Origin: Sulfitobacter sp. W027
GTDB taxonomy: Bacteria > Pseudomonadota > Alphaproteobacteria > Rhodobacterales > Rhodobacteraceae
Reading direction: 5' to 3'
Assembly (NCBI RefSeq): GCF_025143985.1
Contig: NZ_CP083567.1
Coordinates: 124,001 to 188,000 of the forward strand
Length of the DNA stretch: 64,000 nt
Shown: one piece after another, positions 1 through 64,000 of the stretch
How positions within the stretch are numbered: position 1 is the first letter of the stretch
How the letters are laid out: each line of letters begins with the position of its first letter
Made by a program: the position numbers and the translations under genes
Notes under the pieces: model-generated
What the model was told of the DNA's origin: nothing
What the model saw: only the letters and a program-made list of their open reading frames with translations
Database searches by the model: none

Positions 1-213
1 GGACCGCATGTGGCGCGGCTGTTGCTAGGTGAGGATCAACGCTTTTTCCTGCCTGGCGCGATGCTGTCGGGGGCAGTAATCCTGTCGGCCACGTCGGTTC
101 TTTCCAAGGCGATCCTGCCGGGTGCCGTGCTGCCCATCGGTATCATCACGGCCCTTGTAGGCGTTCCTTTTTTTGCAGCCCTAATCCTGACGAAAGGACG
201 CAAGTCATGGTAA
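1..213 (+). CDS. FecCD-type iron-siderophore ABC transporter permease, C-terminal end (partial)
   Basis: The frame is open from the window edge (Gly-Pro-His, then VARLLLG) and ends in a hydrophobic segment and a short charged tail. The start of the visible piece resembles the conserved PHxARxLxG stretch of FecCD/BtuC permeases, which form the inner-membrane channel for ferric siderophores or cobalamin. Only about 70 C-terminal residues are present. It overlaps the start of the following ATPase gene by 7 bases, as expected of one transporter operon. The substrate cannot be told from this fragment. Confidence 0.75.
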   Translation, partial: GPHVARLLLGEDQRFFLPGAMLSGAVILSATSVLSKAILPGAVLPIGIITALVGVPFFAALILTKGRKSW

Positions 214-968
214 GTCTGGCACTGGACAACATCGGGGCGCGCTATGGGCGGCGACAAATCCTTACCGACGTCACTGCCCGCTTTCAAGGCGGTGCATTGA
301 CAGCTTTGGTGGGGGCAAACGCCGCAGGGAAATCGACGCTGTTCCGACGCATTGCAGGTCATCTGCGCGGTACTGGTGCCGTCCGGCTGGAAGGCGCCGA
401 AAGTGAGGACTTACGCTACATGCCCCAAGATACGGGTATGACCGCTGCCCTCACAGTCTATGAATCCATCATACTGGCATTGAAACAGCACAATGGCGGC
501 TGGCGATTAAATGCCGAGGAAATGAGCGCTGTGGATGAGACTGTGCGCCGCTTTAACATTACTCACCTCGCGGACCAGCAGCTATCCGAACTATCCGGGG
601 GGCAGCGTCAGGCAGTTTCAATCGCACAGACACTGGTGAGCCGTCCCAGTGTGGTACTCATGGACGAGCCGACATCGGCGCTTGACTTAAATCGTCAGTA
701 CGAAGTTTTGGAATCGCTGCGCTTTTATGCCGAGGAAACTGGCGCTGTAATGATCCTAGCGCTGCACGACCTCAATCAGGTGATGCGTTGCTGCACCTCG
801 ACGATGGCACTGGGTGAAGGCTACACCCTTGCATTTGGTCCGACCCTCGAAGTCTTAACACCCGATCTCATCCGCCGCCTTTACGGCATCGACAGTCGCG
901 TCGAACGCTGTTCACGCGGCTGCCCCATGATGATCGTGGATGGACCAGCCGCCCTGCACGCTATTTGA
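207..968 (+). CDS. ABC transporter ATP-binding protein, iron-siderophore type (FecE/FhuC-like)
   Basis: This 253-residue cytoplasmic ATPase would power the FecCD permease encoded just upstream. Walker A is GANAAGKST (residues 36-44), the Q-loop lies near 71-75, the signature LSGGQ is at about 129-133, Walker B VVLMDEP is at about 149-155, and the switch His is in ALHD near 187. Length and motif order fit the FecE/FhuC/BtuD group. The start overlaps the permease gene, implying translational coupling. It ends with a Cys-containing tail (CSRGCPMM). No binding-protein or receptor gene is visible downstream; they would lie outside the window. It converges on aroQ. Confidence 0.9.
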   Translation: MVSLALDNIGARYGRRQILTDVTARFQGGALTALVGANAAGKSTLFRRIAGHLRGTGAVRLEGAESEDLRYMPQDTGMTAALTVYESIILALKQHNGGWRLNAEEMSAVDETVRRFNITHLADQQLSELSGGQRQAVSIAQTLVSRPSVVLMDEPTSALDLNRQYEVLESLRFYAEETGAVMILALHDLNQVMRCCTSTMALGEGYTLAFGPTLEVLTPDLIRRLYGIDSRVERCSRGCPMMIVDGPAALHAI

Positions 969-1056
969 AGGCACGCGCTATGCCCAGAAACCGGCAGTGC
1001 CAATTGAGCCGAGGTAGCCCGCCAATAGCTGCGTATTCTGGGATCCAGAAGCTCGT

Positions 1057-1509
1057 TCACCTAATCAATTTTGCTCTCGATAAAGAGATTGCACGAACAG
1101 CAGCAGCATAGCCTTCGATCCCCAATCCCGCTATGACGCCGGTCGCCAAACCCGATACATAGGAGTGATGCCGAAAGGCCTCCCGGCGATGTACGTTAGA
1201 AATATGGACTTCGTAGATGGGCATATCGCAACTCGCCAAAGCATCGCGGATTGCAATCGATGTATGGGTATAGGCGGCGGGGTTGATGACAATACCCACC
1301 GCCTCGGTTCTTGCCTCATGAATCATCTCTACGACTTCACCTTCATGATTACTTTGGCGAAACTGAATAGCAAAGTCATTCTCAGCAGCGACGCGCCGGC
1401 AGAGGGTCTCAACATCCTGCAGGGTTTCCGATCCATACACCTCAGGTTGCCGAGTGCCCAACAGGTTGAGATTAGGGCCGTTAAGTACATAAATATTTTG
1501 GGAATTCAT
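1057..1509 (-). CDS. aroQ: Type II 3-dehydroquinate dehydratase
   Basis: Converts 3-dehydroquinate to 3-dehydroshikimate. The 150-residue product begins [10 protein letters not shown] and has the type II hallmarks: NGPNLNLLG near the start, catalytic Tyr25 in [20 protein letters not shown] and the HISN/HHSY region. The ATG at 1509 is chosen over a longer upstream frame because it overlaps the pcaB stop (ATGA) and has an AAGGAC ribosome site. As the last gene of a pca operon that once carried quiC, it is more likely a catabolic (quinate) enzyme than the biosynthetic one. A housekeeping AroQ may exist elsewhere. Confidence 0.9.
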
Positions 1510-2567
1510 TTGATGTCCTTTGAACCAACACGGGAAATGGTTCTGCAGATTTCGATTGATGCTGAGAGGCCGCGCGCTGTCGTCTGGGCCATTTGTGGGA
1601 GCACCATCCATTCCAACGCCCAAGCCGCGCCTGAGCGTTCCTGCTCATGGATAAGGCCTTGGTGCATGGCCGAAACCTGAGTGGCATTAAATCGGCCGAG
1701 CGTTACAAGCAATTCAGCTAGGATTGGGTTCTGTTTGTGAGGCATCGCAGACGAACCGCCTGCATTCAGCAGCGCAATTTCGTCGACGCCTTGTTGTGCC
1801 ATGAGGCAAATGTCCTGTCCCATTTTGCCAAGCGATCCGCTGATCAGCGACAGCAGCCCAGCGTAGTCGACCACCGCGTCGCGCATTGCATGCCATGCCT
1901 TTGGCGGGTTCGCGAGACCGAGCCGTAAAGCCACTTCAGCCCCGAGAGATTCAGCATGGGGCAAAGCTGCCCGATCTCCGGCTGCGCCCCCAAGTTGAAG
2001 CCGCTCGACGCGGGGCCTGGTCTGCGTGAGCCGCTGACGATGGTCGTCTAAAGGCTGAGACCATGTTACGAACCGCTCTCGTGCCGCAATGGGCATCGCC
2101 GCCTGCATCCGGGTGCGCCCCATGATCCTCCGGCTCCCGAACCGCGCCGACAAAGCGTCTATTGCTTCCGTCAGTTCCAAAAGGCGCCGCTTCAGAAGGT
2201 TACTGTAGTCCTTCAAAGTCAGGACCAAAGCGGTATCAATCACATCCTGCGAAGTCGCGCCGCTATGTATGGCTTCACCATGAGAACCCGCGGACCCCCT
2301 GATCTGCCGGACGAGTTCGGGAACAACCACCCCGTCACGCGCTGTCGCAGAACGAAGTGCTTCCATATCGGGTTGGAAATCGTCGAAAGTACGCGCGACT
2401 TCTTTCGCGGTATCTTCAGAAATAGTGCCGACTTTGCACAGCCCCTGCGTATAGGCTCTCTCGAAGGCGATCATATGCGTCATCTGCCGCGTGGGGCCCC
2501 AAATCTCCGTGGCCTCTGCGTCGCCAAATAACCCGCTCAACCAGGGATGCTCGAAAGGGGAGGTCAT
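1506..2567 (-). CDS. pcaB: 3-carboxy-cis,cis-muconate cycloisomerase
   Basis: Fumarase/aspartase-superfamily enzyme that lactonises 3-carboxy-cis,cis-muconate to 4-carboxymuconolactone in the protocatechuate branch of the beta-ketoadipate pathway. At 353 residues it is the short alphaproteobacterial form. The superfamily signature [13 protein letters not shown] is present near residue 265, with the SxxMPxKxN core intact, and an upstream SGATSQD matches the second conserved region. The start overlaps the pcaD stop by four bases, and the stop overlaps aroQ, so the operon is tightly coupled. Confidence 0.93.
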
Positions 2568-3343
2568 GAAATCTTTTCCATCAGGTCTTCCAGCAAATCT
2601 GAGACAACCTTGGGGTTTTCAATGCAGGGTAGATGACCACAGCCGGGCACGAGGCGATAGGAGGCGTCCGGTATGATCTGCGCCAACGCCCTGACGAGTT
2701 CCGGCGGGGTCGCGCGGTCTTCACTTCCGGCGATGCAAACTGTCGGCACCGTGATCGCCCCAGCTCGCGTCGTGAGGTCACTGTCTCTGATTGCGGCGCA
2801 AACGCCGCTATAGCCAGCAGCAGATGTGCGGGCCAGCATATTGCGGTAGCCTGCCCATTCTGCCGATCGTGTCGCGTGAAAGTTTGGGCTGAACCAGCGT
2901 TCAAGAATGGCGTCCGAGAGCGCAGCGATACCGGACTTCCCAACGATTTCAATGCGCGCATTCCAGCTTCCCGCGTCACCGATCTTGGCTCCGGTGCAAC
3001 ATAGCATGAGCGCGCTCACCTGCCCCGGATAAGCAGCGGCAAAACCTTGAGCGATTTGGCCGCCAACGGATACACCACAGATCAGGGCAGGAGGCAGGTC
3101 AAGGTGCAGAGCAAGGGCAGCAACATCGTCGATGAGCTGGTCCATCGTAATTGGCCCATCGTCGCTCAGCCCATGGCCGCGCTTATCAAGGCAAAGCACT
3201 GGCGTTCGTGACGGCAGCCGGTCAATGACTTCGTCCCAGATCCGGAAGTCCGTACCAAGTGAGTTCAGAAACACCACAGGCACGCCGGTTCCGGGCCGAT
3301 AGCGATAGTGGTGTGTTATCCCGTTGAGGGTGGCGAACATCAT
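2564..3343 (-). CDS. pcaD: 3-oxoadipate enol-lactonase
   Basis: Alpha/beta-hydrolase that opens 3-oxoadipate enol-lactone to 3-oxoadipate. Nucleophile Ser92 lies in CGVSVGG, the acid is in GSEDRATPP and the catalytic His in GCGHLPCIENP near the C-terminus. The oxyanion region LNSLGTD near residues 26-32 is typical of PcaD. Two adjacent ATG codons (3343 and 3340) straddle the BKACE stop codon; the product starts MMFATLNG or MFATLNG. A longer frame reaching 3451 is rejected because it overlaps the upstream gene without resembling PcaD. About 260 residues, the usual family length. Confidence 0.92.
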   Translation of the reverse strand: MMFATLNGITHHYRYRPGTGVPVVFLNSLGTDFRIWDEVIDRLPSRTPVLCLDKRGHGLSDDGPITMDQLIDDVAALALHLDLPPALICGVSVGGQIAQGFAAAYPGQVSALMLCCTGAKIGDAGSWNARIEIVGKSGIAALSDAILERWFSPNFHATRSAEWAGYRNMLARTSAAGYSGVCAAIRDSDLTTRAGAITVPTVCIAGSEDRATPPELVRALAQIIPDASYRLVPGCGHLPCIENPKVVSDLLEDLMEKIS

Positions 3344-4209
3344 GGGGTGGCGGCAGAGGCGGACTTTGGCGCAGCACTCTCTCTCGTCTTCAGCCCCAAT
3401 ATCTCCCGCGCCTCTTGCCAAGTCGCGACAGGTCGCTCGTATTTCTTGCAAAGTGCGACGGCCCGCTTGACCAATGCGGCGTTGGAGGGCGCGAGCCTAT
3501 CGCGGTCCAGCCGGACATTGTCTTCCAGGCCGGTCCGGGTGTGGCCGCCTTTGGCGATAGACCATTCGTTGATGGTCAACTGTGCAGGGCCGATACCGGC
3601 GGCGCACCATTGGGCGTCCGGTGCCAGACGTTTGAGTGTTTCGATGTAGAAGTCAAAAATCGGCTCGTCCGCAGGCATCGCATTTTTCACACCCATGACA
3701 AACTGTACATAAAGGGGCCCCTTCAACCGACCATCTTGGGCCATGCGGGTGGCTTGTACGATATGACCAAGGTCAAAGGCTTCGATCTCGGGTTTGACAT
3801 CATGGGCGATCATTTCCAAGGCCAGCCAGTCGACCAAGTCGGGACTGTTTTCATAGACGCGGGTTGGAAAATTGTTCGACCCTACTGACAGCGAAGCCAT
3901 GTCCGGCGACAACGATAGCATACCGCCGCGCTCCTTACCCGCGCCAGAGCGTCCCCCGGTTGAAAGTTGGACGATCATGCCCGGGCAGTGCTGTTCCAGA
4001 CCTTCTTTCAGTCGCGCAAAACGGTCCGGGTCTGAGGTGGGGCGACCGTGATCGTCGCGCACGTGGCAATGGGCGATCGAGGCGCCCGCCTCAAAGGCCT
4101 CCTGAGCACTTTCGATCTGTTCGGAAATGGTGATCGGCACTGCCGGGTTGTTGTCCTTCGTCGGCAGGGACCCGGTGAGTGCCACGCAGATGATACACGG
4201 GTTGGTCAT
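3340..4209 (-). CDS. Beta-keto acid cleavage enzyme (BKACE, DUF849), probably acting on 3-oxoadipate
   Basis: Family members condense a beta-keto acid with acetyl-CoA and split it to acetoacetate and a new acyl-CoA, using a metal held by a His-x-His pair. Here HCHVRD gives His47 and His49, and the start MTNPCIICVALTG is typical. The ATG at 4209 lies 7 bases after the pcaG stop and is preferred to the longer frame. The gene is embedded between pcaG and pcaD in an operon with no pcaI or pcaJ. The inferred substrate is therefore 3-oxoadipate, giving succinyl-CoA and acetoacetate. The family call is firm; the substrate is an inference from context. Confidence 0.88.
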   Translation of the reverse strand: MTNPCIICVALTGSLPTKDNNPAVPITISEQIESAQEAFEAGASIAHCHVRDDHGRPTSDPDRFARLKEGLEQHCPGMIVQLSTGGRSGAGKERGGMLSLSPDMASLSVGSNNFPTRVYENSPDLVDWLALEMIAHDVKPEIEAFDLGHIVQATRMAQDGRLKGPLYVQFVMGVKNAMPADEPIFDFYIETLKRLAPDAQWCAAGIGPAQLTINEWSIAKGGHTRTGLEDNVRLDRDRLAPSNAALVKRAVALCKKYERPVATWQEAREILGLKTRESAAPKSASAATP

Positions 4210-4216
4210 AGGGGCC

Positions 4217-4816
4217 TCATAGATCGAAGAATACGGTTTCGCCCTCGCCCTGTAGGCGAATGTCGAAGTGATAGGTATTGCCATCGGCGCGCGCGATCAG
4301 CGTCTCACGACGTAGGGGCTGCTCAATCAGGGTGAGGACTGGGTCAGCCGCGTTGGCCTCGTCCTCGTCACCGAAGTACATTCTCGTGTTGAGCCCGACA
4401 TTGATGCCACGCGCTACCAGCCAGAGATTGAGGTGCGGAGCCATTGGCCGGGCATCGGGCCCCGTCACCTTGCCGGGCTTCACGGTCTCAAAGCTGAATA
4501 CCCCGGTCTCGAAATCGGGCGTGACCCTCCCCCAACCGCGAAAGCCGTCTTCAACCTTGCCCTTTCCGGGATAGATGCCTGCAGCATTTGCCTGCCAGAC
4601 CTCAATCAAAATGTCCTTAACCGGCGCGCCGGTGCCGTCGGTTACCGTCCCGGTGACGGTGATACGTGTGCCTGCAGCCTTCGGGCCAGCAATGTCCCGC
4701 CCCAGTTCGTGGTCGTAGATATCGAAGCCGGCGTCGCCGGGAACGAGCCCGATGTGAACATAGGGCCCAGCCGTCTGAGATGCGGTTTCTTTGAGGTAGT
4801 CGAGTGCTTGCACCAA
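4217..4816 (-). CDS. pcaG: Protocatechuate 3,4-dioxygenase alpha subunit
   Basis: Structural subunit of the intradiol ring-cleaving dioxygenase that converts protocatechuate and O2 to 3-carboxy-cis,cis-muconate. The 199-residue protein has the intradiol core: VTGTVTDGTGAPV, VEVWQANAAGIYPGK and an APHLNLWLVARG segment where the beta subunit has its iron-binding histidines. It ends EGETVFFDL, matching the VFFDL-type end of PcaG. It lies two bases downstream of pcaH, as expected for subunits made in equal amounts. Confidence 0.94.
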   Translation of the reverse strand: MVQALDYLKETASQTAGPYVHIGLVPGDAGFDIYDHELGRDIAGPKAAGTRITVTGTVTDGTGAPVKDILIEVWQANAAGIYPGKGKVEDGFRGWGRVTPDFETGVFSFETVKPGKVTGPDARPMAPHLNLWLVARGINVGLNTRMYFGDEDEANAADPVLTLIEQPLRRETLIARADGNTYHFDIRLQGEGETVFFDL

Positions 4817-4818
4817 GA

Positions 4819-5541
4819 TTAGTTTCCTTCTGGCCGGTTTTCGAAGAAGGTCGAGCGGCGTCCCCGAAGCACGATGTCGAATTTATAGGCAATGCTATCG
4901 AGCGGCAGGGAGGCGTTTAGATCCAATGCGGCGACAAGCTGATCAACGGCGCGTTGTTCCGGAATGGATTGCACAATCGGGCATTTGGCGATGAGAGGGT
5001 CGCCCTCAAAGTACATTTGGGTGATCAGGCGCTGCGCGAAAGCGGTCCCGAATACTGAGAAATGGATATGGGCCGGCCGCCAATTGTTGACCCAGTTCCG
5101 CCATGGGTAGGCGCCGGGTTTGACGGTGCGGAAGACATAGTTTCCATTGTCATCGGTCAGCGTGCGACCGCACCCGCCAAAGTTCGGGTCAATCGGTGCG
5201 AGATAACTATCTTTCTTGTGCCGATAGCGGCCGCCTGCGTTCGCCTGCCAGATCTCGACAAGGGTGTTCGGAACCGGTCGCGCGTTTTCGTCCAGAACGC
5301 GGCCATGCACGATAATGCGCTCCCCAATAGGGTCTCCTGTTTTGGCGTAGTTCAGGATTAGATCATTGTCGATTTCTGCAATGTCGTTCTGCCCAAAGGT
5401 CGGTCCGGTTAGCTCGCTGTCCGAGTTTTGCAGCGACAAAAGCGCATGGCGCGGCGAGCGCGCGACACTGGTTTTGTAATCGGGCGTAAGGGCAGGCGGA
5501 TGCCACAAGCGGTCACGTTGGATGAGGTCCCCATTACTCAT
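4819..5541 (-). CDS. pcaH: Protocatechuate 3,4-dioxygenase beta subunit (iron-binding)
   Basis: Catalytic subunit with non-haem Fe(III). The four ligands line up with the family: Tyr106 (GGRYRH), Tyr145 (GAYPW), His158 and His160 (PAHIHFS). The intradiol signature around residues 79-106 ([20 protein letters not shown] and following) is complete, and the 240-residue length is normal. The ATG at 5541 overlaps the pcaC stop (ATGA). All ligands are present, so the enzyme should be active. Confidence 0.95.
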
Positions 5542-5921
5542 GATTGTTCCTCCTCCATTTCCGCATAGGTCTGTTTAGCCAGCGCGATCGCGTGGTTCGC
5601 GGTGGGCACTCCGGCGTAGATAGCGACATGCTGGAACACCTCGATCACGTCCTGTCGCGTGGCGCCGGTATTGGCGGTCGCGCGGATATGCATCGGGATT
5701 TCGGCGAAGTTCTTGGTCGCGGCCAAGAGCGCAAGTGTGATCATGGACCGCTCTCGCCGCGTGATCGCATCAGAAGCCCAGACCGTCCCCCAGGCCGCTT
5801 CGGTAATCAGTGTCTGAAAGGCGCTGTCAAACTCCGTCCCGGCCGCCAGAGCACGGTCCACATGGGCATCTCCCAGCACCGCGCGGCGCACCTTCATTCC
5901 AGCGTCATGTTTGTCGGTCAT
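5538..5921 (-). CDS. pcaC: 4-carboxymuconolactone decarboxylase
   Basis: Decarboxylates 4-carboxymuconolactone to 3-oxoadipate enol-lactone, the substrate of PcaD. At 127 residues it has the normal PcaC length and AhpD-like fold, with the conserved [22 protein letters not shown] and [15 protein letters not shown] stretches. This is the stand-alone form rather than a PcaC-PcaD fusion. It overlaps pcaH downstream and the truncated quiC upstream, each by four bases. Confidence 0.94.
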
Positions 5922-7642
5922 ATCTTTGGCATTCCTTTCGGGCGCATCAGGCGTTTCTGAGCGGCAATTCTAAAGGGGGCATTGGGGGCGCCGTAGCCCG
6001 CGTATCCGCCACGACGCTCGACGATTTCAAAGAACATGCCCCCTGCATAAGGACGCGAGTAGAACTGAAAGAACGCCCCTTTTGCATCCTCATCATAGAG
6101 TATGTTCCCTGCCTTCAGGGCGCTGAGCATGTCGGCATCCAGATCGAACCGCGCGACGAGGTCGGCGTAATAGTTGTCCGATATTGGCAGTGGCTCGAAT
6201 CCTTTGGCCCGCATCGCGCTGCTGGTGGCAAAAATGTCTTCGCTCGCCAGTGCGATGTGCTGCACGGAGGCGCCAAAGCTATCGGCAAGGAAGTTGCCTG
6301 CCATGGTGCGATGAGTTTCTGCGCCATTAAGCGTGATGCGAAACGCGCCATCTCGAGTTTCCAAAGCTTGGCTGCGCACCAGCCCGTCGGGGTCTACCAC
6401 ATCGACCATCGGAGATTTTTCCATGTCGAACAGCGTGGTATAAAACAAAGACCAACTGAGCATTTCGTCATAGCTCATGGTCTGGGCAATGTGATCGATG
6501 CTTGTCAGGCCCGCATGTGTCTGCTCGGCGTCGGTCTGGTTGAACTCGACCGACCAGACATCATTCAGTCCGCTGGTTTGGTCGATGAAATGCAAGACAC
6601 TGCCGCTTAGCCCGCGAATGGCCGGTATATCCAACTCACCGGGGCCAATCGGCTGATGAAAGGGCGCGGCACCAAGCGCCTTGGCACGGCTTACGGTCTC
6701 AGTCGCCGCATCGACAGAAATGCCGATGTCGCAGACGGTTGTGCCGTGGGTCGTATAGGCGCTGCTGGCATAGCCGGTGGTCTCCCGGTTCACCACGATC
6801 CGTATATCGCCTTGGGTCCAAAGGGACAGCTTTTTGGCGATATGGGTGCCGGAGAGAGTGAAGCCGAGCGTTTCGAGCAATCGCTCCAGGGTATCGGCTT
6901 CTGCGCCCCGGGCGGCGAACTCGACGAAGGACACCCCTTCGACCTTCGAGCGTTTTGGCAGAGCGGGAGTTGTCGGCGTCGTCGCTGGTTCTTCACGCCG
7001 CACGTCGTCCATCAAAGCGACTAACGATCGATAGCCGTCCTTTGCGATGGTCTTGGGGTGGCCGCCGCGGAACTGATCGTTGAAGATCTCCAGTGAAATT
7101 GGCCCCGTATACCCGGTGGCCATGACCGCCTTCATGAAGCCGGTTACATCCAGATCACCTTCCCCCGGCATATTGCGAAAGTGGCGCGACCAATAGAGCA
7201 GGTCCATGTCAATTGCCGGCGCATCGGCGAGTTGTACAAAGAAGATCTTGTCGCCGGGAATGCGGCGAATGGTTTCCGGATCAATCCTGCGCGCCAGCGT
7301 GTGAAAACTGTCGAGGATCAGGCCAACCGAGCCGTGATCGGCGCGGCGCACAATTTCCCATGCGTCCCGGTGGTCATTGACGTGCCGCCCCCACGCCAGC
7401 GCCTCATAGCCGACCCGCAGGCCGCGCTTGGCCGCCCTGTCGCCGAGCTCGTTGAAGTCCGCCGCAGACCGGTCGATGCCACCAAGAGCCTCCGGGTGGC
7501 AGCTCGAACAGATAAGAACAAGGTCTGTGCCAAGGTCTTGCATCAGGTCAAACTTGCGTTCTACCCGATCAAAAACCTTTGCCCGGTGCGGTTCTGGCAA
7601 ACCTTCGAAATCTCGGAATGGCTGAAAGAGGGTGATCTCGAG
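5918..7642 (-). pseudogene. quiC: 3-dehydroshikimate dehydratase (QuiC1-type), 5' end removed by an IS6-family element
   Basis: Two-domain protein. The N-terminal part is a sugar-phosphate-isomerase-like TIM barrel that dehydrates 3-dehydroshikimate to protocatechuate; the C-terminal part resembles 4-hydroxyphenylpyruvate dioxygenase. Barrel metal-site motifs remain: YEALAWG, ILDSFHTL, FVQLADAP and SLEIFND. The last domain contains FFEIVERRGGYAGYG. The frame begins abruptly at LEITLFQPFRDFEG, exactly at the IS end at 7643. About 60 N-terminal residues (first barrel strands) appear lost. The frame stays open into the IS up to 7918, so a chimeric 666-residue protein is possible on paper. The 574 remaining residues show no internal stop. 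Confidence 0.85.
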
Positions 7643-8469
7643 GGTTCTGTCGCAAATTTTGTTGAAGTTTGAGTGCGGGGATTGGCTGGACACAATTATG
7701 CTGCGAGCGCCGCAAACTGCTGAAATGCGGTAAGGCCGTTGGCATGGATCTGCCCCTTTCGGATCATATGCGCGGTCTCGATCCCAGCCAGTGTCGCCTC
7801 GGCAGAATGGAAGGCCTTGAAGCCAAGCATCGGGCCCGTGATCCGCTTTACGAAGCGATGATCTTGTTCGATGATGTTGTTGAGGTATTTGACCTGCTGT
7901 ATCTTGATGGTGTTGCATGAGCCCGTGAACTTCAGGATCACATTGACGCTTTGCAGACCCGCCAGATTAGCGCCGCTTTTGTCGATGACAACACGGTCAG
8001 GCACGCCGTTCGTGCCAATCGCGCGCTTGAAAAACCGACGGGCCGCAGCCTTGTCGCGACGCTCAGACAACATGAAATCAAGGGTTTTTCCCGTGTTGTC
8101 GACCGCCCGGTAATAGTAGGTCCATTTGCCTTTAACCTTGATGTAGGTTTCGTCCATGCGCCAAGATTCGGCGGTTGGTTTCTTGCGGGACTGCGCTTGT
8201 GCCGCCAACAGCGGCGCAAACTTAACCACCCAACGGTTCAGCGTCCCATGGTCAACATCAACGCCACGCTCCTCCATGATCTCCTCGAGATCGCGATAGG
8301 AACCAGGGTAGCGCAGATAGAAGAACACGGCGTACAAGATCGCTTCCTTTGGGAAATGTACGCCCTTGAAGTCAACCATCGCTCCGCCCCTCTCGTCCGC
8401 CACCTCTGCCGCAAAATTACTGCCGCGTCACGTGACCCGGCGAAAGTCAAAAAAGTTTGCGACAGAACC
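7643..8469 (-). mobile_element. IS6-family insertion sequence, copy 1
   Basis: An 827-bp element bounded by inverted repeats that begin GGTTCTGTCGCAAA; the transposase is on the minus strand. The same length, ends and transposase recur at 14687-15513 in the opposite orientation. Eight-base flanks (ATCTCGAG on the left, TGGATGCC on the right) do not match, so no target duplication survives. This suggests rearrangement or cointegrate resolution after insertion. Its left end cuts quiC. Confidence 0.93.
7696..8379 (-). CDS. IS6-family transposase (copy 1)
   Basis: DDE transposase starting MVDFKGVHFPKEAIL, after a GAGGGGCGGAGCG ribosome site; a longer frame reaching 8403 adds eight residues. Conserved catalytic blocks are WRMDETYIKVKG (first Asp), RVVIDKSGAN (second Asp) and NNIIEQDHRFVKR (Glu). 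The protein is identical to the product at 14777-15460, so at least one transposition was recent. The intact frame suggests it is functional. Confidence 0.93.
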   Translation of the reverse strand: MVDFKGVHFPKEAILYAVFFYLRYPGSYRDLEEIMEERGVDVDHGTLNRWVVKFAPLLAAQAQSRKKPTAESWRMDETYIKVKGKWTYYYRAVDNTGKTLDFMLSERRDKAAARRFFKRAIGTNGVPDRVVIDKSGANLAGLQSVNVILKFTGSCNTIKIQQVKYLNNIIEQDHRFVKRITGPMLGFKAFHSAEATLAGIETAHMIRKGQIHANGLTAFQQFAALAA

Positions 8470-8553
8470 TGGATGCCTCCTCCAATTTGGTGCTTTCAAC
8501 ATCACCGTTATGGCACACTTTGATGCCGCTTCAGGGGTGGGGCATCCACACCA
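8470..8553 (-). other. 84-bp orphan piece of an untranslated leader, possibly from an IS21-type element
   Basis: Read on the minus strand, this stretch runs from GTGTGGATGCCCCACCCC to a strong ribosome site (TTGGAGGAGGCATCC), then meets the IS6 end where a start codon would be expected. It is joined on the other side to the interrupted IS30 transposase. It looks like the leader of a transposase gene whose body has been lost. The IS21 assignment is from memory of similar leaders and is weak. Confidence 0.3.
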
Positions 8554-9093
8554 TCAATGGCCGAATTCTAAGCGTTCTGAGACACGCTCAGGCCTGTGTG
8601 ACAGGCTTTGAATGTCGAATATGTGGGCTCTGTTGTGCCTGCGGTAACCACGCGGCCGACGGCGGCGGCGATGCTCAGGGAGATGGCGGTAGAACTGTTC
8701 CTCGCGACCGTCTTTGGAATAGGCAAAGCGATAGATCGTCTCGTGGCTCACGCGGATCGGGTGCCGTTCGAGCCGCATCCTGCCGGCTATCTGTTCGGGC
8801 GACCAGCCAGCCTTCAAGCGGTCTTCGATGGCGGCTTTCAAATCAGGGTGAATGATCATCTTGCGATGGATCGCGCGGCGCTGCTCATATTTGTCCTGAG
8901 CGACGAGCGCGTGATACCCGTTTAGCTCAGGCAGTTCGCCGTCCGTGTACCGATTACGCTTAATGTCTCGGTAGATCGTGGAGGGGTCGCGACCCAGTCG
9001 ATCCGCGATCTCTGAAATCGGCATTTTGGCTTCAAGCCACTTTGCAAGCTTGCGACGTTCGTCCAGCTTCAGGTGACAGTAGTGGGTTCCCAT
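8554..9093 (-). pseudogene. IS30-family transposase, N-terminal half only
   Basis: Starts MGTHYCHLKLDERRKL with the IS30 helix-turn-helix (EIADRLGRDPSTIYRDIKRN) and the conserved WSPEQIAGRM and VSHETIYRFAY blocks. It reaches HRPERVSERLEFGH and stops, exactly where the family normally continues with WEGD/WEAD, the first catalytic Asp region. The catalytic domain is therefore missing. A likely IS30 terminal repeat (ATTTGCACTTCGTTTGTGAA) lies at about 9131-9150 upstream of the gene. This is a truncated, inactive element. Confidence 0.85.
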
Positions 9094-9167
9094 TCTTTAT
9101 ACTCCATGCAACTCTCTGTATTCGTACAGAATTTGCACTTCGTTTGTGAATCCACCCTGGGTTGGCC

Positions 9168-9191
9168 AAAAAACGCATAAGACTTCTTATG
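9168..9191 (-). terminator. Possible Rho-independent terminator displaced from etfA
   Basis: On the minus strand, a 6-bp stem (CATAAG/CTTATG, loop AAGT) is followed by CG and six T. It lies beyond the IS1595 element. Without that 1.67-kb insertion it would sit just downstream of the etfA stop, so it may be the original terminator of the etf operon. The stem is short, so the call is tentative. Confidence 0.4.
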
Positions 9192-9194
9192 TAA

Positions 9195-9202
9195 ATTCGA
9201 GT
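9195..9202. repeat. Left 8-bp target site duplication of the IS1595 element
   Basis: ATTCGAGT immediately precedes the left end and recurs at 10873-10880 directly after the right end. Eight bases is the duplication length known for IS1595-family elements. Confidence 0.9.
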
Positions 9203-9268
9203 GGGGTGTATCCCCTCAGCATACGTTATCGCTCGACTCCACGCGAGGAATCGTGAGATGATTGGAGT

Positions 9269-9859
9269 ATGCAAGCTTTTAAGATCATTATGCTATCGCT
9301 ATGGCTACATCCATTCCGGTGGTTCTTCGGCGGGCTATCTGGGGCGTTTGCTTGGGATGTCGTGGGCCGTGGCTTGGTCGAACAGAGCGACTCGCTCATG
9401 TTAATCTTCGACCAATGGTGGGCCGCAGTTAAGCACTTCTTTGATCACCCGTTGGGCGAAATAATCCTTTTGGGTATTACGATCTACTTGATATGGTCTG
9501 CCGTGAGGGCGACCATAACGAAAGAGCGCGGGAAAGAACTGGAGATAGAAACAAGTTCAAGAAAAATTCAGTCTGAGTTTCGGGCTGAAATTAAAGGCAT
9601 TGTCCAAGACTACAAAACAGAAATGAAAGACCTTCTCGATAATAGAATGCCTGAACATATGCTCAAGCGCGCTGATGATGCTGCAACCGATGCGGCACTT
9701 TTCAGGATGGACTTAGAGTCGAGAAATAGAGAATTTGCTGAAGCAGTCGAGCAGCTACAAGCTTGCAAGCAGGCCAATGAAGGCTTTCTCAACACTCTCA
9801 ATAGACTAGACGAACTTGAGAGAAAAGTGCGCAGGATTGAAGAAAATGACAAACCTTAA
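9269..9859 (+). CDS. IS1595 passenger gene: membrane-anchored coiled-coil protein of unknown function
   Basis: A 196-residue protein unlike any family I recognise. A hydrophobic, aromatic N-terminus (residues 1-35) is followed by one clear membrane segment (EIILLGITIYLIWSAV, about 64-79). A long charged region then shows heptad-like spacing, predicted coiled coil, at about residues 90-196. G+C is visibly lower than in the flanking etf genes. It lies inside the IS1595 element, on the opposite strand to the transposase, and overlaps the next passenger gene by 14 bases. Its role in transposition or host fitness is unknown. Confidence 0.7.
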   Translation: MQAFKIIMLSLWLHPFRWFFGGLSGAFAWDVVGRGLVEQSDSLMLIFDQWWAAVKHFFDHPLGEIILLGITIYLIWSAVRATITKERGKELEIETSSRKIQSEFRAEIKGIVQDYKTEMKDLLDNRMPEHMLKRADDAATDAALFRMDLESRNREFAEAVEQLQACKQANEGFLNTLNRLDELERKVRRIEENDKP

Positions 9860-10016
9860 AAAGGCCCGAAAGGGCAAGATTGAAGAATTCATCAAAGAAC
9901 ATGAGGCCGATCCAGATGGCGATCTCGACAAGCTGGATGCGCTGATCAAGCGTCCAACTCAGGGAAGCGAGAAAGCAACTCGCCCAGCATCACATCAGGG
10001 GTCGTCCGACGATTGA
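9846..10016 (+). CDS. IS1595 passenger gene: small charged protein (56 aa)
   Basis: Starts MTNLKKARKGKIEEF, is very rich in Lys, Glu and Asp, and has a C-terminal Ser/Thr/Pro-rich tail. It starts inside the end of the upstream passenger gene, suggesting coupled translation, and its last 71 bases overlap the 3' end of the transposase gene antisense. From memory, proteins of this appearance accompany other Rhodobacterales IS1595 elements, which supports its being a real gene. Function unknown. Confidence 0.6.
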   Translation: MTNLKKARKGKIEEFIKEHEADPDGDLDKLDALIKRPTQGSEKATRPASHQGSSDD

Positions 10017-10824
10017 AGCGGTACTCGAATTCCTTGACGTAGGCCTCAAGGTACTTGGGAGACACGTTGTTGTGCGTACCCTTCAACGACCGCTTCAGAT
10101 GACCAAAGAAATTCTCGATTGAGTTGGTAGTCTCACCATCTGGCCCGACATACTCGTCCTTGGAGTGGTTAACTGTCTTGTGGCTATAATGCTTGACGTT
10201 CACGGCCTTTTTGTAGGCCTTCAACTCATCTGTGTGAATTTCGGTGCCGTGCGCCACGTTATCGTTGATATGGGGCATCAAGGAGCCTCGTGTCTGATCT
10301 TCAACCACTTTGAGCATAACGTCACCGCCCCGCTCCATCATACCCATCACGACGGTCTTGCGCTTGCGCCAATCCATGCCAGTCGTCTTGCCGCCTACAA
10401 AGGTCTCATCGACCTCTACAACCTCGCCTGCGCCACCCAGAGGGGCTTCTCCATCTACATAAGCCATATGCTCACGGATCAGCTTAGCCATGCGCCATGC
10501 GGTCTTGTACGTCACGCCCAACTGGCGCTCCAATTCTTTGCCACTCACGCCATGCTTGGACGTGGTGAACAGAAATATCGCGTAGAACCAAAGCTGCAAT
10601 GGTGTGCGGCTCTTTTCAAAGATGCTGCCCACCATTGGGTGGATGTGGTGACCGCACCACTGGCAGGAATAGGCTTGCTCAGAATGCAAGCGATACCACT
10701 TGGCGTCACGCTCACACTTGGGGCAGGTGTGACCCTGACCGAAACGCACGTTGAAAAGGTGCTCTAGGCAAGCCTCATCGGTTGGGAACTGCTGGAAGAA
10801 CTGGCGTACATTTGTTTGTTTCAT
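9946..10824 (-). CDS. IS1595-family (ISXO2-like) transposase
   Basis: A 292-residue protein with an N-terminal zinc ribbon (CPKC near residue 34 and CQWC near 54) that binds DNA. The catalytic domain contains [11 protein letters not shown] (first Asp), [10 protein letters not shown] (second Asp) and [12 protein letters not shown]. The start follows directly inside the right inverted repeat. The length is typical and the frame intact. Confidence 0.93.
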
Positions 10825-10872
10825 GCACTATAGATAGGATTTCGCCTACCGTATGTCAAGGGGATACCCCCC

Positions 10873-10880
10873 ATTCGAGT
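10873..10880. repeat. Right 8-bp target site duplication of the IS1595 element
   Basis: ATTCGAGT, matching 9195-9202. It lies 8 bases beyond the etfA stop codon, so the insertion spared the coding sequence. Confidence 0.9.
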
Positions 10881-10888
10881 TGACGTTC

Positions 10889-11815
10889 TTAGAGTTTCTC
10901 GATCAGTTCGGGCACGGCTGTGAACAGATCTGCGACAAGGCCGTAATCGGCGACCTGGAGGATCGGGGCCTCTTCGTCCTTGTTGATCGCGACGATGACC
11001 TTGGAGTCCTTCATCCCTGCAAGGTGCTGGATCGCACCCGAGATGCCGATGGCCACGTAAAGCTCGGGCGCGACGACCTTACCGGTCTGGCCAACCTGCC
11101 AGTCGTTCGGCGCATAGCCGGAGTCGACAGCAGCTCGGGAGGCACCGACAGCGGCTCCCAGCTTGTCGGCCAGCGTCTCGATGATGGCGAAGTCTACCTT
11201 CGAACCAACACCGCGACCACCAGAGACAACCACACCGGCTGAGGTCAGCTCGGGGCGATCGCTTGCAGCCATCGCATCCTCGACCCATTCGGACAGGCCC
11301 GGATTGGCCGCCGCAGCCACATCCGCAACAGCAGCCGAGCCACCTTCGCCCGCGGCGCCGAAGGTCGAGGTCCGGAAGGTGATGACCTTGGTGGCGTCTT
11401 TCGACTTCACGGTCTGGATCGCGTTACCGGCATAGATCGGACGCTCGAATGTGTCGGCGTCGACAACGGCGGTCACATCGGTCAGGACCATGACGTCCAG
11501 CAGGGCTGCGACGCGGGGCATGATGTTCTTCGCATCGGTCGTGGCGGGGGCCACGATATGCGAATAATCACCAGCCAGCGACACGATCAGCACCGCAACG
11601 GGTTCCGCCAGGCGGTGACCGTAAAGCGCGTCCTCGGCGACCAGCACTTTTGCGACACCGTCGATCTTGGCGGCGGCTTCGGCGGCAGCCTTGGCGGATG
11701 CACCAACGGCCAGAACCGTCACATCGCCCAGGGCTTTTGCACCGGAAATGGCCTTGGCGGTGGCGTCCTGCGCCAGTTCACCGCCGTCGATTTCAGCAAG
11801 CAGAAGAACGGCCAT
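10889..11815 (-). CDS. etfA: Electron transfer flavoprotein alpha subunit
   Basis: FAD-carrying subunit (308 residues) of the ETF heterodimer, which takes electrons from acyl-CoA dehydrogenases and passes them to ETF:ubiquinone oxidoreductase. The FAD-binding C-terminal half has [28 protein letters not shown] and the [11 protein letters not shown] motif. The start overlaps the etfB stop by one base (TAATG). It is last in scoA-scoB-etfB-etfA. The three acyl-CoA dehydrogenases in the 19.5-35 kb island would need such a carrier, though a second chromosomal ETF is likely. Confidence 0.95.
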
Positions 11816-12573
11816 TACACGATCCCCTTCTCTTTGAGTTTCGCCACAAGCGTATCGACATCGGGCACCATCTCACCGGCGCTGCGCGCCTCGGGCTCGG
11901 ACGTCTTGACGATTTCCAGACGCGGAGAGACATCGACGCCATAGTCATTGGCGGTCTTCTCATCCAGCGGCTTTTTCTTTGCCTTCATGATGTTCGGCAG
12001 CGACGCATAGCGCGGCTCGTTCAGGCGTAGGTCGGTGGTGATAATCGTGGGCAGTTTCACGCTGATCGTCTGCAACCCACCGTCGACCTCGCGGGTGACG
12101 ATGGCGTTTTCGTCTTCGACTTTGACTTCGGAGGCAAAGGTCGCTTGGCTCCAACCCAGCAACGCCGCCAGCATCTGACCAGTTGCGTTCATGTCGTTGT
12201 CGATGGCCTGCTTGCCGACCATGACGATTTGCGGCTTCTCTTCCTCAATGATCGCTTTGAGGATCTTGGCGACGGCCAGCGGCTCGATGTCGGTGTGCAC
12301 GTCATCTGCGGCAACAACCAAAATGGCGCGGTCCGCGCCCATGGCCAGTGCGGTGCGCAGCGTTTCCTGTGCTTGCTTCACACCGATCGACACGGCGACG
12401 ATTTCGGTCGCGACACCGGCTTCTTTCAAGCGGATTGCCTCCTCGACGGCGATTTCGTCGAATGGGTTCATCGACAACTTTACGTTGGCGAGATCAACAC
12501 CCGAACCGTCAGCCTTCACCTTGGCTTTGACGTTGTAGTCGATCACGCGCTTGACAGGTACCAGTACCTTCAT
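11815..12573 (-). CDS. etfB: Electron transfer flavoprotein beta subunit
   Basis: AMP-binding partner of EtfA, 252 residues, starting [16 protein letters not shown]. The ETF beta signature region ([20 protein letters not shown]) is present near residue 190. The ATG at 12573 has a strong AGAAGGAG site, so the 15-residue upstream extension is rejected. A 96-bp gap separates it from the CoA-transferase genes upstream on the same strand. Confidence 0.95.
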
Positions 12574-12669
12574 TGCGCTTTTCTCCTTCTCACTTTGCGG
12601 TCGACTATTAATCGGCATCAGGGCGCTGCTCTCTTGTCAGGCAACGCGCAGCTATAGCTCGATCAAACC

Positions 12670-13296
12670 TCAGATTATCGTCGCCTCGGTCGCGGTGCGG
12701 AACTCTTCCTCGGTCACACCATCAGCCAGTTCTACCAGCTTCAGACCGCCTTCAACCACGTCCATCACACCCAAGTTGGTGATGATGCGGTCAACCACAG
12801 CCTGACCAGTCAGCGGCAGGGTGCATGCCTTCAGAACCTTGGACTTACCATGCTTGTTGGTGTGATCCATCACAACGACCACGCGGCCAACACCGGCCAC
12901 CAGATCCATTGCGCCGCCCATGCCTTTGACCAGCTTGCCCGGGATCATCCAATTCGCCAGGTCACCGTTTTCGGCCACTTCCATCGCGCCCAAGATCGCC
13001 ATGGCGATCTTGCCGCCACGGATCATCGCAAAGGATAGCGCGCTGTCGAAATAGGCCGAGTGGGGCAGTTCGGTGATGGTCTGCTTGCCTGCGTTGATCA
13101 GGTCTGCGTCCTCGTCGCCCTCATAGGGGAACGGGCCCATGCCCAGCATGCCGTTTTCCGACTGAAGCGTCACCGTGATCCCCTCGGGGATGTAGTTCGA
13201 CACCAGCGTCGGAATACCGATGCCAAGGTTCACATACCAACCGTCTTGCAGTTCTTGCGCGGCGCGGGCCGCCATTTGGTGACGATCCCAAGCCAT
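12670..13296 (-). CDS. scoB: 3-oxoacid CoA-transferase subunit B
   Basis: Catalytic subunit of a succinyl-CoA:3-ketoacid CoA-transferase (SCOT/AtoAD/PcaIJ group). Glu47 in SENGMLG is the conserved nucleophile that forms the glutamyl-CoA thioester. GIGIPTLV and GAMDLVAGV are also typical; 208 residues. Sequence flavour suggests acetoacetate as substrate, but PcaIJ enzymes for 3-oxoadipate belong to the same family and cannot be excluded by eye. Start and scoA stop overlap by one base (TAATG). Confidence 0.9.
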
Positions 13297-14000
13297 TATG
13301 CGTTCTCCCGCTTGCGGACGGTGCGCTGTTCGATGCGCTTTTCGTGCTCGCCTTTGATGATCCGGTGCACATAGATCCCCGGCAGGTGGATGTGATCGGG
13401 GTCCAGCGACCCTGCCGGCAAGATTTCTTCCACCTCAACAACGCAGATCTTACCGCAGGTTGCGGCAGGCACGTTGAAGTTGCGGGCGGTCTTGCGGAAC
13501 ACGAGGTTGCCAGTTTCATCGGCTTTCCACGCTTTCACGATCGCCAAATCCGCGAAGATACCCTCTTCGAGGATATAGGTCTGACCGTTGAATTCTTTGT
13601 GCTCTTTGCCTTCGGCGATCACGGTGCCTACACCAGTCTTGGTGTAGAAACCCGGAATGCCAGCGCCGCCAGCGCGCATACGTTCGGCCAGCGTGCCTTG
13701 GGGGTTGAATTCCAGCTCCAGCTCGCCCGACAGGTACTGACGCATAAATTCCGCGTTCTCACCTACATAGGACGAGATCATCTTTTTGACCTGCTTGGTC
13801 TGAAGCAGGATGCCGATACCGAAATCGTCCACACCTGCGTTGTTCGACGCAAAGGTCAGATCCTTGGTGCCTGCCTGTTTTATCGCGTCCAGCAGTAACT
13901 CGGGGATGCCACACAGGCCGAAGCCCCCAGCCGCAATCAGCATGCCATCGTGTAGCAGGCCGTCCAGTGCATGCTTGGCCGCATCATAAACTTTGGTCAT
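13296..14000 (-). CDS. scoA: 3-oxoacid CoA-transferase subunit A
   Basis: Partner of ScoB, 234 residues. CoA-binding [10 protein letters not shown] is at about residues 25-34, with [12 protein letters not shown] and the [15 protein letters not shown] block following. It would convert acetoacetate and succinyl-CoA to acetoacetyl-CoA and succinate. These are exactly the two products expected from BKACE acting on 3-oxoadipate, which makes its presence near the pca operon meaningful. First gene of the sco-etf operon. Confidence 0.9.
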
Positions 14001-14026
14001 CTTTCACCATGCTTCGCAAATATTTG

Positions 14027-14039
14027 TAGGTGACACCTA
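14027..14039. promoter_or_regulatory. Palindrome upstream of scoA, possible operator
   Basis: TAGGTGACACCTA is a perfect 6-bp inverted repeat around a central base, 27 bp upstream of the scoA start codon, next to an AT-rich stretch that could be a -10 region. Its size and position suit a repressor site. No regulator gene lies beside it. Confidence 0.4.
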
Positions 14040-14315
14040 TAATTTGAAGCGGTCTATTCGCTAGCGACAACGATCGATATTCGTGATAGAAAAAATGGAT
14101 AACGCGGCGTCTTTGCAATCTCTATTCAAAAGGAGGAGTAACTCGAGGCTGAGATCGGTTTCCCCCACTTTCTGCCGGCGTAGAACCTCATTTCCGAATT
14201 TAGTCCTTCGGAAGATCGAGCATCAGTTCATCATGCGATGCAAACAAAAAAACACTATTAACACGAATACCTTATCCACGAATGTAGCCTCTATTCGCGG
14301 TGTCGTATCGCTGAT
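14040..14315. other. Non-coding stretch between the sco promoter region and the sulfatase remnant
   Basis: No convincing gene on either strand. A 95-codon plus-strand frame from 14083 has no recognisable features and runs antisense into the sulfatase remnant. AT-rich runs near 14080-14100 and 14240-14280 are unremarkable. Confidence 0.5.
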
Positions 14316-14686
14316 TCAGGCCAAGGCCGTGGGCGAAAGCCTCCTGTCTCGCAACGAGACCATCTTTTGAAGCAGCCGGTGTGTCAGATGTTCTCTAACC
14401 GTCGAAGCCGCAGAGTCTTTCCATAGGTTGTTGAGCTCCAGAGGATCGTTTTCGAGATCGAACAGTTGACCCCAGTCGCCTTCCTCGAAAACGGACAGTC
14501 GCCAACGAGGTGTCACCAAACTGACCAAACCGACTTTCGCATCAGGTTCCTCGAGTACGATCATCCCGTAATCGTCGATCAGTATATCTTCATCGCCCGG
14601 TTCACCAAAAAGATTTCGACCCTGCATCCCGAAACAAGACTGCAAACCCGCCCTCCCCAGGACAGTTGCCGCGATATCAATCGTGC
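14316..14686 (-). pseudogene. Arylsulfatase-type sulfatase, C-terminal remnant
   Basis: About 120 C-terminal residues of a sulfatase-family enzyme. They include the DIAATVLGRAGL segment (family IxPTxLxxAG) and the strongly conserved QLFDLENDPLELNNLW near the end. The catalytic N-terminal region with the formylglycine motif is gone; the fragment starts exactly at the left end of IS6 copy 2 (14687). It is therefore a non-functional leftover of DNA once continuous with a gene beyond the element. Confidence 0.75.
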
Positions 14687-15513
14687 GGTTCTGTCGCAAA
14701 CTTTTTTGACTTTCGCCGGGTCACGTGACGCGGCAGTAATTTTGCGGCAGAGGTGGCGGACGAGAGGGGCGGAGCGATGGTTGACTTCAAGGGCGTACAT
14801 TTCCCAAAGGAAGCGATCTTGTACGCCGTGTTCTTCTATCTGCGCTACCCTGGTTCCTATCGCGATCTCGAGGAGATCATGGAGGAGCGTGGCGTTGATG
14901 TTGACCATGGGACGCTGAACCGTTGGGTGGTTAAGTTTGCGCCGCTGTTGGCGGCACAAGCGCAGTCCCGCAAGAAACCAACCGCCGAATCTTGGCGCAT
15001 GGACGAAACCTACATCAAGGTTAAAGGCAAATGGACCTACTATTACCGGGCGGTCGACAACACGGGAAAAACCCTTGATTTCATGTTGTCTGAGCGTCGC
15101 GACAAGGCTGCGGCCCGTCGGTTTTTCAAGCGCGCGATTGGCACGAACGGCGTGCCTGACCGTGTTGTCATCGACAAAAGCGGCGCTAATCTGGCGGGTC
15201 TGCAAAGCGTCAATGTGATCCTGAAGTTCACGGGCTCATGCAACACCATCAAGATACAGCAGGTCAAATACCTCAACAACATCATCGAACAAGATCATCG
15301 CTTCGTAAAGCGGATCACGGGCCCGATGCTTGGCTTCAAGGCCTTCCATTCTGCCGAGGCGACACTGGCTGGGATCGAGACCGCGCATATGATCCGAAAG
15401 GGGCAGATCCATGCCAACGGCCTTACCGCATTTCAGCAGTTTGCGGCGCTCGCAGCATAATTGTGTCCAGCCAATCCCCGCACTCAAACTTCAACAAAAT
15501 TTGCGACAGAACC
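14687..15513 (+). mobile_element. IS6-family insertion sequence, copy 2 (inverted relative to copy 1)
   Basis: An 827-bp element with the same terminal repeats (GGTTCTGTCGCAAA) and the same transposase as copy 1, here on the plus strand. Flanking octamers are AATCGTGC and AACCTGAG, so there is no duplication. Together with copy 1 it brackets about 6.2 kb as an inverted pair. Confidence 0.93.
14777..15460 (+). CDS. IS6-family transposase (copy 2)
   Basis: Translation identical to the copy at 7696-8379, starting MVDFKGVHFPKE, with both catalytic Asp blocks and the Glu block intact. Identity over the full protein shows very recent duplication within this replicon, or gene conversion between the copies. 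Confidence 0.93.
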   Translation: MVDFKGVHFPKEAILYAVFFYLRYPGSYRDLEEIMEERGVDVDHGTLNRWVVKFAPLLAAQAQSRKKPTAESWRMDETYIKVKGKWTYYYRAVDNTGKTLDFMLSERRDKAAARRFFKRAIGTNGVPDRVVIDKSGANLAGLQSVNVILKFTGSCNTIKIQQVKYLNNIIEQDHRFVKRITGPMLGFKAFHSAEATLAGIETAHMIRKGQIHANGLTAFQQFAALAA

Positions 15514-15749
15514 AACCTGAGTGCTCATGTCAGCGCTGACAATTTGGACCACCTCTACTGGCCACCCCTGTCTCCGCCCACGCCTCCACAATACGCCGTA
15601 TGAGCTCTGGTCGACTGGGAAGATCTTCTTCGACCCGGGGTCGCCCGTTTGATTTCATGATATTATCTATTTAAAGTATAATTTCTTAGTATCACATATA
15701 AGCCCAAACCTATTTGTCTTCTCCGGTCACGATAGCAGGCAATCTTGCG
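15514..15749 (-). other. Junction DNA with a possible 42-codon frame
   Basis: On the minus strand, 15530-15658 encodes a short frame starting MKSNGRPRVEEDLPSRPEL and ending at a TGA near the IS6 end. Its beginning looks like genuine protein sequence, but I do not recognise it. It may be the N-terminus of a gene cut by IS activity. The rest (15659-15749) is AT-rich and without features. Confidence 0.3.
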
Positions 15750-17054
15750 CTATTTGATAAGCAAATTCATGCGAAAGGTCTTTTCGATGCGGCTCACATC
15801 ATAATGCTCAACACCTGCCTGCTCAGCGAACTCTTGCCACCTAGCGACCGCGCCCACGATGTTCTCAATGGCCTGGTTCGCCTTGTTGGACTTAAGCCCC
15901 ACATTTGACGCAAATCTCATGAGATCGTCATGCGCAAAATCGTTCCGCTTCCCACCCATGCTCATTTGGTGGTCGCGTGTCCAGGATCCAGAAGGATTAT
16001 AGGAATAGGCCACGTCGTACGCGGGAGACAGGCGCCAAGCTCCGGACCTGTCCATGAGGAAAGAGATATTCTTGACGTGGTCATCCTGGTTCCGAGCGAC
16101 AACGTTAAAGACAGCGCGCTTGTATTGCTGCTCCACCACATCCATTCCGAGCCCAAGATCCCTGATCGTCATGATGGCCTGCTCGTAGGAATAAGAGGCC
16201 GGGTCATTGAAGTCGAAATGCTGCATCGCACCGAGCGATTGCATGTGGACCTTTCGCCCCCGTTCGTCCCTGTCGAACCGACGTGTCATGAAATGGCTTC
16301 GTCCGCCTTCGTGGTGAAGCCTGCATTCCGACATGTCGATGCCCGCCGCCGTCGCCATCAGGTAATATGCGTACTCGATCTTTCCGAAGCCTTGTGGATC
16401 GGCAAGCTCTTTATCTCGATTGTTGGATACGCCGTCGAACTTCAAGAGCCAGTGCTCATATCCCTCGTCGACTTTGACTTGCCCTGACCTGAACTCACCG
16501 GTGTCTCGGTTCCAGGCAAGCACCGCCTTCGCGCGCGCGCCCCCCGCCGAAGTTCCGACACTTAAAATATCCTCGAGCGCCTCTGCGTCGTCCTCGCCTC
16601 CGAGCCTGCCAGTAAGGTTCTCGCGCTCGCTTAAGACCCTGTTAGCCAGATCCACCAACTGGCCCACTTCCAGCCTTTTGGACCGGGTCGCCTTACGGAC
16701 CGTTGGCTCGAACTCCAATGCCCCGATTCCGCGGTTGCCGATGTAGCAAAGCCGATCCACTGGACTGAACCGGCCCGCGCTTCGCCCCGTTTCCGCAAGC
16801 CATGCATCAATCAACCGGTTGCCGAACTTGTCCGGCAATGCGTCAGCCAACGTTCCAGGTAACCCTTTGAACGTTTCCTTTGGAAGGGCGGGAAACTCGT
16901 AGGGTGCATCCCGTACTGGCATCTTCAAAGGCGCGACCTCAATACCTGCGCCCACAAAGGCCGGATCGTATTGAAAGATGCCGAGTGCGCGCGCTTCATC
17001 CCAGCTTACGGCACCGATGCGCCGACCCCACAATACTACGCTCGCGTCAGTCAT
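15750..17054 (-). CDS. hipA: HipA-type serine/threonine kinase toxin
   Basis: 434 residues, normal HipA length. N-terminal subdomain features include LPGTLADALPDKFGNRLIDAWL near residues 65-85. The kinase-like core has HWLLKFDG, SHFMTRRFDRD, the catalytic-loop-like ARNQDDHVKN and the metal-binding SPAYDV. HipA toxins phosphorylate translation components (GltX in E. coli) and slow growth. The gene overlaps its antitoxin by 8 bases. The exact target is unknown. Such a module in an IS-rich region fits plasmid or island maintenance. Confidence 0.9.
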   Translation of the reverse strand: MTDASVVLWGRRIGAVSWDEARALGIFQYDPAFVGAGIEVAPLKMPVRDAPYEFPALPKETFKGLPGTLADALPDKFGNRLIDAWLAETGRSAGRFSPVDRLCYIGNRGIGALEFEPTVRKATRSKRLEVGQLVDLANRVLSERENLTGRLGGEDDAEALEDILSVGTSAGGARAKAVLAWNRDTGEFRSGQVKVDEGYEHWLLKFDGVSNNRDKELADPQGFGKIEYAYYLMATAAGIDMSECRLHHEGGRSHFMTRRFDRDERGRKVHMQSLGAMQHFDFNDPASYSYEQAIMTIRDLGLGMDVVEQQYKRAVFNVVARNQDDHVKNISFLMDRSGAWRLSPAYDVAYSYNPSGSWTRDHQMSMGGKRNDFAHDDLMRFASNVGLKSNKANQAIENIVGAVARWQEFAEQAGVEHYDVSRIEKTFRMNLLIK

Positions 17055-17385
17055 CTACGTCATCCCCCCAGGTCCATGATGTTTTTGGGGGTTGTTCCGA
17101 TGCAGGACTCGCTCTCCTGCGCTCCTTCCCCTTCTGTGAGACGCGTTCAATTGGCCTGATATCTCCCTCTGGTAACACAGACAGCACCGCCTGTTCCAAA
17201 TCGAGCGCAGCGGCGACGCGAAGAAAGGTGTCCAGGGTGGAAGGGTCCCCAGCCTCAAAGCGACGCAGGGTGCGTACTCCGATGCCCGCCTTCTCGGCGA
17301 GGTCAATTTGGGTTACGTTGCGCGCGAGGCGCAGACGCGCGAGACGTAGCCCGATTTCCTGTTCGATTTGTTGAGACGTCGTCAT
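17047..17385 (-). CDS. hipB: HipB-type XRE-family antitoxin/repressor
   Basis: 112 residues. A Cro/C1-type helix-turn-helix occupies about residues 12-65 (ARLRLARNVTQIDLAEKAGI, RTLRRFEAGD), followed by a basic, Ser/Pro-rich tail that probably contacts HipA. The ribosome site AGGGAAAC precedes the ATG. The protein should bind the repeats upstream and repress the operon with HipA. Confidence 0.88.
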   Translation of the reverse strand: MTTSQQIEQEIGLRLARLRLARNVTQIDLAEKAGIGVRTLRRFEAGDPSTLDTFLRVAAALDLEQAVLSVLPEGDIRPIERVSQKGKERRRASPASEQPPKTSWTWGDDVDD

Positions 17386-17443
17386 TGTTTCCCTAAAGGC
17401 CGTGAGATGCCGATTAAGCTGGATAACCTACCGTAGTCGGTCA

Positions 17444-17495
17444 CATATGGCCTTTTGTGACTTACTTGTCAATAGGCCTCATATGGCCTCTTGTG
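17444..17495. promoter_or_regulatory. Direct repeats upstream of hipB, likely HipB operators
   Basis: CATATGGCCTTTTGTG (17444-17459) recurs as CATATGGCCTCTTGTG (17480-17495), with one mismatch and a 36-bp offset, about 60-110 bp upstream of hipB. The second copy lies within AGGCC-TCATAT-GGCCT, which is itself symmetrical. Repeated operators are typical of hipBA autoregulation. Confidence 0.55.
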
Positions 17496-17638
17496 GCAAT
17501 ATCTTTAGATCAAGTGGCCGTGAACGACCTTTTGACTCAAAATTTGGATGTAACACTGGTGAGTTGTTGGGGAATGGACCGAAGCAGGTGTTGTCACGCC
17601 AACTAACCGAGCTTACAAGTTGGCATGCCGACCGTTGA

Positions 17639-18030
17639 TTAAGCGACGTTTGCTGCGGATTTCCACGCCTCGAATGCTTCGAGTCGATGGTAGCGGATGG
17701 TGAGAGCGGAACGACGGCGGGCTGGTACGGAGAAGGAATTGCGGGTTGCAGATTGCATCGAGACGAAGCGTTGTAAACTACCCGGCGATCGGAAAACCTG
17801 CATCACGCGCTCTCGTTTTCGAAAAGGGAAATGGCTGTTTTCTGCACAGTTATTGAGGCCCTTGTGGTCCAGCACCGGATCATCTCGTACGAAACGTCTA
17901 CTCCACTTGCCAGCATCACCTCCTCTACCTCGCGCAGGCTCAGGCTGAACCGGACATAGAGCCATACAACATGAGCGATGATCTGAGGCGGAAACCGGTG
18001 GCGCTTGTAGGGGATGTCGATGCACCAGCA
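17639..18030 (-). pseudogene. IS6-family transposase with the catalytic middle deleted
   Basis: The N-terminal part (KRHRFPPQIIAHVVWLYVRF, then SLREVEE and DVSYEMIRCW) is in one frame. The C-terminal part (FRKRERVMQVFRSPGSLQRF to the end WKSAANVA) is in another. The roughly 100 residues carrying the DDE motif are missing at the join near 17880. It differs from the 827-bp element, so it is a separate, dead IS6 relative. Confidence 0.75.
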
Positions 18031-18375
18031 ACCTCACACCCGTTAACGTGCCTCTGTGTGGGCCATGTCCGTTCTCCTTGCTTTCCAGCAAGATAGGGGA
18101 TTTGTCGCAACCCACGTGTGGATGCCCCGGTTTATGTGGGTGATTGTTTCGACGTTTAGATAGCATGATCGGGTGCAGTCACGTGTCCGGCCTGTTTGTG
18201 CAGCACACTTGGCTGCTGGCCCTTATGGAGATGCGCGAACTTGGCTCCAAATCAGTTTATCGGGCTCGAAGCCGCGAAGGGTTGCACTGGTTTTTCCATG
18301 TTCGTTCTCGTCGATCCGCTTTCCTTAGTCGATCCTTTCGTCCTCACATACCTGCCGGTATCCGTGGGTCTGCCG
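18031..18375. other. Intergenic DNA between transposase remnants
   Basis: No gene is supported. The open frames here are antisense or out-of-frame continuations of the neighbouring IS remnants, and several stops break every transposase-like frame. Confidence 0.4.
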
Positions 18376-18502
18376 CTAAGCGACGGCCCCGCGAATGCGA
18401 TAAATCTGGCCCGTCATCAACATGGCCCAAAGCCTCCGAGCCATGCGGTTTGCCAAAGCAACAGCAACAACCATCCGAGGGCGTGTTTCAAGCATACGCG
18501 CT
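18376..18502 (-). pseudogene. IS110/IS1111-family transposase, C-terminal scrap
   Basis: About 40 residues reading RMLETRPRMVVAVALANRMA, then RRLWAMLMTGQIYR, match the conserved end of IS110-family transposases. The piece is cut at 18502/18503 by the degenerate IS6 element. The stop is at 18376. Confidence 0.6.
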
Positions 18503-19303
18503 GGTTCAATCGCAAATTATCCTAACGATTGAAGGCGGCCGTTGTGCGAGCGCAGTTATGCTGCGAGCGCCGCAAACTTCTGGAATGCGGTGAGCCCGAT
18601 GGCGTCGAGTTGCCCCTTTCGGATCATGTGTGCAGTCTCGATCCCGGCCAGTGTTGCGTAGGCCGAGTGCAAGGCCTTGAAGCCAAGCATAGGGCGCGTG
18701 ATCTACGATGTTGTTGAGGTATTTGACTTGGAGGATCTTGATGGTCTTCCCTGAGTTCGTGAACTTCAGGATGACGTTGACCCATTGCAGGCCTGCCAGG
18801 TTAGCGCCGCTCTTGTCGATGACGACCCGAACTGGCACACCATTGGTGCCAATTGCCCGCTTGAAAAACCGCCGAGCTGAAGCCCGATTGCGACGTTCAG
18901 AGAGCATGAAATCAAGGGTTTTTCCTGTCTTGTCGACGGCTCGGTAATAGTAGGTCCACTTTCCTTTAACCTTAATGTACGTTTCATCCATGCGCCAAGA
19001 TACGGCAGTCGGACGCTTCGTGCTTGGGCAGTCGCGGCGATCAACGGCGCATACTTTACTACCCAACGGTTCAGGGTAGTATGGTCTACCTCGACCCCGC
19101 GCCCGACCATGAGCTCCTCCAGATCACGATAGGAAACAGCATATCGCACATAGAAAAACACAGCGTATAGGATGACGGATTTGGGGTAGTGGCTGCCTTT
19201 GAAGTTAATCGTCACGAACTGAAACCCGCCCGCCTATTCAAAAGGCGGCATCTATCACAGCTTGGCGAGCAGGCCCATATTCCAAAAAGTTTGCGACAGA
19301 ACC
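18503..19303 (-). mobile_element. Degenerate IS6-family element related to copies 1 and 2
   Basis: An 801-bp element with ends GGTTCAATCGCAAA (18503) and, on the other side, TTTGCGACAGAACC (ending 19303), close to the 827-bp element. Its transposase is frameshifted and partly deleted. It is the last element before the catabolic island. Confidence 0.75.
18556..19215 (-). pseudogene. Frameshifted IS6-family transposase
   Basis: The N-terminus (MTINFKGSHYPKSVILYAVF) and the catalytic blocks (WRMDETYIKVKG, RVVIDKSGAN) lie in different frames, with a shift near 19050. The segment around the catalytic Glu (usually NNIIEQDHRFVKRI) is shortened to NNIVDHAPYAWL. It is clearly homologous to the intact copies but inactive. 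Confidence 0.8.
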
Positions 19304-19488
19304 CATGTGACCGCTCCGTTTTCTGAGCTGTGAATCACGCCAGAATTGGACCGCTCTGACCCGCCAAGAGATACAGTTGCTAGAGCCATCACCAAAGGAG
19401 AAGAATCCATGTCCGGAGTTACTCTAATCAGTGGCGATATGGCCTCCTTAGGCAATCCCAATTTCCCCCTGCGTGCGAAAGGTCTTGC
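19304..19488 (+). other. Junction DNA with an orphan ribosome site and start codon
   Basis: At 19395-19411, AAAGGAGAAGAATCCATG opens a frame (MSGVTLISGDMASLGN) that then runs antisense into the thiolase gene and stops. It looks like the first codons of a gene whose remainder was replaced when the catabolic DNA was joined here. Confidence 0.3.
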
Positions 19489-20682
19489 TCAGACCCGCTC
19501 CAGCGCGATGGCGATCCCCTGACCGACACCAATACACATGGTGGAAAGGCTTTTTTCGCCGGATTTGAGGTCAAGCATCGCCGTGCCGGTGATCCGCGCG
19601 CCGGACATACCAAGCGGATGGCCAAGCGCAATCGCGCCGCCGTTCCGGTTGACCCGCATATCGTCATCGGCAATGCCAAGATCGCGCAACGTCGCAAGCC
19701 CTTGGCTGGCAAAGGCTTCGTTCAGCTCGAACGCTGCAAAATCGTCGATCGAAAGGCCAAGACGCTCCATCAGCTTTTTCGACGCGGGCGCGGGGCCAAA
19801 GCCCATAATGCGCGGTGCCACGCCTGCGGTGGCACCGCCAAGGACGCGCGCAATCGGCGTAAGCCCGTGTTTTTGCGCCGCCGCCTCCGAGGCCAGAACA
19901 AGCGCCACCGCCCCGTCATTCACCCCCGAGGCATTGCCCGCCGTCACCGTGCCGCCTTCGCGCACGATGGGGCGCAGGCTTGCGAGCTTTTCAAGCGTCG
20001 AAGCGCGCGGATGCTCGTCCGTATCCACAACCGTTTCGCCCTTGCGGGTCTTGATCGTGACCGGAACGATTTCGCGCGCCAATCGCCCGTTGGCGACCGC
20101 GACCGCCGCCTTTTCCTGCGAACGCAGCGCAAAGGCGTCTTGATCCGCGCGGCTGATGCCAAAATCATCCGCAACGTTTTCGGCAGTTTCCGGCATGGAA
20201 TCGACGCCATATTGCGCCTTGAGCAACGGGTTCACAAAGCGCCAGCCGATGGTGGTGTCATAGACAGCGTTATCGCGCGAATACGCGCTTTGCGCCTTTG
20301 GCATCACAAAGGGCGCACGCGACATGCTTTCGACCCCGCCCGCGATCATCAGGTCGGCCTCGCCCGCACGGATCGCCCGCGCCGCCATGGTGATCGCATC
20401 CATGCCAGAGCCGCATAGACGGTTGATCGTCGACCCCGGCACATCAACAGGAAGCCCAGCCAACAGGGCCGACATACGCGCCACATTGCGGTTGTCTTCG
20501 CCCGCCTGATTGGCGCAACCATAAAGCACCTCGTCCACTGCCGCCCAATCGACGCCAGTGTTGCGCTCCATCAAGGCAGTGATCGGCACGGCCCCCAGAT
20601 CATCGGCCCGCACCGGTGCAAGCCCGCCGCCATAGCGGCCGATCGGTGTGCGGATATAATCACAAATGAAAACCTCGGTCAT
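19489..20682 (-). CDS. pcaF: Thiolase, 3-oxoadipyl-CoA thiolase type
   Basis: Cleaves a 3-oxoacyl-CoA; PcaF/PaaJ enzymes give succinyl-CoA and acetyl-CoA from 3-oxoadipyl-CoA. The 397 residues contain nucleophile Cys90 (NRLCGSGMD), the GHPLGMSG His near 355 and Cys383 (TMCIGVGQG). The long blocks IGRYGG, YGCANQAGEDNRNVARM and DTTIGWRFVNP are characteristic of PcaF rather than biosynthetic acetoacetyl-CoA thiolases. Last gene of the minus-strand operon, overlapping the GMC gene by four bases. Whether its partner pathway is adipate-like or another dicarboxylate is inference. Confidence 0.88.
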   Translation of the reverse strand: MTEVFICDYIRTPIGRYGGGLAPVRADDLGAVPITALMERNTGVDWAAVDEVLYGCANQAGEDNRNVARMSALLAGLPVDVPGSTINRLCGSGMDAITMAARAIRAGEADLMIAGGVESMSRAPFVMPKAQSAYSRDNAVYDTTIGWRFVNPLLKAQYGVDSMPETAENVADDFGISRADQDAFALRSQEKAAVAVANGRLAREIVPVTIKTRKGETVVDTDEHPRASTLEKLASLRPIVREGGTVTAGNASGVNDGAVALVLASEAAAQKHGLTPIARVLGGATAGVAPRIMGFGPAPASKKLMERLGLSIDDFAAFELNEAFASQGLATLRDLGIADDDMRVNRNGGAIALGHPLGMSGARITGTAMLDLKSGEKSLSTMCIGVGQGIAIALERV

Positions 20683-22295
20683 GGATTGTCGTGCTCCCTG
20701 GGGTTATTTTGCCGCGCGCTGGCGCGGATGAAATCGGCCGCGCGCGCCCCGATCATGATGCACGGCGCATTGGTATTGCCCGATGGCAGGCACGGCATAA
20801 CCGACGCATCGGCCACGCGCAGCCCGTCAACACCGTGTACTTTCAGCTGCGCATCCACCACCGCCATCGGGTCCGAGGCCGCGCCCATTTTTGCCGTGCC
20901 AACGGGATGATAGACCGTCTTGACGTGCGCGCGGATATAGCTGCGCAAGTCCTCGTCCGTCTCCACATCTGCCGCGGGTCTCTTGCGCTCGGCCAATACG
21001 CTTTGCAGGGCGGGTTGCGCCAACAGATCAAGGCCACGGCGCAGCGCTTGCAACGAAAGCTCCATATCGGCGGGGTCACTCATCACGCCGCTGCGAAACA
21101 GCGGGGGCGCCAGTGGATCGACAGAGCGCAAACGCACCTCGCCGCGCGATTTCGGACGCAGGACGCAAACAGAATAAGTCACGCCATGACCTTCCAGCTG
21201 CATCACGCCTTTGGCGGCATTATATCCGGGCATGAAATGCAGTTGCACATCGGGACGCCCCTGCCCCGCGACGTCAATAAAGCCGCCCGCTTCAACCATA
21301 TTCGACGACAGCAAACCCCTTCGGGTTGCAAGGTAGCGCAGCATATGGAACAGGCCGCGCGGCATCTTGTCCTCGCCCACGACCGAGGTCGCACCACGGG
21401 TTTTGACCTCGACAGGGACAATGGCGTGGTCCTGGAAATTCTGTCCGACACCGGGCAAATCGGCGACCACCTGCACCCCGTGCTGTTCCAGATCAGTACG
21501 GGATCCGATACCTGATCGCATCAGGATCATAGGGCTGGCAAATGCGCCCGCACTCAGAACGACCTCGCGCGACGCCGAGAAACGTTCGCCGTTTGCAAGC
21601 TGGACACCAACGGCGCGTGTGCCCTCGAACAGCACGCGGTCCACCGGTGCCCCGGTGAGGATTGTCAGGTTTTTGCGGCGTTTGGCAGGGCCAAGAAAGG
21701 CCCGCGCAGAAGAGGTACGCCGCCCCTTGCGGGTTGTGGTCTGGAAAAATCCGATGCCCTCTTGCCGCGCGCCGTTAAAGTCGGGGTTCGGCCGGATCTG
21801 GGCTTGGGTGCCGGCTTCGACAAACGCCTTTGACAGCGGGTGCTTGAACTGCGGGCTCGACACGCTCAACGGACCATCAATGCCATGGTAGGCATCGGCA
21901 AAGCTGTCATTGGCCTCAAGACGTTTGAACACCGGCAGCACCTCTTGCCAGCTCCACCCCTCGGCCCCCATCTCGGCCCATCCGTCATAGTCCTGCGGTT
22001 GGCCGCGCAGGTAAAGCATCGCATTGACCGACGATCCGCCACCAAGCACACGGCCCTGCGGCACCACAAAGGGGCGGCCCGCAAGATTGTCTTCCGCCTC
22101 GCCGGTGATCATCACCGCATCACGCCCCTTTTGAATGACCTTGAAAAAGGTCGCGGGGATGTGGACCCACGGGCTTATATCACGGCGACCGCTTTCAAGC
22201 AGCAAAACGCGGCAGTCGCGGCTAGTGCTAAGAAGCCCTGCCAAAGTGGCGCCAGCCGAACCGCCGCCGACGATGATGACATCAAAATCGCGCAT
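20679..22295 (-). CDS. GMC-family FAD-dependent alcohol oxidoreductase
   Basis: A 538-residue glucose-methanol-choline oxidoreductase. The N-terminal FAD-binding motif is VIIVGGGSAGATLA, with GRVLGGGSSVNAMLY and the GMC signature region around residues 85-105. The C-terminal active-site block has YHPVGTAKMG followed by SGNTNAPCIMIG. It would oxidise an alcohol group to aldehyde or ketone. Placed between an acyl-CoA dehydrogenase and a thiolase gene, it probably serves an alcohol on the catabolic substrate; choline is unlikely because no betaine genes are nearby. Confidence 0.88.
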   Translation of the reverse strand: MRDFDVIIVGGGSAGATLAGLLSTSRDCRVLLLESGRRDISPWVHIPATFFKVIQKGRDAVMITGEAEDNLAGRPFVVPQGRVLGGGSSVNAMLYLRGQPQDYDGWAEMGAEGWSWQEVLPVFKRLEANDSFADAYHGIDGPLSVSSPQFKHPLSKAFVEAGTQAQIRPNPDFNGARQEGIGFFQTTTRKGRRTSSARAFLGPAKRRKNLTILTGAPVDRVLFEGTRAVGVQLANGERFSASREVVLSAGAFASPMILMRSGIGSRTDLEQHGVQVVADLPGVGQNFQDHAIVPVEVKTRGATSVVGEDKMPRGLFHMLRYLATRRGLLSSNMVEAGGFIDVAGQGRPDVQLHFMPGYNAAKGVMQLEGHGVTYSVCVLRPKSRGEVRLRSVDPLAPPLFRSGVMSDPADMELSLQALRRGLDLLAQPALQSVLAERKRPAADVETDEDLRSYIRAHVKTVYHPVGTAKMGAASDPMAVVDAQLKVHGVDGLRVADASVMPCLPSGNTNAPCIMIGARAADFIRASARQNNPREHDNP

Positions 22296-22297
22296 TG

Positions 22298-23461
22298 TTA
22301 CGGGGTCACCGCGCGGCGGCGCCGGTCCTGTTTGACGATGTTGAGTTGGTGGATCTGGCTAGTGCCTTCATACAGGCGGAACAGGCGCACATCGCGGTAA
22401 TAGCGTTCGATCGGCGCGTGATCGGCGACATAGCCCGCGCCTCCAAAAACCTGCACCGCGCGATCCGCGACGCGTCCCGATGCTTCGGAGGCGAAATATT
22501 TGCAGATCGAGGCCTCCAGCGCGATGTCCTTCCCCTCGTCGCGGGCACGGGCGGTTTGCAGCACCAGGGCGCGGGCAGCTTCGACATCAACACGGCAATC
22601 CGCCAAAAGCGCCGCAACAAGTTGAAAGTCGATGATCTTCTGGCCCGATTGCTCGCGCTGTTCAGCATGTTCCATCGCCAGGTCAAGCATACGGATCGAC
22701 GGGCCGGTGCACAGCGCGGCCAGATGGATGCGTTGTTTGTTCAACACCTTCATCGCGGTGCGGAACCCCTGCCCTTCGACGCCGCCAATCAGGTTGCGCG
22801 CCGGCACCCGTACATTGTCGAACGTGACCTCGCCCACCGGAGAGCCGCGCTGACCCATCATTTTGTAGGGCGCGCTGGTGCTGACACCGGGGGTGCCACG
22901 TTCGACGACAAAGGCGGACACGCCGCGTGCGCCCGGAATGTCCGGATCGGTGCGCGCCATGACGGTGAAAATATCGGCGATCGGCGCGTTGGTGATGTAG
23001 CATTTGGTGCCGTTAAGCACATAATCATCGCCGTCCTTGCGTGCCGACGTGGTCAGCGCCGTGGCGTCCGACCCCGCGCTGCGTTCGGTCAGCGCGAACG
23101 ACCCGGTGATCTCGCCGCTTGCCAGACGCGGCAGATAGGCGCTCTTTTGTGCGTCGGTGCCATCGGCGACCAAAGCTTCAGAGCCGATGCCGGTGTTGGT
23201 GCCGACCCGCGCGCGGTAGGCCACGCCGCTTTGGCTCAGCTCCATCGCACCCATGACCAACTCTTCGGTGGTCAGGCCAAGGCCGCCGTATTCCTGCGGG
23301 ATCGACCAGCCGAAATAACCGCGCGCCGCCATGTCGGCGACGATCTCGTCGGGCACACGGTCGTTGGCATCGACGCGGTCCTCATTGGGGTGCGCCACCT
23401 CACGCACCCAACGGTGCACGTCCGCCAAAAGCGTATCGAGTTTGTGCTGGTCGCGGATCAT
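22298..23461 (-). CDS. Acyl-CoA dehydrogenase
   Basis: 387-residue flavoprotein that introduces an alpha-beta double bond into an acyl-CoA and passes electrons to ETF. FAD-binding FALTERSAGSD is at about residue 125, and YITNAP near 158. The catalytic Glu is in LYEGTSQIHQL near residue 367, the short- and medium-chain position, so this is a self-sufficient enzyme unlike the pair at 30-32.5 kb. It lies 2 bp from the GMC gene and overlaps the crotonase gene by 4 bp. Confidence 0.92.
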   Translation of the reverse strand: MIRDQHKLDTLLADVHRWVREVAHPNEDRVDANDRVPDEIVADMAARGYFGWSIPQEYGGLGLTTEELVMGAMELSQSGVAYRARVGTNTGIGSEALVADGTDAQKSAYLPRLASGEITGSFALTERSAGSDATALTTSARKDGDDYVLNGTKCYITNAPIADIFTVMARTDPDIPGARGVSAFVVERGTPGVSTSAPYKMMGQRGSPVGEVTFDNVRVPARNLIGGVEGQGFRTAMKVLNKQRIHLAALCTGPSIRMLDLAMEHAEQREQSGQKIIDFQLVAALLADCRVDVEAARALVLQTARARDEGKDIALEASICKYFASEASGRVADRAVQVFGGAGYVADHAPIERYYRDVRLFRLYEGTSQIHQLNIVKQDRRRRAVTP

Positions 23462-24249
23462 GCGGCGCCTCCATTAAAGTTCGGTTTGCGTTTCTCGAGG
23501 AAAGCCGCCAGGCCTTCACCGGCCTCGTTTCCGTAGCGGTAGGCGTTGATCATGCGGCCCTCGTAATCCATTTGATCGGACAGCGCCGCCTGCCCCGCCA
23601 CGGCGATTTCGGCCTTGATGGTGCCGATGGCATCGCGCGCGCCCGCCGCGCAGGCCTTGGCCAACGCAATCCCCGCATCCAACGCCGCGCCCGGCGCTGT
23701 GATCTCGTTTAACGCCCCTGCGGCGAACAGCCGTTCGGCGCTGATCGGGCGGCCCAGCATACACATTTCCGAGACAAGCTGACGCGGCAGCGCCTCGCGC
23801 AAAAAGTAGGTGGCCCCGCCGTCCGGCGTCAGCCCAATTTTCACATAGGCCGCAGTAAATTGCGCCTCCGCGCTGGCCACTGCCATATCGCAAGACAGCG
23901 CCAAAGAGAGGCCCAGCCCCGCAGCGCCACCTTCGATCGCGGCAATCACCGGCTTGGGGCAATTGCGCAACGCCATAATCATCGCAAAAAGCGAATCGGT
24001 GTTCTTGGCCACCTCCGAGCGCGGCGACAGCCGGCTTTGCTCGAGCCCGCGGACATTGCCGCCCGAGGAAAAGAACCCGCCTTCGCCGGTGATGACAATC
24101 GCCCCCACCGCCGAATCGTGCGCGGCGTCCACAAAGGCGGCGGCAAGCGCTTCGTATTGCGTGCGGCCGATGGAGTTTTTGGTTTTCGTCCCCGCCATGG
24201 TCAGCGTCAGAACGCCGCCCGAAAGGCTGCTCTTGATCACGGTTGTCAT
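23458..24249 (-). CDS. Enoyl-CoA hydratase/isomerase (PaaG-like)
   Basis: 263-residue crotonase-fold enzyme. The oxyanion-hole regions are FFSSGGNVRGL and EGGAAGLGLSLALSCD. GLTPDGGATYFL carries an Asp where classic hydratases have the second Glu, and the first Glu position is also changed. This pattern is seen in PaaG-type isomerases, so double-bond isomerisation is as likely as hydration. Confidence 0.85.
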   Translation of the reverse strand: MTTVIKSSLSGGVLTLTMAGTKTKNSIGRTQYEALAAAFVDAAHDSAVGAIVITGEGGFFSSGGNVRGLEQSRLSPRSEVAKNTDSLFAMIMALRNCPKPVIAAIEGGAAGLGLSLALSCDMAVASAEAQFTAAYVKIGLTPDGGATYFLREALPRQLVSEMCMLGRPISAERLFAAGALNEITAPGAALDAGIALAKACAAGARDAIGTIKAEIAVAGQAALSDQMDYEGRMINAYRYGNEAGEGLAAFLEKRKPNFNGGAA

Positions 24250-24257
24250 GATGGCCC

Positions 24258-25466
24258 TCAGATAATTCCGTTGTCGCGCAACTTGGCGATTTGCGCGGTG
24301 TTAAAACCCAGATCGCCAAGGATCGCATCGGTATCCGCGCCCAGGCTTTTGGCCGCCCAACGCACCCGCCCCGGATTGTTGGTCAGGCGCGGCACAACGT
24401 TTTGCATCCGGACCGACCCGAAATCCTCGTCGGGCACATCGGTCACGACATCGCGGGCCTGCACCTGCGCATCCTCGAAAATCTGCTCGACGGAATAGAT
24501 CGGCCCGATTGCGCCACCTTCGCGCTCGAAAGCTTCCAACACCTCGTCCAGCATGTGGTTTTCGATATACTCGGCAAAGATCGCGTCCAGCTCGTCACGG
24601 TGGGCAAGCCGCGCGCGGTTGCCCTTGAAGCGCGGATCGTCGATCATATCGCCGTGGCCGATGGCACGCATATTCGCCGCGTACATATTTTCGGTCGACC
24701 CGGTGACGGTGACATAACGCTGGTCCTTGGTGCGAAACACATTCGCCGGCGCTGTATATTGGTTGTTGTTGCCGTCGCGTTCGCGCACCTGGCCAAGCTG
24801 ATCATATTCAATCGCAAGATTTTCAAGCAACCGAAAGGTCGCCTCGGTAAGGGCCAGATCAATCTCGTCGCCCTTCGTTCCGTTTGCCTTGATCCCGAAA
24901 AGCGCCGCCATGATCGAGAAGGCACCGAACACCCCGCCAAAGGCATCGGCAATCGGATAACCGGGGTGCACCGGCGCGCTGTCTTTCATCCCTGTGATAT
25001 ACGTCAGCCCGCCCATCGCTTCGAAAATCCGTGCGAACCCGCCTTGCCGCGATTTCGGTCCGGTCTGGCCAAAGGCCGACACGCGCAGGATCACAAGGTC
25101 GGGGTTCAACGCCCAAAGCGTGTCGCGATCTAGTCCCCATTTGGCCAGCGTACCGGGACGGAAGTTTTCCACCAGAACGTCATGCTCGGCGATCAGTTTT
25201 TTCATGATCTCAAGCCCCTCGGGCTTGCGCAGGTCCAACGTACCATAGCGTTTGCCACGGTTCGTCACCTTCCACCAAAGCGGTTTGTCATCGCGGAACG
25301 GCGGGAAATACCGCAACCCGTCCCCGCGCCCCGGCATTTCGAATTTCGTAACCTCGGCCCCGAAATCGGCCAGCAACGAGGCCGCAAACGGCGCAGCGAT
25401 GATGGTCGCAATGTCGAGGACCTTCAAACCCTTCAGTGGGCCGCCACCTTCGTCGTGATCCAACAT
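24258..25466 (-). CDS. Family III CoA-transferase (CaiB/BaiF)
   Basis: 402-residue CoA-transferase. The N-terminal LKGLKVLDIATIIAAPFAASLLADFGAEV block is diagnostic (residues 10-39). GRGDGLRYFPP follows, and the catalytic Asp lies in YPIADAFGGVFGA near residue 170. It moves CoA from a donor acyl-CoA to the pathway acid. The ATG at 25466 follows AGGGAGAG and is preferred to the upstream start. It is a second means of activation besides the ligase at 32.5 kb; the donor is unknown. Confidence 0.9.
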   Translation of the reverse strand: MLDHDEGGGPLKGLKVLDIATIIAAPFAASLLADFGAEVTKFEMPGRGDGLRYFPPFRDDKPLWWKVTNRGKRYGTLDLRKPEGLEIMKKLIAEHDVLVENFRPGTLAKWGLDRDTLWALNPDLVILRVSAFGQTGPKSRQGGFARIFEAMGGLTYITGMKDSAPVHPGYPIADAFGGVFGAFSIMAALFGIKANGTKGDEIDLALTEATFRLLENLAIEYDQLGQVRERDGNNNQYTAPANVFRTKDQRYVTVTGSTENMYAANMRAIGHGDMIDDPRFKGNRARLAHRDELDAIFAEYIENHMLDEVLEAFEREGGAIGPIYSVEQIFEDAQVQARDVVTDVPDEDFGSVRMQNVVPRLTNNPGRVRWAAKSLGADTDAILGDLGFNTAQIAKLRDNGII

Positions 25467-25476
25467 CTGTCTCTCC

Positions 25477-26361
25477 CTAGTTCTTCGCACCCTGAAAACG
25501 GGCCTCTTCTATGCCTGTTGCGCCGTGGCCCCGTATGGCGAAAACGCCGCCGCCCTCGGGGTGTTTCGACACCGCGCGCCCCGTGCCGCTGTCGCGGATC
25601 GAGGTCAAAAACAACACATCCATATCGGCACCACCAAAGGCGAGGCTCGACGGCAAATCGACCGGCGCAGGGATGCTGAGCAACAACGTACCATCAGGGG
25701 CGAAACAGCCGATTTGCGCCGAATGGATCAAGGACGCCCACATATTGCCGTCGCGATCCACGGTGGCCCCGTCGATCCCCGAACCAAGCGCGACACAATC
25801 TATATGGGCGCGGATCTGGCCAACAGCGCCGGTTTCGATGTCATATTGCGCCGCGTACGATGTCCGGGCCCGCGTATCCGAAAAATACAGCGTGCCGCCA
25901 TCCGGGCTGAAGCAAACGCCATTGCCGATCATCACACCGGTCTTTGCCAATACACGATCTGTAGACAGGCCAAAGCTGTGCAGATTGCCAATGGCTTCGC
26001 CACCGCGTCCCATTCCGATACAAACGAAACGGCCCTGCCGATCAAGTTTGCCATCATTCAGCCGCATCGCCTCCGGCGCATCCTCGACGCCACCCAAAAG
26101 CTGTTCGACTTTGGTGTCGGGGTCAAGCCACATGACGCGCCTGTCGATGGTGGCCACGATACCGGCCCCCTCGACCAAGGCGATGGCGCCAACATGGCCC
26201 GTCACCTCCAGCGTTTGCACGCTACCGTCTGCGCGGCGTTCGTGGATTTTGCCAGCCACCCCGTCGATCCACCAAAGGCTTTGGTTCTGGCTGTCCCAAA
26301 CGGGGCTTTCCCCCAGACAGTCAAAACCGGTGTCGAGCCGTTCGATCTGCACCTTACCCAT
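25477..26361 (-). CDS. SMP-30/gluconolactonase family hydrolase
   Basis: 294-residue six-bladed beta-propeller, a metal-dependent lactonase family. Metal-ligand regions are visible: LGESPVWD (Glu near 17), NGVCFSPDGGTLYFSDT (Asn) and GIDGATVDRDGNMWAS (Asp). It probably opens a lactone intermediate. In this island it could act after the luciferase-type monooxygenase if that is a Baeyer-Villiger enzyme. The ATG at 26361 overlaps the tctA stop by 8 bases. Confidence 0.85.
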   Translation of the reverse strand: MGKVQIERLDTGFDCLGESPVWDSQNQSLWWIDGVAGKIHERRADGSVQTLEVTGHVGAIALVEGAGIVATIDRRVMWLDPDTKVEQLLGGVEDAPEAMRLNDGKLDRQGRFVCIGMGRGGEAIGNLHSFGLSTDRVLAKTGVMIGNGVCFSPDGGTLYFSDTRARTSYAAQYDIETGAVGQIRAHIDCVALGSGIDGATVDRDGNMWASLIHSAQIGCFAPDGTLLLSIPAPVDLPSSLAFGGADMDVLFLTSIRDSGTGRAVSKHPEGGGVFAIRGHGATGIEEARFQGAKN

Positions 26362-27880
26362 CGGTCTGTACCTCTCTGCGGCCCCGCGCGCGGAAAGCGG
26401 CAAAAAGCTTTGACCCGATGGCCCAGACAAGGATTGCAAAGGTGATCGCAAGGATGGTGCCGGCGATGGGCCGGTCGAAAAACGATCCGATATCCCCGCG
26501 CGACACGATCAAGGCACGGCGAAAGTATTCTTCGATCATCGGGCCAAGCACAAAGCCGAGCAGCAAGGGCGCCACCTCGAATTTGAGCGCCCGCATCCCC
26601 AGACCCAGGAAGCCGAACCCGAGCAGAACAAAGATGTCGACAATCTGGTAGTTGACGCTGTAGATTCCGATACAGGTGAAGGCGACGATGACAGGGAATA
26701 GCAGGTTGTAGGGGATTTTGAGGATCTTGACCCACATGCCCACCAGCGGCAGGTTCAAGACCAGCAACATCAGGTTGCCGATGATGAAGCTGACGATCAG
26801 ACCCCAGAAAAGATCGGGCCGGTCCTGAATCACCGTCGGTCCGGGGATGATGCCATGCACCATCATCACGCCCAGCATGATCGCCATCACCGGATCGCCC
26901 GGAATGCCGAGGCTGAGCGTCGGGATAAAGGCCGATTGAACAGCAGAGTTATTCGCCGCCTCCGGCGCTGCGACGCCTTCGATCGCGCCCTTGCCGAATT
27001 CCTCGGGGTGTTTTGAAACCCGCCGCTCGACCGCATAGGACACGAATGTCGCAACCAGACCGCCGGTCCCCGGCAAGGCACCGAAAAAGCCGCCGATCCC
27101 CGACCCGCGGACCATCGGCATGGCCGAACGCTTCCAATCCTCGCGGGTTGGCAGCATGTCGCGCAGGCGGATTTTGCCCTCTTGGACGCGCGGAACAGTC
27201 TTGCTGCCAGAGCTGGCAATGATTTCGGGAAGCCCGAAAAGACCAATCGCCACCGCAACCAGCGGCAGGCCGTCGAACAGCACCGTCTGCCCGAAGGTAA
27301 AGCGCGGCACGCCCGAGTTCAGGTCAAGACCGATGAGACCCAGAGCAAGCCCGAGCGAGACCGAGATCAACGAGCGCAGCGAGCGCCCCGAGCCGATCAC
27401 CGAGGCGGCAATCAGACCCAGAAGCATAAGTGCCACATATTCATGAGGCCCGAACCGAAGCGCCACGCGCGACAGCGGCACCGAGAAACCCGCCAGCAAG
27501 ATGACACCGAACAGCGAGCCGACGAAAGAGGCAATCGCCGTCATGAACAGCGCCTGACCGGCCCGCCCCTGCTGCGCCATCGGATATCCATCGAGCCCCG
27601 TGACCGCGCTGGTCGCGGTGCCCGGCAAGTTCATCAGGATCGACGCCGTCGAACCGCCATAGGACGCCCCGTAGTAAATCCCGCTGAGCATGATCAGCGC
27701 CAGCGTAGGTTCCAGATGGAAGGTGATCGGCATCAACATGGCAAGGGTCGCCATGATGCCGATGCCGGGCAAAACCCCGACCAGCGTGCCGAGGAAAACG
27801 CCAAGGAAGCAGTAGAACAGACCGTTCCACGATAAAGCAACGGTCAGACCGAGCGCGAGATTGGAAAGCAGCGCATCCAT
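26354..27880 (-). CDS. tctA: Tripartite tricarboxylate transporter, large membrane subunit
   Basis: 508-residue inner-membrane protein of the TctA family with about 10-12 hydrophobic segments. The conserved loop motifs [17 protein letters not shown] (near residue 35), [21 protein letters not shown] (near 75), [19 protein letters not shown] (near 320) and [13 protein letters not shown] are all present. With TctB and TctC it imports carboxylates using an ion gradient. The ATG at 27880 lies directly after the tctB stop; the longer frame is unlikely. Confidence 0.93.
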
Positions 27881-27881
27881 T

Positions 27882-28328
27882 TTAGAATACCTCGATCTGA
27901 AGACCAAGGCCGACGCGGAAGATCAGGGCACAGACAAGCGCGGTGCCAAGACCCAAAAGCAGACCGACCCAGGGTTTGGTGCGATCATTGGCCAGGCTGG
28001 CAAGGAAGACCGCCAGGGTGATAGAGGGCAGCATCCCGAACCGTTCGATGGTCAGCGCGAAAGACCCAAAGGCAGCGGCGATACAGAGCATGCCGCGAAA
28101 CTGGTGCCCCCCCGGCAACCGCAGGGATTCAGAGGGCCGCATCGCGACAAGCATCAGCGCCGCCAGCACGATCATGGTCCAACCCAGAATGGTAGGAAAA
28201 TACCCCGGTCCCATGCTGGTCAGGGAACCCATTCGATAGCTTCCTGCTTCGAGGATCACAAAAAGACCAACCCCCGCCGTCACCAACGCGGCGGAGATGT
28301 CTTCCAGTCTGTTCAATACGAAACGCAT
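27882..28328 (-). CDS. tctB: Tripartite tricarboxylate transporter, small membrane subunit
   Basis: 148 residues with four predicted membrane segments and the TctB pattern: an N-terminal segment (ISAALVTAGVGLFVILEA), a GPGYFPTILGWTMIVLAALML block and two C-terminal helices. A GGAGGAAAAC ribosome site precedes the start. It precedes tctA in the operon. Its solute receptor, TctC, is encoded 7 kb away on the other strand. Confidence 0.88.
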   Translation of the reverse strand: MRFVLNRLEDISAALVTAGVGLFVILEAGSYRMGSLTSMGPGYFPTILGWTMIVLAALMLVAMRPSESLRLPGGHQFRGMLCIAAAFGSFALTIERFGMLPSITLAVFLASLANDRTKPWVGLLLGLGTALVCALIFRVGLGLQIEVF

Positions 28329-28369
28329 GTTTTCCTCCCATGGTTCTCTTGCTCGTGTGCCTGTGCAAC

Positions 28370-29617
28370 TTATCTACGCGGGCGCAATGTCGTTTGTGTT
28401 TGAATGACCTGACCGGTCACTTTTCTTGCGCGCGGCCCGCCAAGGAACAGGCACAAATCGGCCAGCCCGTCCAGAACAGGGCGGTGCCAGATCACGGCGT
28501 TCACCCGCAGCCCCGACGGCGCCCATTCCAGCGCCAGGGTCCGCACAAGCATTCCGGCCGATGCCGCAACAATCGTGTCGTCCTGCGTCTGCGCCCCGAT
28601 AACCACGGTCAACGCAAAGTCGCGCGTACGGGTCATTTCGCGCGCGCAGCGGGCCGCGCGGGCGCGCAGCCCCGCCAGAACCCCTGCCAAGTCAATCTCG
28701 GCGGGCGGGGTCAACAGCGTCGCGTCGGTCAGCGCGCAAACCGGCCCGCTACCGTCCTGCCCGATAGCGCCCATGGCTTTGGCCAGTTCCTCATGACCCC
28801 AAACCACCACCGCGCCAGAAGCCACGTTGCCGCGTTCTGGCGCGGTGCCAGCCTGCGGCGCGCCAAGTGCGCTGCCCCCGTCCACGCTCAGGGTCACCCC
28901 GTTCAAGGCCTCCCCGTAAAGCGCCGCATGCAAAACCGCATCCGCAATATCTTCGGGCGCGGCGATCGCGCCCATCGGAACGCCGGCCGCAACTTTCTCC
29001 AGGTTGATCCGGCCCTCGCGCGCTAGGGTTTCGACCAGCGGAGTGCGCGTGTATCCCGGCGCCACGGCGCAAATGCTCAGGCCCTTGGCGGCGGCGATAC
29101 CTGCCCGCGCTTCGGTCAGCGCGACCACACCGGCTTTGGTCGCAGAATAGGCCCCGCGCAAGGCCAGAGGCCGGAACGATGCGCCCGAGGCCAACGAGAC
29201 AATCGCCCCCCCGCGCGGCAATATTTCAAGCGCGGCGTCGCATATCTCTTCCACCGCGATCAGGTTCAAGGCGATCAGCCGCTCGAAGGCCGCCCCCTCG
29301 ATATCAATCAACGCCCGCCCCGTGCTGTCGGTCATACCGGCATTGTTGATCACCACATCAAGCCCGCAAAGCGCCTTGGCGGCTTGTCCGACCACTGCGC
29401 GGCCTGCGCCCGATCGGGTCAAATCAACAGGCAGCGCCACATGCTCCGGCCCAAGCTCCCGCGCGCACGCCTCGACGGACTGCGCATCAATATCAGCAAG
29501 CGCAACGCGCTGCCCCTGCGCTGCAAAGGCACGGGCAATCGCCCAGCCAATCCCCTTGGCCGCACCGGTGACCAGCACCGTACGCGACGCAAGGCCCGAA
29601 GAGGCTTGACCCGTCAT
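28370..29617 (-). CDS. Short-chain dehydrogenase with an extra, degenerate C-terminal SDR-like region
   Basis: The first 250 residues are a complete SDR: TGAAKGIG (17-24) for NAD(P), NNAG, SLASG and the catalytic YSATK near 163, ending TLSVDGGSALG. About 160 further residues follow. They end SGLRVNAVIWHRP, GLADLCLFLGGPRARKVTGQ and VIQTQTTL, which resembles the last third of a second SDR lacking a nucleotide-binding motif. At 415 residues it is far longer than the usual 250. It probably oxidises or reduces a hydroxyl or keto group; the tail may help dimerisation or substrate binding. It overlaps the next SDR by one base. Confidence 0.85.
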   Translation of the reverse strand: MTGQASSGLASRTVLVTGAAKGIGWAIARAFAAQGQRVALADIDAQSVEACARELGPEHVALPVDLTRSGAGRAVVGQAAKALCGLDVVINNAGMTDSTGRALIDIEGAAFERLIALNLIAVEEICDAALEILPRGGAIVSLASGASFRPLALRGAYSATKAGVVALTEARAGIAAAKGLSICAVAPGYTRTPLVETLAREGRINLEKVAAGVPMGAIAAPEDIADAVLHAALYGEALNGVTLSVDGGSALGAPQAGTAPERGNVASGAVVVWGHEELAKAMGAIGQDGSGPVCALTDATLLTPPAEIDLAGVLAGLRARAARCAREMTRTRDFALTVVIGAQTQDDTIVAASAGMLVRTLALEWAPSGLRVNAVIWHRPVLDGLADLCLFLGGPRARKVTGQVIQTQTTLRPRR

Positions 29618-30363
29618 TATCGGATCGCGATCCCGATGCCGCCGTCCACGGACAGAACCTGACCGGTTACGAATTCGCTTTCGTCACCAAGGAAATAGCC
29701 GATGGATCGCGCAATATCGTCCACCGTGCCCAAACGGCCCAATGGCGTCGCCGCCGCCCGCGCCGCGTCGCGTTCGACATTGCGGTTGCGCGCCGTACCT
29801 TCGGTCGGAATGGCCGAGGGCGCGACCGCATTCACGCGGATGCCCTGTTCGCCCAACTCGCTGGCCGCGGCCCGGGTCAATCCGGTGACGCCGGCTTTGA
29901 TCCCCGAATAAACCATAGAGGATTTTGCCGAACGAAACGCCGCCGCCGAGGCCACATTGACGATCGTGCCGCCCGAGGTCATCGCCGCCGCTGCCGCTTG
30001 TGTCGCCCAGATAATGCCCGAAAAGCCGACGTTCAGCATCCGGTCCACAGTTTCCGGCATGATGTCGGGAATGGCCTGATAGCGGACCCATGCGGCATTG
30101 TTGACCAGCCCGTCCAGACGGCCCGTACGCTGCAAGGTCGCGGCAACCGCCGCTTCGATACCCTCTTTGGTGCCTGCGTTTTCGACCACGGCAAAGGCCT
30201 CACCCCCCGCTTCGGTGATGGCGGCAACGGCTTCGTTTGCGAATTCTTCTTTCAAATCATTCACGGCGACAATCCAGCCCCGCGCGGCCATGATTTTGGC
30301 CGTCGCGGCGCCAATCCCGTGACCCGCGCCGGTGATCAATACGGTTTTCATTTCAGACGACAT
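29617..30363 (-). CDS. Short-chain dehydrogenase/reductase
   Basis: 248-residue classical SDR: cofactor motif TGAGHGIG (11-18), NNAAW, catalytic Ser in NVASAAAF, YSGIK for the Tyr-x-x-x-Lys pair, and the end GQVLSVDGGIGIAIR. The start at 30363 has a GGGGAG site; an alternative ATG at 30351 follows the upstream stop directly. NAD(H) or NADP(H) use cannot be decided by eye. It probably oxidises an alcohol or 3-hydroxyacyl-CoA of the substrate. Confidence 0.88.
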   Translation of the reverse strand: MSSEMKTVLITGAGHGIGAATAKIMAARGWIVAVNDLKEEFANEAVAAITEAGGEAFAVVENAGTKEGIEAAVAATLQRTGRLDGLVNNAAWVRYQAIPDIMPETVDRMLNVGFSGIIWATQAAAAAMTSGGTIVNVASAAAFRSAKSSMVYSGIKAGVTGLTRAAASELGEQGIRVNAVAPSAIPTEGTARNRNVERDAARAAATPLGRLGTVDDIARSIGYFLGDESEFVTGQVLSVDGGIGIAIR

Positions 30364-31354
30364 TGGCAATCTCCCCATACCAAGGATTTTTCGAAGTCTC
30401 GATCATCCACAGACCCAAGGCTTCGGTTTGTTCAGCATATGATCCGGCCTGCGCTTGCGTGCGTATTTGCCGAAGATGACGGTGCAGCGGCACTTCCCAC
30501 GTAAAGCCCATGCCGCCAAAGACCTGAATGGCGCTTTCCGCAACCGAAATCCCCGCCGCAGCGGTGGCCAGCCAACAGGTTTGCCGCGCCATTTCGACGT
30601 CGCCGCCCGGCACTAGTGTCAGCGCGCGGGTCAAAGCGTTGCGCATGGTTTCGGTGGCCAGCTTATCGCGCGAAAGACGGTGCCGGATCACCTGATTGGC
30701 TGACAACAGCTTGCCGAACTGGCTGCGTTCCTGCGCATAATCCACCGCAAGTGTCAGACATCTCTCAGCCGAACCGCGCACGAAAGCAGAGCGCATCACC
30801 ATGGCATCGGACCGCAGCGTCTCGACCGCATCGGCCGACAGCTGCACCCCGTCAATCGGGCCGTTCAAAACGAACCGCGCTTCGGGGGCGTCGATGTCAA
30901 GGCTCGCCATCGGTTCGGCCTGAACGCCGTTGCCGGTCCGCGCCAGAACCGCACTGCCGTCGGCGCGGAACATCAAGACGTGCTCCGCCTTGTCGCCCAT
31001 GGCCGCCGCGCCGACAACGCAGTCTTCGGCCACGCCTTGCCATGCGATCGTGACAACGCTGTCCCCCGATACGACGGCTTCGGCCAGGGCCGTATCAACG
31101 CCCGCAAATGCACGGGAAATCAACATCGCGTCAATCAACGGAAAGCCCAAAAGACCATCCCCCGCCGCAGCCAGAACCGGCACCGCGAAATCAAGCGGCA
31201 GACCAAGGCCGCCAACGGATTCATCAACAGAGACGCCAATCAATCCGGCCTCTGCCAGCAAAGCCGCACGGCCCTCCGGCTCGGCCGCCGCACAGGCTTG
31301 CATGACGGCTTTTGCCGTCGCTTCAAACTCATTCGGGTTGAGATCAAATTCCAT
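30353..31354 (-). CDS. Acyl-CoA dehydrogenase-like subunit (short partner of a heteromeric pair)
   Basis: 333 residues, clearly shorter than a standard acyl-CoA dehydrogenase. It has an abbreviated N-terminal domain, but the C-terminal helical domain is intact (RSQFGKLLSANQVIRHRL, QVFGGMGFTWEVPLHRHLRQ). The usual YEGT catalytic block is absent. Immediately upstream is a full-length relative (31358-32542). Adjacent unequal pairs of this kind form alpha2-beta2 enzymes in steroid, pimelate and alicyclic-acid degradation. The heteromeric assignment is inferred from the gene pair. Confidence 0.82.
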   Translation of the reverse strand: MEFDLNPNEFEATAKAVMQACAAAEPEGRAALLAEAGLIGVSVDESVGGLGLPLDFAVPVLAAAGDGLLGFPLIDAMLISRAFAGVDTALAEAVVSGDSVVTIAWQGVAEDCVVGAAAMGDKAEHVLMFRADGSAVLARTGNGVQAEPMASLDIDAPEARFVLNGPIDGVQLSADAVETLRSDAMVMRSAFVRGSAERCLTLAVDYAQERSQFGKLLSANQVIRHRLSRDKLATETMRNALTRALTLVPGGDVEMARQTCWLATAAAGISVAESAIQVFGGMGFTWEVPLHRHLRQIRTQAQAGSYAEQTEALGLWMIETSKNPWYGEIANVV

Positions 31355-31357
31355 GAC

Positions 31358-32542
31358 TCAGGCCGCCTTTCGCAAGTTGAGAATCCGTTTCGAAATGATG
31401 TCGAGCTGGATTTCGGTGGTGCCCGCGTAGATCGTCTCGGCGCGGCCCGACAGGTAGATATTCCTGAAACGTGCATGGGCATCGGCCAAAGCCTGCCCGC
31501 CGTCCAGCGGGAACCGTGAAACGATTTCATAGGCGACTTGCGCAAAACGTTGGTGCGCTTCGGACCAATACAGTTTGGGCAGCGATCCGCGCGGGCCGAT
31601 CTGTTGCCCGTTGATCATATCCCCGACCAGCGTTTCGACATGCCCCTTCAGGTTCTCGACCGCAATCCGCGCTTCGGCGATCTCGCGGGTGTATCCCCTG
31701 AGCACCGCATAGGCGCGATTGTCCGACCGGCACGCCGCGACAAGGTGATCAATCTCGCTTTCGAAGCGCCACGAGCGATACATCCGGTTGCTGGCCCGTT
31801 CGATCGAAAGCACGCGGCTTGCCGCCGCCCAGCCTTCGTCGGGAGCGCCCAACATATTGTCTTCGGAAACGATAACGTCGTTGAAGAAGACCTCGCAAAA
31901 GGACCGCGCGCCGTCGATCGACACGATCTCGCGCACATCAATCCCCGGCGTGTCCATCGGCACCGCAAAAAGCATCAGGCCCTTGTGGCGGTCTTCGGCT
32001 ACGCCCAATCGCGCCAGCAGCAGGCAGTATTGCGACTTCGAAGCGCCGGAGGTCCAGATTTTTTGACCGTTCACCTTCCAGCCATCGGCGGTTTTCTCGG
32101 CACGGGTGCGCAGCGCCGCAAGGTCGGAACCGGCGCCGGGTTCCGAGAACCCCTGACACCAGATGTTTTCCATGTTCAGGATCTTCGGCAGCAGGTCTAG
32201 CTTTTGGTCCTCGCGGCCCACAGTCATGATGATCGGTCCGGCAAGTTCCTTGCCGATCGAGTTCACCGCATTGGGCATCGGAGACAGTCCGATCTCGCGG
32301 TTGGCTTCCAGATGTTCGTGCAAGGTCAAGCCGTGGCCGCCATATTCGACCGGCCATGTGATACCGACAAGACCGGCCTTGTGCTGCTCGGCCTCGAAGC
32401 CGACTTTTTCCTCGAGGCTCGCCTCGATGGACGCGCGGTCCGTGCGCAGCGCATCGGTCAGGTTCGCTTCGATCCATTTGCGGGTCTGCGCTGCATAGGT
32501 GCCCGGCTCATAGCTGCTTTTGCTCGGGTTCTGAGTTGTCAT
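31358..32542 (-). CDS. Acyl-CoA dehydrogenase, large partner of a heteromeric pair
   Basis: 394 residues. It has WPVEYGGHGLTLHEHLEAN, the FAD-binding QGFSEPGAGSDLAALRT near residue 135, IWTSGASKSQYCLLLAR, and the C-terminal YLSGRAETIYAGTTEIQLDI, a YAGTTEIQ variant of the end motif. It lies 3 bp from the shorter partner and overlaps the ligase gene by 4 bp. Electrons would go to ETF. The best precedents are dehydrogenases acting on cyclic or dicarboxylic CoA esters. Confidence 0.88.
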   Translation of the reverse strand: MTTQNPSKSSYEPGTYAAQTRKWIEANLTDALRTDRASIEASLEEKVGFEAEQHKAGLVGITWPVEYGGHGLTLHEHLEANREIGLSPMPNAVNSIGKELAGPIIMTVGREDQKLDLLPKILNMENIWCQGFSEPGAGSDLAALRTRAEKTADGWKVNGQKIWTSGASKSQYCLLLARLGVAEDRHKGLMLFAVPMDTPGIDVREIVSIDGARSFCEVFFNDVIVSEDNMLGAPDEGWAAASRVLSIERASNRMYRSWRFESEIDHLVAACRSDNRAYAVLRGYTREIAEARIAVENLKGHVETLVGDMINGQQIGPRGSLPKLYWSEAHQRFAQVAYEIVSRFPLDGGQALADAHARFRNIYLSGRAETIYAGTTEIQLDIISKRILNLRKAA

Positions 32543-34677
32543 TCTGCCGCCTCCACCGCATTTGTCTCTTTGGTCACAATCAATGCATCAAGCGCCACGG
32601 CGCCGTTGCCTTCCCCCCTCACGAGGATCGGGTTGATGTCGATTTCGGCCACATCTGCGGCATGGGTCACGGCAAAGCGTGACAGATCGACAATCGCCTG
32701 CGTCAGCGTCGCCAGATCGGCTTTTGGCCGTCCACGTGCACCGTCAAGAAGCGCAAAGGCGCGCAGGCTGCGCACCATGCGCTCGGCCTCGTCTGCCGTC
32801 ACCGGCGCCAGCGCCAGCGCGGTATCTTCGAACACCTCGGTAAACACACCACCAAGGCCGACCATGATAACCGGACCAAAGGTCGGATCCTGAGTCGTGC
32901 CAAGAATCAGTTCAGTGCCGCCGCTGGTCATCGGGGCCATGATGACGCCGTCGATGCGCGCCTCGGGCTTGAACAGTTCAACCGAAATCACAAGCCGTTT
33001 GAAGGCCGCTTTGGCACCGGCTTCGCCGGAAATGTTCAGCTCCACACCGCCGATGTCGCTTTTGTGCAGGATGTCCGGCGAAAGAATCTTCATGGCCAGT
33101 TTGCCGCCGATCCGCGCCGCCGCCTGTGCCGCTTCCTCGCCGGTTGTCACAACAGCGTCCTCGGCAAAGGGCAGACCCGCCGCGCGCAGCGCCGCTTTGG
33201 CCGTGGCCTCGTTGCGTTCAGCCCCCGCCATAAGCGGCGCGGGGCTCACATCTTCGACCGCGACCATTTTGGTATCGCGCAGCGCATCGGCCTGTGCCAG
33301 TGCGGCAATCCCGCGCATCGTGGCGTCGATGGTCGAAAAACACACGATCCCCAAGGCGCGCAGCTCGGCAATGGCATCCTGCGGCCCGCCGATCGTCGCA
33401 ACAAGCGCCTTGTCGGGGTGCGCGGCGCTGACTTTCTTCAGCGCTTCGGTATAAACCGAGCGCAGCCGCGGCAGGCCCATGCCCATCGCAAGCATCAGAC
33501 AGACTGTCGAATTTTCGGGATCGGACAACGCCGCATCCACCAGATGTTCCAGAATATCGGGATTGGCCGACATCTGCGCTGTGGCGTCGATCGGGTTGAC
33601 CGCCGACGCAAGAGGAAGCCGCTCTTTGATACGCGCTTGCGTGGCTTCGGTCAGGGGGTTTACCGCAATGCCGTTGGCCGCAGCCGAATCCGCCATCATC
33701 ACCCCGAAGCCGCCCGATGCGGCGACCATGGCCGCCGAAGGATCGGCACCGATCCGGCGCGTGCCCATGGTTTCCAGGGCAACCCCGACCTCGACAAGCT
33801 CTTCCAGAGATTGCACGCGCACCGCACCATAACGGTCAAACACCGCATCGAACACGCGGTCGCTGCCGGCCAGACCACCGGTATGCGACAGCGCCGCCTT
33901 CTGGCCCGCCTCGCTGGTGCCGATTTTCATGACCACAACGGGTTTGCCCGCTTCGCGCGCCTTGGTCAGGGCACGGGTCAGACGCGCGCCGTCGCGGCAG
34001 GTTTCAAGCACCAGAAGGATCACCCGTGTCGCATCGTCCTGCGCCATCCATTCAACAGCGTCCGCCGCCTGAATATCCGCCTCGTTGCCTGTCGCGATGA
34101 ACCGCGCGATCCCTGCACCTTCGCGGCGCAAACCGGCCAGGGTGACCGAGCCGACATTGCCGCTTTGCGAGGCGATCGAGATACCGCCTGCGCGGGGCAT
34201 TTCCTTTTCCAACGCAATAGAGAACGTCCCGATGGCACAATTGGCGACCGACACAGACCCCAGGCAATTCGGGCCGACAATCCGCATTCCGCTGGCATCC
34301 GCAAGGGCGGTGATAGGAGCCTGAAGCGCTTCGCCGTCGGGGCCGTTTTCGGCAAAGCCCGCCGACAGAACGATAGCCGCGCCAACGCCAAGCTTCGCCG
34401 CGTTTTCAAGCACGGCAACCGCCGCAGCACCCGGCACAAGGATCAGAACCAGGTCGGGAACCTGCGGCAACGCACCAAGGTCCGCATAGGCCTTAAGCCC
34501 CTGAACCTCATCCACCTTTGGGTTCACCGGAAGGATGCCGCCCTTATAGCCATGCTTGAGCAGCATGTGGATCGGACGACCTCCGGTTTTCTGCGGATCT
34601 GAAGATGCCCCGACCACGGCGATAGAGCGGGGCTCGAAAACTGCGGACAACCCGGTCAAAGAGCGCGCTTTGTTCAT
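32539..34677 (-). CDS. ADP-forming acyl-CoA synthetase (acetate-CoA ligase type, fused subunits)
   Basis: 712 residues. CoA-binding domain at 10-140 (SIAVVGASSDPQKTGG, VGPNCLGS); succinyl-CoA-ligase-like domains with the phosphohistidine loop KAALSHTGGLAGSD (His265); C-terminal ATP-grasp domain (from about 490) ending with EIDINPILVR. It activates a carboxylic acid with ATP and CoA, releasing ADP. The ATG at 34677 is chosen because upstream codons overlap the crotonase gene and lack family sequence. Such enzymes act on short, branched or dicarboxylic acids. Confidence 0.9.
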   Translation of the reverse strand: MNKARSLTGLSAVFEPRSIAVVGASSDPQKTGGRPIHMLLKHGYKGGILPVNPKVDEVQGLKAYADLGALPQVPDLVLILVPGAAAVAVLENAAKLGVGAAIVLSAGFAENGPDGEALQAPITALADASGMRIVGPNCLGSVSVANCAIGTFSIALEKEMPRAGGISIASQSGNVGSVTLAGLRREGAGIARFIATGNEADIQAADAVEWMAQDDATRVILLVLETCRDGARLTRALTKAREAGKPVVVMKIGTSEAGQKAALSHTGGLAGSDRVFDAVFDRYGAVRVQSLEELVEVGVALETMGTRRIGADPSAAMVAASGGFGVMMADSAAANGIAVNPLTEATQARIKERLPLASAVNPIDATAQMSANPDILEHLVDAALSDPENSTVCLMLAMGMGLPRLRSVYTEALKKVSAAHPDKALVATIGGPQDAIAELRALGIVCFSTIDATMRGIAALAQADALRDTKMVAVEDVSPAPLMAGAERNEATAKAALRAAGLPFAEDAVVTTGEEAAQAAARIGGKLAMKILSPDILHKSDIGGVELNISGEAGAKAAFKRLVISVELFKPEARIDGVIMAPMTSGGTELILGTTQDPTFGPVIMVGLGGVFTEVFEDTALALAPVTADEAERMVRSLRAFALLDGARGRPKADLATLTQAIVDLSRFAVTHAADVAEIDINPILVRGEGNGAVALDALIVTKETNAVEAAE

Positions 34678-34678
34678 C

Positions 34679-35452
34679 TCAACGCCCCTTGAAAACCGGT
34701 GCACGCTTTTCAAGGAACGCCATGCGCGCCTCTTTCGCATCGTCGGTTTTCGACAGTGCCATCGTGTAGTTCTGTTCAAGCCGGTAGGCATCGCGCTGCG
34801 GCATGTTCTCGACCATATTGGCCGCTTCTTTGGCGTATTTGATCGCAAGCGGCGCTTTGGACGCGATTTCTTGCGCCGTTGCCATAGCGGTATCGACAAG
34901 GTCGTCGGGTTTGGTCACGGCTTCGATGATCGACCGGTCCAGAAGCTCTTGCGCGGTCATGCGTTTGCCGGTGAAAAACATCAGCCGCGTTGTCGAACGG
35001 CCAAACAGGCTGTTAAGCATCGACGCGCCGCCGGCCAATCCGACATTGATCTCGGGCATCCCGAAAACCGCGTTTTCAGAAGCGTAATAAATGTCGCAAG
35101 ACGCCATAAGACCCAGACCCGCACCAAGCGCAGTGCCGTTCACGGCGGCGACCACGGGTTTTGCACATTCGCGAATCGAATTGCCGGTTTCACGGGTGAT
35201 CCGGTTGTGTTCCAGAAAATCACCGGGGCTTGCGGGATCCGGGCGGTCTTTCAGGTCCGCACCGGCGCAAAATGTCTTGCCCTCTGCGGTCAATACGGCA
35301 GCGCGAACGTCGTCACGTTGCGAGATTTCGTCAAAGATCTCTACGATCTCGTGACGCATTTTACGGTTCAGCGCATTCACTGGCGGGCGTGCCAAAGTCA
35401 CCAGCGCCACCATACCATGCATCTCCACGCGAACGTGTTCTTTACCCATCAT
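34679..35452 (-). CDS. Enoyl-CoA hydratase/isomerase family protein lacking the first catalytic Glu
   Basis: Crotonase fold, 257 residues: TFCAGADLKDRPD and FGMPEINVGLAGGASML. In VNGTALGAGLGLMASCDI a Gly stands where the first catalytic Glu of hydratases would be. Isomerase, hydrolase or ring-opening chemistry is therefore possible. First gene of the long minus-strand operon. The start at 35452 (ATGATGGG) has a strong GGAGGATA site. The promoter region is shared with divergent tctC. Confidence 0.83.
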   Translation of the reverse strand: MMGKEHVRVEMHGMVALVTLARPPVNALNRKMRHEIVEIFDEISQRDDVRAAVLTAEGKTFCAGADLKDRPDPASPGDFLEHNRITRETGNSIRECAKPVVAAVNGTALGAGLGLMASCDIYYASENAVFGMPEINVGLAGGASMLNSLFGRSTTRLMFFTGKRMTAQELLDRSIIEAVTKPDDLVDTAMATAQEIASKAPLAIKYAKEAANMVENMPQRDAYRLEQNYTMALSKTDDAKEARMAFLEKRAPVFKGR

Positions 35453-35527
35453 AATGTATCCTCCCTCTCGCGCCGACATGGCCGCGATCTCGATTCCGGA
35501 CCGTTACCGCATCGGGGGGATCAGCCC

Positions 35528-35543
35528 CTGACCGGCCGGTCAG
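35528..35543. promoter_or_regulatory. TetR-type operator, site 1
   Basis: CTGACCGGCCGGTCAG is a perfect 16-bp palindrome 76 bp upstream of the crotonase gene start. Its core TGACCGGCCGGTCA is repeated exactly at 35611-35624 and nearly at 37492-37505 beside the tetR gene. Confidence 0.75.
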
Positions 35544-35605
35544 TCACGAAAGAAGATAAACACCGGAATTTTCTTCCGCAAGGGGTTTTTAGGGCGTTTT
35601 AAGTC

Positions 35606-35624
35606 TTGACTGACCGGCCGGTCA
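35606..35624 (+). promoter_or_regulatory. tctC promoter -35 element with TetR-type operator, site 2
   Basis: TTGACT (35606-35611), a good -35 hexamer, runs into the perfect palindrome TGACCGGCCGGTCA (35611-35624). This places the operator in the promoter spacer, where a bound repressor would block RNA polymerase. The -10 element is not clear; the region near 35630 (TAGCGT) is a weak candidate. Confidence 0.65.
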
Positions 35625-35688
35625 CTACCTAGCGTCTAGCGACTCGGCCGAACACGCCGTTTTGTCACCCACAGGGAGGAAACCAGAA

Positions 35689-36666
35689 ATGACCACATTC
35701 ACACGAAGAAACCTGATCGCTGCTGTTGGCTTCGCAACATCCGCAATGATCGCGCCGATCGGCGCCTTTGCCGACTCGGGCGACCCCATTACACTCGTCG
35801 TGCCTTATGGTGGCGGCGGCCTGATTGACGGCCTCGTTCGCGAAATCGGCGACATGATGTCCGAAGATCTCGGCCAACCGGTTATCGTCGAGAACAAGCC
35901 CGGATCGAACGGCATCATCGGCGCGACCTATGCCGCCGCCGCAAAGCCTGATGGCCAAACATATTTCATCGGGGCCACTGGCCCGCTGTCGCTCAATGTC
36001 ATGCTGCGCGAGGGGTTGACTTATGACCTCGACAGCTTCGAGCCGGTTGGCACCATGATGAGCGGCCCTCTCACCGTCACCATCCCCGCGTCGATCGAAG
36101 CCAACACACTCGAAGAGCTGAAAGCCTATGCGATCGAACTCGGGCAGCCCCTGCGCTACGCAACCCTCGGGCCAGGTTCGGTGACGCATCTGTTCGGCAA
36201 GGTTCTTCAGGATAAGCTCGGCGTTGAAATGGTTGACGTGGCTTACGCCGACAACCCCTCTGCGGTTGTCGACCTGATTGGCGGCCTGAACGATCTGAAC
36301 TTCTCGACCCCGATCTCGCTGGTGAAATACCAACAGGCCGGAGATGTGAAGATGCTGGCCATTTCGTCGCCCGAACGCCACGAGAAATTCCCAGATCTGC
36401 CGACCACGACCGAACTCGGCTATCCCGAATTGGTGTCGTCCTTCTGGTTCGGTTTGCTAGCCCCCAAAGGCACGCCGCAAAACGAAATCGTGCGCGTGTC
36501 GGCAGCATTGCAGAACGCCATGCAAGACGAAGCGATCCAAACCAAGATGAACAACGTTGGCATGACCCCCGAAGTGGGCGGTGTGGATGCGATGCAGGCC
36601 CAACTTGATTGGGACAAGGATTTCTGGGGCAGCGTCATCAAAGAAAACAACATCACCCTCGAATAA
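35689..36666 (+). CDS. tctC: Tripartite tricarboxylate transporter, periplasmic substrate-binding receptor
   Basis: 325 residues with a signal peptide carrying a twin-Arg-like TRRNLIAAVGF start and cleavage after a GAFA box. The mature part is a TctC-type receptor (ITLVVPYGGGGLIDGLVREI, VENKPGSNGIIGATYAA). GGGAGGA precedes the ATG at 35689. It captures the imported carboxylate for TctAB. It is transcribed divergently from the catabolic operon that contains tctBA and shares its operators, so importer and catabolic genes are probably induced together. Confidence 0.92.
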   Translation: MTTFTRRNLIAAVGFATSAMIAPIGAFADSGDPITLVVPYGGGGLIDGLVREIGDMMSEDLGQPVIVENKPGSNGIIGATYAAAAKPDGQTYFIGATGPLSLNVMLREGLTYDLDSFEPVGTMMSGPLTVTIPASIEANTLEELKAYAIELGQPLRYATLGPGSVTHLFGKVLQDKLGVEMVDVAYADNPSAVVDLIGGLNDLNFSTPISLVKYQQAGDVKMLAISSPERHEKFPDLPTTTELGYPELVSSFWFGLLAPKGTPQNEIVRVSAALQNAMQDEAIQTKMNNVGMTPEVGGVDAMQAQLDWDKDFWGSVIKENNITLE

Positions 36667-36694
36667 CACGGGCGACCATTTGAAATAGCAACGC

Positions 36695-36730
36695 AAAAGT
36701 GCCCCTTCCTTGCTGAACGGGGCGCTTTTT
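36695..36730. terminator. Rho-independent terminator between tctC and tetR
   Basis: AAAAGTGCCCC and GGGGCGCTTTTT form an 11-bp stem (one G-U pair) around a 12-base loop, with T tails readable on both strands. It fits a bidirectional terminator for the convergent tctC and tetR genes. Confidence 0.8.
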
Positions 36731-36818
36731 CATGGGATAAAACAAAATTGTTTTCAACGGCATAAGGACATCGACCCAACGCGCCGTGCCCTCGGTGGGC
36801 ATGGCCCAAAAGGGTGGC

Positions 36819-37445
36819 CTAGCCGGGTTTAGCAAGCACACCGCCCAGAATGATATCGGCGTATTGATCGACAATATCTTCGGGGGTCAGCGATTTATCC
36901 GGATCATGCCAGCGGTGCATCCAGTTGATCCCCGACAACACTAGGCGGCCGGTCATCGCCGGATCGACGGGGTTAAACTCGCCCGACTGAACTCCCTCCT
37001 TGATGATTTCGCGCAGCATACTCTCGAACTCGCGGCGGCGCGCCAATCGGCGTTCCATCCGGTGCCGGTCGGGATCGGACCAAAACGCATTGCTCGCCGC
37101 CACCCACGCCGAGCGATGGTCGGCGTAGAACTTCGCCGCCGCGCCCATGTAGGCGCGCAATTTCTCGGCGGCGCTGCCGTTTTCGGGGATACGTGTGCGC
37201 ACAAAGGCATTCAAATGGCGCGTCGCCGAAAACGCGATGCGCGCATAGATGTCTTCCTTGCTGGTGAAGTGGTGATACAAAAGTGCTTTTGACACCCCCG
37301 CGGCGGTGGCCAAATCGCGCATAGATGTGGCGTCATAGCCTTTTTCCGCGAACAGCGAAGTGCTCTTATCAAGGATGAACTGCATCCTTTCGCTTACCAA
37401 CTCATCTACGTCGGTTGCGGCGCCTTCGGCGGACCTATCTGTCAT
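36819..37445 (-). CDS. TetR-family transcriptional regulator
   Basis: 208 residues. The N-terminal TetR helix-turn-helix is at about 22-65 (STSLFAEKGYDATSMRDLAT, SKALLYHHFTSKEDIYAR), followed by an all-helical ligand domain. It is most likely the repressor that recognises TGACCGGCCGGTCA, because two copies of that palindrome control the divergent tctC/catabolic promoters. A close variant lies 46 bp upstream of its own gene, implying autoregulation. The ligand may be a pathway acyl-CoA. Confidence 0.9.
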   Translation of the reverse strand: MTDRSAEGAATDVDELVSERMQFILDKSTSLFAEKGYDATSMRDLATAAGVSKALLYHHFTSKEDIYARIAFSATRHLNAFVRTRIPENGSAAEKLRAYMGAAAKFYADHRSAWVAASNAFWSDPDRHRMERRLARRREFESMLREIIKEGVQSGEFNPVDPAMTGRLVLSGINWMHRWHDPDKSLTPEDIVDQYADIILGGVLAKPG

Positions 37446-37491
37446 TTGTTCTTATCCGCCTCATTTCAGCTTACCGAGCATCGCACGTGAC

Positions 37492-37505
37492 TGACCAACC
37501 GGTCA
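37492..37505. promoter_or_regulatory. TetR-type operator upstream of tetR
   Basis: TGACCAACCGGTCA matches the two perfect palindromes at 35528 and 35611 in 12 of 14 positions. It lies between tetR and the lysR stop codon, where an autoregulatory site is expected. Confidence 0.6.
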
Positions 37506-37525
37506 AGTTGGGTAAACCGCTTAAA

Positions 37526-38434
37526 TTACCGCAGCTTATCCCAATTTTTGACGACGAAATCAATGTAGTGGCGCAGTTTGGCGGGCACATAGGGCGTTTG
37601 CAGGTAGGTCACGAAAATGCCCTCGTCAAAGGTGGTGTTGGTGACGCGGATGTCGGGCAGCAATTGCACTAACCGCCCCTCGCGCAAGTCATCGGCCACG
37701 GTGTATTCATCCAGCAGGGCGATGCCTCTGCCCGCCCGCGCCATTTCCAGCAGGACCAGACCGTTGTTCGACATGAAGGCTGTCGGCACGCTGATCTCTT
37801 CGGCCGCGCCGTCGTCGTGACGCCGGAACCGCCAGAACACCGGTTCGGTATTAAGCCAATAAGTCAGACAGGCATGGTTATGAATATCCACGGGTTGGGT
37901 CAGCGGTGGGGCATCATCCAGATAGCCGCGCGAGGCCACGAGGATGCGGCGCGAATGAAACAATCGCCGCCGCACCAACCCCGCCTCTTCGGGGGGGGCG
38001 ATGCGAAAATCAAGATCGAATTTGTCCTCACGCAACCGCACCGGCCCCTCGGACAAATGCAAATCCAAGATCAACTGCGGATTGGCCTTTTGAAATTCCG
38101 GCTGCAACCGGGCAAGGACTGAGACCCCGAACATGGTCCGCGAATGCACGCGCAGAACACCCTGAACCAGGTTTTGTTGGGCGGTGGCATTGGTTTCGGC
38201 CATTTTGAGGTTGGCCAAAATCTCGCCCGCGTCATGCAAGAAGATTTCGCCGCTCTCTGTCAGGACCAGCGCCCGCGTCGAACGCAGGACGAGTGCGACA
38301 CCCAGAGAGTCTTCAAGCGCGCTGACATGTCGCGAGACCGAAGCCGGAGACAGCCCGTACCGCCGCCCCGCCGCAGAAAAACTGCCGGTTTCGGCAATCG
38401 CCACGAAAAGCTCCATTGCGCGCAGCTTGTCCAT
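37526..38434 (-). CDS. LysR-family transcriptional regulator
   Basis: 302 residues with the LysR winged helix at 5-60 (FVAIAETGSFSAAGRRYGLS, PASVSRHVSALEDSLGVAL) and an effector domain from about 90. It is divergent from the luciferase-type monooxygenase gene 106 bp away and probably regulates that two-gene unit, the usual LysR arrangement. The effector is unknown. Confidence 0.9.
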   Translation of the reverse strand: MDKLRAMELFVAIAETGSFSAAGRRYGLSPASVSRHVSALEDSLGVALVLRSTRALVLTESGEIFLHDAGEILANLKMAETNATAQQNLVQGVLRVHSRTMFGVSVLARLQPEFQKANPQLILDLHLSEGPVRLREDKFDLDFRIAPPEEAGLVRRRLFHSRRILVASRGYLDDAPPLTQPVDIHNHACLTYWLNTEPVFWRFRRHDDGAAEEISVPTAFMSNNGLVLLEMARAGRGIALLDEYTVADDLREGRLVQLLPDIRVTNTTFDEGIFVTYLQTPYVPAKLRHYIDFVVKNWDKLR

Positions 38435-38453
38435 CCTCCACCTTTCAACATTT

Positions 38454-38501
38454 TGAAAAACTGAACTGCATTTTCATCATCTTCCCGCGAATATTGCAAT
38501 A
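38454..38501. promoter_or_regulatory. Possible LysR binding sites in the lysR-monooxygenase intergenic region
   Basis: An interrupted dyad TGAAAA-N11-TTTTCA (38454-38476) has the spacing of a LysR box. A perfect palindrome TATTGCAATA (38492-38501) lies nearer the monooxygenase gene. Confidence 0.45.
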
Positions 38502-38540
38502 ATGTATCTTGGTTTCACCATTCATCAGGGAGGAACTATC

Positions 38541-39611
38541 ATGGATTTCGGTGCATTCATTCTCGCGCAGCAGCGCGGCTATCATCAATCCTCGCACGAG
38601 GTTATCGCCAATGCGGTCGAGCAAACCGTCATGGCCGAGCAGGTCGGGTTCTCGAACGCCTGGTATGCCGAACACCACTTCAACAACTATTCGCTGTCGC
38701 CCTCGCCCCTGATGATGGTGGCCCATACGGCGGCGAAAACCACAACCATCCGCCTCGGATCGGCCGTCTGCATCCTGCCGCTCTACCATGCGCCGCGCTT
38801 TCTCGCCGAAGTCGGCTTTGTCGACTCGCTGTCGAACGGCCGCCTCGAATTGGGCATCGGTTCGGGCTATCAGGATTTCGAATTCCAGCGCTTCGGCACC
38901 AATCTGGACGATTCCAGCAAGATCTTCGAAGAATATCTCGACGTGATCCCCAAAGCGCTGTGCGAGAAGATTTTCGAGCATCACAGCGAACATCTCGACA
39001 TCCCGCCGTCGTCGATTGCGACCCGTCCGATGCAAGATCCGATGCCGCCGATCTGGGTCACCACCGGCAACCCGAAACTGCGCGAACGCGCCTTCCGCGA
39101 AGGCTGGAACCTGTTCGTGACCGCGCTTTTGGGCGGTATGGACCAAATCAAACACGTGCGCGGTCAGGTCGACCAGGCGATCGAAGCTTCGGGCACCGAT
39201 GGATCCAAATCACGCCTCGGCTTCCTGCGGGTTGGCTATGCCTCCGACAATACGGCGGAAATCGATCACTATCTCGAAAATGCCCTGTTCCAGCGTCGCC
39301 TGTCGTTCAGCCTCAAGAACCGCACCCAACAGACCGACGATGGCTATCTCATGAAAGAGGTGCCAACCGACAGCGATCCGACCCTTGAAGAGCTGAAAAA
39401 GAACCTGCCCGTGGGCAGCGTCAATCAGGTCATCGACCGCCTGCTGGCCGAGATCGAGGTGCTCAAACCCGATCACATCGCCTTGCAAACCCAATTGGGT
39501 GACTTCGATCAAAAGACGATGCTCAAGCAAATGGAAGTTTGGGGCGACAAGATCATCCCGGCGATCCAGAAAGAGGTCGGCGCCGGCACCAAACTGATCG
39601 CTGCGGAGTAA
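38541..39611 (+). CDS. Luciferase-like flavin-dependent monooxygenase
   Basis: 356 residues, bacterial luciferase superfamily, using reduced FMN supplied by a separate reductase. Typical blocks are AEQVGFSNAWYAEHHFNNYS, LGSAVCILPLYHAPRFLAE, DSLSNGRLELGIGSGYQDFEF and PPIWVTTGNP. GGGAGGA precedes the ATG at 38541; the 13-residue upstream extension is rejected. Relatives include type II Baeyer-Villiger monooxygenases (diketocamphane enzymes), so ring-ketone oxidation to a lactone is an attractive possibility. The exact reaction cannot be told from sequence. Confidence 0.88.
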   Translation: MDFGAFILAQQRGYHQSSHEVIANAVEQTVMAEQVGFSNAWYAEHHFNNYSLSPSPLMMVAHTAAKTTTIRLGSAVCILPLYHAPRFLAEVGFVDSLSNGRLELGIGSGYQDFEFQRFGTNLDDSSKIFEEYLDVIPKALCEKIFEHHSEHLDIPPSSIATRPMQDPMPPIWVTTGNPKLRERAFREGWNLFVTALLGGMDQIKHVRGQVDQAIEASGTDGSKSRLGFLRVGYASDNTAEIDHYLENALFQRRLSFSLKNRTQQTDDGYLMKEVPTDSDPTLEELKKNLPVGSVNQVIDRLLAEIEVLKPDHIALQTQLGDFDQKTMLKQMEVWGDKIIPAIQKEVGAGTKLIAAE

Positions 39612-39615
39612 ACCC

Positions 39616-40416
39616 ATGCGCTTGGTTCTCACCCCCGGTGCCCTGCCCAGGCTTGAGGGCGCCCACGACTTCAAACGATTCTCCGTCGCGGTTCCGGCCG
39701 CGGCAGAGGACGGCATGGACGCGCTGGTCGCGCCGATCGGTGATCGGGCCGAAGATGGCGCGCATGTCTGGGTTCGCCCCGATGCGATCCGCGCCCTGAC
39801 GCCCCACGCCGGAGAGACAGCATGGGCGGCAGGGTTCGACGCGATGGTCGGCTTTGCCGAACGCTCGGGTTGGACCGACGCGGCCGGCCGCATCCGCGCC
39901 CATATCGAACGGATCAAAGCCCCGGCGCCCGTGGACGCGGATGCGTTCCGCGATGCCATGCGCCGTTTTGCATCGGGTGTCTGCATTGTTGCCGCGGGCG
40001 AAGGTGATGCCCGCTGCGGGATGACCGTATCGGCGTTTTCGTCGGTTTCGGCTGAACCGCCGATGGTTCTGGTCTGCCTCAACCGCTCCTCCGGATCGCA
40101 TGAATGCGTCACCGGCGCCGCAACCTTCTCAGTCAATATTCTCTCTGCCGAGCAGGAAGAGGAAGCCATGGTGTTTGCCGGTCAACGCGGTCGCCACGGG
40201 CCGGATCGTTTCGGGGATGTCTGGCAGCAGGATGCATTGAGAACACCGGTTCTGACAACGGCCCACCACGCGTTGATCTGCGCAAGCGACAGCCAGCATC
40301 ATTCCGGCAGCCACACCATTCTGGTTGGCCGCGTGATCGGCGCTTATTCCGGCAATACGGAAGGGGCGCTGCTCAACTACAACGGGGCCTTGCGCCAAGG
40401 TAACTGGGCAGCCTGA
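39616..40416 (+). CDS. Flavin reductase with an unusual N-terminal extension
   Basis: 266 residues. Residues 110-262 are an HpaC/RutF-type flavin reductase (RDAMRRFASGVCIVAAG, CGMTVSAFSSVSAEPPMVLV, FSVNILS, HTILVGRVIG). It supplies reduced flavin to the monooxygenase encoded 4 bp upstream. The first 105 residues form a separate region I do not recognise (ARP-rich, with a HVWVRPDAIRAL stretch), possibly for docking to the partner enzyme. A strong terminator follows the gene. Confidence 0.87.
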   Translation: MRLVLTPGALPRLEGAHDFKRFSVAVPAAAEDGMDALVAPIGDRAEDGAHVWVRPDAIRALTPHAGETAWAAGFDAMVGFAERSGWTDAAGRIRAHIERIKAPAPVDADAFRDAMRRFASGVCIVAAGEGDARCGMTVSAFSSVSAEPPMVLVCLNRSSGSHECVTGAATFSVNILSAEQEEEAMVFAGQRGRHGPDRFGDVWQQDALRTPVLTTAHHALICASDSQHHSGSHTILVGRVIGAYSGNTEGALLNYNGALRQGNWAA

Positions 40417-40441
40417 TTCCTCCCTATCAGGTTCGACCAGA

Positions 40442-40472
40442 AGGCGATCCGCTTATACGGATCGCCTTTTTT
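40442..40472 (+). terminator. Rho-independent terminator after the monooxygenase-reductase pair
   Basis: AGGCGATCCG and CGGATCGCCT form a perfect 10-bp stem with a CTTATA loop and a run of six T. It closes the plus-strand unit and abuts the convergent SnoaL-type gene. Confidence 0.93.
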
Positions 40473-40993
40473 CATGTCCCGATGCGATAGACCGGATCAT
40501 CGGGAAACACCCCGCCAATCGGTTGCCGCAGGCCAAAACGGTCGACTTCGGACTCCTCCGGCACCGCTTGCGGTTCCACCCAGTCATAGACCACGACACG
40601 ATGCGCAATGCGCCACGCGCCGCCCCGCTTCTCGAAACGGTCACAATAGCGGCCCGAAAGCATGGCTTGTCGCGTGATACCATCGACCCCCTCCCCGCGT
40701 TGCAGCGCGAGGAAATAGCTTTCGACATCCGCACGGCCATCGCCAAGCAAATCAATCAGGATGTTGTTGATGTGATGCACATTACGCGCCCCACGCGCCC
40801 AAGCGCCCCGCACCCGATCATAAAACTCTTCGACCGGACCAGAGGTCGCGCCGTGTTGGTCCCATGCGCCGGGCCAATACGCACTTTGCAGGGCGGCTTC
40901 ATCCGCTCTGTCGATGCCGCGCGCATAGCGAAACAAACAGTCCCGGATCAATTCGCGGTCGGCCAGATCATCGGTCGATATGCCAGTGCTCAT
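40472..40993 (-). CDS. SnoaL-like (NTF2-fold) protein
   Basis: 173 residues of the SnoaL_4/NTF2-like fold: DLADRELIRDCLFRYARGID, HHINNILIDLLGDGRADVESYF and WRIAHRVVVYDWV. Family members are small isomerases, dehydratases, epoxide hydrolases or hydroxylating-dioxygenase beta-like proteins. A GAGGAAATTCC site precedes the ATG. Transcribed after paaH and a crotonase gene (61-bp gap), so it likely acts on an intermediate of the same pathway. The reaction is unknown. Confidence 0.8.
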   Translation of the reverse strand: MSTGISTDDLADRELIRDCLFRYARGIDRADEAALQSAYWPGAWDQHGATSGPVEEFYDRVRGAWARGARNVHHINNILIDLLGDGRADVESYFLALQRGEGVDGITRQAMLSGRYCDRFEKRGGAWRIAHRVVVYDWVEPQAVPEESEVDRFGLRQPIGGVFPDDPVYRIGT

Positions 40994-41054
40994 GGAATTT
41001 CCTCCTCAAGATCAAAGATGCACCGCCCAGACATCTGTGCGGGCGGTGCGGTGG

Positions 41055-42560
41055 TCAGTCGTCCGCGCTAAGCGACAAGCCAAGCCGCGCGCGCCGCTTC
41101 AACCAAAGACTTGGACGGTAGCGGTCGGACCCGGTCGTGTCTTGCAACGCGTCCATCGTCTCCAGAACCCTGCCCGCACCCAACAAATCGCCATGATCCA
41201 GCGGGTTGAACGGATAGTTCAGACCCAAAGTCATTGCCTTGCCAAGGTCTTCGGGGCTACCGACCCCGATCTGCGCCATCTCGCAGCACAGGTTCACGAT
41301 CATCGCAATGATACGCGGCGCGACAAATCCGGGGCTGTCCCTGATCACCTCGACATGCAGTCCGGCCTTGCCAAGCCACGCCGCGACATCCTCAAGCACG
41401 TCCGAACCGCCGGGCGCGGTCATGATCGTGACCACCCCCAAGGCAAGCGCCGACAGATCCACCGCAACCGTGCGCTTCGGGTCCAGACCCAGACGCGCGA
41501 CGACGCCCGTGCAATCCTCGCCGTTCGGGCTGACCAGAATGGGCATTTTTCCGTCATCCGTCCCGGCAACAAGCCCCTTTTCAACCAGCCCGGCAAAGCG
41601 GTCGGTGGCTTCGGGCAACACAACGGGCAGCGCGGTCACCGGTCCGGCCACCGGCGGGCTCGGCATCGGGCTTGGCGGCTTGGGGCCATCTTCGGCGTAA
41701 TCATAGAACCCCTGACCGCTCTTGCGACCCAACAGCCCCGCCTCGACCATATAGCCATGCCCGGCCGTGGTGCGCAGACGCGGATCGCTCTGGTAGCCTT
41801 CGAAAATCAGGCGCGACACGGGAAAATTGACGTCCATGCCGGTCAGGTCCATCAATTCGAACGGCCCCATACGGAACCCCGCCGCCATTTTCATGATCCG
41901 GTCAATCTGCTCCGGCGCGGCCACGCCTTCGCTCTCGATATGCAGGGCCTCGGTGTAATAGGCCCGCCCGCCCAGGTTGACGATAAATCCGGGGCCGTCC
42001 TTGGCCAACACCGGCACTTTGCCCATCGCATCAGACAGCGCAATCGTGGTGTCGATCACCGCCTGATCCGTGGATGCGCCGCCGATCACCTCGACCAGCT
42101 TCATCAACGGCACCGGATTGAAAAAATGCATCCCCACCACGCGGCCGCGGTTTTCGCAGGCCTTGGCGATCGAGGCGATCGACAGTGACGAGGTGTTCGA
42201 TGCCAGGATGGTTTGCGCGCCGACGATGGATTCAAGATCGGTGAACAGCTTTTGCTTGATGTCCAGCCGCTCGATGATGGCCTCGATGACCAACTGCGCA
42301 TCGGCCAATGTGGACAGATCGGCGGAAATCTTCAGCCGCCCTTTTGCGGCTGCGGCAGCCTTGCTGGTGATCCGGCCCTTTTCCGCAAGACGGTCGATGC
42401 GGTCCCCGATACTGCTGCGCGCACGGCTCAGGGCGTCGGCGTTCATGTCGTTCAAAATGACGTCGTATCCCGATGTCATCAACACCTGCGCGATGCCCGC
42501 GCCCATCAGACCGGCGCCGATCACGCCAACCGTTTTAATGTCTTCAAATGTATAGGCCAC
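41055..42560 (-). CDS. paaH: 3-hydroxyacyl-CoA dehydrogenase (PaaH-type)
   Basis: 501 residues. NAD-binding GVIGAGLMGAGIAQVL is at 13-28, the active-site region ASNTSSLSIASIA and MHFFNPVPLMKLVEVI at 115-155, and duplicated C-terminal domains (GFIVNLGGRAYYTEAL; NLCCEMAQIGVGSPEDLGKA). This long two-domain form is typical of PaaH/DcaH, which oxidises 3-hydroxyadipyl-CoA to 3-oxoadipyl-CoA. The PcaF-type thiolase at 19.5 kb would be the next enzyme. Four bases separate it from the crotonase gene. Confidence 0.88.
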   Translation of the reverse strand: MAYTFEDIKTVGVIGAGLMGAGIAQVLMTSGYDVILNDMNADALSRARSSIGDRIDRLAEKGRITSKAAAAAKGRLKISADLSTLADAQLVIEAIIERLDIKQKLFTDLESIVGAQTILASNTSSLSIASIAKACENRGRVVGMHFFNPVPLMKLVEVIGGASTDQAVIDTTIALSDAMGKVPVLAKDGPGFIVNLGGRAYYTEALHIESEGVAAPEQIDRIMKMAAGFRMGPFELMDLTGMDVNFPVSRLIFEGYQSDPRLRTTAGHGYMVEAGLLGRKSGQGFYDYAEDGPKPPSPMPSPPVAGPVTALPVVLPEATDRFAGLVEKGLVAGTDDGKMPILVSPNGEDCTGVVARLGLDPKRTVAVDLSALALGVVTIMTAPGGSDVLEDVAAWLGKAGLHVEVIRDSPGFVAPRIIAMIVNLCCEMAQIGVGSPEDLGKAMTLGLNYPFNPLDHGDLLGAGRVLETMDALQDTTGSDRYRPSLWLKRRARLGLSLSADD

Positions 42561-42563
42561 GAG

Positions 42564-43334
42564 TCAATTTCCTGTAAATACGGGGGAGCGTTTTTCGAGA
42601 AAGGCGCGCATCCCCTCTTTTTGATCGTCGGTCGAGAACAACATCTGAAACAAACGGTTCTCCAGCATCAGCGCGGTGTCGAGCGGCGCGTTGCCGCCCT
42701 CGTGCACCGCTTCCTTGATCGCCCGCACGGCTTGCGCAGGTTGCGCCGCGATGGTGGCCGCCATCCCAAGTGCTGCCGACATCACCTCGGCATCTGGCAC
42801 CACCTCAGAGACAATGCCCATATCCATCGCCACATCGGCAGAAAACATGTCGCCCGTCAGCAGATAGCGCAAAGCTTTGGCCTTGCCCGCGCTGCGCAAC
42901 AGCTTTTGCGTGCCGCCCGCCCCCGGCATGATCCCGACCTTGATCTCGGGTTGGCCGAATTTTGCCGTATCCCCTGCGATCACGATGTCGCACATCATGG
43001 CAAGCTCGCATCCCCCGCCAAGCGCCAGCCCGCGCACCGCGGCGATCACCGGCGTACGCGCCGCCTCGATCGCGCGTTTGGCCGCAGACAAGCGGTCGAA
43101 CACCTCGCCCATGGGCCGCGCCTCCGCCAGTTCACCAAGGTCCGCCCCCGCCGCGAAAGCCTTTTCATCGCCGGTCAGAACGATACAGCGCACCTTTGGG
43201 TCGGCATCAAGTTCGGCCACCGCCGCTGCGATTTCCGCGCGCAGGGCGCTGGATAGGGCGTTGCGCCGCTCGGGGCGGTTAAGACGGATAATCGCAACCC
43301 GATCTTCGCCTCTTTCGATAAGAACCAATGACAT
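42564..43334 (-). CDS. Enoyl-CoA hydratase (PaaF-like)
   Basis: 256 residues with both catalytic regions intact: RGLALGGGCELAMMCD (first Glu) and FGQPEIKVGIMPGAGG (second). Of the three crotonases in the island it best fits a true 2-enoyl-CoA hydratase. AGGAGGGAAAC precedes the ATG. First gene of the paaF-like/paaH/SnoaL unit. Confidence 0.9.
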   Translation of the reverse strand: MSLVLIERGEDRVAIIRLNRPERRNALSSALRAEIAAAVAELDADPKVRCIVLTGDEKAFAAGADLGELAEARPMGEVFDRLSAAKRAIEAARTPVIAAVRGLALGGGCELAMMCDIVIAGDTAKFGQPEIKVGIMPGAGGTQKLLRSAGKAKALRYLLTGDMFSADVAMDMGIVSEVVPDAEVMSAALGMAATIAAQPAQAVRAIKEAVHEGGNAPLDTALMLENRLFQMLFSTDDQKEGMRAFLEKRSPVFTGN

Positions 43335-43480
43335 GTTTCCCTCCTGTTTTCGTCACGACTTGCCTGACCAACACGGGCCAAATGCGTTGTTTTCATTTAT
43401 AGATTGGCACCGTCACGGGCGAAACGGCTAAGGTCGGCCGATTACATCAAGAAACGAAAAACTGCTTGGTGCGATAAGAA

Positions 43481-44289
43481 GGGATTGCCAACTTGTTCGC
43501 GGTGCGGCACTTGGTTAGGCGTTGGATATGAATATACCATCTTCCATGCCGCGCCTGAAAGGCTACCGTTTCCCTCGTGAAATCGTTGCATATGCCGTCT
43601 GGGTCTACCATCGCTTCGCGCTCAGCACGGCGGACGTCGAGGATCTTCTTGCCGATCGGAGTGTGATGGTCAGCCGGGAAACGATCCGAAAATGGGTGAA
43701 CCGCTTTGGCCGCCACTTTGCCGATTGCATCAGGCGCGACAGACCCGCCGCGGGCGACAAATGGCACTTGGATGAGGTCGTCATCCCAATCAACGGCAGA
43801 AAATACTGGCTCTGGCGGGCGGTCGACGCGAACGGCGACGTCCTTGACATTCTCGTTCATCCACAGCGCAATGCCAAGGCTGCAAGACGTTTTCTGACAA
43901 GGCTGATCGACCGGTTCGGTGAACCCCGTGTCGTCATCACGGACAAGTTGCGCAGTTATTTCAGGCCGATCCGGGACCTGGCACCAGGCGTAGATCATCG
44001 CGCGCACAAGGGCTCGAACAACCGGATCGAAGGATCACACAGGCCAACACGAAAACGCGAGAAGTTGATGGGGCGGTTAAAATCTCCCCGGCAGGCACAA
44101 AGATTTCTGGCTGCCCATGATCAGATCAACATCGTTTTTCGCCCACGACGCTATCAACTCTCCGTCGTCTCATACCGCCACGCAAGGTCCGATGCTTTCG
44201 ACCTCTGGAGAGGCTATGCTGCTGTAATGACCGCCTGACAGGCAGAGGTCTCGCCCCTCTCAAATAGGCGAAAACAAGTTGGCAATCCC
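43481..44289 (+). mobile_element. IS6-family insertion sequence of a second type
   Basis: An 809-bp element with inverted repeats GGGATTGCCAACTTGTT at both ends. The ends and transposase differ from the 827-bp copies. Flanking octamers (GATAAGAA, CCCGGTTG) do not match. It borders the catabolic island on the right, mirroring the degenerate IS6 element on the left. Confidence 0.9.
43528..44238 (+). CDS. IS6-family transposase
   Basis: 236 residues from ATG 43528 (a TTG two codons earlier is possible). Catalytic blocks: KWHLDEVVIPINGRKYWLWRA, RVVITDKLRSY and NNRIEGSHRPTRKRE. It ends DAFDLWRGYAAVMTA, typical of the group. The frame is intact. Confidence 0.92.
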   Translation: MNIPSSMPRLKGYRFPREIVAYAVWVYHRFALSTADVEDLLADRSVMVSRETIRKWVNRFGRHFADCIRRDRPAAGDKWHLDEVVIPINGRKYWLWRAVDANGDVLDILVHPQRNAKAARRFLTRLIDRFGEPRVVITDKLRSYFRPIRDLAPGVDHRAHKGSNNRIEGSHRPTRKREKLMGRLKSPRQAQRFLAAHDQINIVFRPRRYQLSVVSYRHARSDAFDLWRGYAAVMTA

Positions 44290-44575
44290 CCCGGTTGATC
44301 TGTTTTTCGAAGAAGACCTCACGCAGTCAGACATAGAGACTTTCGTTGGTATCTGAATTTCTTTCGCCACTCTTGTCAATAACCTACCGTTCGCATCTCT
44401 CTGCAGAGGCGCGATCCGACGATAGCCATACCGGTTGTACAGGCGTATCAGCTAAATGGCGTCCACGGCGATAAGGGCGGCCGCCTTTTGACGGCCGCAT
44501 CTGTTTGTGTATGTGCCACGAAGGGCCAAGGCTTCGCGCCCGAAGGCGCATCCTATAGACAGGCTCAATGACTGT

Positions 44576-44602
44576 AGTGACCGGTCGAGACCGCCGGTCA
44601 CT
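44576..44602. repeat. 9-bp inverted repeat AGTGACCGG / CCGGTCACT
   Basis: The arms (44576-44584 and 44594-44602) surround a 9-base spacer, and TGACCGG resembles half of the TetR operator core found at 35.6 and 37.5 kb. It could be an operator or a remnant terminator-like hairpin; no T-run follows. Confidence 0.5.
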
Positions 44603-44639
44603 ATCTCAGACAAGAGTGTTCATTGATAAGGAAAAAGGG

Positions 44640-44719
44640 CCGTAACGCTGTAACAGCACCGTTATGGAATCTGTTACGGGTTATGTGTATGTTTTTATTT
44701 ATATATAGGTTCCATAACG
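44640..44719. promoter_or_regulatory. Nested inverted repeats directly upstream of a small frame
   Basis: CCGTAAC (44640-44646) pairs with GTTACGG (44673-44679). GTAACAG (44650-44656) pairs with CTGTTAC (44671-44677). CGTTATGGAA (44660-44669) pairs with TTCCATAACG (44710-44719), which ends exactly at the ATG at 44720. An AT-rich block (about 44692-44708) lies between the last two arms. This resembles an autoregulated promoter or a replication-control region. Confidence 0.5.
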
Positions 44720-44854
44720 ATGCAACAGGAAATCCCCGCAAGAGTGTGCTCAAATCGCGGTGAGATTCCTGTTTTAATGTTGGACATACTGGACCGAATG
44801 GACAGCATTGTTTCTAAACAGCAAAAACATTGGCCACGGTACCCGCTGTCCTAG
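44720..44854 (+). CDS. Small hypothetical protein (44 aa), possibly truncated
   Basis: ATG to TAG frame reading MQQEIPARVCSNRGEIPVLM and then DILDRMDSIVSKQQKHW. The start sits at the edge of a 10-bp inverted repeat. The middle looks like a helical segment. No family is recognised. It may be a real regulator gene or the first part of a gene shortened by neighbouring IS events. Confidence 0.35.
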   Translation: MQQEIPARVCSNRGEIPVLMLDILDRMDSIVSKQQKHWPRYPLS

Positions 44855-44898
44855 AACTAACTGCGAGAACTTGCTTGGACCACGCAGCAGGGAGACCT

Positions 44899-45437
44899 GA
44901 TAGTGCCCCGAGAGGTGGTGTAATTTGTTCTCCGGCTGGGTGTTGAGCCGGTTTACAGGGCGGCGATTTTCGCCGGGTCCATGGTGTTATCCTCGCAGAT
45001 GGTGGCGACGGTTTCCAGTGTCATGTAGCGACGGGTGACGGCCCATTCATCGTTCTGCTCCAGCATCAGCGCGCCGACGAGGCGCCTGATGGCGGCTTCA
45101 TTCGGGAAAATGCCGACCACATTGGTACGGCGCTTGATCTCTTTGTTGAGGCGCTCAAGCGGATTGGTTGAATGGATTTGCCGCCAGTGAGCCTGCGGAA
45201 AAGTCTTGTAGGCCAGCACGTCGTCTTCAGCGCGCAGCATCAGCTCAGCGAGCTTGGGATGGCGTGGCTGGAAGGCCTCGATCAGCTTGGCCCAGTGCTC
45301 TTTCGAGGCTGCCAGCATGTCTTGATCAAAGGCCGCCCTGAGCGCAGCTGTGACAATGGGGCGGTCTTTCTTGCCGACGCAGGCCAGCGCATTGCGCATG
45401 AAGTGGACGCGGCAGCGCTGGATGGTAGCACCCAGCA
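44899..45437 (-). pseudogene. IS256-family transposase, C-terminal part only
   Basis: The fragment (stop at 44953) keeps the IS256-type QRCRVHFMRNALACVGKKDR, then HSTNPLERLNKEIKRRTNVVG with the catalytic Glu, and IFPNEAAIRRLVGALMLEQNDEW. The N-terminal half and both Asp residues are missing; the break coincides with the IS3 element at 45438. The outer part from 44899 contains the IS256 end. A more decayed relative lies at 51308. Confidence 0.85.
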
Positions 45438-45518
45438 CTGAGCTACCCCCCGAACATCGGACACTGACGTAAGCTGCGATTTGTAGTTTGCTGATCTTCA
45501 ACACGAAGGAGATCAGGA

Positions 45519-45812
45519 ATGTCGAAACGGAAGCAACATCACCCAGAATTCAAAGCCAAGGTGGCGTTGGAAGCGCTGAGAGGCGAAGAGACTGTCAGCG
45601 AGCTGGCCAGTCGGTTTGGGGTTCACCCGACGATGATCCATCAATGGAAACGTGCATTGCTTGAGGGCGCATCTGGTGTGTTCGAGCGAGGTAGCCGGAA
45701 GGCACCGGAAGTCGATGAAGAGCAGGTCAAAGACCTGCATGCCAAGATTGGGGAGCTGGCCGTCGCCAACGATTTTTTGGCCAGAAAGCTCAAACCCTGG
45801 ACCGGCAAGTGA
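45519..45812 (+). CDS. IS3-family transposase OrfA
   Basis: 97-residue DNA-binding subunit: helix-turn-helix ([40 protein letters not shown]) followed by a leucine-zipper-like helix. A GGAGATCAGG site precedes the ATG. Its last four bases overlap orfB, which lies in the -1 frame, as usual in IS3 elements that make an OrfAB fusion. Confidence 0.9.
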
Positions 45813-46672
45813 GGTGCAAGATGATTGAGCCGAACATTCCGGGTCTGTCCGTTGGCAAGCAATGTTCCCTGCTGTCGATCTCGCGGTCGTCATTTTATTA
45901 TGAACCCAAGGGTGAGAGCGAGATGAACCTCGATCTGATGCGCGTCATCGATAAGCAGTTCTTGGAAACCCCGTTTTACGGTGTGCGCCAAATGACGTGG
46001 CACCTGCGCAATGAACAGCATCTGGTGAACGAAAAGCGCATCCGACGCCTTATGCGGTTGATGGGTCTCATGCCGATATACCAGAAACCCAACACCAGCA
46101 AGGCTGCGAACGGCCATAAGATTTACCCCTATCTGCTGCGTGGGCTGCGCGTGGACCGGCCCAACCAAGTCTGGTGCGCTGACATCACCTATCTACCGAT
46201 GCGGCGAGGCTTTCTGTATTTGGTTGCCATCATGGACTGGCACACTCGCAAGGTGTTGGCGTGGCGCATATCAAACACGCTGGAAGCGGAGTTCTGCGTC
46301 GAGGCCCTGAACGAGGCCATCCACAAATTTGGTCTGCCACAGATCATGAATACGGATCAGGGAAGCCAGTTCACATCGTTCGCATGGACGGTTCGGCTGC
46401 GGCGATCAGCCGTGCGCATCTCGATGGACGGCAAAGGTCGCTTTCTCGACAATATCTTTGTTGAACGACTGTGGCGGTCTCTGAAATACGAGTGCGTCTA
46501 TCTGCATGCTTGGGAAACCGGCTCAGAAGCTAAGGCTGGCGTCAGAAAGTGGATCGAGTTCTACAATCACAAGCGACCGCATTCTGCTCTTGGCGGCCAA
46601 CCGCCTGCCGTGGTCTATTGGCAGAGAAACGAAACAACCAACCCCGGTCAGCAGGTGCAAAGAGTAGCTTAA
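45809..46672 (+). CDS. IS3-family transposase OrfB (DDE integrase)
   Basis: About 287 residues (GTG at 45809, or ATG at 45821). Integrase core: [11 protein letters not shown] (Asp), [12 protein letters not shown] (Asp) and [15 protein letters not shown] (Glu), ending in the family-typical [20 protein letters not shown]. The frame is intact. Confidence 0.92.
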
Positions 46673-46712
46673 TTTACGCCAGATCCTGTCCAAGAGATGG
46701 GGAGTAGCTCAG

Positions 46713-47273
46713 AACTGCATAGCCGCGCTGAGTACAGTAATGATTTATTACTACTAAATTGATTAAACCTAAACGACAATCCTACTGACTGGGCATCGGC
46801 GAAACGCCTCTGAAAAACATTGACGGGCAACGTCTTACCCATTGCCCGCGTTCCGTTCAGTAACGAACTTACCTTCGAAAACCAAAATGTAGCGATAATC
46901 TCCAAAGACTGCATACGAAACATCGGCCCTGCCGTGTCGGCATGAAATCGCGGAGAGTTGATTGCGGCGAGAGAAAATGATCGCGTTTATTTGTACATTT
47001 GTAGCCGGGAAACCTTGTGCCTGCCGGGAGCGATATAAACCGCCCGGTGAATTTCTCTCGCTGCCAAGTTCGCCGGCGTGGTCCTTCGATCCTTTTGAAA
47101 ACTGAAGACATTGCGAATAAGCGCGCCACCATTATCGAGTTGGAACAATCCGCCACGTCAGCGGTTGTCATTCTAGGTGACCTGTTCGAGGAAATTTTCC
47201 GGACTGCCTGCCTATGTGCGTCGTCGAAAACATCGACGGTGGCCAAACCTAAAATAACGCAGAAGGGCATAAC
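46713..47273. other. Non-coding stretch between the IS3 element and the small membrane protein gene
   Basis: No gene is supported. A long minus-strand frame (46869-47672) has no family features and runs antisense through the small protein gene, and a short plus-strand frame (47017-47277) is equally featureless. The region is richer in A+T than its surroundings. Confidence 0.45.
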
Positions 47274-47489
47274 ATGAGTCCGCCAGACGCAAATCTCAAA
47301 AAGCAAGAGCGTCGCCACATCGGCCCATTGATCGGAATGGCCGTGACGGTGATCTTCGGCATTGGCATCATTGTCTACTGGATGGGTGAGGAAGTCGCTA
47401 CAGCACCAGAAGACGACGGCACCGCCGTCGAGACACCTGCCACAGATAATGGCGTTTCCAGAGATGTGGAGGCCGCCCCGGCAGAATAA
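47274..47489 (+). CDS. Small membrane protein of unknown function (71 aa)
   Basis: A charged N-terminus (KKQERRH) is followed by one membrane segment (IGPLIGMAVTVIFGIGIIVYWM, about 16-37) and an acidic, Thr/Ala/Pro-rich tail, probably periplasmic. AGAAGGGC precedes the ATG. It is followed by the decayed DUF2231 gene and the sugar dehydrogenase on the same strand, so it likely belongs to that unit. Function unknown. Confidence 0.65.
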   Translation: MSPPDANLKKQERRHIGPLIGMAVTVIFGIGIIVYWMGEEVATAPEDDGTAVETPATDNGVSRDVEAAPAE

Positions 47490-47525
47490 TTGAGGCAGTA
47501 ACTGACAAATGAGGGGATACACCGA

Positions 47526-47970
47526 ATGACTTCTCAGTGTCCCAAATCCACAGCCGAGATCGCGGGTTGTCCGATACACGGGATGCTTGTCAGCTTTCCC
47601 ATCGTGTGCTTCACGCTGACCCTGCTGACGGATCTCGCTTAATGGCAAACCGGCATTCTGATGTGGCAGCATTTTTCATCTTGGTTGCTGCTGGCCGGTT
47701 TGGTGATGGGTGGGCTGGCCGCAATCGCGGGCTTCATCGATCTCATCGGCAGTGCGCGGATACGCGCGATCTCTTCTGTATGGGTTCATGCTGTGGGCAC
47801 TCGCACTCGCCTTGGTTAACAGCCTCGTGCATGCTGGAGATGGCTGGACGGCGGTCGTCCCTTGGGGATTGATCCTTTCAACCGCGACAGTGTTCGTGAT
47901 GCTGGTCACAGGCTGGTTGGGCAGCGGTTTAGTGCATCAATATGGCGTGGGGGTATCACCTCATGAGTGA
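47526..47970 (+). pseudogene. DUF2231 membrane protein gene with a nonsense codon and a frameshift
   Basis: The frame starts MTSQCPKSTAEIAGCPIHGM and continues with VSFPIVCFTLTLLTDLA, where TAA interrupts it near 47639, just before WQTGILMWQHFSSWLLLAGL. After IRAISSVWVHAVG (near 47790-47815) the frame shifts to one reading ALALVNSLVHAGDGWTAVVP and ending VSPHE at 47970. Joined together, the pieces make a four-helix DUF2231 protein of about 148 residues. Two independent lesions indicate decay. Confidence 0.78.
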
Positions 47971-48013
47971 TCGTTGCGCGACTAACCACCTTCGGACCTC
48001 ACTTCCGAACCTG

Positions 48014-49591
48014 ATGAAGTTCCCGATCCTGTCCGTCATAGAGACAACTTTAGCCATGACTGCCGCAGCTCAGGAGAGTGGATTTGACGTATCCGGTCAA
48101 ATTGGTCCGGACCCCATTTTGCCAGAGCCACGCATGTCATTGCTGCCTGATATGAAGCTTGCCGAAGTGATCGGCTGGCAGGAGGGTGAAACGCCAACTG
48201 TTCCTGACGGTTTCACTGCAGCTGTCTATGCAAAGGACCCTGTGAACCCGCGCACGGTCCATACCCTTCCTAATGGTGATGTGCTGGTCGTGCAGGGGCG
48301 AGGCCCATCAGGCAAGCCCCTGCTCCGGCCCAAGGACTACATCCGGGGTTGGGTGATGAGCCTTGGTAAGGGTGGTGATGGTCCGACAAAGGACAGCAAT
48401 CTGATTACCCTGTTGCGCGACACGGACCGTGATGGCGCAGTGGATAAACGTAGCGATCTGTTGACCGATCTGAACTCTCCTTTCGGGGTGGCCTGGATTG
48501 ATAACACACTTTATGTGGCGGCGGCCGATGCCATCCTGTCCTATCCCTACGAGTTGGGCGCGACAGAGATCACCGCAGAGGCAGAGGTTCTCACGCCATT
48601 GCCCGGAGGGCCAATTAATCACCACTGGATAAAGGATTTAGCGCTAAGCCCGGATGGCACGATGCTTTATGCTTCCGTCGGTTCGAATTCCAATGTCGCA
48701 GAGCGCGGCATGGAGGCCGAGAAGGGCCGTGCTGCGATTTGGGAGGTGAACCGGGCAACTGGCGCGAGCAAGATATTCGCCTCCGGACTGCGCAACCCCA
48801 ATGGACTGACCTTCGAACCTGAAACCGGCACTCTTTGGGCAGTCATCAACGAACGCGACGAGTTGGGACCAAACCTCGTGCCCGATTACATGACCTCAAT
48901 CGTCGAGAACGGGTTTTACGGCTGGCCCTGGAGCTATTTCGGCGATCATGTAGATGAACGGGTCTATTCCAAGCGCCCGGACATGGTCGAAAAGGCGCTA
49001 TCGCCCGATTACGCCCTGTCGAGCCACGTGGCACCGTTGGGCATGATCTTTACACGGGGTTCCGCGATGCCTGAGCCATACGCCAACGGTGCGTTCGTCG
49101 GCGAGCACGGCAGTTGGAACCGCGATCACTTCAATGGATACAAGGTTAGCTACATTCCCTTTAAGGACGGCAAGCCGTCTGGGAAAGCGGTTGCCTTCGT
49201 CACCGACTTCCTGTCAGGGGATCGAGCACAGGGGCGGCCAGCCGGCGTTGGCATTGATGGGACCGGTGCATTACTGGTGGCCGATGATGCTGGCAATACA
49301 GTCTGGCGGGTTGCCCCGTCGGACGGCACCGTGACGCCCGAGCCTGTCGGATCGGACGGCCAGCGGCTGCTCGCAGACGCTGGCGCGCAGGATGGCGAAG
49401 ACCCTGCACCGGCAACCACGAAGACAGATTCAGAAACCGTAGAGGATCAGCAGCAGGAGCCGGAGAACGAGAATGAGAGCGTCGAAGACAGCATCAGTGA
49501 GGGCGGCGCTGCTGACGCTGTGTCGCCTACGCCACTGACAACTGGTCCCACGGTCAATCTCGATGCGGATCAAAACTCCGGGCAACAATAG
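48014..49591 (+). CDS. Sorbosone/glucose dehydrogenase-type beta-propeller protein
   Basis: About 525 residues. A signal-like start (MKFPILSVIETTLAMTAAAQ) is followed by a PQQ-dependent sugar dehydrogenase (GSDH/sorbosone) propeller: LPNGDVLVVQGRG, WIKDLALSPDGTMLYASVGS, FASGLRNPNGLTFEPETGTLW, GEHGSWNR and LLVADDAGNTVWRV. A long acidic, Gln/Glu-rich C-terminal tail follows, unusual for the family. An alternative ATG at 47963 overlaps the DUF2231 stop. Probably periplasmic; substrate unknown, and PQQ use is assumed from the family. Confidence 0.85.
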   Translation: MKFPILSVIETTLAMTAAAQESGFDVSGQIGPDPILPEPRMSLLPDMKLAEVIGWQEGETPTVPDGFTAAVYAKDPVNPRTVHTLPNGDVLVVQGRGPSGKPLLRPKDYIRGWVMSLGKGGDGPTKDSNLITLLRDTDRDGAVDKRSDLLTDLNSPFGVAWIDNTLYVAAADAILSYPYELGATEITAEAEVLTPLPGGPINHHWIKDLALSPDGTMLYASVGSNSNVAERGMEAEKGRAAIWEVNRATGASKIFASGLRNPNGLTFEPETGTLWAVINERDELGPNLVPDYMTSIVENGFYGWPWSYFGDHVDERVYSKRPDMVEKALSPDYALSSHVAPLGMIFTRGSAMPEPYANGAFVGEHGSWNRDHFNGYKVSYIPFKDGKPSGKAVAFVTDFLSGDRAQGRPAGVGIDGTGALLVADDAGNTVWRVAPSDGTVTPEPVGSDGQRLLADAGAQDGEDPAPATTKTDSETVEDQQQEPENENESVEDSISEGGAADAVSPTPLTTGPTVNLDADQNSGQQ

Positions 49592-49808
49592 GGAGGTTGG
49601 TCTTAGCCGACGCCGCCTAAAGGTACTGGGCTCACTTCTGGTGACCTCACCCCAAGTTTACATGGCGCCGGACACAAAAACCTTAGGACCCTTTAAGCTC
49701 TAATCACCAAGATAGAGATCCAGTGGAGTCCGCGGAAATCGGACCCTGCCGTCAGGTCCTGTCCGGTGTCTGGTAAACCAGTGTCGACAACCTGGCATTG
49801 CCCCCCAT

Positions 49809-50582
49809 TCATACCCACCCTGCCCAGTATGGTTGATAGCCATAGTGGGTGTACATCCGTTCTTCATATTCCCGATCTAAAGTCATCGAGGGATCGAACT
49901 CAGGCGCGGCCTTGACCCTGTCCCGGGTGACATCAACGAAGATTTTCCTGTCGCTCCAATCGATTTCGCGTAGCCAATGCGGGGAAATCAAAACCATCTT
50001 TCCAGGCCACCAGTTTTTGGTGTCGATCATCAGGTAGCGAATGATCCATTCAGTTTCGTCGATCACAAAATTCTCAATGTGACCAATGCTGCCGTCAGTG
50101 GCTTCGACATAGTAACCGGTCACCTCACTGATACTGCGAAGGTGGGGATCCCCGTGCTGACTTTTCTCCGTCGCCACCGGCTTATCAGTGCGAATAGTCT
50201 TCTCCGGGACGACTGCGCCAACAGGCTGCATTCCTCCGACCAGCGCGTAGCCATACCCGCTGTCCCAGTACGGGCTCCACCCGTAGTGGCCATAAATATC
50301 GGCCTCAAGTGGATGGGATACCGGCTCGTCGGTTTCAAGTCCGGGAGCCGCCTCTATCTCATCAAGATTGAGGTCGACAGGATACTCGCGCACGGAAGGG
50401 TCCGGGTTCCCAAGCGCAGATGGAGGCAACAGAACCTTACGGCCCGGAAGCCATTTGCCAGTATCGACAACCATCCACCGAAGAGCAAAGTGCCGATCGT
50501 CAAAGAGAAGATCCGTAATTGAACCGACCGTGCCGTCCTTCGCGCGGAGTTTATATCCAACAATATCATAACTGCGTTGCAT
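49809..50582 (-). CDS. Protein with two PRC-barrel domains
   Basis: 257 residues. Two PRC-barrel units, about 1-75 (YDIVGYKLRAKDGTVGSITD, HFALRWMVVDTGKWLPGRKV) and 125-205 (SEVTGYYVEATDGSIGHIEN, IRYLMIDTKNWWPGKMVLIS), are joined by a Tyr/Gly-rich linker. Both ends carry an YGYQPYW/YGWSPYW-like motif. PRC barrels occur in photosynthetic reaction centre H subunit and RimM; this stand-alone double form is common in proteobacteria, often stress-linked. AGGAG precedes the ATG at 50582. Confidence 0.85.
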   Translation of the reverse strand: MQRSYDIVGYKLRAKDGTVGSITDLLFDDRHFALRWMVVDTGKWLPGRKVLLPPSALGNPDPSVREYPVDLNLDEIEAAPGLETDEPVSHPLEADIYGHYGWSPYWDSGYGYALVGGMQPVGAVVPEKTIRTDKPVATEKSQHGDPHLRSISEVTGYYVEATDGSIGHIENFVIDETEWIIRYLMIDTKNWWPGKMVLISPHWLREIDWSDRKIFVDVTRDRVKAAPEFDPSMTLDREYEERMYTHYGYQPYWAGWV

Positions 50583-50612
50583 GGTTACTCCTGCTTGTAG
50601 GAACAAACACAT

Positions 50613-51307
50613 TGCCCAGTTTGGGTCAAATATGCCTTTAACGCTTTAGCGTACTTCGCTGTTCTTCCCCGCGTCATCAGGGCTCTTAGAGACGCAGATT
50701 GCGAAAGGCAATTTAAGTGCGAAACTGGTTCAATTTCGGTTATACGCTAGTAGTTTAACTCGGGTTCAGGAGCATGGTTCCGTCCCGCGAATTGTTAAAT
50801 TCTTTGTTTTGAAGACCACGCGGCAGCCTCTGGGTTTGGCGTCAGGGGGCAATCCCGTCAGCGATGAGCAAGACTCTCGCGGAACGCGTCGACGACCGAC
50901 TGACAATCGTTCAGAAGCGACTGCCTGCTTCGCCTGATCAACCAACCCGAATTGCAGAGATCCAGACTGCTGCCGCCGCGCGGTCTGTCCTCTGAGCGGC
51001 CGTCGCGACCGTATCAGCACTCGATCAATACCTGCGGCGTGGACGCTACGCCAGCATGCTCCGCTTCGCCCTCTCCATCGCCATCACGATTTGGGTAAGG
51101 TACTGGCCCAGAAAGTTCCTCGCTGGGTAGAGGAGCACACCATGATCTGTCAACTCCAACTCGGCCCCCACCGAAGATGCGGCACTTTTTTTCCGACGCA
51201 CTCTACCCGCAAACGACGACTACCGTTGCGCCAAGAGCGACAATGGCCACCACCGCCCACAATCCCATCTGAAGCCTTGTCATATACCCAAGATACCTCG
51301 CAGTTCT
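50613..51307. other. Intergenic region without supported genes
   Basis: Short frames occur on both strands but none has family features or a good ribosome site. The part 50860-51150 has higher G+C and may be the wreck of an older mobile gene, but I cannot assign it. Confidence 0.4.
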
Positions 51308-51586
51308 GATAGTGCCCGACGGAATGGTCTAATTTTGCTCTTCCGCTTTGGCTCAACCGCAGTTATGGGGCGGCGGTTGTCGCCGGGCCCATGAGGATAG
51401 TGTCGCAAATAGTGGCGACGGTTTCTAGTGTCATGTAGCGCTGTATGATTGCCCACTCATTATTCTGCTGTAACTCAAACATCGGAGCGCCAACCAACCG
51501 CGTGAACGCGGCCTCGTTTGGAAAGATATCCACGGCATTGGCCTAGCGTTTGATTTCGTTGTTTTGGCCCTCTGGACTGGTCCTGT
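51308..51586 (-). pseudogene. Decayed IS256-family end and transposase fragment
   Basis: Base for base this stretch parallels 44899-45180: both start GATAGTGCCC and share GGCGACGGTTT, AGTGTCATGTAGCG and GCCCA-TCAT landmarks. Several indels and stop codons interrupt it. It corresponds to the last 75 or so residues of the IS256 transposase. Confidence 0.7.
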
Positions 51587-51604
51587 CATAGTTTCGTGCC
51601 GCCC

Positions 51605-51967
51605 CTAGTGCTCGTTTAAGCCGCCTTTATTCGAAGACCAATCAAGCCAAAATTCCACACTTACATTCTTAGCAATCGCAAGGCTGATCAAAATCGCCAA
51701 CGGCATCTTCAAAACGGCCACCTTGGCTGCTTCAGCCCGCCAAAAACCGGGTTCTGCCACGAAGCCTCGCCAGAGGTAATCTAATAGACACCCTATCTGG
51801 CTATGCTGGAACATTTTTCGCGCAAGACAATAACTTGCGAAGCGAAGTGCATGAACAGTATCGCCGTAATCCTCGGCAAAGCCATCAGCCGCACATATTT
51901 GCACTGCAGGAAGTAGACTCGCGTCGCCGGACATCGTCCACACCCGAGGCGTTTGGCTCTCTTGCAT
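51605..51967 (-). CDS. Hypothetical protein (120 aa)
   Basis: Complete frame from ATG, containing a hydrophobic stretch (AVLKMPLAILISLAIA, about 85-100) and several Trp and Cys residues. No family is recognised. It lies between an IS256 remnant and an IS6 remnant, so it may be a cargo gene or chance frame. Confidence 0.35.
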   Translation of the reverse strand: MQESQTPRVWTMSGDASLLPAVQICAADGFAEDYGDTVHALRFASYCLARKMFQHSQIGCLLDYLWRGFVAEPGFWRAEAAKVAVLKMPLAILISLAIAKNVSVEFWLDWSSNKGGLNEH

Positions 51968-52018
51968 TAGCTTCTACGAAGCGCAACACTGTTCCGCACT
52001 GATGTAGGAGGAGGCCAC

Positions 52019-52360
52019 ATGTCGCGCCGAAATCCGTTTAAACAACACCGCTTTCCTAGAGATGTTATCCTCCTGGCGGTTCGCTGGTACTGCCGATACC
52101 CACTGTCGTACCGTGATATGCGGGATCTTTTGGCCGAGCGCGGGATCACGGCTGATGCGGCGACGATCTACCGGTGGGTTCAGAAATTTGGACAGGAGAT
52201 CCGGAAACGAGCCTACGGTGCACATCGTTCCTGGCGCGGGCTGCAGTGGCATGTGGACGAGACCTACGTGCGGGTGAATGGCCGTTGGTGCTACCTGTGG
52301 CGGGCTGTCGATCAACGCGGGCAGTTGATCGATTTTCGGCTCACCGCTCGCAGAAACGCC
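52019..52360 (+). pseudogene. IS6-family transposase, N-terminal half, cut by an IS66 end
   Basis: Starts MSRRNPFKQHRFPRDVILLA with an AGGAGGAGG ribosome site. It keeps the helix-turn-helix region and the first catalytic block (WHVDETYVRVNGRWCYLWRA). It ends at TARRNA exactly where an IS66-like terminal sequence (GTAAGC) starts at 52361. The remaining two catalytic residues are missing. This is a third, distinct IS6 relative. Confidence 0.85.
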
Positions 52361-52398
52361 GTAAGCATTCGGCGAAGGCCGTGGGCGCGCCGTATTGA

Positions 52399-53001
52399 TC
52401 AGAGGCGTTTGGGTGCGGCTTTTGGTTTACGCGGCTTTGGGGCCCATTTTTTGGCAAGACGCTCGAAGTTATCGAGGATGCGGCCGATCTCTGCCTCATC
52501 CGGGTCGAACTGCCCCCCATACCATTCCAGCATCTGGCTGTGTTCTTCGTGCTTGGGGTCGGCTATGGCATCGAGGAAGTCAGCGTAGCCGGGGAAGCCG
52601 CCCACATCCTCCGGAGGGCAAGCACCGATGGCCCTGACCAGGCGTGGATATGCGGCACCCGCGATAGACCCATCGATTTTCTCGATCTTGATCACGTGGT
52701 GCCAGTTGTCGCCAAAGTCATAGATGTAATGGATGGTCTTGGTTCCCACATCTTCGATCACGTCAAGCAGGCTGGTTTTGCTGGCCGGCATCGGGCCAGC
52801 ATAAAACCCATCTGGGTCTGGCACGCCCCAGCCGCTGCCATCGGCCCTGAACTCATACAGGTGACTGTCGGTCCATCCCATGGCAGCCTGGATCACATCA
52901 TGCATGCGGCTCAGCTTGATCTTGAGGGGCACATCAAAGCGTCGAAGCACCTGAGGCTCGACATCGGACAATGTGACCTTGAGGCGTGCGACCAGCGTCA
53001 T
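52399..53001 (-). CDS. Plasmid pRiA4b ORF-3 family protein
   Basis: 200 residues of the pRiA4b ORF-3 family (function unknown, first described on an Agrobacterium plasmid): LKVTLSDVEPQVLRRFDVPL, MHDVIQAAMGWTDSHLYEF, YIYDFGDNWHHVIKIEKI and CPPEDVGGFPGYADFLDAI are the conserved blocks. Its ATG overlaps the tnpC stop (ATGA), so it is translated together with the transposase. It ends with a basic Lys/Pro-rich tail. The frame is intact. Confidence 0.88.
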   Translation of the reverse strand: MTLVARLKVTLSDVEPQVLRRFDVPLKIKLSRMHDVIQAAMGWTDSHLYEFRADGSGWGVPDPDGFYAGPMPASKTSLLDVIEDVGTKTIHYIYDFGDNWHHVIKIEKIDGSIAGAAYPRLVRAIGACPPEDVGGFPGYADFLDAIADPKHEEHSQMLEWYGGQFDPDEAEIGRILDNFERLAKKWAPKPRKPKAAPKRL

Positions 53002-53305
53002 GCAGCAATCCTCTTCAATTCCATGGCGCCCTTCCAATTCCAGGGCATCAGTTCTGGTAAGCGTGACACAGGCATATCGGGCAGCCGCGCCAATACGTCT
53101 GCCATCCATGCCTGCGGATCAATGTCGTTCATCTTTGCTGTGACAATGAGGGTATACATGAAGGCTGCTTTGTCGCCTCCGCCGACGCACGTGAAAAAGC
53201 CATGACTTTCTACCCAATGCGATCCCTCTGAGCGCCCGTTCGGCGGCATTATTCGTTAAGCAGAGGCGCCCGTCATCAAGGAACGCGGTGAACTGTCCGT
53301 GATTT
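52998..53305 (-). pseudogene. IS66-family transposase C-terminal fragment with a frameshift
   Basis: The outer part reads QFTAFLDDGRLCLTNNAAER and ALRGIALGRKSWLF. A frameshift near 53200 leads to GGGDKAAFMYTLIVTAKMND, then DPQAWMADVLARL and LMPWNW, the IS66 C-terminal domain. Only about 100 of some 520 residues remain. Confidence 0.82.
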
Positions 53306-53600
53306 GAGGTTGACCTGAAAAGGGCCTAGCCAGCAGCTGAGGTCAGATTATGGATCTACTAGGACATTCTAAATCTTGCATGCGAACACTCGCTGTAAGC
53401 ATTTGTTCTAAAGGTATTGTTTATGGCCCGGTCACTACGAGGGTCTTTTCCGACCTCATTTTAGGGCCTAAAAATCGATACAATTCAATATTTTTTTATT
53501 ATCAATAAGTTATGGTCTGAGTGACCACAGCTACACTAAATAAGGCAGCGTCATGTCAGAAATTATATTCACGAATATATCGGTTTCGGTGAATTTTTAC
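53306..53600. other. AT-rich intergenic DNA
   Basis: No gene on either strand. It contains an A+T-rich core (about 53470-53510) and short palindromic pieces (for example ATTCACGAATAT near 53567). Nothing could be assigned. Confidence 0.4.
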
Positions 53601-53669
53601 TGGCCCATCGGTTGTCCTTTTGTGGCCCGTCAGTGGTAGCTATGTGGCCCATCGGTGGCCGAGGAGGGT
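53601..53669. repeat. Three imperfect 22-bp tandem repeats, probable IS21-type end
   Basis: TGGCCCATCGGTTGTCC, TGGCCCGTCAGTGGTAGC and TGGCCCATCGGTGGCC occur at a 22-bp period (about 53601, 53622 and 53645). Repeated transposase-binding sites of this size are typical of IS21-family ends. No istA or istB gene lies next to it, so it is an orphan end if this reading is right. Confidence 0.55.
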
Positions 53670-53678
53670 GCTTGAAAG

Positions 53679-53808
53679 CTATCTTGCTGCCACCAGACTA
53701 AGATAGCGCGCCGAGAAACCTCTTTGAACGGCCTGCTCATTCTCGGTGTAGACCTCCAAAGATAATTTCCCCTTCTGGGCTAGTGCCTCGGCGATAGGCA
53801 AACCGCGC
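53679..53808 (-). pseudogene. Possible GNAT-type acetyltransferase C-terminal fragment
   Basis: A frame ending at 53679 reads [20 protein letters not shown], then [20 protein letters not shown]. This recalls the end of GNAT acetyltransferases (helix, then LEVYTENxxAxxFYxxxGF) but the FYxxxGF part is altered. No start or upstream domain is present in this frame. Confidence 0.35.
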
Positions 53809-53948
53809 GAGGGAGATCACGCCAAGGGTAAGCCAGAGACATGAGCGGTCGAGGTGCAACCATGCCCAGAATGCGACGCCGCCTGCGATTTCTGCCAGGG
53901 CAGCCAAGATCTACTTGCCAACCCAGAGCGACAGGGTCCAGGGATTCC

Positions 53949-54095
53949 ATGTTGCCTAAGGATGACACCGGCAGAAGCCTGTTTGGCCGCATTACTGAGG
54001 GGTGGAGGTTTTCCCATTGGGCCGGAGCATTAGTGGTGGCCGTACTATGGATTATCGCAGCCTATGAAATGGTCGCCTATCTGTTCGACAACTAG
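53949..54095 (+). CDS. Small single-pass membrane protein (48 aa)
   Basis: Starts MLPKDDTGRSLFGRI with a polar N-terminus. One membrane segment (WAGALVVAVLWIIAAYEMVAYL, about 24-45) runs almost to the end. A weak CAGGGA site precedes the ATG; a longer upstream frame is possible but featureless. Function unknown. Confidence 0.45.
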   Translation: MLPKDDTGRSLFGRITEGWRFSHWAGALVVAVLWIIAAYEMVAYLFDN

Positions 54096-54163
54096 GATGG
54101 CAGAGCTGTCTCATTTTACATTGAGTACCTTGCCGTTCATTCTAATGCGTCTATCTTCACCAA

Positions 54164-54313
54164 ATGGCCTCCGATGAGCATAACAATACAGCCCCCAAAC
54201 GTAAGATACGTGAACGTAGGGCAGACAGCGGACAAGTGCGGGAGCGGATGGCGTTCGGCATGGCTATGGTGGTGCTATGGGCGCTTGGCCTCTGGTTCGT
54301 CTTTACGCACTGA
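54164..54313 (+). CDS. Small single-pass membrane protein (49 aa)
   Basis: Starts MASDEHNNTAPKRKIRERRA. A basic N-terminus is followed by a C-terminal membrane segment (FGMAMVVLWALGLWFVF) and a final Thr-His. The pattern of a positive cytoplasmic end plus one helix is coherent, and similar to the neighbouring 48-residue protein. No clear ribosome site. Function unknown. Confidence 0.45.
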   Translation: MASDEHNNTAPKRKIRERRADSGQVRERMAFGMAMVVLWALGLWFVFTH

Positions 54314-54588
54314 CTGTCATCTACTGGGGCAATGCACTGAAGCCTTTGGCGACAAACGCGAGCTCTAAAGGCGTATCATCTCATAAAGGATCCAAACGGC
54401 ACCATAGTGTAACGGCTTCAGATCAGTTGCTGAATTTTTTAGAGCAGCATTTTAGCGTATAATACGCTAGACTACCTTACCTATATTTTTGCCGGAAAAT
54501 GAAAAATAACTGAGTCTCCATGTTCTTAGGGGTCGACGTTGGTGTGTAGTGATACATATATGGGCGCATATCTGAAATAGAGGTTGAT

Positions 54589-54939
54589 ATGTTTACGAAA
54601 AATGACCTGAAAGCAATGTCACGAAAAGAGCTCGAGAAGCTTCTGTCTGATGTAAAAAAGGCATTGCAGGCGGCTCGAAACAGAGACCAGCGAGAGGCAA
54701 GAAAAGCTGCTACTAAGGCGGCCGCAGAATTTGGATTTTCCTTAGGGGAAATTTCTGAAACGCAACCCTCAACTCCTGCGAAAAAGCGAGCTAACGTTAA
54801 GAAAGCTTCGAAGCCTTCAATGCCAATGTATGCCAATCCAGACGACAAGAAACAGACCTGGACTGGTAAAGGCCGACAGCCGAATTGGTTCCGTAGTCAG
54901 ATCGAGAGCGGCACTGCGCCCGATGCTATGCGTATCTGA
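54589..54939 (+). CDS. H-NS-family DNA-binding protein (HvrA-like)
   Basis: 116 residues. An N-terminal coiled coil for oligomerisation (MSRKELEKLLSDVKKALQAA) and a Lys/Ala-rich linker precede the C-terminal H-NS DNA-binding motif YANPDDKKQTWTGKGRQPNW (about 83-102). In Rhodobacter, HvrA-type proteins modulate photosynthesis and nitrogen genes; plasmid-borne copies often silence foreign AT-rich DNA. AGAGGTT precedes the ATG. Its AT-rich surroundings suggest self-silencing or stealth function, which is inference. Confidence 0.9.
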   Translation: MFTKNDLKAMSRKELEKLLSDVKKALQAARNRDQREARKAATKAAAEFGFSLGEISETQPSTPAKKRANVKKASKPSMPMYANPDDKKQTWTGKGRQPNWFRSQIESGTAPDAMRI

Positions 54940-55284
54940 CCGGTGGAAACCTAGAATCTCAACTGTTTCGGGACCGAAAAGTACCTAGACCATCCGGGGA
55001 GCGAGACTGATGGTTAGCTACGCATTTCAAAATGGTTTTTCTCTGATGCGCAGCTACCTGCATTTCGTCCTCCCCGTTTTTATTGATCGGTATGAGGCCT
55101 CGGGAGAGAAGTCCTCTTGAGCGTTACGTCTACAAGGCGCCTACAGAATGACCACATTAGGCCTACAGGACGGCTACAGATGGGCCACAACAAGTACTTC
55201 TAAAATGCAATCTCGTTAACGGTTTTGAGGCGCCCTGGTGTTGTTGCACCTCGGACGAGGTTGCGCTGAATAAGGATTAAACCA
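54940..55284. other. Intergenic region upstream of mgtC
   Basis: No gene or RNA element is recognised. The stretch just before mgtC has an AAGGATTAA ribosome site. An mgtC-type leader (long, with a regulatory short frame) was looked for but not seen. Confidence 0.4.
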
Positions 55285-55782
55285 GTGTGGCAAGAAGTCT
55301 GGGCAACCATCATCAGCGAATTTTCCGATATTCCCGACTTGTCGACCATGACCCGTATAACACTTCGCTTGGTGTTGGCCGCGTTTTTGGGCGGGCTGCT
55401 TGGCTATGAACGAGAACTCAAAGCGCGAAGCGCCGGGGTGCGCACCCATATGCTGGTGGCTGTTGGTGCGGCACTCTTCGTGATTGGCCCATTACAGAGT
55501 GGCATGCCTACTCCAGACATGTCGCGGGTTCTGCAAGGTATCATCCAGGGCATTGGCTTTTTAGGGGCAGGAGCGATCATTATTCGCGTAGCAGAACAAA
55601 AGGTCCAAGGTCTGACGACCGCTGCAAACATTTGGGCTACCGCTGGGATTGGTATCGTCGCGGGGCTCGGTCTCGAGGCGACTGCGGTCCTAGCGACGGT
55701 GATCGTGCTGATCATCCTAGCCGTTATCCCGCGCATCCTACCGTCTTCGGTTAGACCCAACGGGGCCCAAGAAGGACAATAA
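55285..55782 (+). CDS. mgtC: MgtC/SapB family membrane protein
   Basis: 165 residues from a GTG start. Family motifs: [20 protein letters not shown] (near residue 30-50), [30 protein letters not shown] and [23 protein letters not shown]. Four or five membrane segments, with the short C-terminus lacking the ACT-like extension of Salmonella MgtC. The family is linked to survival in low Mg2+ and inhibition of ATP synthase in pathogens; the role here is unknown. Confidence 0.9.
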
Positions 55783-55877
55783 CCCTATTAGATTCCCCTT
55801 TACCCCGCCCGGTGGCCTATCGTTTCAAGGGGTTATCCAACGTAATAGGTATTTGGTTTAAATTACGTAGGGCACCC

Positions 55878-56522
55878 TCAATGCATTATGGCATCCGCTC
55901 CGGCTGCAACTGACATCGCGACGAGAACCGTCAGGACTATCGAGGCCAGCCCCATGCCGATACCTGCAAGTACAACCAGTCCGTCGCGTTCAACAAAGCC
56001 AATACCTGCGACGAAAAGCGAAATAGCAGGAAACCACCCGCTGAGCGGTAAAGGCACAAACAGTGCCAAGGCGATTCCTAAAAGAAGCAATCCGATTAGA
56101 CGCTCAGTTTTGGGTTGGAATACGCCTTGCAGGCGCGGTCGAGTCAGGCGCTCAACTCGTCGGGAAACCGGCCGTAGACGCAGCACAGTATTTCTCAGGG
56201 AAGAACGGGACAGAGACCGTTTGGCAATCCAAGGCGGCAGCCAAATATAAGAACGTCCGAGCACCAGTTGAGCACTAAAGAACACCAAGGGGATGGCCGT
56301 CACAAGCGTGGCGCCGGGAGGCAGCGGCAGAAGGTTAATTAGGGATGACAGCAGAATGGCCCAACCGAATGACCGCTCCCCCAACCGCTCTAAGAGATGA
56401 CCAAGGGGTATCGCGTTGCGCTGGCGCTCACTCCGAAGCACGCAAAGCAAATTGAACGATAGAGAACGACTTTTGACGGTTCTTTGTCTTTTCGACAGTG
56501 GATAACTGGAGTTGATTGTCAC
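55878..56522 (-). CDS. exoD: ExoD-family membrane protein
   Basis: 214 residues from GTG (AGGAGAG site). ExoD hallmarks: IPLGHLLERLGERSFGWAIL, NLLPLPPGATLVTAIPLVFF and the C-terminal FVPLPLSGWFPAISLFVAGI helix pair. In Sinorhizobium, ExoD affects exopolysaccharide and alkaline-pH survival. Membrane protein with about five segments. It is convergent with mgtC. Confidence 0.87.
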   Translation of the reverse strand: MTINSSYPLSKRQRTVKSRSLSFNLLCVLRSERQRNAIPLGHLLERLGERSFGWAILLSSLINLLPLPPGATLVTAIPLVFFSAQLVLGRSYIWLPPWIAKRSLSRSSLRNTVLRLRPVSRRVERLTRPRLQGVFQPKTERLIGLLLLGIALALFVPLPLSGWFPAISLFVAGIGFVERDGLVVLAGIGMGLASIVLTVLVAMSVAAGADAIMH

Positions 56523-56745
56523 AACTCTCCTAAGCCTCGATGGGGAGGCGTTAAGAAAAGTGTCTCTTGGATGGTCGCCATTGGCCTGCCTTTACCTTGA
56601 GGGCCAAATCTGCCCGGCGCGTTGGTTGGCAGGTCCCTTTGGAATCCGCCTGTTCCACTCTTGTAGGGAGCTGCATGGAACTCTATTTGGGTATGAACCT
56701 GAGGGAACCAAGAGCCTATGCAATATTCTTACGAACTGAGACCGC

Positions 56746-57711
56746 ATGGGCATTGATCTGATCTACATCGCAGCTGGCCTCGTTTTGCTTTTCGCCGGGG
56801 GTGAAGGGCTTGTACGCGGCAGCGTTGCGATTGCAGAACGAGCTGGGCTCTCCAAAATGGTGATCGGGCTGACCATCGTCGGGTTTGGTACCTCAGCCCC
56901 CGAGTTACTGGTCTCCTTAAAAGCCGCGTTCAGCGGGGCCCCCGAGATTGCTCTGGGCAATGTGGTCGGAAGCAATATCGCCAATATCCTACTCATCATC
57001 GGGGCTGGGGCCTTGATCATGCCGATCGCCGGTTGGGATAGGTCTGCTGTACGGGAAGCGATGGTAGCGGCCTTGGTCGCTTTCGCGCTGTTTGGTTTGC
57101 TTAAAGGCGCGTTCCTGGATCGGCTAGAAGGGGTTCTCCTGCTGGCGGTGCTCGCTGTCTACTTGGGTGCGACGTTCTGGATGGAGAAGCGTAGCCGCGA
57201 CTCCCAGATGTTCGAGCGCGAAGCCGAAGAGTTTGAAGGCTACGGTGCCTCAAGAATGAGTTTGGCTACAGGCTTTGTTCTAGGCGGCATCGTAGCGCTC
57301 GTGGTGGGTGCTAATCTGCTGGTGTCCGGGGCCGGGTCCATCGCGAAAACGCTCGGGGTTTCCGATGCTGTGATTGGCCTGTCCCTCGTAGCCATCGGCA
57401 CCTCCCTACCTGAACTAGCCACATCTATATCTGCGGCCCTCAAAAAGCAGTCTGACGTTGTCATAGGCAATGTGATCGGGAGCAATATTTTTAACGTTTT
57501 GGCGATCCTCGGGATCACATCCGCGATTGTTCCGATCGAAGTGAGTGAACGGTTTCAGGGGTTTGACATGGTGTTCATGCTGCTCCTGTCCTGCGGTCTG
57601 GCGGTGATTTTATTTGCAGTCAAGCGCATCGGACGAGTAGCCGGTTTCCTGTTCATAGCGGGTTATGCAGTTTACATTGGATACCTGTTCCAAAGCGGTG
57701 CGATCAGCTAA
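56746..57711 (+). CDS. Calcium/sodium antiporter (CaCA family, YrbG-like)
   Basis: 321 residues, ten membrane segments in two inverted halves. Each half contains the alpha repeat: VGFGTSAPELLVSLKAAFSG with GNVVGSNIANILLIIG in the first, and VAIGTSLPELATSISAALKK with GNVIGSNIFNVLAILG in the second. The acidic residues that bind Ca2+ (SAPEL/SLPEL Glu) are present. It exports Ca2+ in exchange for Na+ or H+. Intact. Confidence 0.92.
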   Translation: MGIDLIYIAAGLVLLFAGGEGLVRGSVAIAERAGLSKMVIGLTIVGFGTSAPELLVSLKAAFSGAPEIALGNVVGSNIANILLIIGAGALIMPIAGWDRSAVREAMVAALVAFALFGLLKGAFLDRLEGVLLLAVLAVYLGATFWMEKRSRDSQMFEREAEEFEGYGASRMSLATGFVLGGIVALVVGANLLVSGAGSIAKTLGVSDAVIGLSLVAIGTSLPELATSISAALKKQSDVVIGNVIGSNIFNVLAILGITSAIVPIEVSERFQGFDMVFMLLLSCGLAVILFAVKRIGRVAGFLFIAGYAVYIGYLFQSGAIS

Positions 57712-57777
57712 ATCCTGCTGAACTATCGTGTGGGTAAGGTTAGGGGGTTACTTAAACCAAACCTATTAGGCGGCCAA

Positions 57778-58239
57778 TCAATCGCACTCGGTGCTCACCA
57801 TGGTCTCATCTGGCACCTGCGTGTTGCAATAGAACCCTGCGTCAAGATCGGTGTCGATCAGAATAGCATCTTCAAAAACAGCGGCCTTCAGAACCGTGTT
57901 CTCGAACGACACGTTGACGAGCTTGGCGCCGGTAAAACTCGCGCCCGTAAGATCGGCAGAGTCAAAGGAAACATTTTCAAGGGTTGCCTGGTCAAACAGC
58001 GAAAGGTTGAGACCTGCTTCCGAGAAATCCACGTCCTTTAATTGAGCTTCGGTCAGGTCTATGCCGGTCAGCTTCCGACCTGTAAGGTCCAGATGCTCGA
58101 AGGTACATCCAGGACATTTTCCGAGCATACGCAATTGCTTCTCCTCATCCGGTTCCTGCCCGATAGCGGACGTGCCAAAGAGAGAAACGACGGTCAGAAG
58201 CACGCCAAGGCGGCTCGTCGAAAACACAAAATTTTTCAA
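57778..58239 (-). CDS. Secreted pentapeptide-repeat protein
   Basis: 153 residues from a TTG start preceded by TAAGGCGG. A signal peptide (RLGVLLTVVSLFGTSAIG) is followed by a CPGC pair (CGTC-like, maybe redox or haem related) and about 15 pentapeptide repeats of the A(D/N)LxX type (LDLTGRKLTGIDLTEAQLKD and onward), which form a right-handed beta-helix. A C-terminal Cys pair (FYCN, TECD) may form a disulfide. Periplasmic; function unknown. Confidence 0.85.
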   Translation of the reverse strand: MKNFVFSTSRLGVLLTVVSLFGTSAIGQEPDEEKQLRMLGKCPGCTFEHLDLTGRKLTGIDLTEAQLKDVDFSEAGLNLSLFDQATLENVSFDSADLTGASFTGAKLVNVSFENTVLKAAVFEDAILIDTDLDAGFYCNTQVPDETMVSTECD

Positions 58240-58266
58240 GAAGTACCGCCTTAGCCTACATGGCCT

Positions 58267-58518
58267 TTAAAAATCAAAAAGCTCGCTTAAGAAGCCTTCG
58301 CGCCGCTTCTTTTTATAGGGCCTGCCATGGTCGTGATCTTGTCTCGAACTGCGCAGGGAGGCGACCTCTCGGGGTGCAGGGTCGGGACTCGACCGTTCAA
58401 TGATCTTGTCTAGCTCGCCTCGGTCCAACCAAACCCCACGACATTGGGGGCAATAGTCAATTTCAACACCGGAGCGATCTGTCATCACCAGCTGGGTTCC
58501 ATCGATCGGACATTGCAT
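58267..58518 (-). CDS. TFIIB-type zinc-ribbon protein
   Basis: 83 residues. MQCPIDG and DYCPQCRGVWLDRGELDKII give the four cysteines and the conserved W-L-D-x-G-E-L of the zf-TFIIB family. A basic, His/Lys-rich linker leads to the FLSELFDF end typical of the group. AAGGAGG precedes the ATG. Function unknown; probably cytoplasmic metal- or nucleic-acid-binding. Confidence 0.88.
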   Translation of the reverse strand: MQCPIDGTQLVMTDRSGVEIDYCPQCRGVWLDRGELDKIIERSSPDPAPREVASLRSSRQDHDHGRPYKKKRREGFLSELFDF

Positions 58519-58745
58519 TGGTTAGCCTCCTTCATTCCTGAGTTAATTGGGCACCCGCAATGCAAACTGCAACCTCTTCAAGACTATTATCGTCAAACCC
58601 TCTGTGCGTTTGATAGGCTGGGGCGGAGCCAGCCAAGTTACGATTTTCAGAAAACTCTGCAAGATAAGGACTAGCCGCGCAGCAGTGAACGCCAGGTGGA
58701 CCTGTAGAGTGGGGGTGCATGCCTGCTCTCCGGGTGCGAGCTAGA

Positions 58746-59159
58746 TCAGGCGTGGTTTGGGGGATCTAGCTGCTGAGCACGCCGGTGATCAGGTGATGCG
58801 GCGCTTTTCAAACAAGCTATGACTGTCTCCGGCAGATAGGGTTTAGCAATAAATGTCGAGCCGGTAGGAAGACTGTTTGCCGCCACATTTGAGGCTCCGG
58901 ATGCAACAATGATCGCAATGTGGGGCCATCTGCGGCGCACAATCTTTACCAACTCTAAACCGTTTATTGAGCCAGGCATCTCAATATTTGTGAACATGAT
59001 GCCTATGTCATTATGCGAAGTGAGAATTGTGAATGCTTTGGCCGCATGTGCAGCAGCATATCCCGAGAGGCCCGCATCCTCCACAAGGCCCATGGCCGCG
59101 AGGCGCAAAAATGGTTCAGCTTCTACGACGAGAACGCCGCATGCGTCACGAACGATCAT
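58746..59159 (-). CDS. Degenerate response-regulator receiver domain (no phosphoacceptor Asp)
   Basis: 137-residue stand-alone receiver domain. The phosphoacceptor Asp is replaced by Asn58 (FTNIEMPG where family members have TDI/TDV-MPG), and the acidic pocket is reduced to Glu13-Ala14 (VVEAEP for VVEDEP). Ser87 and Lys106 (FIAKPY) are kept. It cannot be phosphorylated in the normal way, so it may be an always-on or always-off adaptor. Divergent from the PAS histidine kinase, 240 bp away. Confidence 0.88.
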   Translation of the reverse strand: MIVRDACGVLVVEAEPFLRLAAMGLVEDAGLSGYAAAHAAKAFTILTSHNDIGIMFTNIEMPGSINGLELVKIVRRRWPHIAIIVASGASNVAANSLPTGSTFIAKPYLPETVIACLKSAASPDHRRAQQLDPPNHA

Positions 59160-59398
59160 ATCAGAGATATCCTTATGCGCTGAGGTTTACATAGTATGCT
59201 GAGCTAACATTCATTGCTAGATAAGCGTTTAATGTCATTTTCAGCTGACCTACCCCTTTCCTCACTAAAGCCACTTTCCCGACAAGTATTTAACAACATT
59301 GAGTAGCCATAGGATTCTTTCCTCCACGCTAGGAGGGTGGTTAAGTAGCAATGGCGCCGCATCGCTAAAAAATGCACTTGCCCGAGGAAGGTGTCCCT

Positions 59399-60946
59399 AT
59401 GAAAAAACATACGCTCCGCGCCTCTCCTGAAAATTGTCCGACCGACCGACTTAAAGCTCGAGATGATCCGGTAAATATGGGAACGCATGCCATAGCGATC
59501 GAAACTATGGAAACGGCGTTGGCCGCTGCTCGGATAGCCGTGTTTGAGCTCGATCTGGTTGCAGACACCTCGAATGTCTCAGCAACTTGGCGTGATCTTA
59601 TGGATGTCGACCTATCCGACGGCGTCGACTTTCAAACAGAATGGCGAAAGAGGATCCACCGTGACGACGAAGTGCTTATCGAACGCGCATTGGCTGACTA
59701 CGTAAATGGCCAAGCCCCCCGGGTGGCAGTAGAATATCGGCTACGTTCACGTGATGGGTTGGACTGGCTCTGGATGCGTACAGATGCCGAAGCAACTGAG
59801 TGGGATGTTCAGGGGAATGCTCTCAACTTGGTCGGGACACAACGCGATATTACAGACCGAAAACGCGCCGAGATAGCGCTGCAAGATAGCGAAGAACAAT
59901 TTAGGTCTCTGATGAACAATGCCCCCATTGGAACAGCCTTGGTTTCATTGGAGGGTCAGTGGCTGGCGACAAATGCAGCAATGACTGCTTTCCTTGGCTA
60001 TTCAGAAGAAGAACTGAGAAGCACAGATTTCCAGTCCATAACGCATGAGGACGATCTGGAAAATTGCCTTTTGAAAGTCCAAAAAATTTTAAGTGGTGAA
60101 ATTGACGCTTTCGAACTCGATAAAAGGTATGTGCGCCCCGATGGAGAGATCGTTTGGGGGCATCTCTGCGTGGTTCTTGTGCGGAGCGATGATGGCCAAC
60201 CTTTGCACTACATAACTCAGGTCTTAGACATAACTGAGAATCGGAAGTTGGATTTCCTCAGGAACGAGTTCATGTCCATCATTGCTCATGAATTACGCAC
60301 GCCCGTGACGGCAGTCGTAGGGGCGCTGGATATGCTCGACGTCGTTTGTCCCAATGGTCCAATAGAAAAAGTACAGCAGCTTGTAAAAATTGCCAAACGC
60401 GGAGGGGACCGGTTGCGCACAGCGTTGGAAGATCTACTCGACTTCGAACAGGTGTCAGGCGGAGCTTTATCCCTCAACTTGACTGAAACAAATATTATCG
60501 AAATTTTAGGAGAGGCGCTGCTGAAGAGCCAACCCGTCATGGATCAGCATAAAAGTTCAGCCCGCATGATCCTACAGGAAAGCGAGATTTCCTGGAAATG
60601 CGATCCGGTTCTGTTGGATAAAGCGCTTAGGCACCTGCTCTCAAATGCTGCTAAATTTTCTCCTGATGATACTGAGGTTCGGGTTATAATCGCGAGGGAT
60701 ACAAGCCAATTAAGCATCCGTGTAAAAGATTCAGGCCCCGGAATTCCCGATAATCTTCAGGAGAAGGTATTTCAGCCTTTCTGGCAGCAAGACACATCTG
60801 ACACAAGGGAGCAGCAGGGTGTTGGCCTCGGACTCACTATTTCCCGCCAGGCGATCCGAAGAATGGGGGGTGAGCTATCAATCGTGGCCTGTGGTGGGCC
60901 GGGGGCTGAGTTTCTCATCACACTTCCCGCATGCCCCTCGCAATGA
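59399..60946 (+). CDS. PAS-domain sensor histidine kinase
   Basis: 515 residues. Two PAS domains at about 35-155 and 160-280 (each ending with a PAC motif: TQRDITDRKRAE, TQVLDITENRKL). HisKA follows with phospho-acceptor His297 in FMSIIAHELRTPV. The HATPase domain has its N-box near 415 (LLSNAAKFSPDD), DSGPGIPDNLQEKVFQPFWQ and GVGLGLTISRQ. No membrane segment, so cytoplasmic, sensing an internal or diffusible signal. AGGAAGG precedes the ATG at 59399. Its natural partner could be the neighbouring receiver, although that lacks the Asp. Confidence 0.9.
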   Translation: MKKHTLRASPENCPTDRLKARDDPVNMGTHAIAIETMETALAAARIAVFELDLVADTSNVSATWRDLMDVDLSDGVDFQTEWRKRIHRDDEVLIERALADYVNGQAPRVAVEYRLRSRDGLDWLWMRTDAEATEWDVQGNALNLVGTQRDITDRKRAEIALQDSEEQFRSLMNNAPIGTALVSLEGQWLATNAAMTAFLGYSEEELRSTDFQSITHEDDLENCLLKVQKILSGEIDAFELDKRYVRPDGEIVWGHLCVVLVRSDDGQPLHYITQVLDITENRKLDFLRNEFMSIIAHELRTPVTAVVGALDMLDVVCPNGPIEKVQQLVKIAKRGGDRLRTALEDLLDFEQVSGGALSLNLTETNIIEILGEALLKSQPVMDQHKSSARMILQESEISWKCDPVLLDKALRHLLSNAAKFSPDDTEVRVIIARDTSQLSIRVKDSGPGIPDNLQEKVFQPFWQQDTSDTREQQGVGLGLTISRQAIRRMGGELSIVACGGPGAEFLITLPACPSQ

Positions 60947-61144
60947 ACTTGCGTCGGGAGTTCATGCCCAAGTCACGAGAGCTCGACCCAGTTCATAAAG
61001 GTCTCAGACGTCTATGCCCTGACCCTAGTAAAGCCACACATAGACGATGCCATTCAAAACCTCTGCGAGAGTTATGATCTGACCTGCTCCCCTGAAATGT
61101 CCTCGATTTGAGGTTAGCCTGTTCTCCAATTGAGGAGATAAAAG

Positions 61145-61411
61145 ATGAAGAGAAGCCGTTTCAGCGAAGAACAGATTATTGGCATCCTGAAGGAGCACCA
61201 GGCAGGGCTCGGCGCGAAGGAGCTGTGCCGGAAGCACGGCATCAGCGATGGGACCTTCTATAAATGGCGCTCGAAGTATGGCGGCATGGAAGTGTCTGAG
61301 GCCAGGCGGTTGAAAGCGCTTGAGGCCGAGAACGCCAAGCTGAAGAAGATGCTGGCGGAACATATGCTCGACGTCGCCACGCTAAAGGAAATGCTGGGAA
61401 AAAACTTCTGA
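61145..61411 (+). CDS. IS407-group transposase OrfA
   Basis: 88 residues. Helix-turn-helix ([40 protein letters not shown]) and a leucine-zipper helix. AGGAGATAAAAG precedes the ATG. Near its end A6 at 61399-61404 (GGGAAAAAACTTCTGA) is a likely site of -1 ribosomal frameshifting into orfB. Confidence 0.92.
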
Positions 61412-61434
61412 AGCCCGGTGCAAGGCGGAGAGCT

Positions 61435-62253
61435 GTGGACTGGGCCATGACAGAGAAGAACTACAACCAGCGGCGAGCCTGTGCCTTGGTCGGGATTGAT
61501 CCGCGCGTCTATCGCCGACGATCAACCAGGTCAGGGGACGCCGAGCTGCGGGAAAGGCTGAAAGAACTGTCCGGGGAGCGAAGGCGGTTCGGCTATCGAA
61601 GGCTGCACCTCTTGCTCGGGCGCGAGGGCTGGCATGTGAACTGGAAGAAACTCTACCGGATTTACCGCGAAGAGGGGCTGACAGTGCGCAAGCGTGGCGG
61701 TCGAAAGCGTGCCATCGGTACACGGGCGCCGATGGCGATACCGCAAGGGCCGAACCAGCGTTGGTCTCTGGACTTCGTCTCGGACAGCCTCTCGGACGGC
61801 CGCCGCTTCCGCGTGCTCTGCGTTATCGACGACTTCAGCAGAGAATGCCTGGCAACAGTCGTGGACACCTCCCTGTCGGGGCAGCGCGTTAGCCGCGAGC
61901 TCGATAACATCGCCCAGGTGCGTGGCTATCCATGCATGGTGGTCAGCGACAATGGAACGGAGCTGACATCGAACGCCATCCTGAAATGGCAGGAGGAACG
62001 GAAGGTCGAGTGGCACTACATCGCTCCAGGAAAGCCCATGCAGAACGGCTTCGTCGAAAGTTTCAATGGCCGTCTGCGCGACGAGTGCCTCAACGAGCAT
62101 TTGTTCGCCAACTTGCGCCACGCCTGGGATCTGATCTCTGCTTGGCGCGAGGACTACAATCACCATCGCCCACACACGAGCCTCGACGGGCTCACCCCGT
62201 GGGAGTATCACCAAAGGTCAGTAGAGGACCAAACCCTGAACAGAGCGAACTAA
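61435..62253 (+). CDS. IS407-group transposase OrfB (DDE integrase)
   Basis: 272 residues. Integrase core: [20 protein letters not shown] (Asp), [15 protein letters not shown] (Asp) and [20 protein letters not shown] (Glu), ending [18 protein letters not shown]. Its frame also opens 5' of the annotated start, and an OrfAB fusion is expected through the A6 site. Intact. Confidence 0.93.
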
Positions 62254-62466
62254 AGAACGCGGACTCTAAGGGGAGCAGGTCAGATCAGGTAAACTTGTGT
62301 TGTTGTCGCCATTGTCTACCACCTTCCACCATGTCGGCTGGCAATCAAAAAGTGTGTAGTCAACTCTTCGCCGGTTAGTCTGGCATCACGAGACCGATTG
62401 GCCAAGCGTTTTTGGCCGGTGGAAGAGTAATAGTTAGGAAGGCCGAGCCGATATAATAGGCACCTC

Positions 62467-63885
62467 TTATACCAGCTCTCTCCAGAATGATGGAGAGAGG
62501 AGCGCAAAGACTGTTAGCATTTCTAATCGACCAGCGTACATTCCTAAAGACAAGAGCCATTTTGCCCCATCTGGTAGCGAGGAGAAGTTGCCTGCAGGGC
62601 CTATGATGTTGCCTAGACCGGGCCCAACATTAGCCACTGCGGTGAGGGCACCACTAATCGAGGTCGTCATGTCCAAACCGAACGAGTTAAGAGCTACTGC
62701 GAGGCCCATTACTGTAGCAGCATAGAGGGTGAAGAAGGTCATCACCCCGTTGATAACATCATATTCGACCACCCGTCCTTCGTAGCGGGTTGGAAAAACT
62801 CCATGAGGCTGATGAATATGCCGCATCTGGGCGTATACGCTGCGAAACACGACCACCCATCGCATCATTTTACCGCCTCCCGATGTAGAGCCCGTACATC
62901 CGCCTAAAGCAGTGAGGCATAAGAATGCAGTCGCGGCAAAGGGGCCCCACAGTGTATAGTCGGTAGTCGCAAACCCTGTGGTGGTTACAACCGAGACGAC
63001 ATTGAAGGCTACCAGCCGCAAGGTCTCAAGAACCGGTGTGTGTGCTGTAATGACGCGCCATAATGTCAGAATGAAGATCGCCGATGACAGAGAGATAAGC
63101 AGGGCGTGGATTTGTTCACTGCGGAAGGCACCCCTTGTCAGCACGCGGATATACCACGCGAACGGCAGGGCCGCTGTCAGCATAAAAAACGTTCCCATCC
63201 ATTGCAGGTAAGCGCTGTCGAAAAGGCCGAATGAGGAATCTGAGGTAGAGTAGCCGCCAGATGATACGGTCGTGAAGGCGTGTACGAGCGCTTCAAATCC
63301 GGTCATGCCGCCGGAAAGATAGGCGATAGCGCAAATGAAGGTCAGGGCAAGATAGATCCAGACCGTTGCTGAAGCAAACCGAGCGGCACTGGCGAGCGCC
63401 TTCTCCCCTTTCTCTGAGCTTTCTGTTTGATAAAGCTGCATGCCACCAACGCGCATGATTGGCAGCAGAGCTATGCCTGCGACAATGAAACCGACCCCGC
63501 CGATCCATTGAAGCAGTGCCCGCCAAAGCAAGATACCGTGATCCGTGTTGTCGAGTCCCGTCATTACGGTTGAGCCGGTGGTGGTAATCCCCGACATGGA
63601 TTCAAAGAACGCGTCGGAAAAAGACAGCCCCCAAAGCCACAGAGGAAGGCCCCCTGCCAAAGCCGCGACGAACCATGCGCTGCCGGTGAGAAGGAAGGAA
63701 TGCCGACGGTCCAATCCGGAGCCGCGCCCCATAGCGCTGACACAAACACCACCCCCAATGGAAAGGGTGATCAACGCTGCCTCCAAGAATATAACACGCG
63801 TTGCGGGGAAGATGAGCGCATCGAAGGCCATTAGAACGCCAAGGCCGAGCAAAAGTAGGCCGTTGATGAATACCACGATTGCCAT
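62467..63885 (-). CDS. trkH: Trk-type potassium uptake membrane subunit
   Basis: 472 residues with about ten membrane segments in four P-loop repeats. Filter-like sequences are visible: SGITTTGSTVMTG, FTTVSSGGYST, VVTTTGFATTDYT and AVANVGPGLG, which match the TxGxx filters of TrkH. It moves K+ with the cytoplasmic TrkA regulator, not encoded here. It starts 6 bases after the stop of an OmpR-type regulator gene, indicating an operon. Intact. Confidence 0.93.
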   Translation of the reverse strand: MAIVVFINGLLLLGLGVLMAFDALIFPATRVIFLEAALITLSIGGGVCVSAMGRGSGLDRRHSFLLTGSAWFVAALAGGLPLWLWGLSFSDAFFESMSGITTTGSTVMTGLDNTDHGILLWRALLQWIGGVGFIVAGIALLPIMRVGGMQLYQTESSEKGEKALASAARFASATVWIYLALTFICAIAYLSGGMTGFEALVHAFTTVSSGGYSTSDSSFGLFDSAYLQWMGTFFMLTAALPFAWYIRVLTRGAFRSEQIHALLISLSSAIFILTLWRVITAHTPVLETLRLVAFNVVSVVTTTGFATTDYTLWGPFAATAFLCLTALGGCTGSTSGGGKMMRWVVVFRSVYAQMRHIHQPHGVFPTRYEGRVVEYDVINGVMTFFTLYAATVMGLAVALNSFGLDMTTSISGALTAVANVGPGLGNIIGPAGNFSSLPDGAKWLLSLGMYAGRLEMLTVFALLSPSFWRELV

Positions 63886-63891
63886 GCCGCC

Positions 63892-64000
63892 CTAGCTCTC
63901 GCGGAACCGGTAGCCGATGCCGGGCTCGGTAAATATCCAGACGGGGTCCGTAGCATCGTCGCCAAGTTTGGTGCGCAGCTGCCGGATAAATACCCGTAGA
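63892..64000 (-). CDS. OmpR/KdpE-type response regulator, C-terminal end (partial)
   Basis: The visible 35 residues read LRVFIRQLRTKLGDDATDPV, then WIFTEPGIGYRFRES, the recognition helix and wing of an OmpR-family DNA-binding domain. The TEPGIGYR ending is close to KdpE. Position just before trkH suggests a K+-related regulator. The rest lies beyond the window. Confidence 0.8.
   Translation of the reverse strand, partial: LRVFIRQLRTKLGDDATDPVWIFTEPGIGYRFRES

What the first reader, a model, noticed from the sequence alone, without database searches (positions are those of the whole stretch)
19489..43334. Candidate new catabolic pathway converging on 3-oxoadipyl-CoA
Seen: TctABC importer, ADP-forming acyl-CoA ligase, CaiB CoA-transferase, three acyl-CoA dehydrogenases, three crotonases, PaaH-type dehydrogenase, PcaF-type thiolase, GMC oxidoreductase, two SDRs, SMP-30 lactonase-like protein, SnoaL-like protein, and a luciferase-type monooxygenase with reductase. 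Known: PaaH and PcaF act on 3-hydroxyadipyl- and 3-oxoadipyl-CoA; luciferase-type enzymes can be Baeyer-Villiger oxygenases. Inferred: a cyclic alcohol or ketone is oxidised (GMC/SDR), expanded to a lactone, opened (SMP-30), activated and shortened to succinyl-CoA and acetyl-CoA. No ring-hydroxylating or ring-cleaving dioxygenase is present in the island, arguing against a simple aromatic substrate.
Basis: inference. Interest (0 to 1): 0.75.

Follow-up and report, generated by a model that had tools for sequence, protein, structure and literature searches.

The report
Unassigned carboxylic-acid degradation gene cluster
A bacterial contig of plasmid size carries a block of about 20 genes, patchily shared with distantly related bacteria, that looks like a set for importing a ring-shaped organic acid, opening the ring with a luciferase-like oxygenase and burning the pieces, but what it eats is not known.

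Summary
In 82 loci chosen by the luciferase-type monooxygenase (LLM), a core recurs in alpha-, beta- and gammaproteobacteria: crotonase ECH64, ADP-forming CoA ligase, an unequal acyl-CoA dehydrogenase pair, two SDRs, LLM plus flavin reductase, SMP-30 protein, LysR and TctC/Bug receptor. CaiB, the third dehydrogenase and the oxepin-type crotonase were found in the window's order only in five alphaproteobacterial relatives. PcaF, PaaH, the third crotonase and GMC are peripheral, so convergence on 3-oxoadipyl-CoA rests on few loci. On five nif-carrying plasmids a related LLM lies in a P450/NTF2-like/SDR/LLM operon, which fits an 'alcohol to ketone, then oxygen insertion' role. Best explanation: an aerobic, CoA-dependent pathway for an alicyclic carboxylic acid with ketone-directed ring opening. 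Substrate, Baeyer-Villiger step and end products are inferred. No paper search found the cluster described.

The parts
19489..20682 (-). PcaF-type 3-oxoadipyl-CoA thiolase; peripheral
   Evidence: TIGR02430 676 bits, cut-off 597; in 2 of 82 loci and beside the cluster in 1 of 10 genomes with wider flanks, Sagittula
20679..22295 (-). GMC oxidoreductase (alcohol dehydrogenase or oxidase); peripheral
   Evidence: beside the cluster in Sagittula, Mesobacterium and Pseudooceanicola
22298..23461 (-). ACAD1, third acyl-CoA dehydrogenase; alphaproteobacterial lower module
   Evidence: 77-89% in five relatives; 9 of 82 loci in 10-kb flanks
23458..24249 (-). ECHox, crotonase of the 'oxepin-CoA hydrolase, alternative type' group
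   Evidence: NF046063 307.9 bits, cut-off 300; 59-78% in five relatives
24258..25466 (-). CaiB-type CoA transferase
   Evidence: 79-89% in five relatives
25477..26361 (-). SMP-30/gluconolactonase-type protein (start corrected), proposed lactonase; core
   Evidence: four aligned metal-site positions invariant in 61 of 61
26354..27880 (-). TctA permease (start corrected)
27882..28328 (-). TctB permease subunit
28370..29617 (-). SDR2: SDR with an extra C-terminal region that by eye resembles a degenerate half-SDR
   Evidence: the NGR234 counterpart has two SDR stretches
29617..30378 (-). SDR1, short-chain dehydrogenase; core
30353..31354 (-). ACADb, shorter, divergent acyl-CoA dehydrogenase-like protein, proposed partner subunit of ACADa; core
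   Evidence: adjacent to ACADa in 61 of 82 loci
31358..32542 (-). ACADa, proposed catalytic subunit; Glu248 invariant, usual C-terminal Glu absent; core
32539..34677 (-). ADP-forming acyl-CoA ligase (start corrected); His265 invariant in 53 of 53; core
34679..35452 (-). ECH64, crotonase with one of the two hydratase glutamates (start corrected); core
35689..36666 (+). TctC/Bug-type periplasmic receptor
36819..37445 (-). TetR-family regulator
37526..38434 (-). LysR-family regulator, divergent from LLM
38541..39611 (+). LLM, luciferase-type monooxygenase; core
39616..40416 (+). Flavin reductase with about 105 extra N-terminal residues; core
40472..40993 (-). SnoaL/NTF2-like protein
   Evidence: 14 of 82 loci; 54-61% identical in five of five nif-linked operons inspected
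41055..42560 (-). 3-hydroxyacyl-CoA dehydrogenase (below the PaaH cut-off); peripheral
42564..43334 (-). ECHf, enoyl-CoA hydratase-like; peripheral

Best explanation
The island most likely encodes an aerobic, CoA-dependent pathway for an imported alicyclic carboxylic acid. Proposed steps, all inferred from gene content: TctABC imports the acid; the ADP-forming ligase makes the thioester; the ACADa/ACADb pair desaturates it next to the carbonyl; ECH64 and SDR1/SDR2 (GMC in this strain) add water and oxidise the resulting alcohol, giving a ring ketone; the LLM monooxygenase, fed reduced flavin by the adjacent reductase, inserts oxygen beside the ketone; the SMP-30 protein hydrolyses the lactone. 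In some alphaproteobacteria the released acid is re-thioesterified by CaiB and shortened by ACAD1 and ECHox; in this strain the PaaH-like enzyme, ECHf and PcaF could take a C6 dicarboxylyl-CoA through 3-oxoadipyl-CoA to succinyl-CoA and acetyl-CoA. Shown: gene content, operon layout, conservation of the core, kept active-site positions. Not shown: substrate, order of steps, any reaction, end products.
For: Of 82 loci chosen by the LLM: FR 77, ACADa 71, ECH64 71, LIG 69, SMP30 62, ACADb 61, TctC-like 61. The six-gene block ECH64-LIG-ACADa-ACADb-SDR1-SDR2 is contiguous in 43 of 82; LLM and FR are same-strand neighbours within 600 bases in 60 places. ACADa's best solved match is Tcur3483 of the heteromer 6WY8/6WY9, and 4X28 chain A is fourth; Glu248 is invariant in 72 of 72 ACADa sequences and aligns with a Glu in those chains. 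ACADb's best NCBIfam family is IpdE2, far below its cut-off (65 against 450 bits). The aligned SMP-30 metal-site positions are invariant in 61 of 61. On five of five nif-carrying plasmids inspected, an LLM 57-59% identical lies with a P450 and an NTF2-like protein 54-61% identical to SnoaL, in four of five also with a double SDR: hydroxylase, alcohol dehydrogenase, oxygenase.
Against: No substrate-specific signature was found. The LLM model scores higher with luciferase, 2I7G and the epoxidase RslO1 than with diketocamphane monooxygenase. ACADb's best solved matches are ordinary short-chain dehydrogenases over about 110 residues (48 bits); the steroid-type partner chains 6WY8_A and 4X28_D come only at ranks 11 and 17 (40.5 and 38.7 bits), though over longer stretches (33-295, 33-320), so the steroid-type heteromer is weakly supported. 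ECH64 lacks the second hydratase glutamate, so the hydration step is uncertain. With PcaF as query no thiolase was found in 80 of 82 loci within the DNA held. Lactonase is only one known activity of SMP-30 proteins (recalled).
Confidence: 0.4

Rival explanations
1. LLM epoxidises an unsaturated or aromatic CoA thioester rather than a ketone, and ECHox (oxepin-CoA hydrolase-like) and ECH64 isomerise or hydrolyse the product, as in phenylacetate-type pathways.
Against: ECHox was not the best match anywhere in the 82 loci within the DNA held and was found only in the wider flanks of five alphaproteobacteria, so it is unlikely to be the general partner of LLM. The nif-linked P450/SDR/LLM operons fit ketone chemistry better.
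Confidence: 0.15
2. The pathway degrades a branched or isoprenoid acyclic acid, and LLM oxidises an aldehyde or ketone in a side chain as bacterial luciferase does.
For: Luciferase alpha chains are among the closest sequence and fold matches. The position of the ACADa glutamate also suits branched substrates (role of the position recalled). ACADb's best solved matches are short-chain dehydrogenases.
Against: ACADa's best solved match is a steroid-type heteromer subunit. An SMP-30 lactonase-like protein, present in 62 of 82 loci, has no obvious role.
Confidence: 0.15
3. LLM-FR cleaves an N-heterocycle in the manner of trigonelline monooxygenase TgnAB.
For: One relative at 69% identity (P0088) carries the database name 'Flavin-dependent trigonelline monooxygenase, oxygenase component'; names of others are cut off after 'Flavin-dependent' or 'Flavin-dependent tr'.
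Against: The names may be transferred from a distant hit; TgnB itself was not compared. As recalled, the Tgn pathway does not use CoA thioesters, unlike this core.
Confidence: 0.1
4. The stretch is a mosaic: the TctABC/ligase/ACADab/LLM core is one pathway, and pcaF, GMC, PaaH and ECHf belong functionally to other routes such as the protocatechuate pathway at 1.5-14 kb.
For: PcaH, PcaB, PcaD and a 3-oxoadipate:acetyl-CoA acetyltransferase pass equivalog cut-offs in the same window. The PcaF tree shows no clade restricted to the cluster. Of 13 thiolase loci inspected (L138-L150), 7 have pcaJ beside them, 2 are the Sagittula and W074 cluster copies and one is only 38% identical.
Against: pcaF overlaps GMC by 4 nt in the window and follows GMC in Sagittula too, with no pcaIJ found in the 7.4 kb beyond it. 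A further pcaF sits in the W074 cluster and one in L032.
Confidence: 0.2

Closest known systems
Camphor pathway of Pseudomonas putida (two-component diketocamphane monooxygenases, CoA ligation, ring lactonisation; pathway details recalled)
   Same: Luciferase-type oxygenase plus separate flavin reductase, alcohol dehydrogenases, a CoA ligase.
   Different: LLM only distantly related (E 4e-7 over residues 20-110 to 4UWM); no P450 or FMO-type Baeyer-Villiger enzyme among the island genes scanned; the ACAD pair and Tct importer are recalled as absent from the CAM cluster.
Cyclohexanecarboxylate pathway AliA-AliB-BadK-BadH-BadI (recalled)
   Same: Ligase, acyl-CoA dehydrogenase, crotonase, SDR in series on a carboxylic acid.
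   Different: No BadI-type ring hydrolase identified; LLM-FR and SMP-30 instead; two unequal dehydrogenase subunits; SDR1 only 137 bits against a BadH cut-off of 431.
Steroid-type heteromeric acyl-CoA dehydrogenases (4X28; Tcur3481-3483, 6WY8)
   Same: Two unlike adjacent dehydrogenase genes; ACADa best matches one chain and shares its aligned Glu.
   Different: ACADb matches the partner chains only at ranks 11 and 17; no steroid-specific gene recognised in the island.
SAR202 proposal for alicyclic dissolved organic matter (PMC5395668; abstract start and passages seen)
   Same: Proposes choline-dehydrogenase-like and SDR enzymes priming substrates for luciferase-type Baeyer-Villiger enzymes.
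   Different: A genome-level proposal in another lineage; the passages seen describe no operon with ligase, paired dehydrogenases, SMP-30 and Tct.
nif-linked P450/NTF2-like/SDR/LLM operon (NGR234 and relatives)
   Same: Homologous LLM, NTF2-like protein and SDR.
   Different: A P450, and of the window's 22 proteins only LLM, SnoaL and SDR matches were found in the stretches examined.

Membership tests
Type II (two-component, FMN-dependent) Baeyer-Villiger monooxygenase | Luciferase-type TIM-barrel oxygenase with separate flavin reductase | tested here: met
   Bac_luciferase and Flavin_Reduct Pfam matches, adjacent genes; fold
Type II (two-component, FMN-dependent) Baeyer-Villiger monooxygenase | Close relation to the characterised diketocamphane enzymes | tested here: inconclusive
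Type II (two-component, FMN-dependent) Baeyer-Villiger monooxygenase | Ketone to ester or lactone activity | not testable with these tools
   needs enzyme assay
Lower pathway through 3-oxoadipyl-CoA | 3-oxoadipyl-CoA thiolase | tested here: met
   TIGR02430 and NF006551 above cut-off
Lower pathway through 3-oxoadipyl-CoA | PaaH and PaaF equivalogs in the island | tested here: not met
   PaaH 426 against 669, PaaF 269 against 371; the other crotonases 120 and 169 against the PaaF cut-off 371
Lower pathway through 3-oxoadipyl-CoA | Thiolase conserved with the cluster | tested here: not met
   2 of 82 loci; 1 of 10 genomes with wider flanks
Heteromeric (alpha2beta2) acyl-CoA dehydrogenase | Two unlike adjacent dehydrogenase genes, one with the alternative glutamate and without the usual C-terminal one | tested here: met
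   adjacent in 61 of 82 loci; Glu248 72 of 72, Ala in 71 of 72 at the usual site
Heteromeric (alpha2beta2) acyl-CoA dehydrogenase | Each subunit closest to one of the two chains of a known heteromer | tested here: inconclusive
   ACADa yes; ACADb only at ranks 11 and 17
Heteromeric (alpha2beta2) acyl-CoA dehydrogenase | Heterotetramer assembly | not testable with these tools
   needs purification
Cyclohexanecarboxylate (Ali/Bad) pathway | BadH equivalog | tested here: not met
   SDR1 137 bits against 431
Cyclohexanecarboxylate (Ali/Bad) pathway | BadI ring hydrolase | tested here: inconclusive
   no BadI family among those listed for the three crotonases, but only the best 25 of 64, 68 and 72 families are shown
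Trigonelline monooxygenase TgnAB | Orthology to TgnB | not tested
   TgnB sequence not at hand; only a database name seen
Phenylacetate (paa)-type oxepin pathway | Multicomponent ring epoxidase PaaABCE | tested here: not met
   none among the island genes scanned with Pfam

The most novel reading that the evidence does not exclude
A widespread, so far unassigned aerobic strategy for alicyclic carboxylic acids: CoA-thioester chemistry with a paired, unequal acyl-CoA dehydrogenase installs a ring ketone, and an uncharacterised clade of luciferase-type monooxygenases plus an SMP-30 lactonase opens the ring instead of a BadI-type hydrolase. The same oxygenase clade also works in a nif-linked P450 operon of rhizobia that acts on a plant-side or symbiotic alicyclic compound.
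Probability: 0.25. Interest if true: 0.7.

Novelty: new variant of a known kind. Interest (0 to 1): 0.5.

Why it matters
If right, it would assign a function to a cluster found in marine and soil proteobacteria and to a clade of luciferase-type oxygenases that reaches no curated family cut-off. It would give a culturable system (for example Sagittula marina) for testing the proposal that such enzymes open alicyclic rings of dissolved organic matter or plant compounds, and would offer a handle on an unexplained operon beside nif genes in rhizobia.

Tried and rejected
Rejected: 'convergence on 3-oxoadipyl-CoA' as the defining feature. A cluster-specific PcaF clade: the window and Sagittula copies group with a copy that lies beside pcaIJ. 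A composite transposon: a repeat search of 16.5-47.5 kb (30 nt or more) gave no repeat pair flanking the island. Plasmid proof from repC: the contig with the window is 306,357 bp, but the one repC found is on contig C3, so 'plasmid' is not shown.

Led nowhere: nine answered paper searches listed no paper that I recognised, from titles and starts of abstracts, as describing this cluster; a tenth, for the NGR234 genes, found only an unrelated paper. Of the papers listed I looked inside two, by passages only (PMC11354265; PMC5395668). The library lacks most subscription papers, so a published description may be missed. ORF clustering was spoilt by shadow ORFs. Pfam scans of ten neighbours in other loci showed varied functions with no common theme. 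The fold search did not separate Baeyer-Villiger from other LLM activities.

Limits of counts: the 82 loci are 79 distinct genome-contig loci (the best 80 of 127 confirmed stretches kept) plus 3 plasmid loci; all were chosen by the LLM, and most genome loci hold 10 kb or less on each side, so distant members are undercounted (GMC and ECHox are 0 of 82 there, yet present in wider flanks). Each piece of DNA was given to its best query (tblastn 1e-10; query coverage at least 40%, 35%), so SDR2, TctC, ECH64, PaaH and CaiB counts include paralogues; the CaiB matches in the 82 loci are only 26-41% identical. The alignments left out short or truncated orthologues (for instance 53 ligases of 69).


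Full report
Observation. The window lies in a genome of 4,147,109 bases, on a contig of 306,357 bases. Fourteen minus-strand genes, from ECH64 (start 35452) to pcaF (end 19489), lie so close (-26 to +41 nt) that one operon is likely. TctC is divergent upstream; further on lie TetR, LysR, the divergent LLM-flavin reductase pair, SnoaL, a 3-hydroxyacyl-CoA dehydrogenase and a third crotonase. G+C is somewhat raised in the island and transposase genes or fragments flank it. None of 35 other genomes of the genus has a close LLM (their listed matches are at most 37% identical), and 4 of 295 genomes of the family, the own one included, have one at E 1e-120. The cluster is patchy and probably moves between lineages (inference).

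Corrections to names. PcaF is well supported (676 bits against a cut-off of 597). The 'PaaH-type' enzyme and the third crotonase fall below the PaaH and PaaF cut-offs. ECHox just passes the 'oxepin-CoA hydrolase, alternative type' cut-off. The LLM reaches no NCBIfam cut-off: its best is 116 bits against 462.

What is conserved. The LLM found 127 stretches encoding relatives in the genome collection, of which 79 distinct loci were kept; three plasmid loci were added. Of these 82: LLM 82, LysR 78, FR 77, SDR2-like 73, ACADa 71, ECH64 71, LIG 69, SMP30 62, ACADb 61, TctC-like 61, SDR1 59, TetR 22, CaiB-like 20 (26-41% identical), SnoaL 14, ACAD1 9, TctB 8, TctA 7, PaaH-like 6, ECHf-like 5, PcaF 2, GMC 0, ECHox 0. 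The six-gene block is contiguous in 43 of 82; same-strand neighbours within 600 bases were counted 66 times for ECH64-LIG, 64 for LIG-ACADa, 61 for ACADa-ACADb and 60 for LLM-FR. Most loci hold 10 kb on each side or less, so further flanks of ten genomes were fetched. Sagittula has pcaF-GMC-ACAD1-ECHox-CaiB-SMP30-TctA-TctB in the window's order; Mesobacterium and Pseudooceanicola have this without pcaF; Aquibium and a Mesorhizobium lack GMC too; the other five genomes show fewer of these genes or none. So there is a general core, a lower module in some alphaproteobacteria (CaiB, ACAD1, ECHox) and a peripheral set (GMC, PcaF, PaaH, ECHf).

PcaF. PcaF lies in the cluster in the window and Sagittula, in a differently built cluster on a Sulfitobacter plasmid and beside LLM-FR in one metagenome-assembled genome contig (L032). 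The tree of PcaF shows no clade restricted to the cluster. Of 13 thiolase loci inspected in relatives (L138-L150), 7 have pcaJ beside them. The window also carries, at 1.5-14 kb, PcaB, PcaD, PcaH and a 3-oxoadipate:acetyl-CoA acetyltransferase (each above an equivalog cut-off), a QuiC-like protein below its cut-off (599 against 1200), electron-transfer flavoprotein genes and a 3-oxoacid CoA-transferase subunit A; PcaG, PcaC and PcaJ were placed there by length, order and sequence only. 3-Oxoadipyl-CoA chemistry in this region therefore need not belong to the island's pathway.

Enzyme detail. ACADa's best solved match is Tcur3483 of the heteromer 6WY8/6WY9 (104 bits), with 4X28 chain A fourth. 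ACADb matches the partner chains only at ranks 11 and 17 (40.5 and 38.7 bits), behind ordinary short-chain dehydrogenases (48 bits over about 110 residues); its best NCBIfam family is IpdE2 (65 bits against a cut-off of 450). ACADa keeps Glu248 in 72 of 72 sequences and has Ala in 71 of 72 where most acyl-CoA dehydrogenases have their glutamate (role of these positions recalled). The ligase keeps His265 in 53 of 53. The SMP-30 protein keeps Glu48, Asn132, Asn177 and Asp227 (numbered in the longer ORF) in 61 of 61, aligned with regucalcin (the metal ligands are recalled). ECH64 keeps the first crotonase glutamate in 71 of 71, but at the position aligned with the second has Arg in 67, Leu in 2 and Asp in 2 of 71 (roles recalled), so it may be an isomerase or C-C hydrolase rather than a plain hydratase.

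nif-linked counterpart. On five of five plasmids inspected (Sinorhizobium NGR234, Mesorhizobium AR10, Rhizobium 007, R. gallicum, Agrobacterium pusense) an LLM 57-59% identical lies near nif genes with a P450, an NTF2-like protein 54-61% identical to the window's SnoaL and, in four of five, an SDR with two halves each 31-38% identical to SDR2. In Rhizobium 007 only a short SDR fragment is annotated. A hydroxylase, an alcohol dehydrogenase and this oxygenase together fit ketone-directed oxygen insertion; this is inference.

Reading. The best-supported reading is an aerobic, CoA-dependent pathway for an imported alicyclic acid, with ring opening by LLM-FR and SMP-30 (confidence 0.4). The SAR202 paper (PMC5395668; start of abstract and passages seen) proposed similar chemistry for alicyclic dissolved organic matter. 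Rivals are epoxidation, acyclic branched acids, N-heterocycle cleavage and a mosaic of two pathways. No paper describing this cluster was recognised in the listings; a library of openly licensed papers cannot exclude one.

Noticed in passing
window 1506-7918 and 10889-14000: Protocatechuate/beta-ketoadipate genes outside the finding: PcaB, PcaD, a 3-oxoadipate:acetyl-CoA acetyltransferase, PcaH, probable PcaG and PcaC, a QuiC-like protein, electron-transfer flavoprotein genes and a 3-oxoacid CoA-transferase.
   Followed up: partly
L023, L168, L169, L170, L171: P450/(ferredoxin)/NTF2-like/double-SDR/LLM operon near nif genes on five plasmids, function unknown.
   Followed up: partly
L022 17028-22873: A second module beside the cluster in Pseudosulfitobacter: FMO-like flavoprotein, flavin reductase, NTF2-like protein, second ADP-forming ligase and SMP-30 protein.
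   Followed up: partly
window 39616-39930: The flavin reductase has about 105 N-terminal residues outside the Flavin_Reduct domain; about 54 of 74 aligned orthologues have residues there. No function assigned.
   Followed up: partly
window 15750-17385: HipA-like kinase with a small HTH-like protein beside it (by eye), between the protocatechuate genes and the island.
   Followed up: no
window 9946-10824, 18506-19066, 43522-46672: Several transposase genes or fragments (IS1595-type, IS240-type, Mutator, rve/HTH_21-type).
   Followed up: no
L051, L055, L066, L075: Several Burkholderiales clusters hold two LLM copies with a TctC/Bug gene between them.
   Followed up: no
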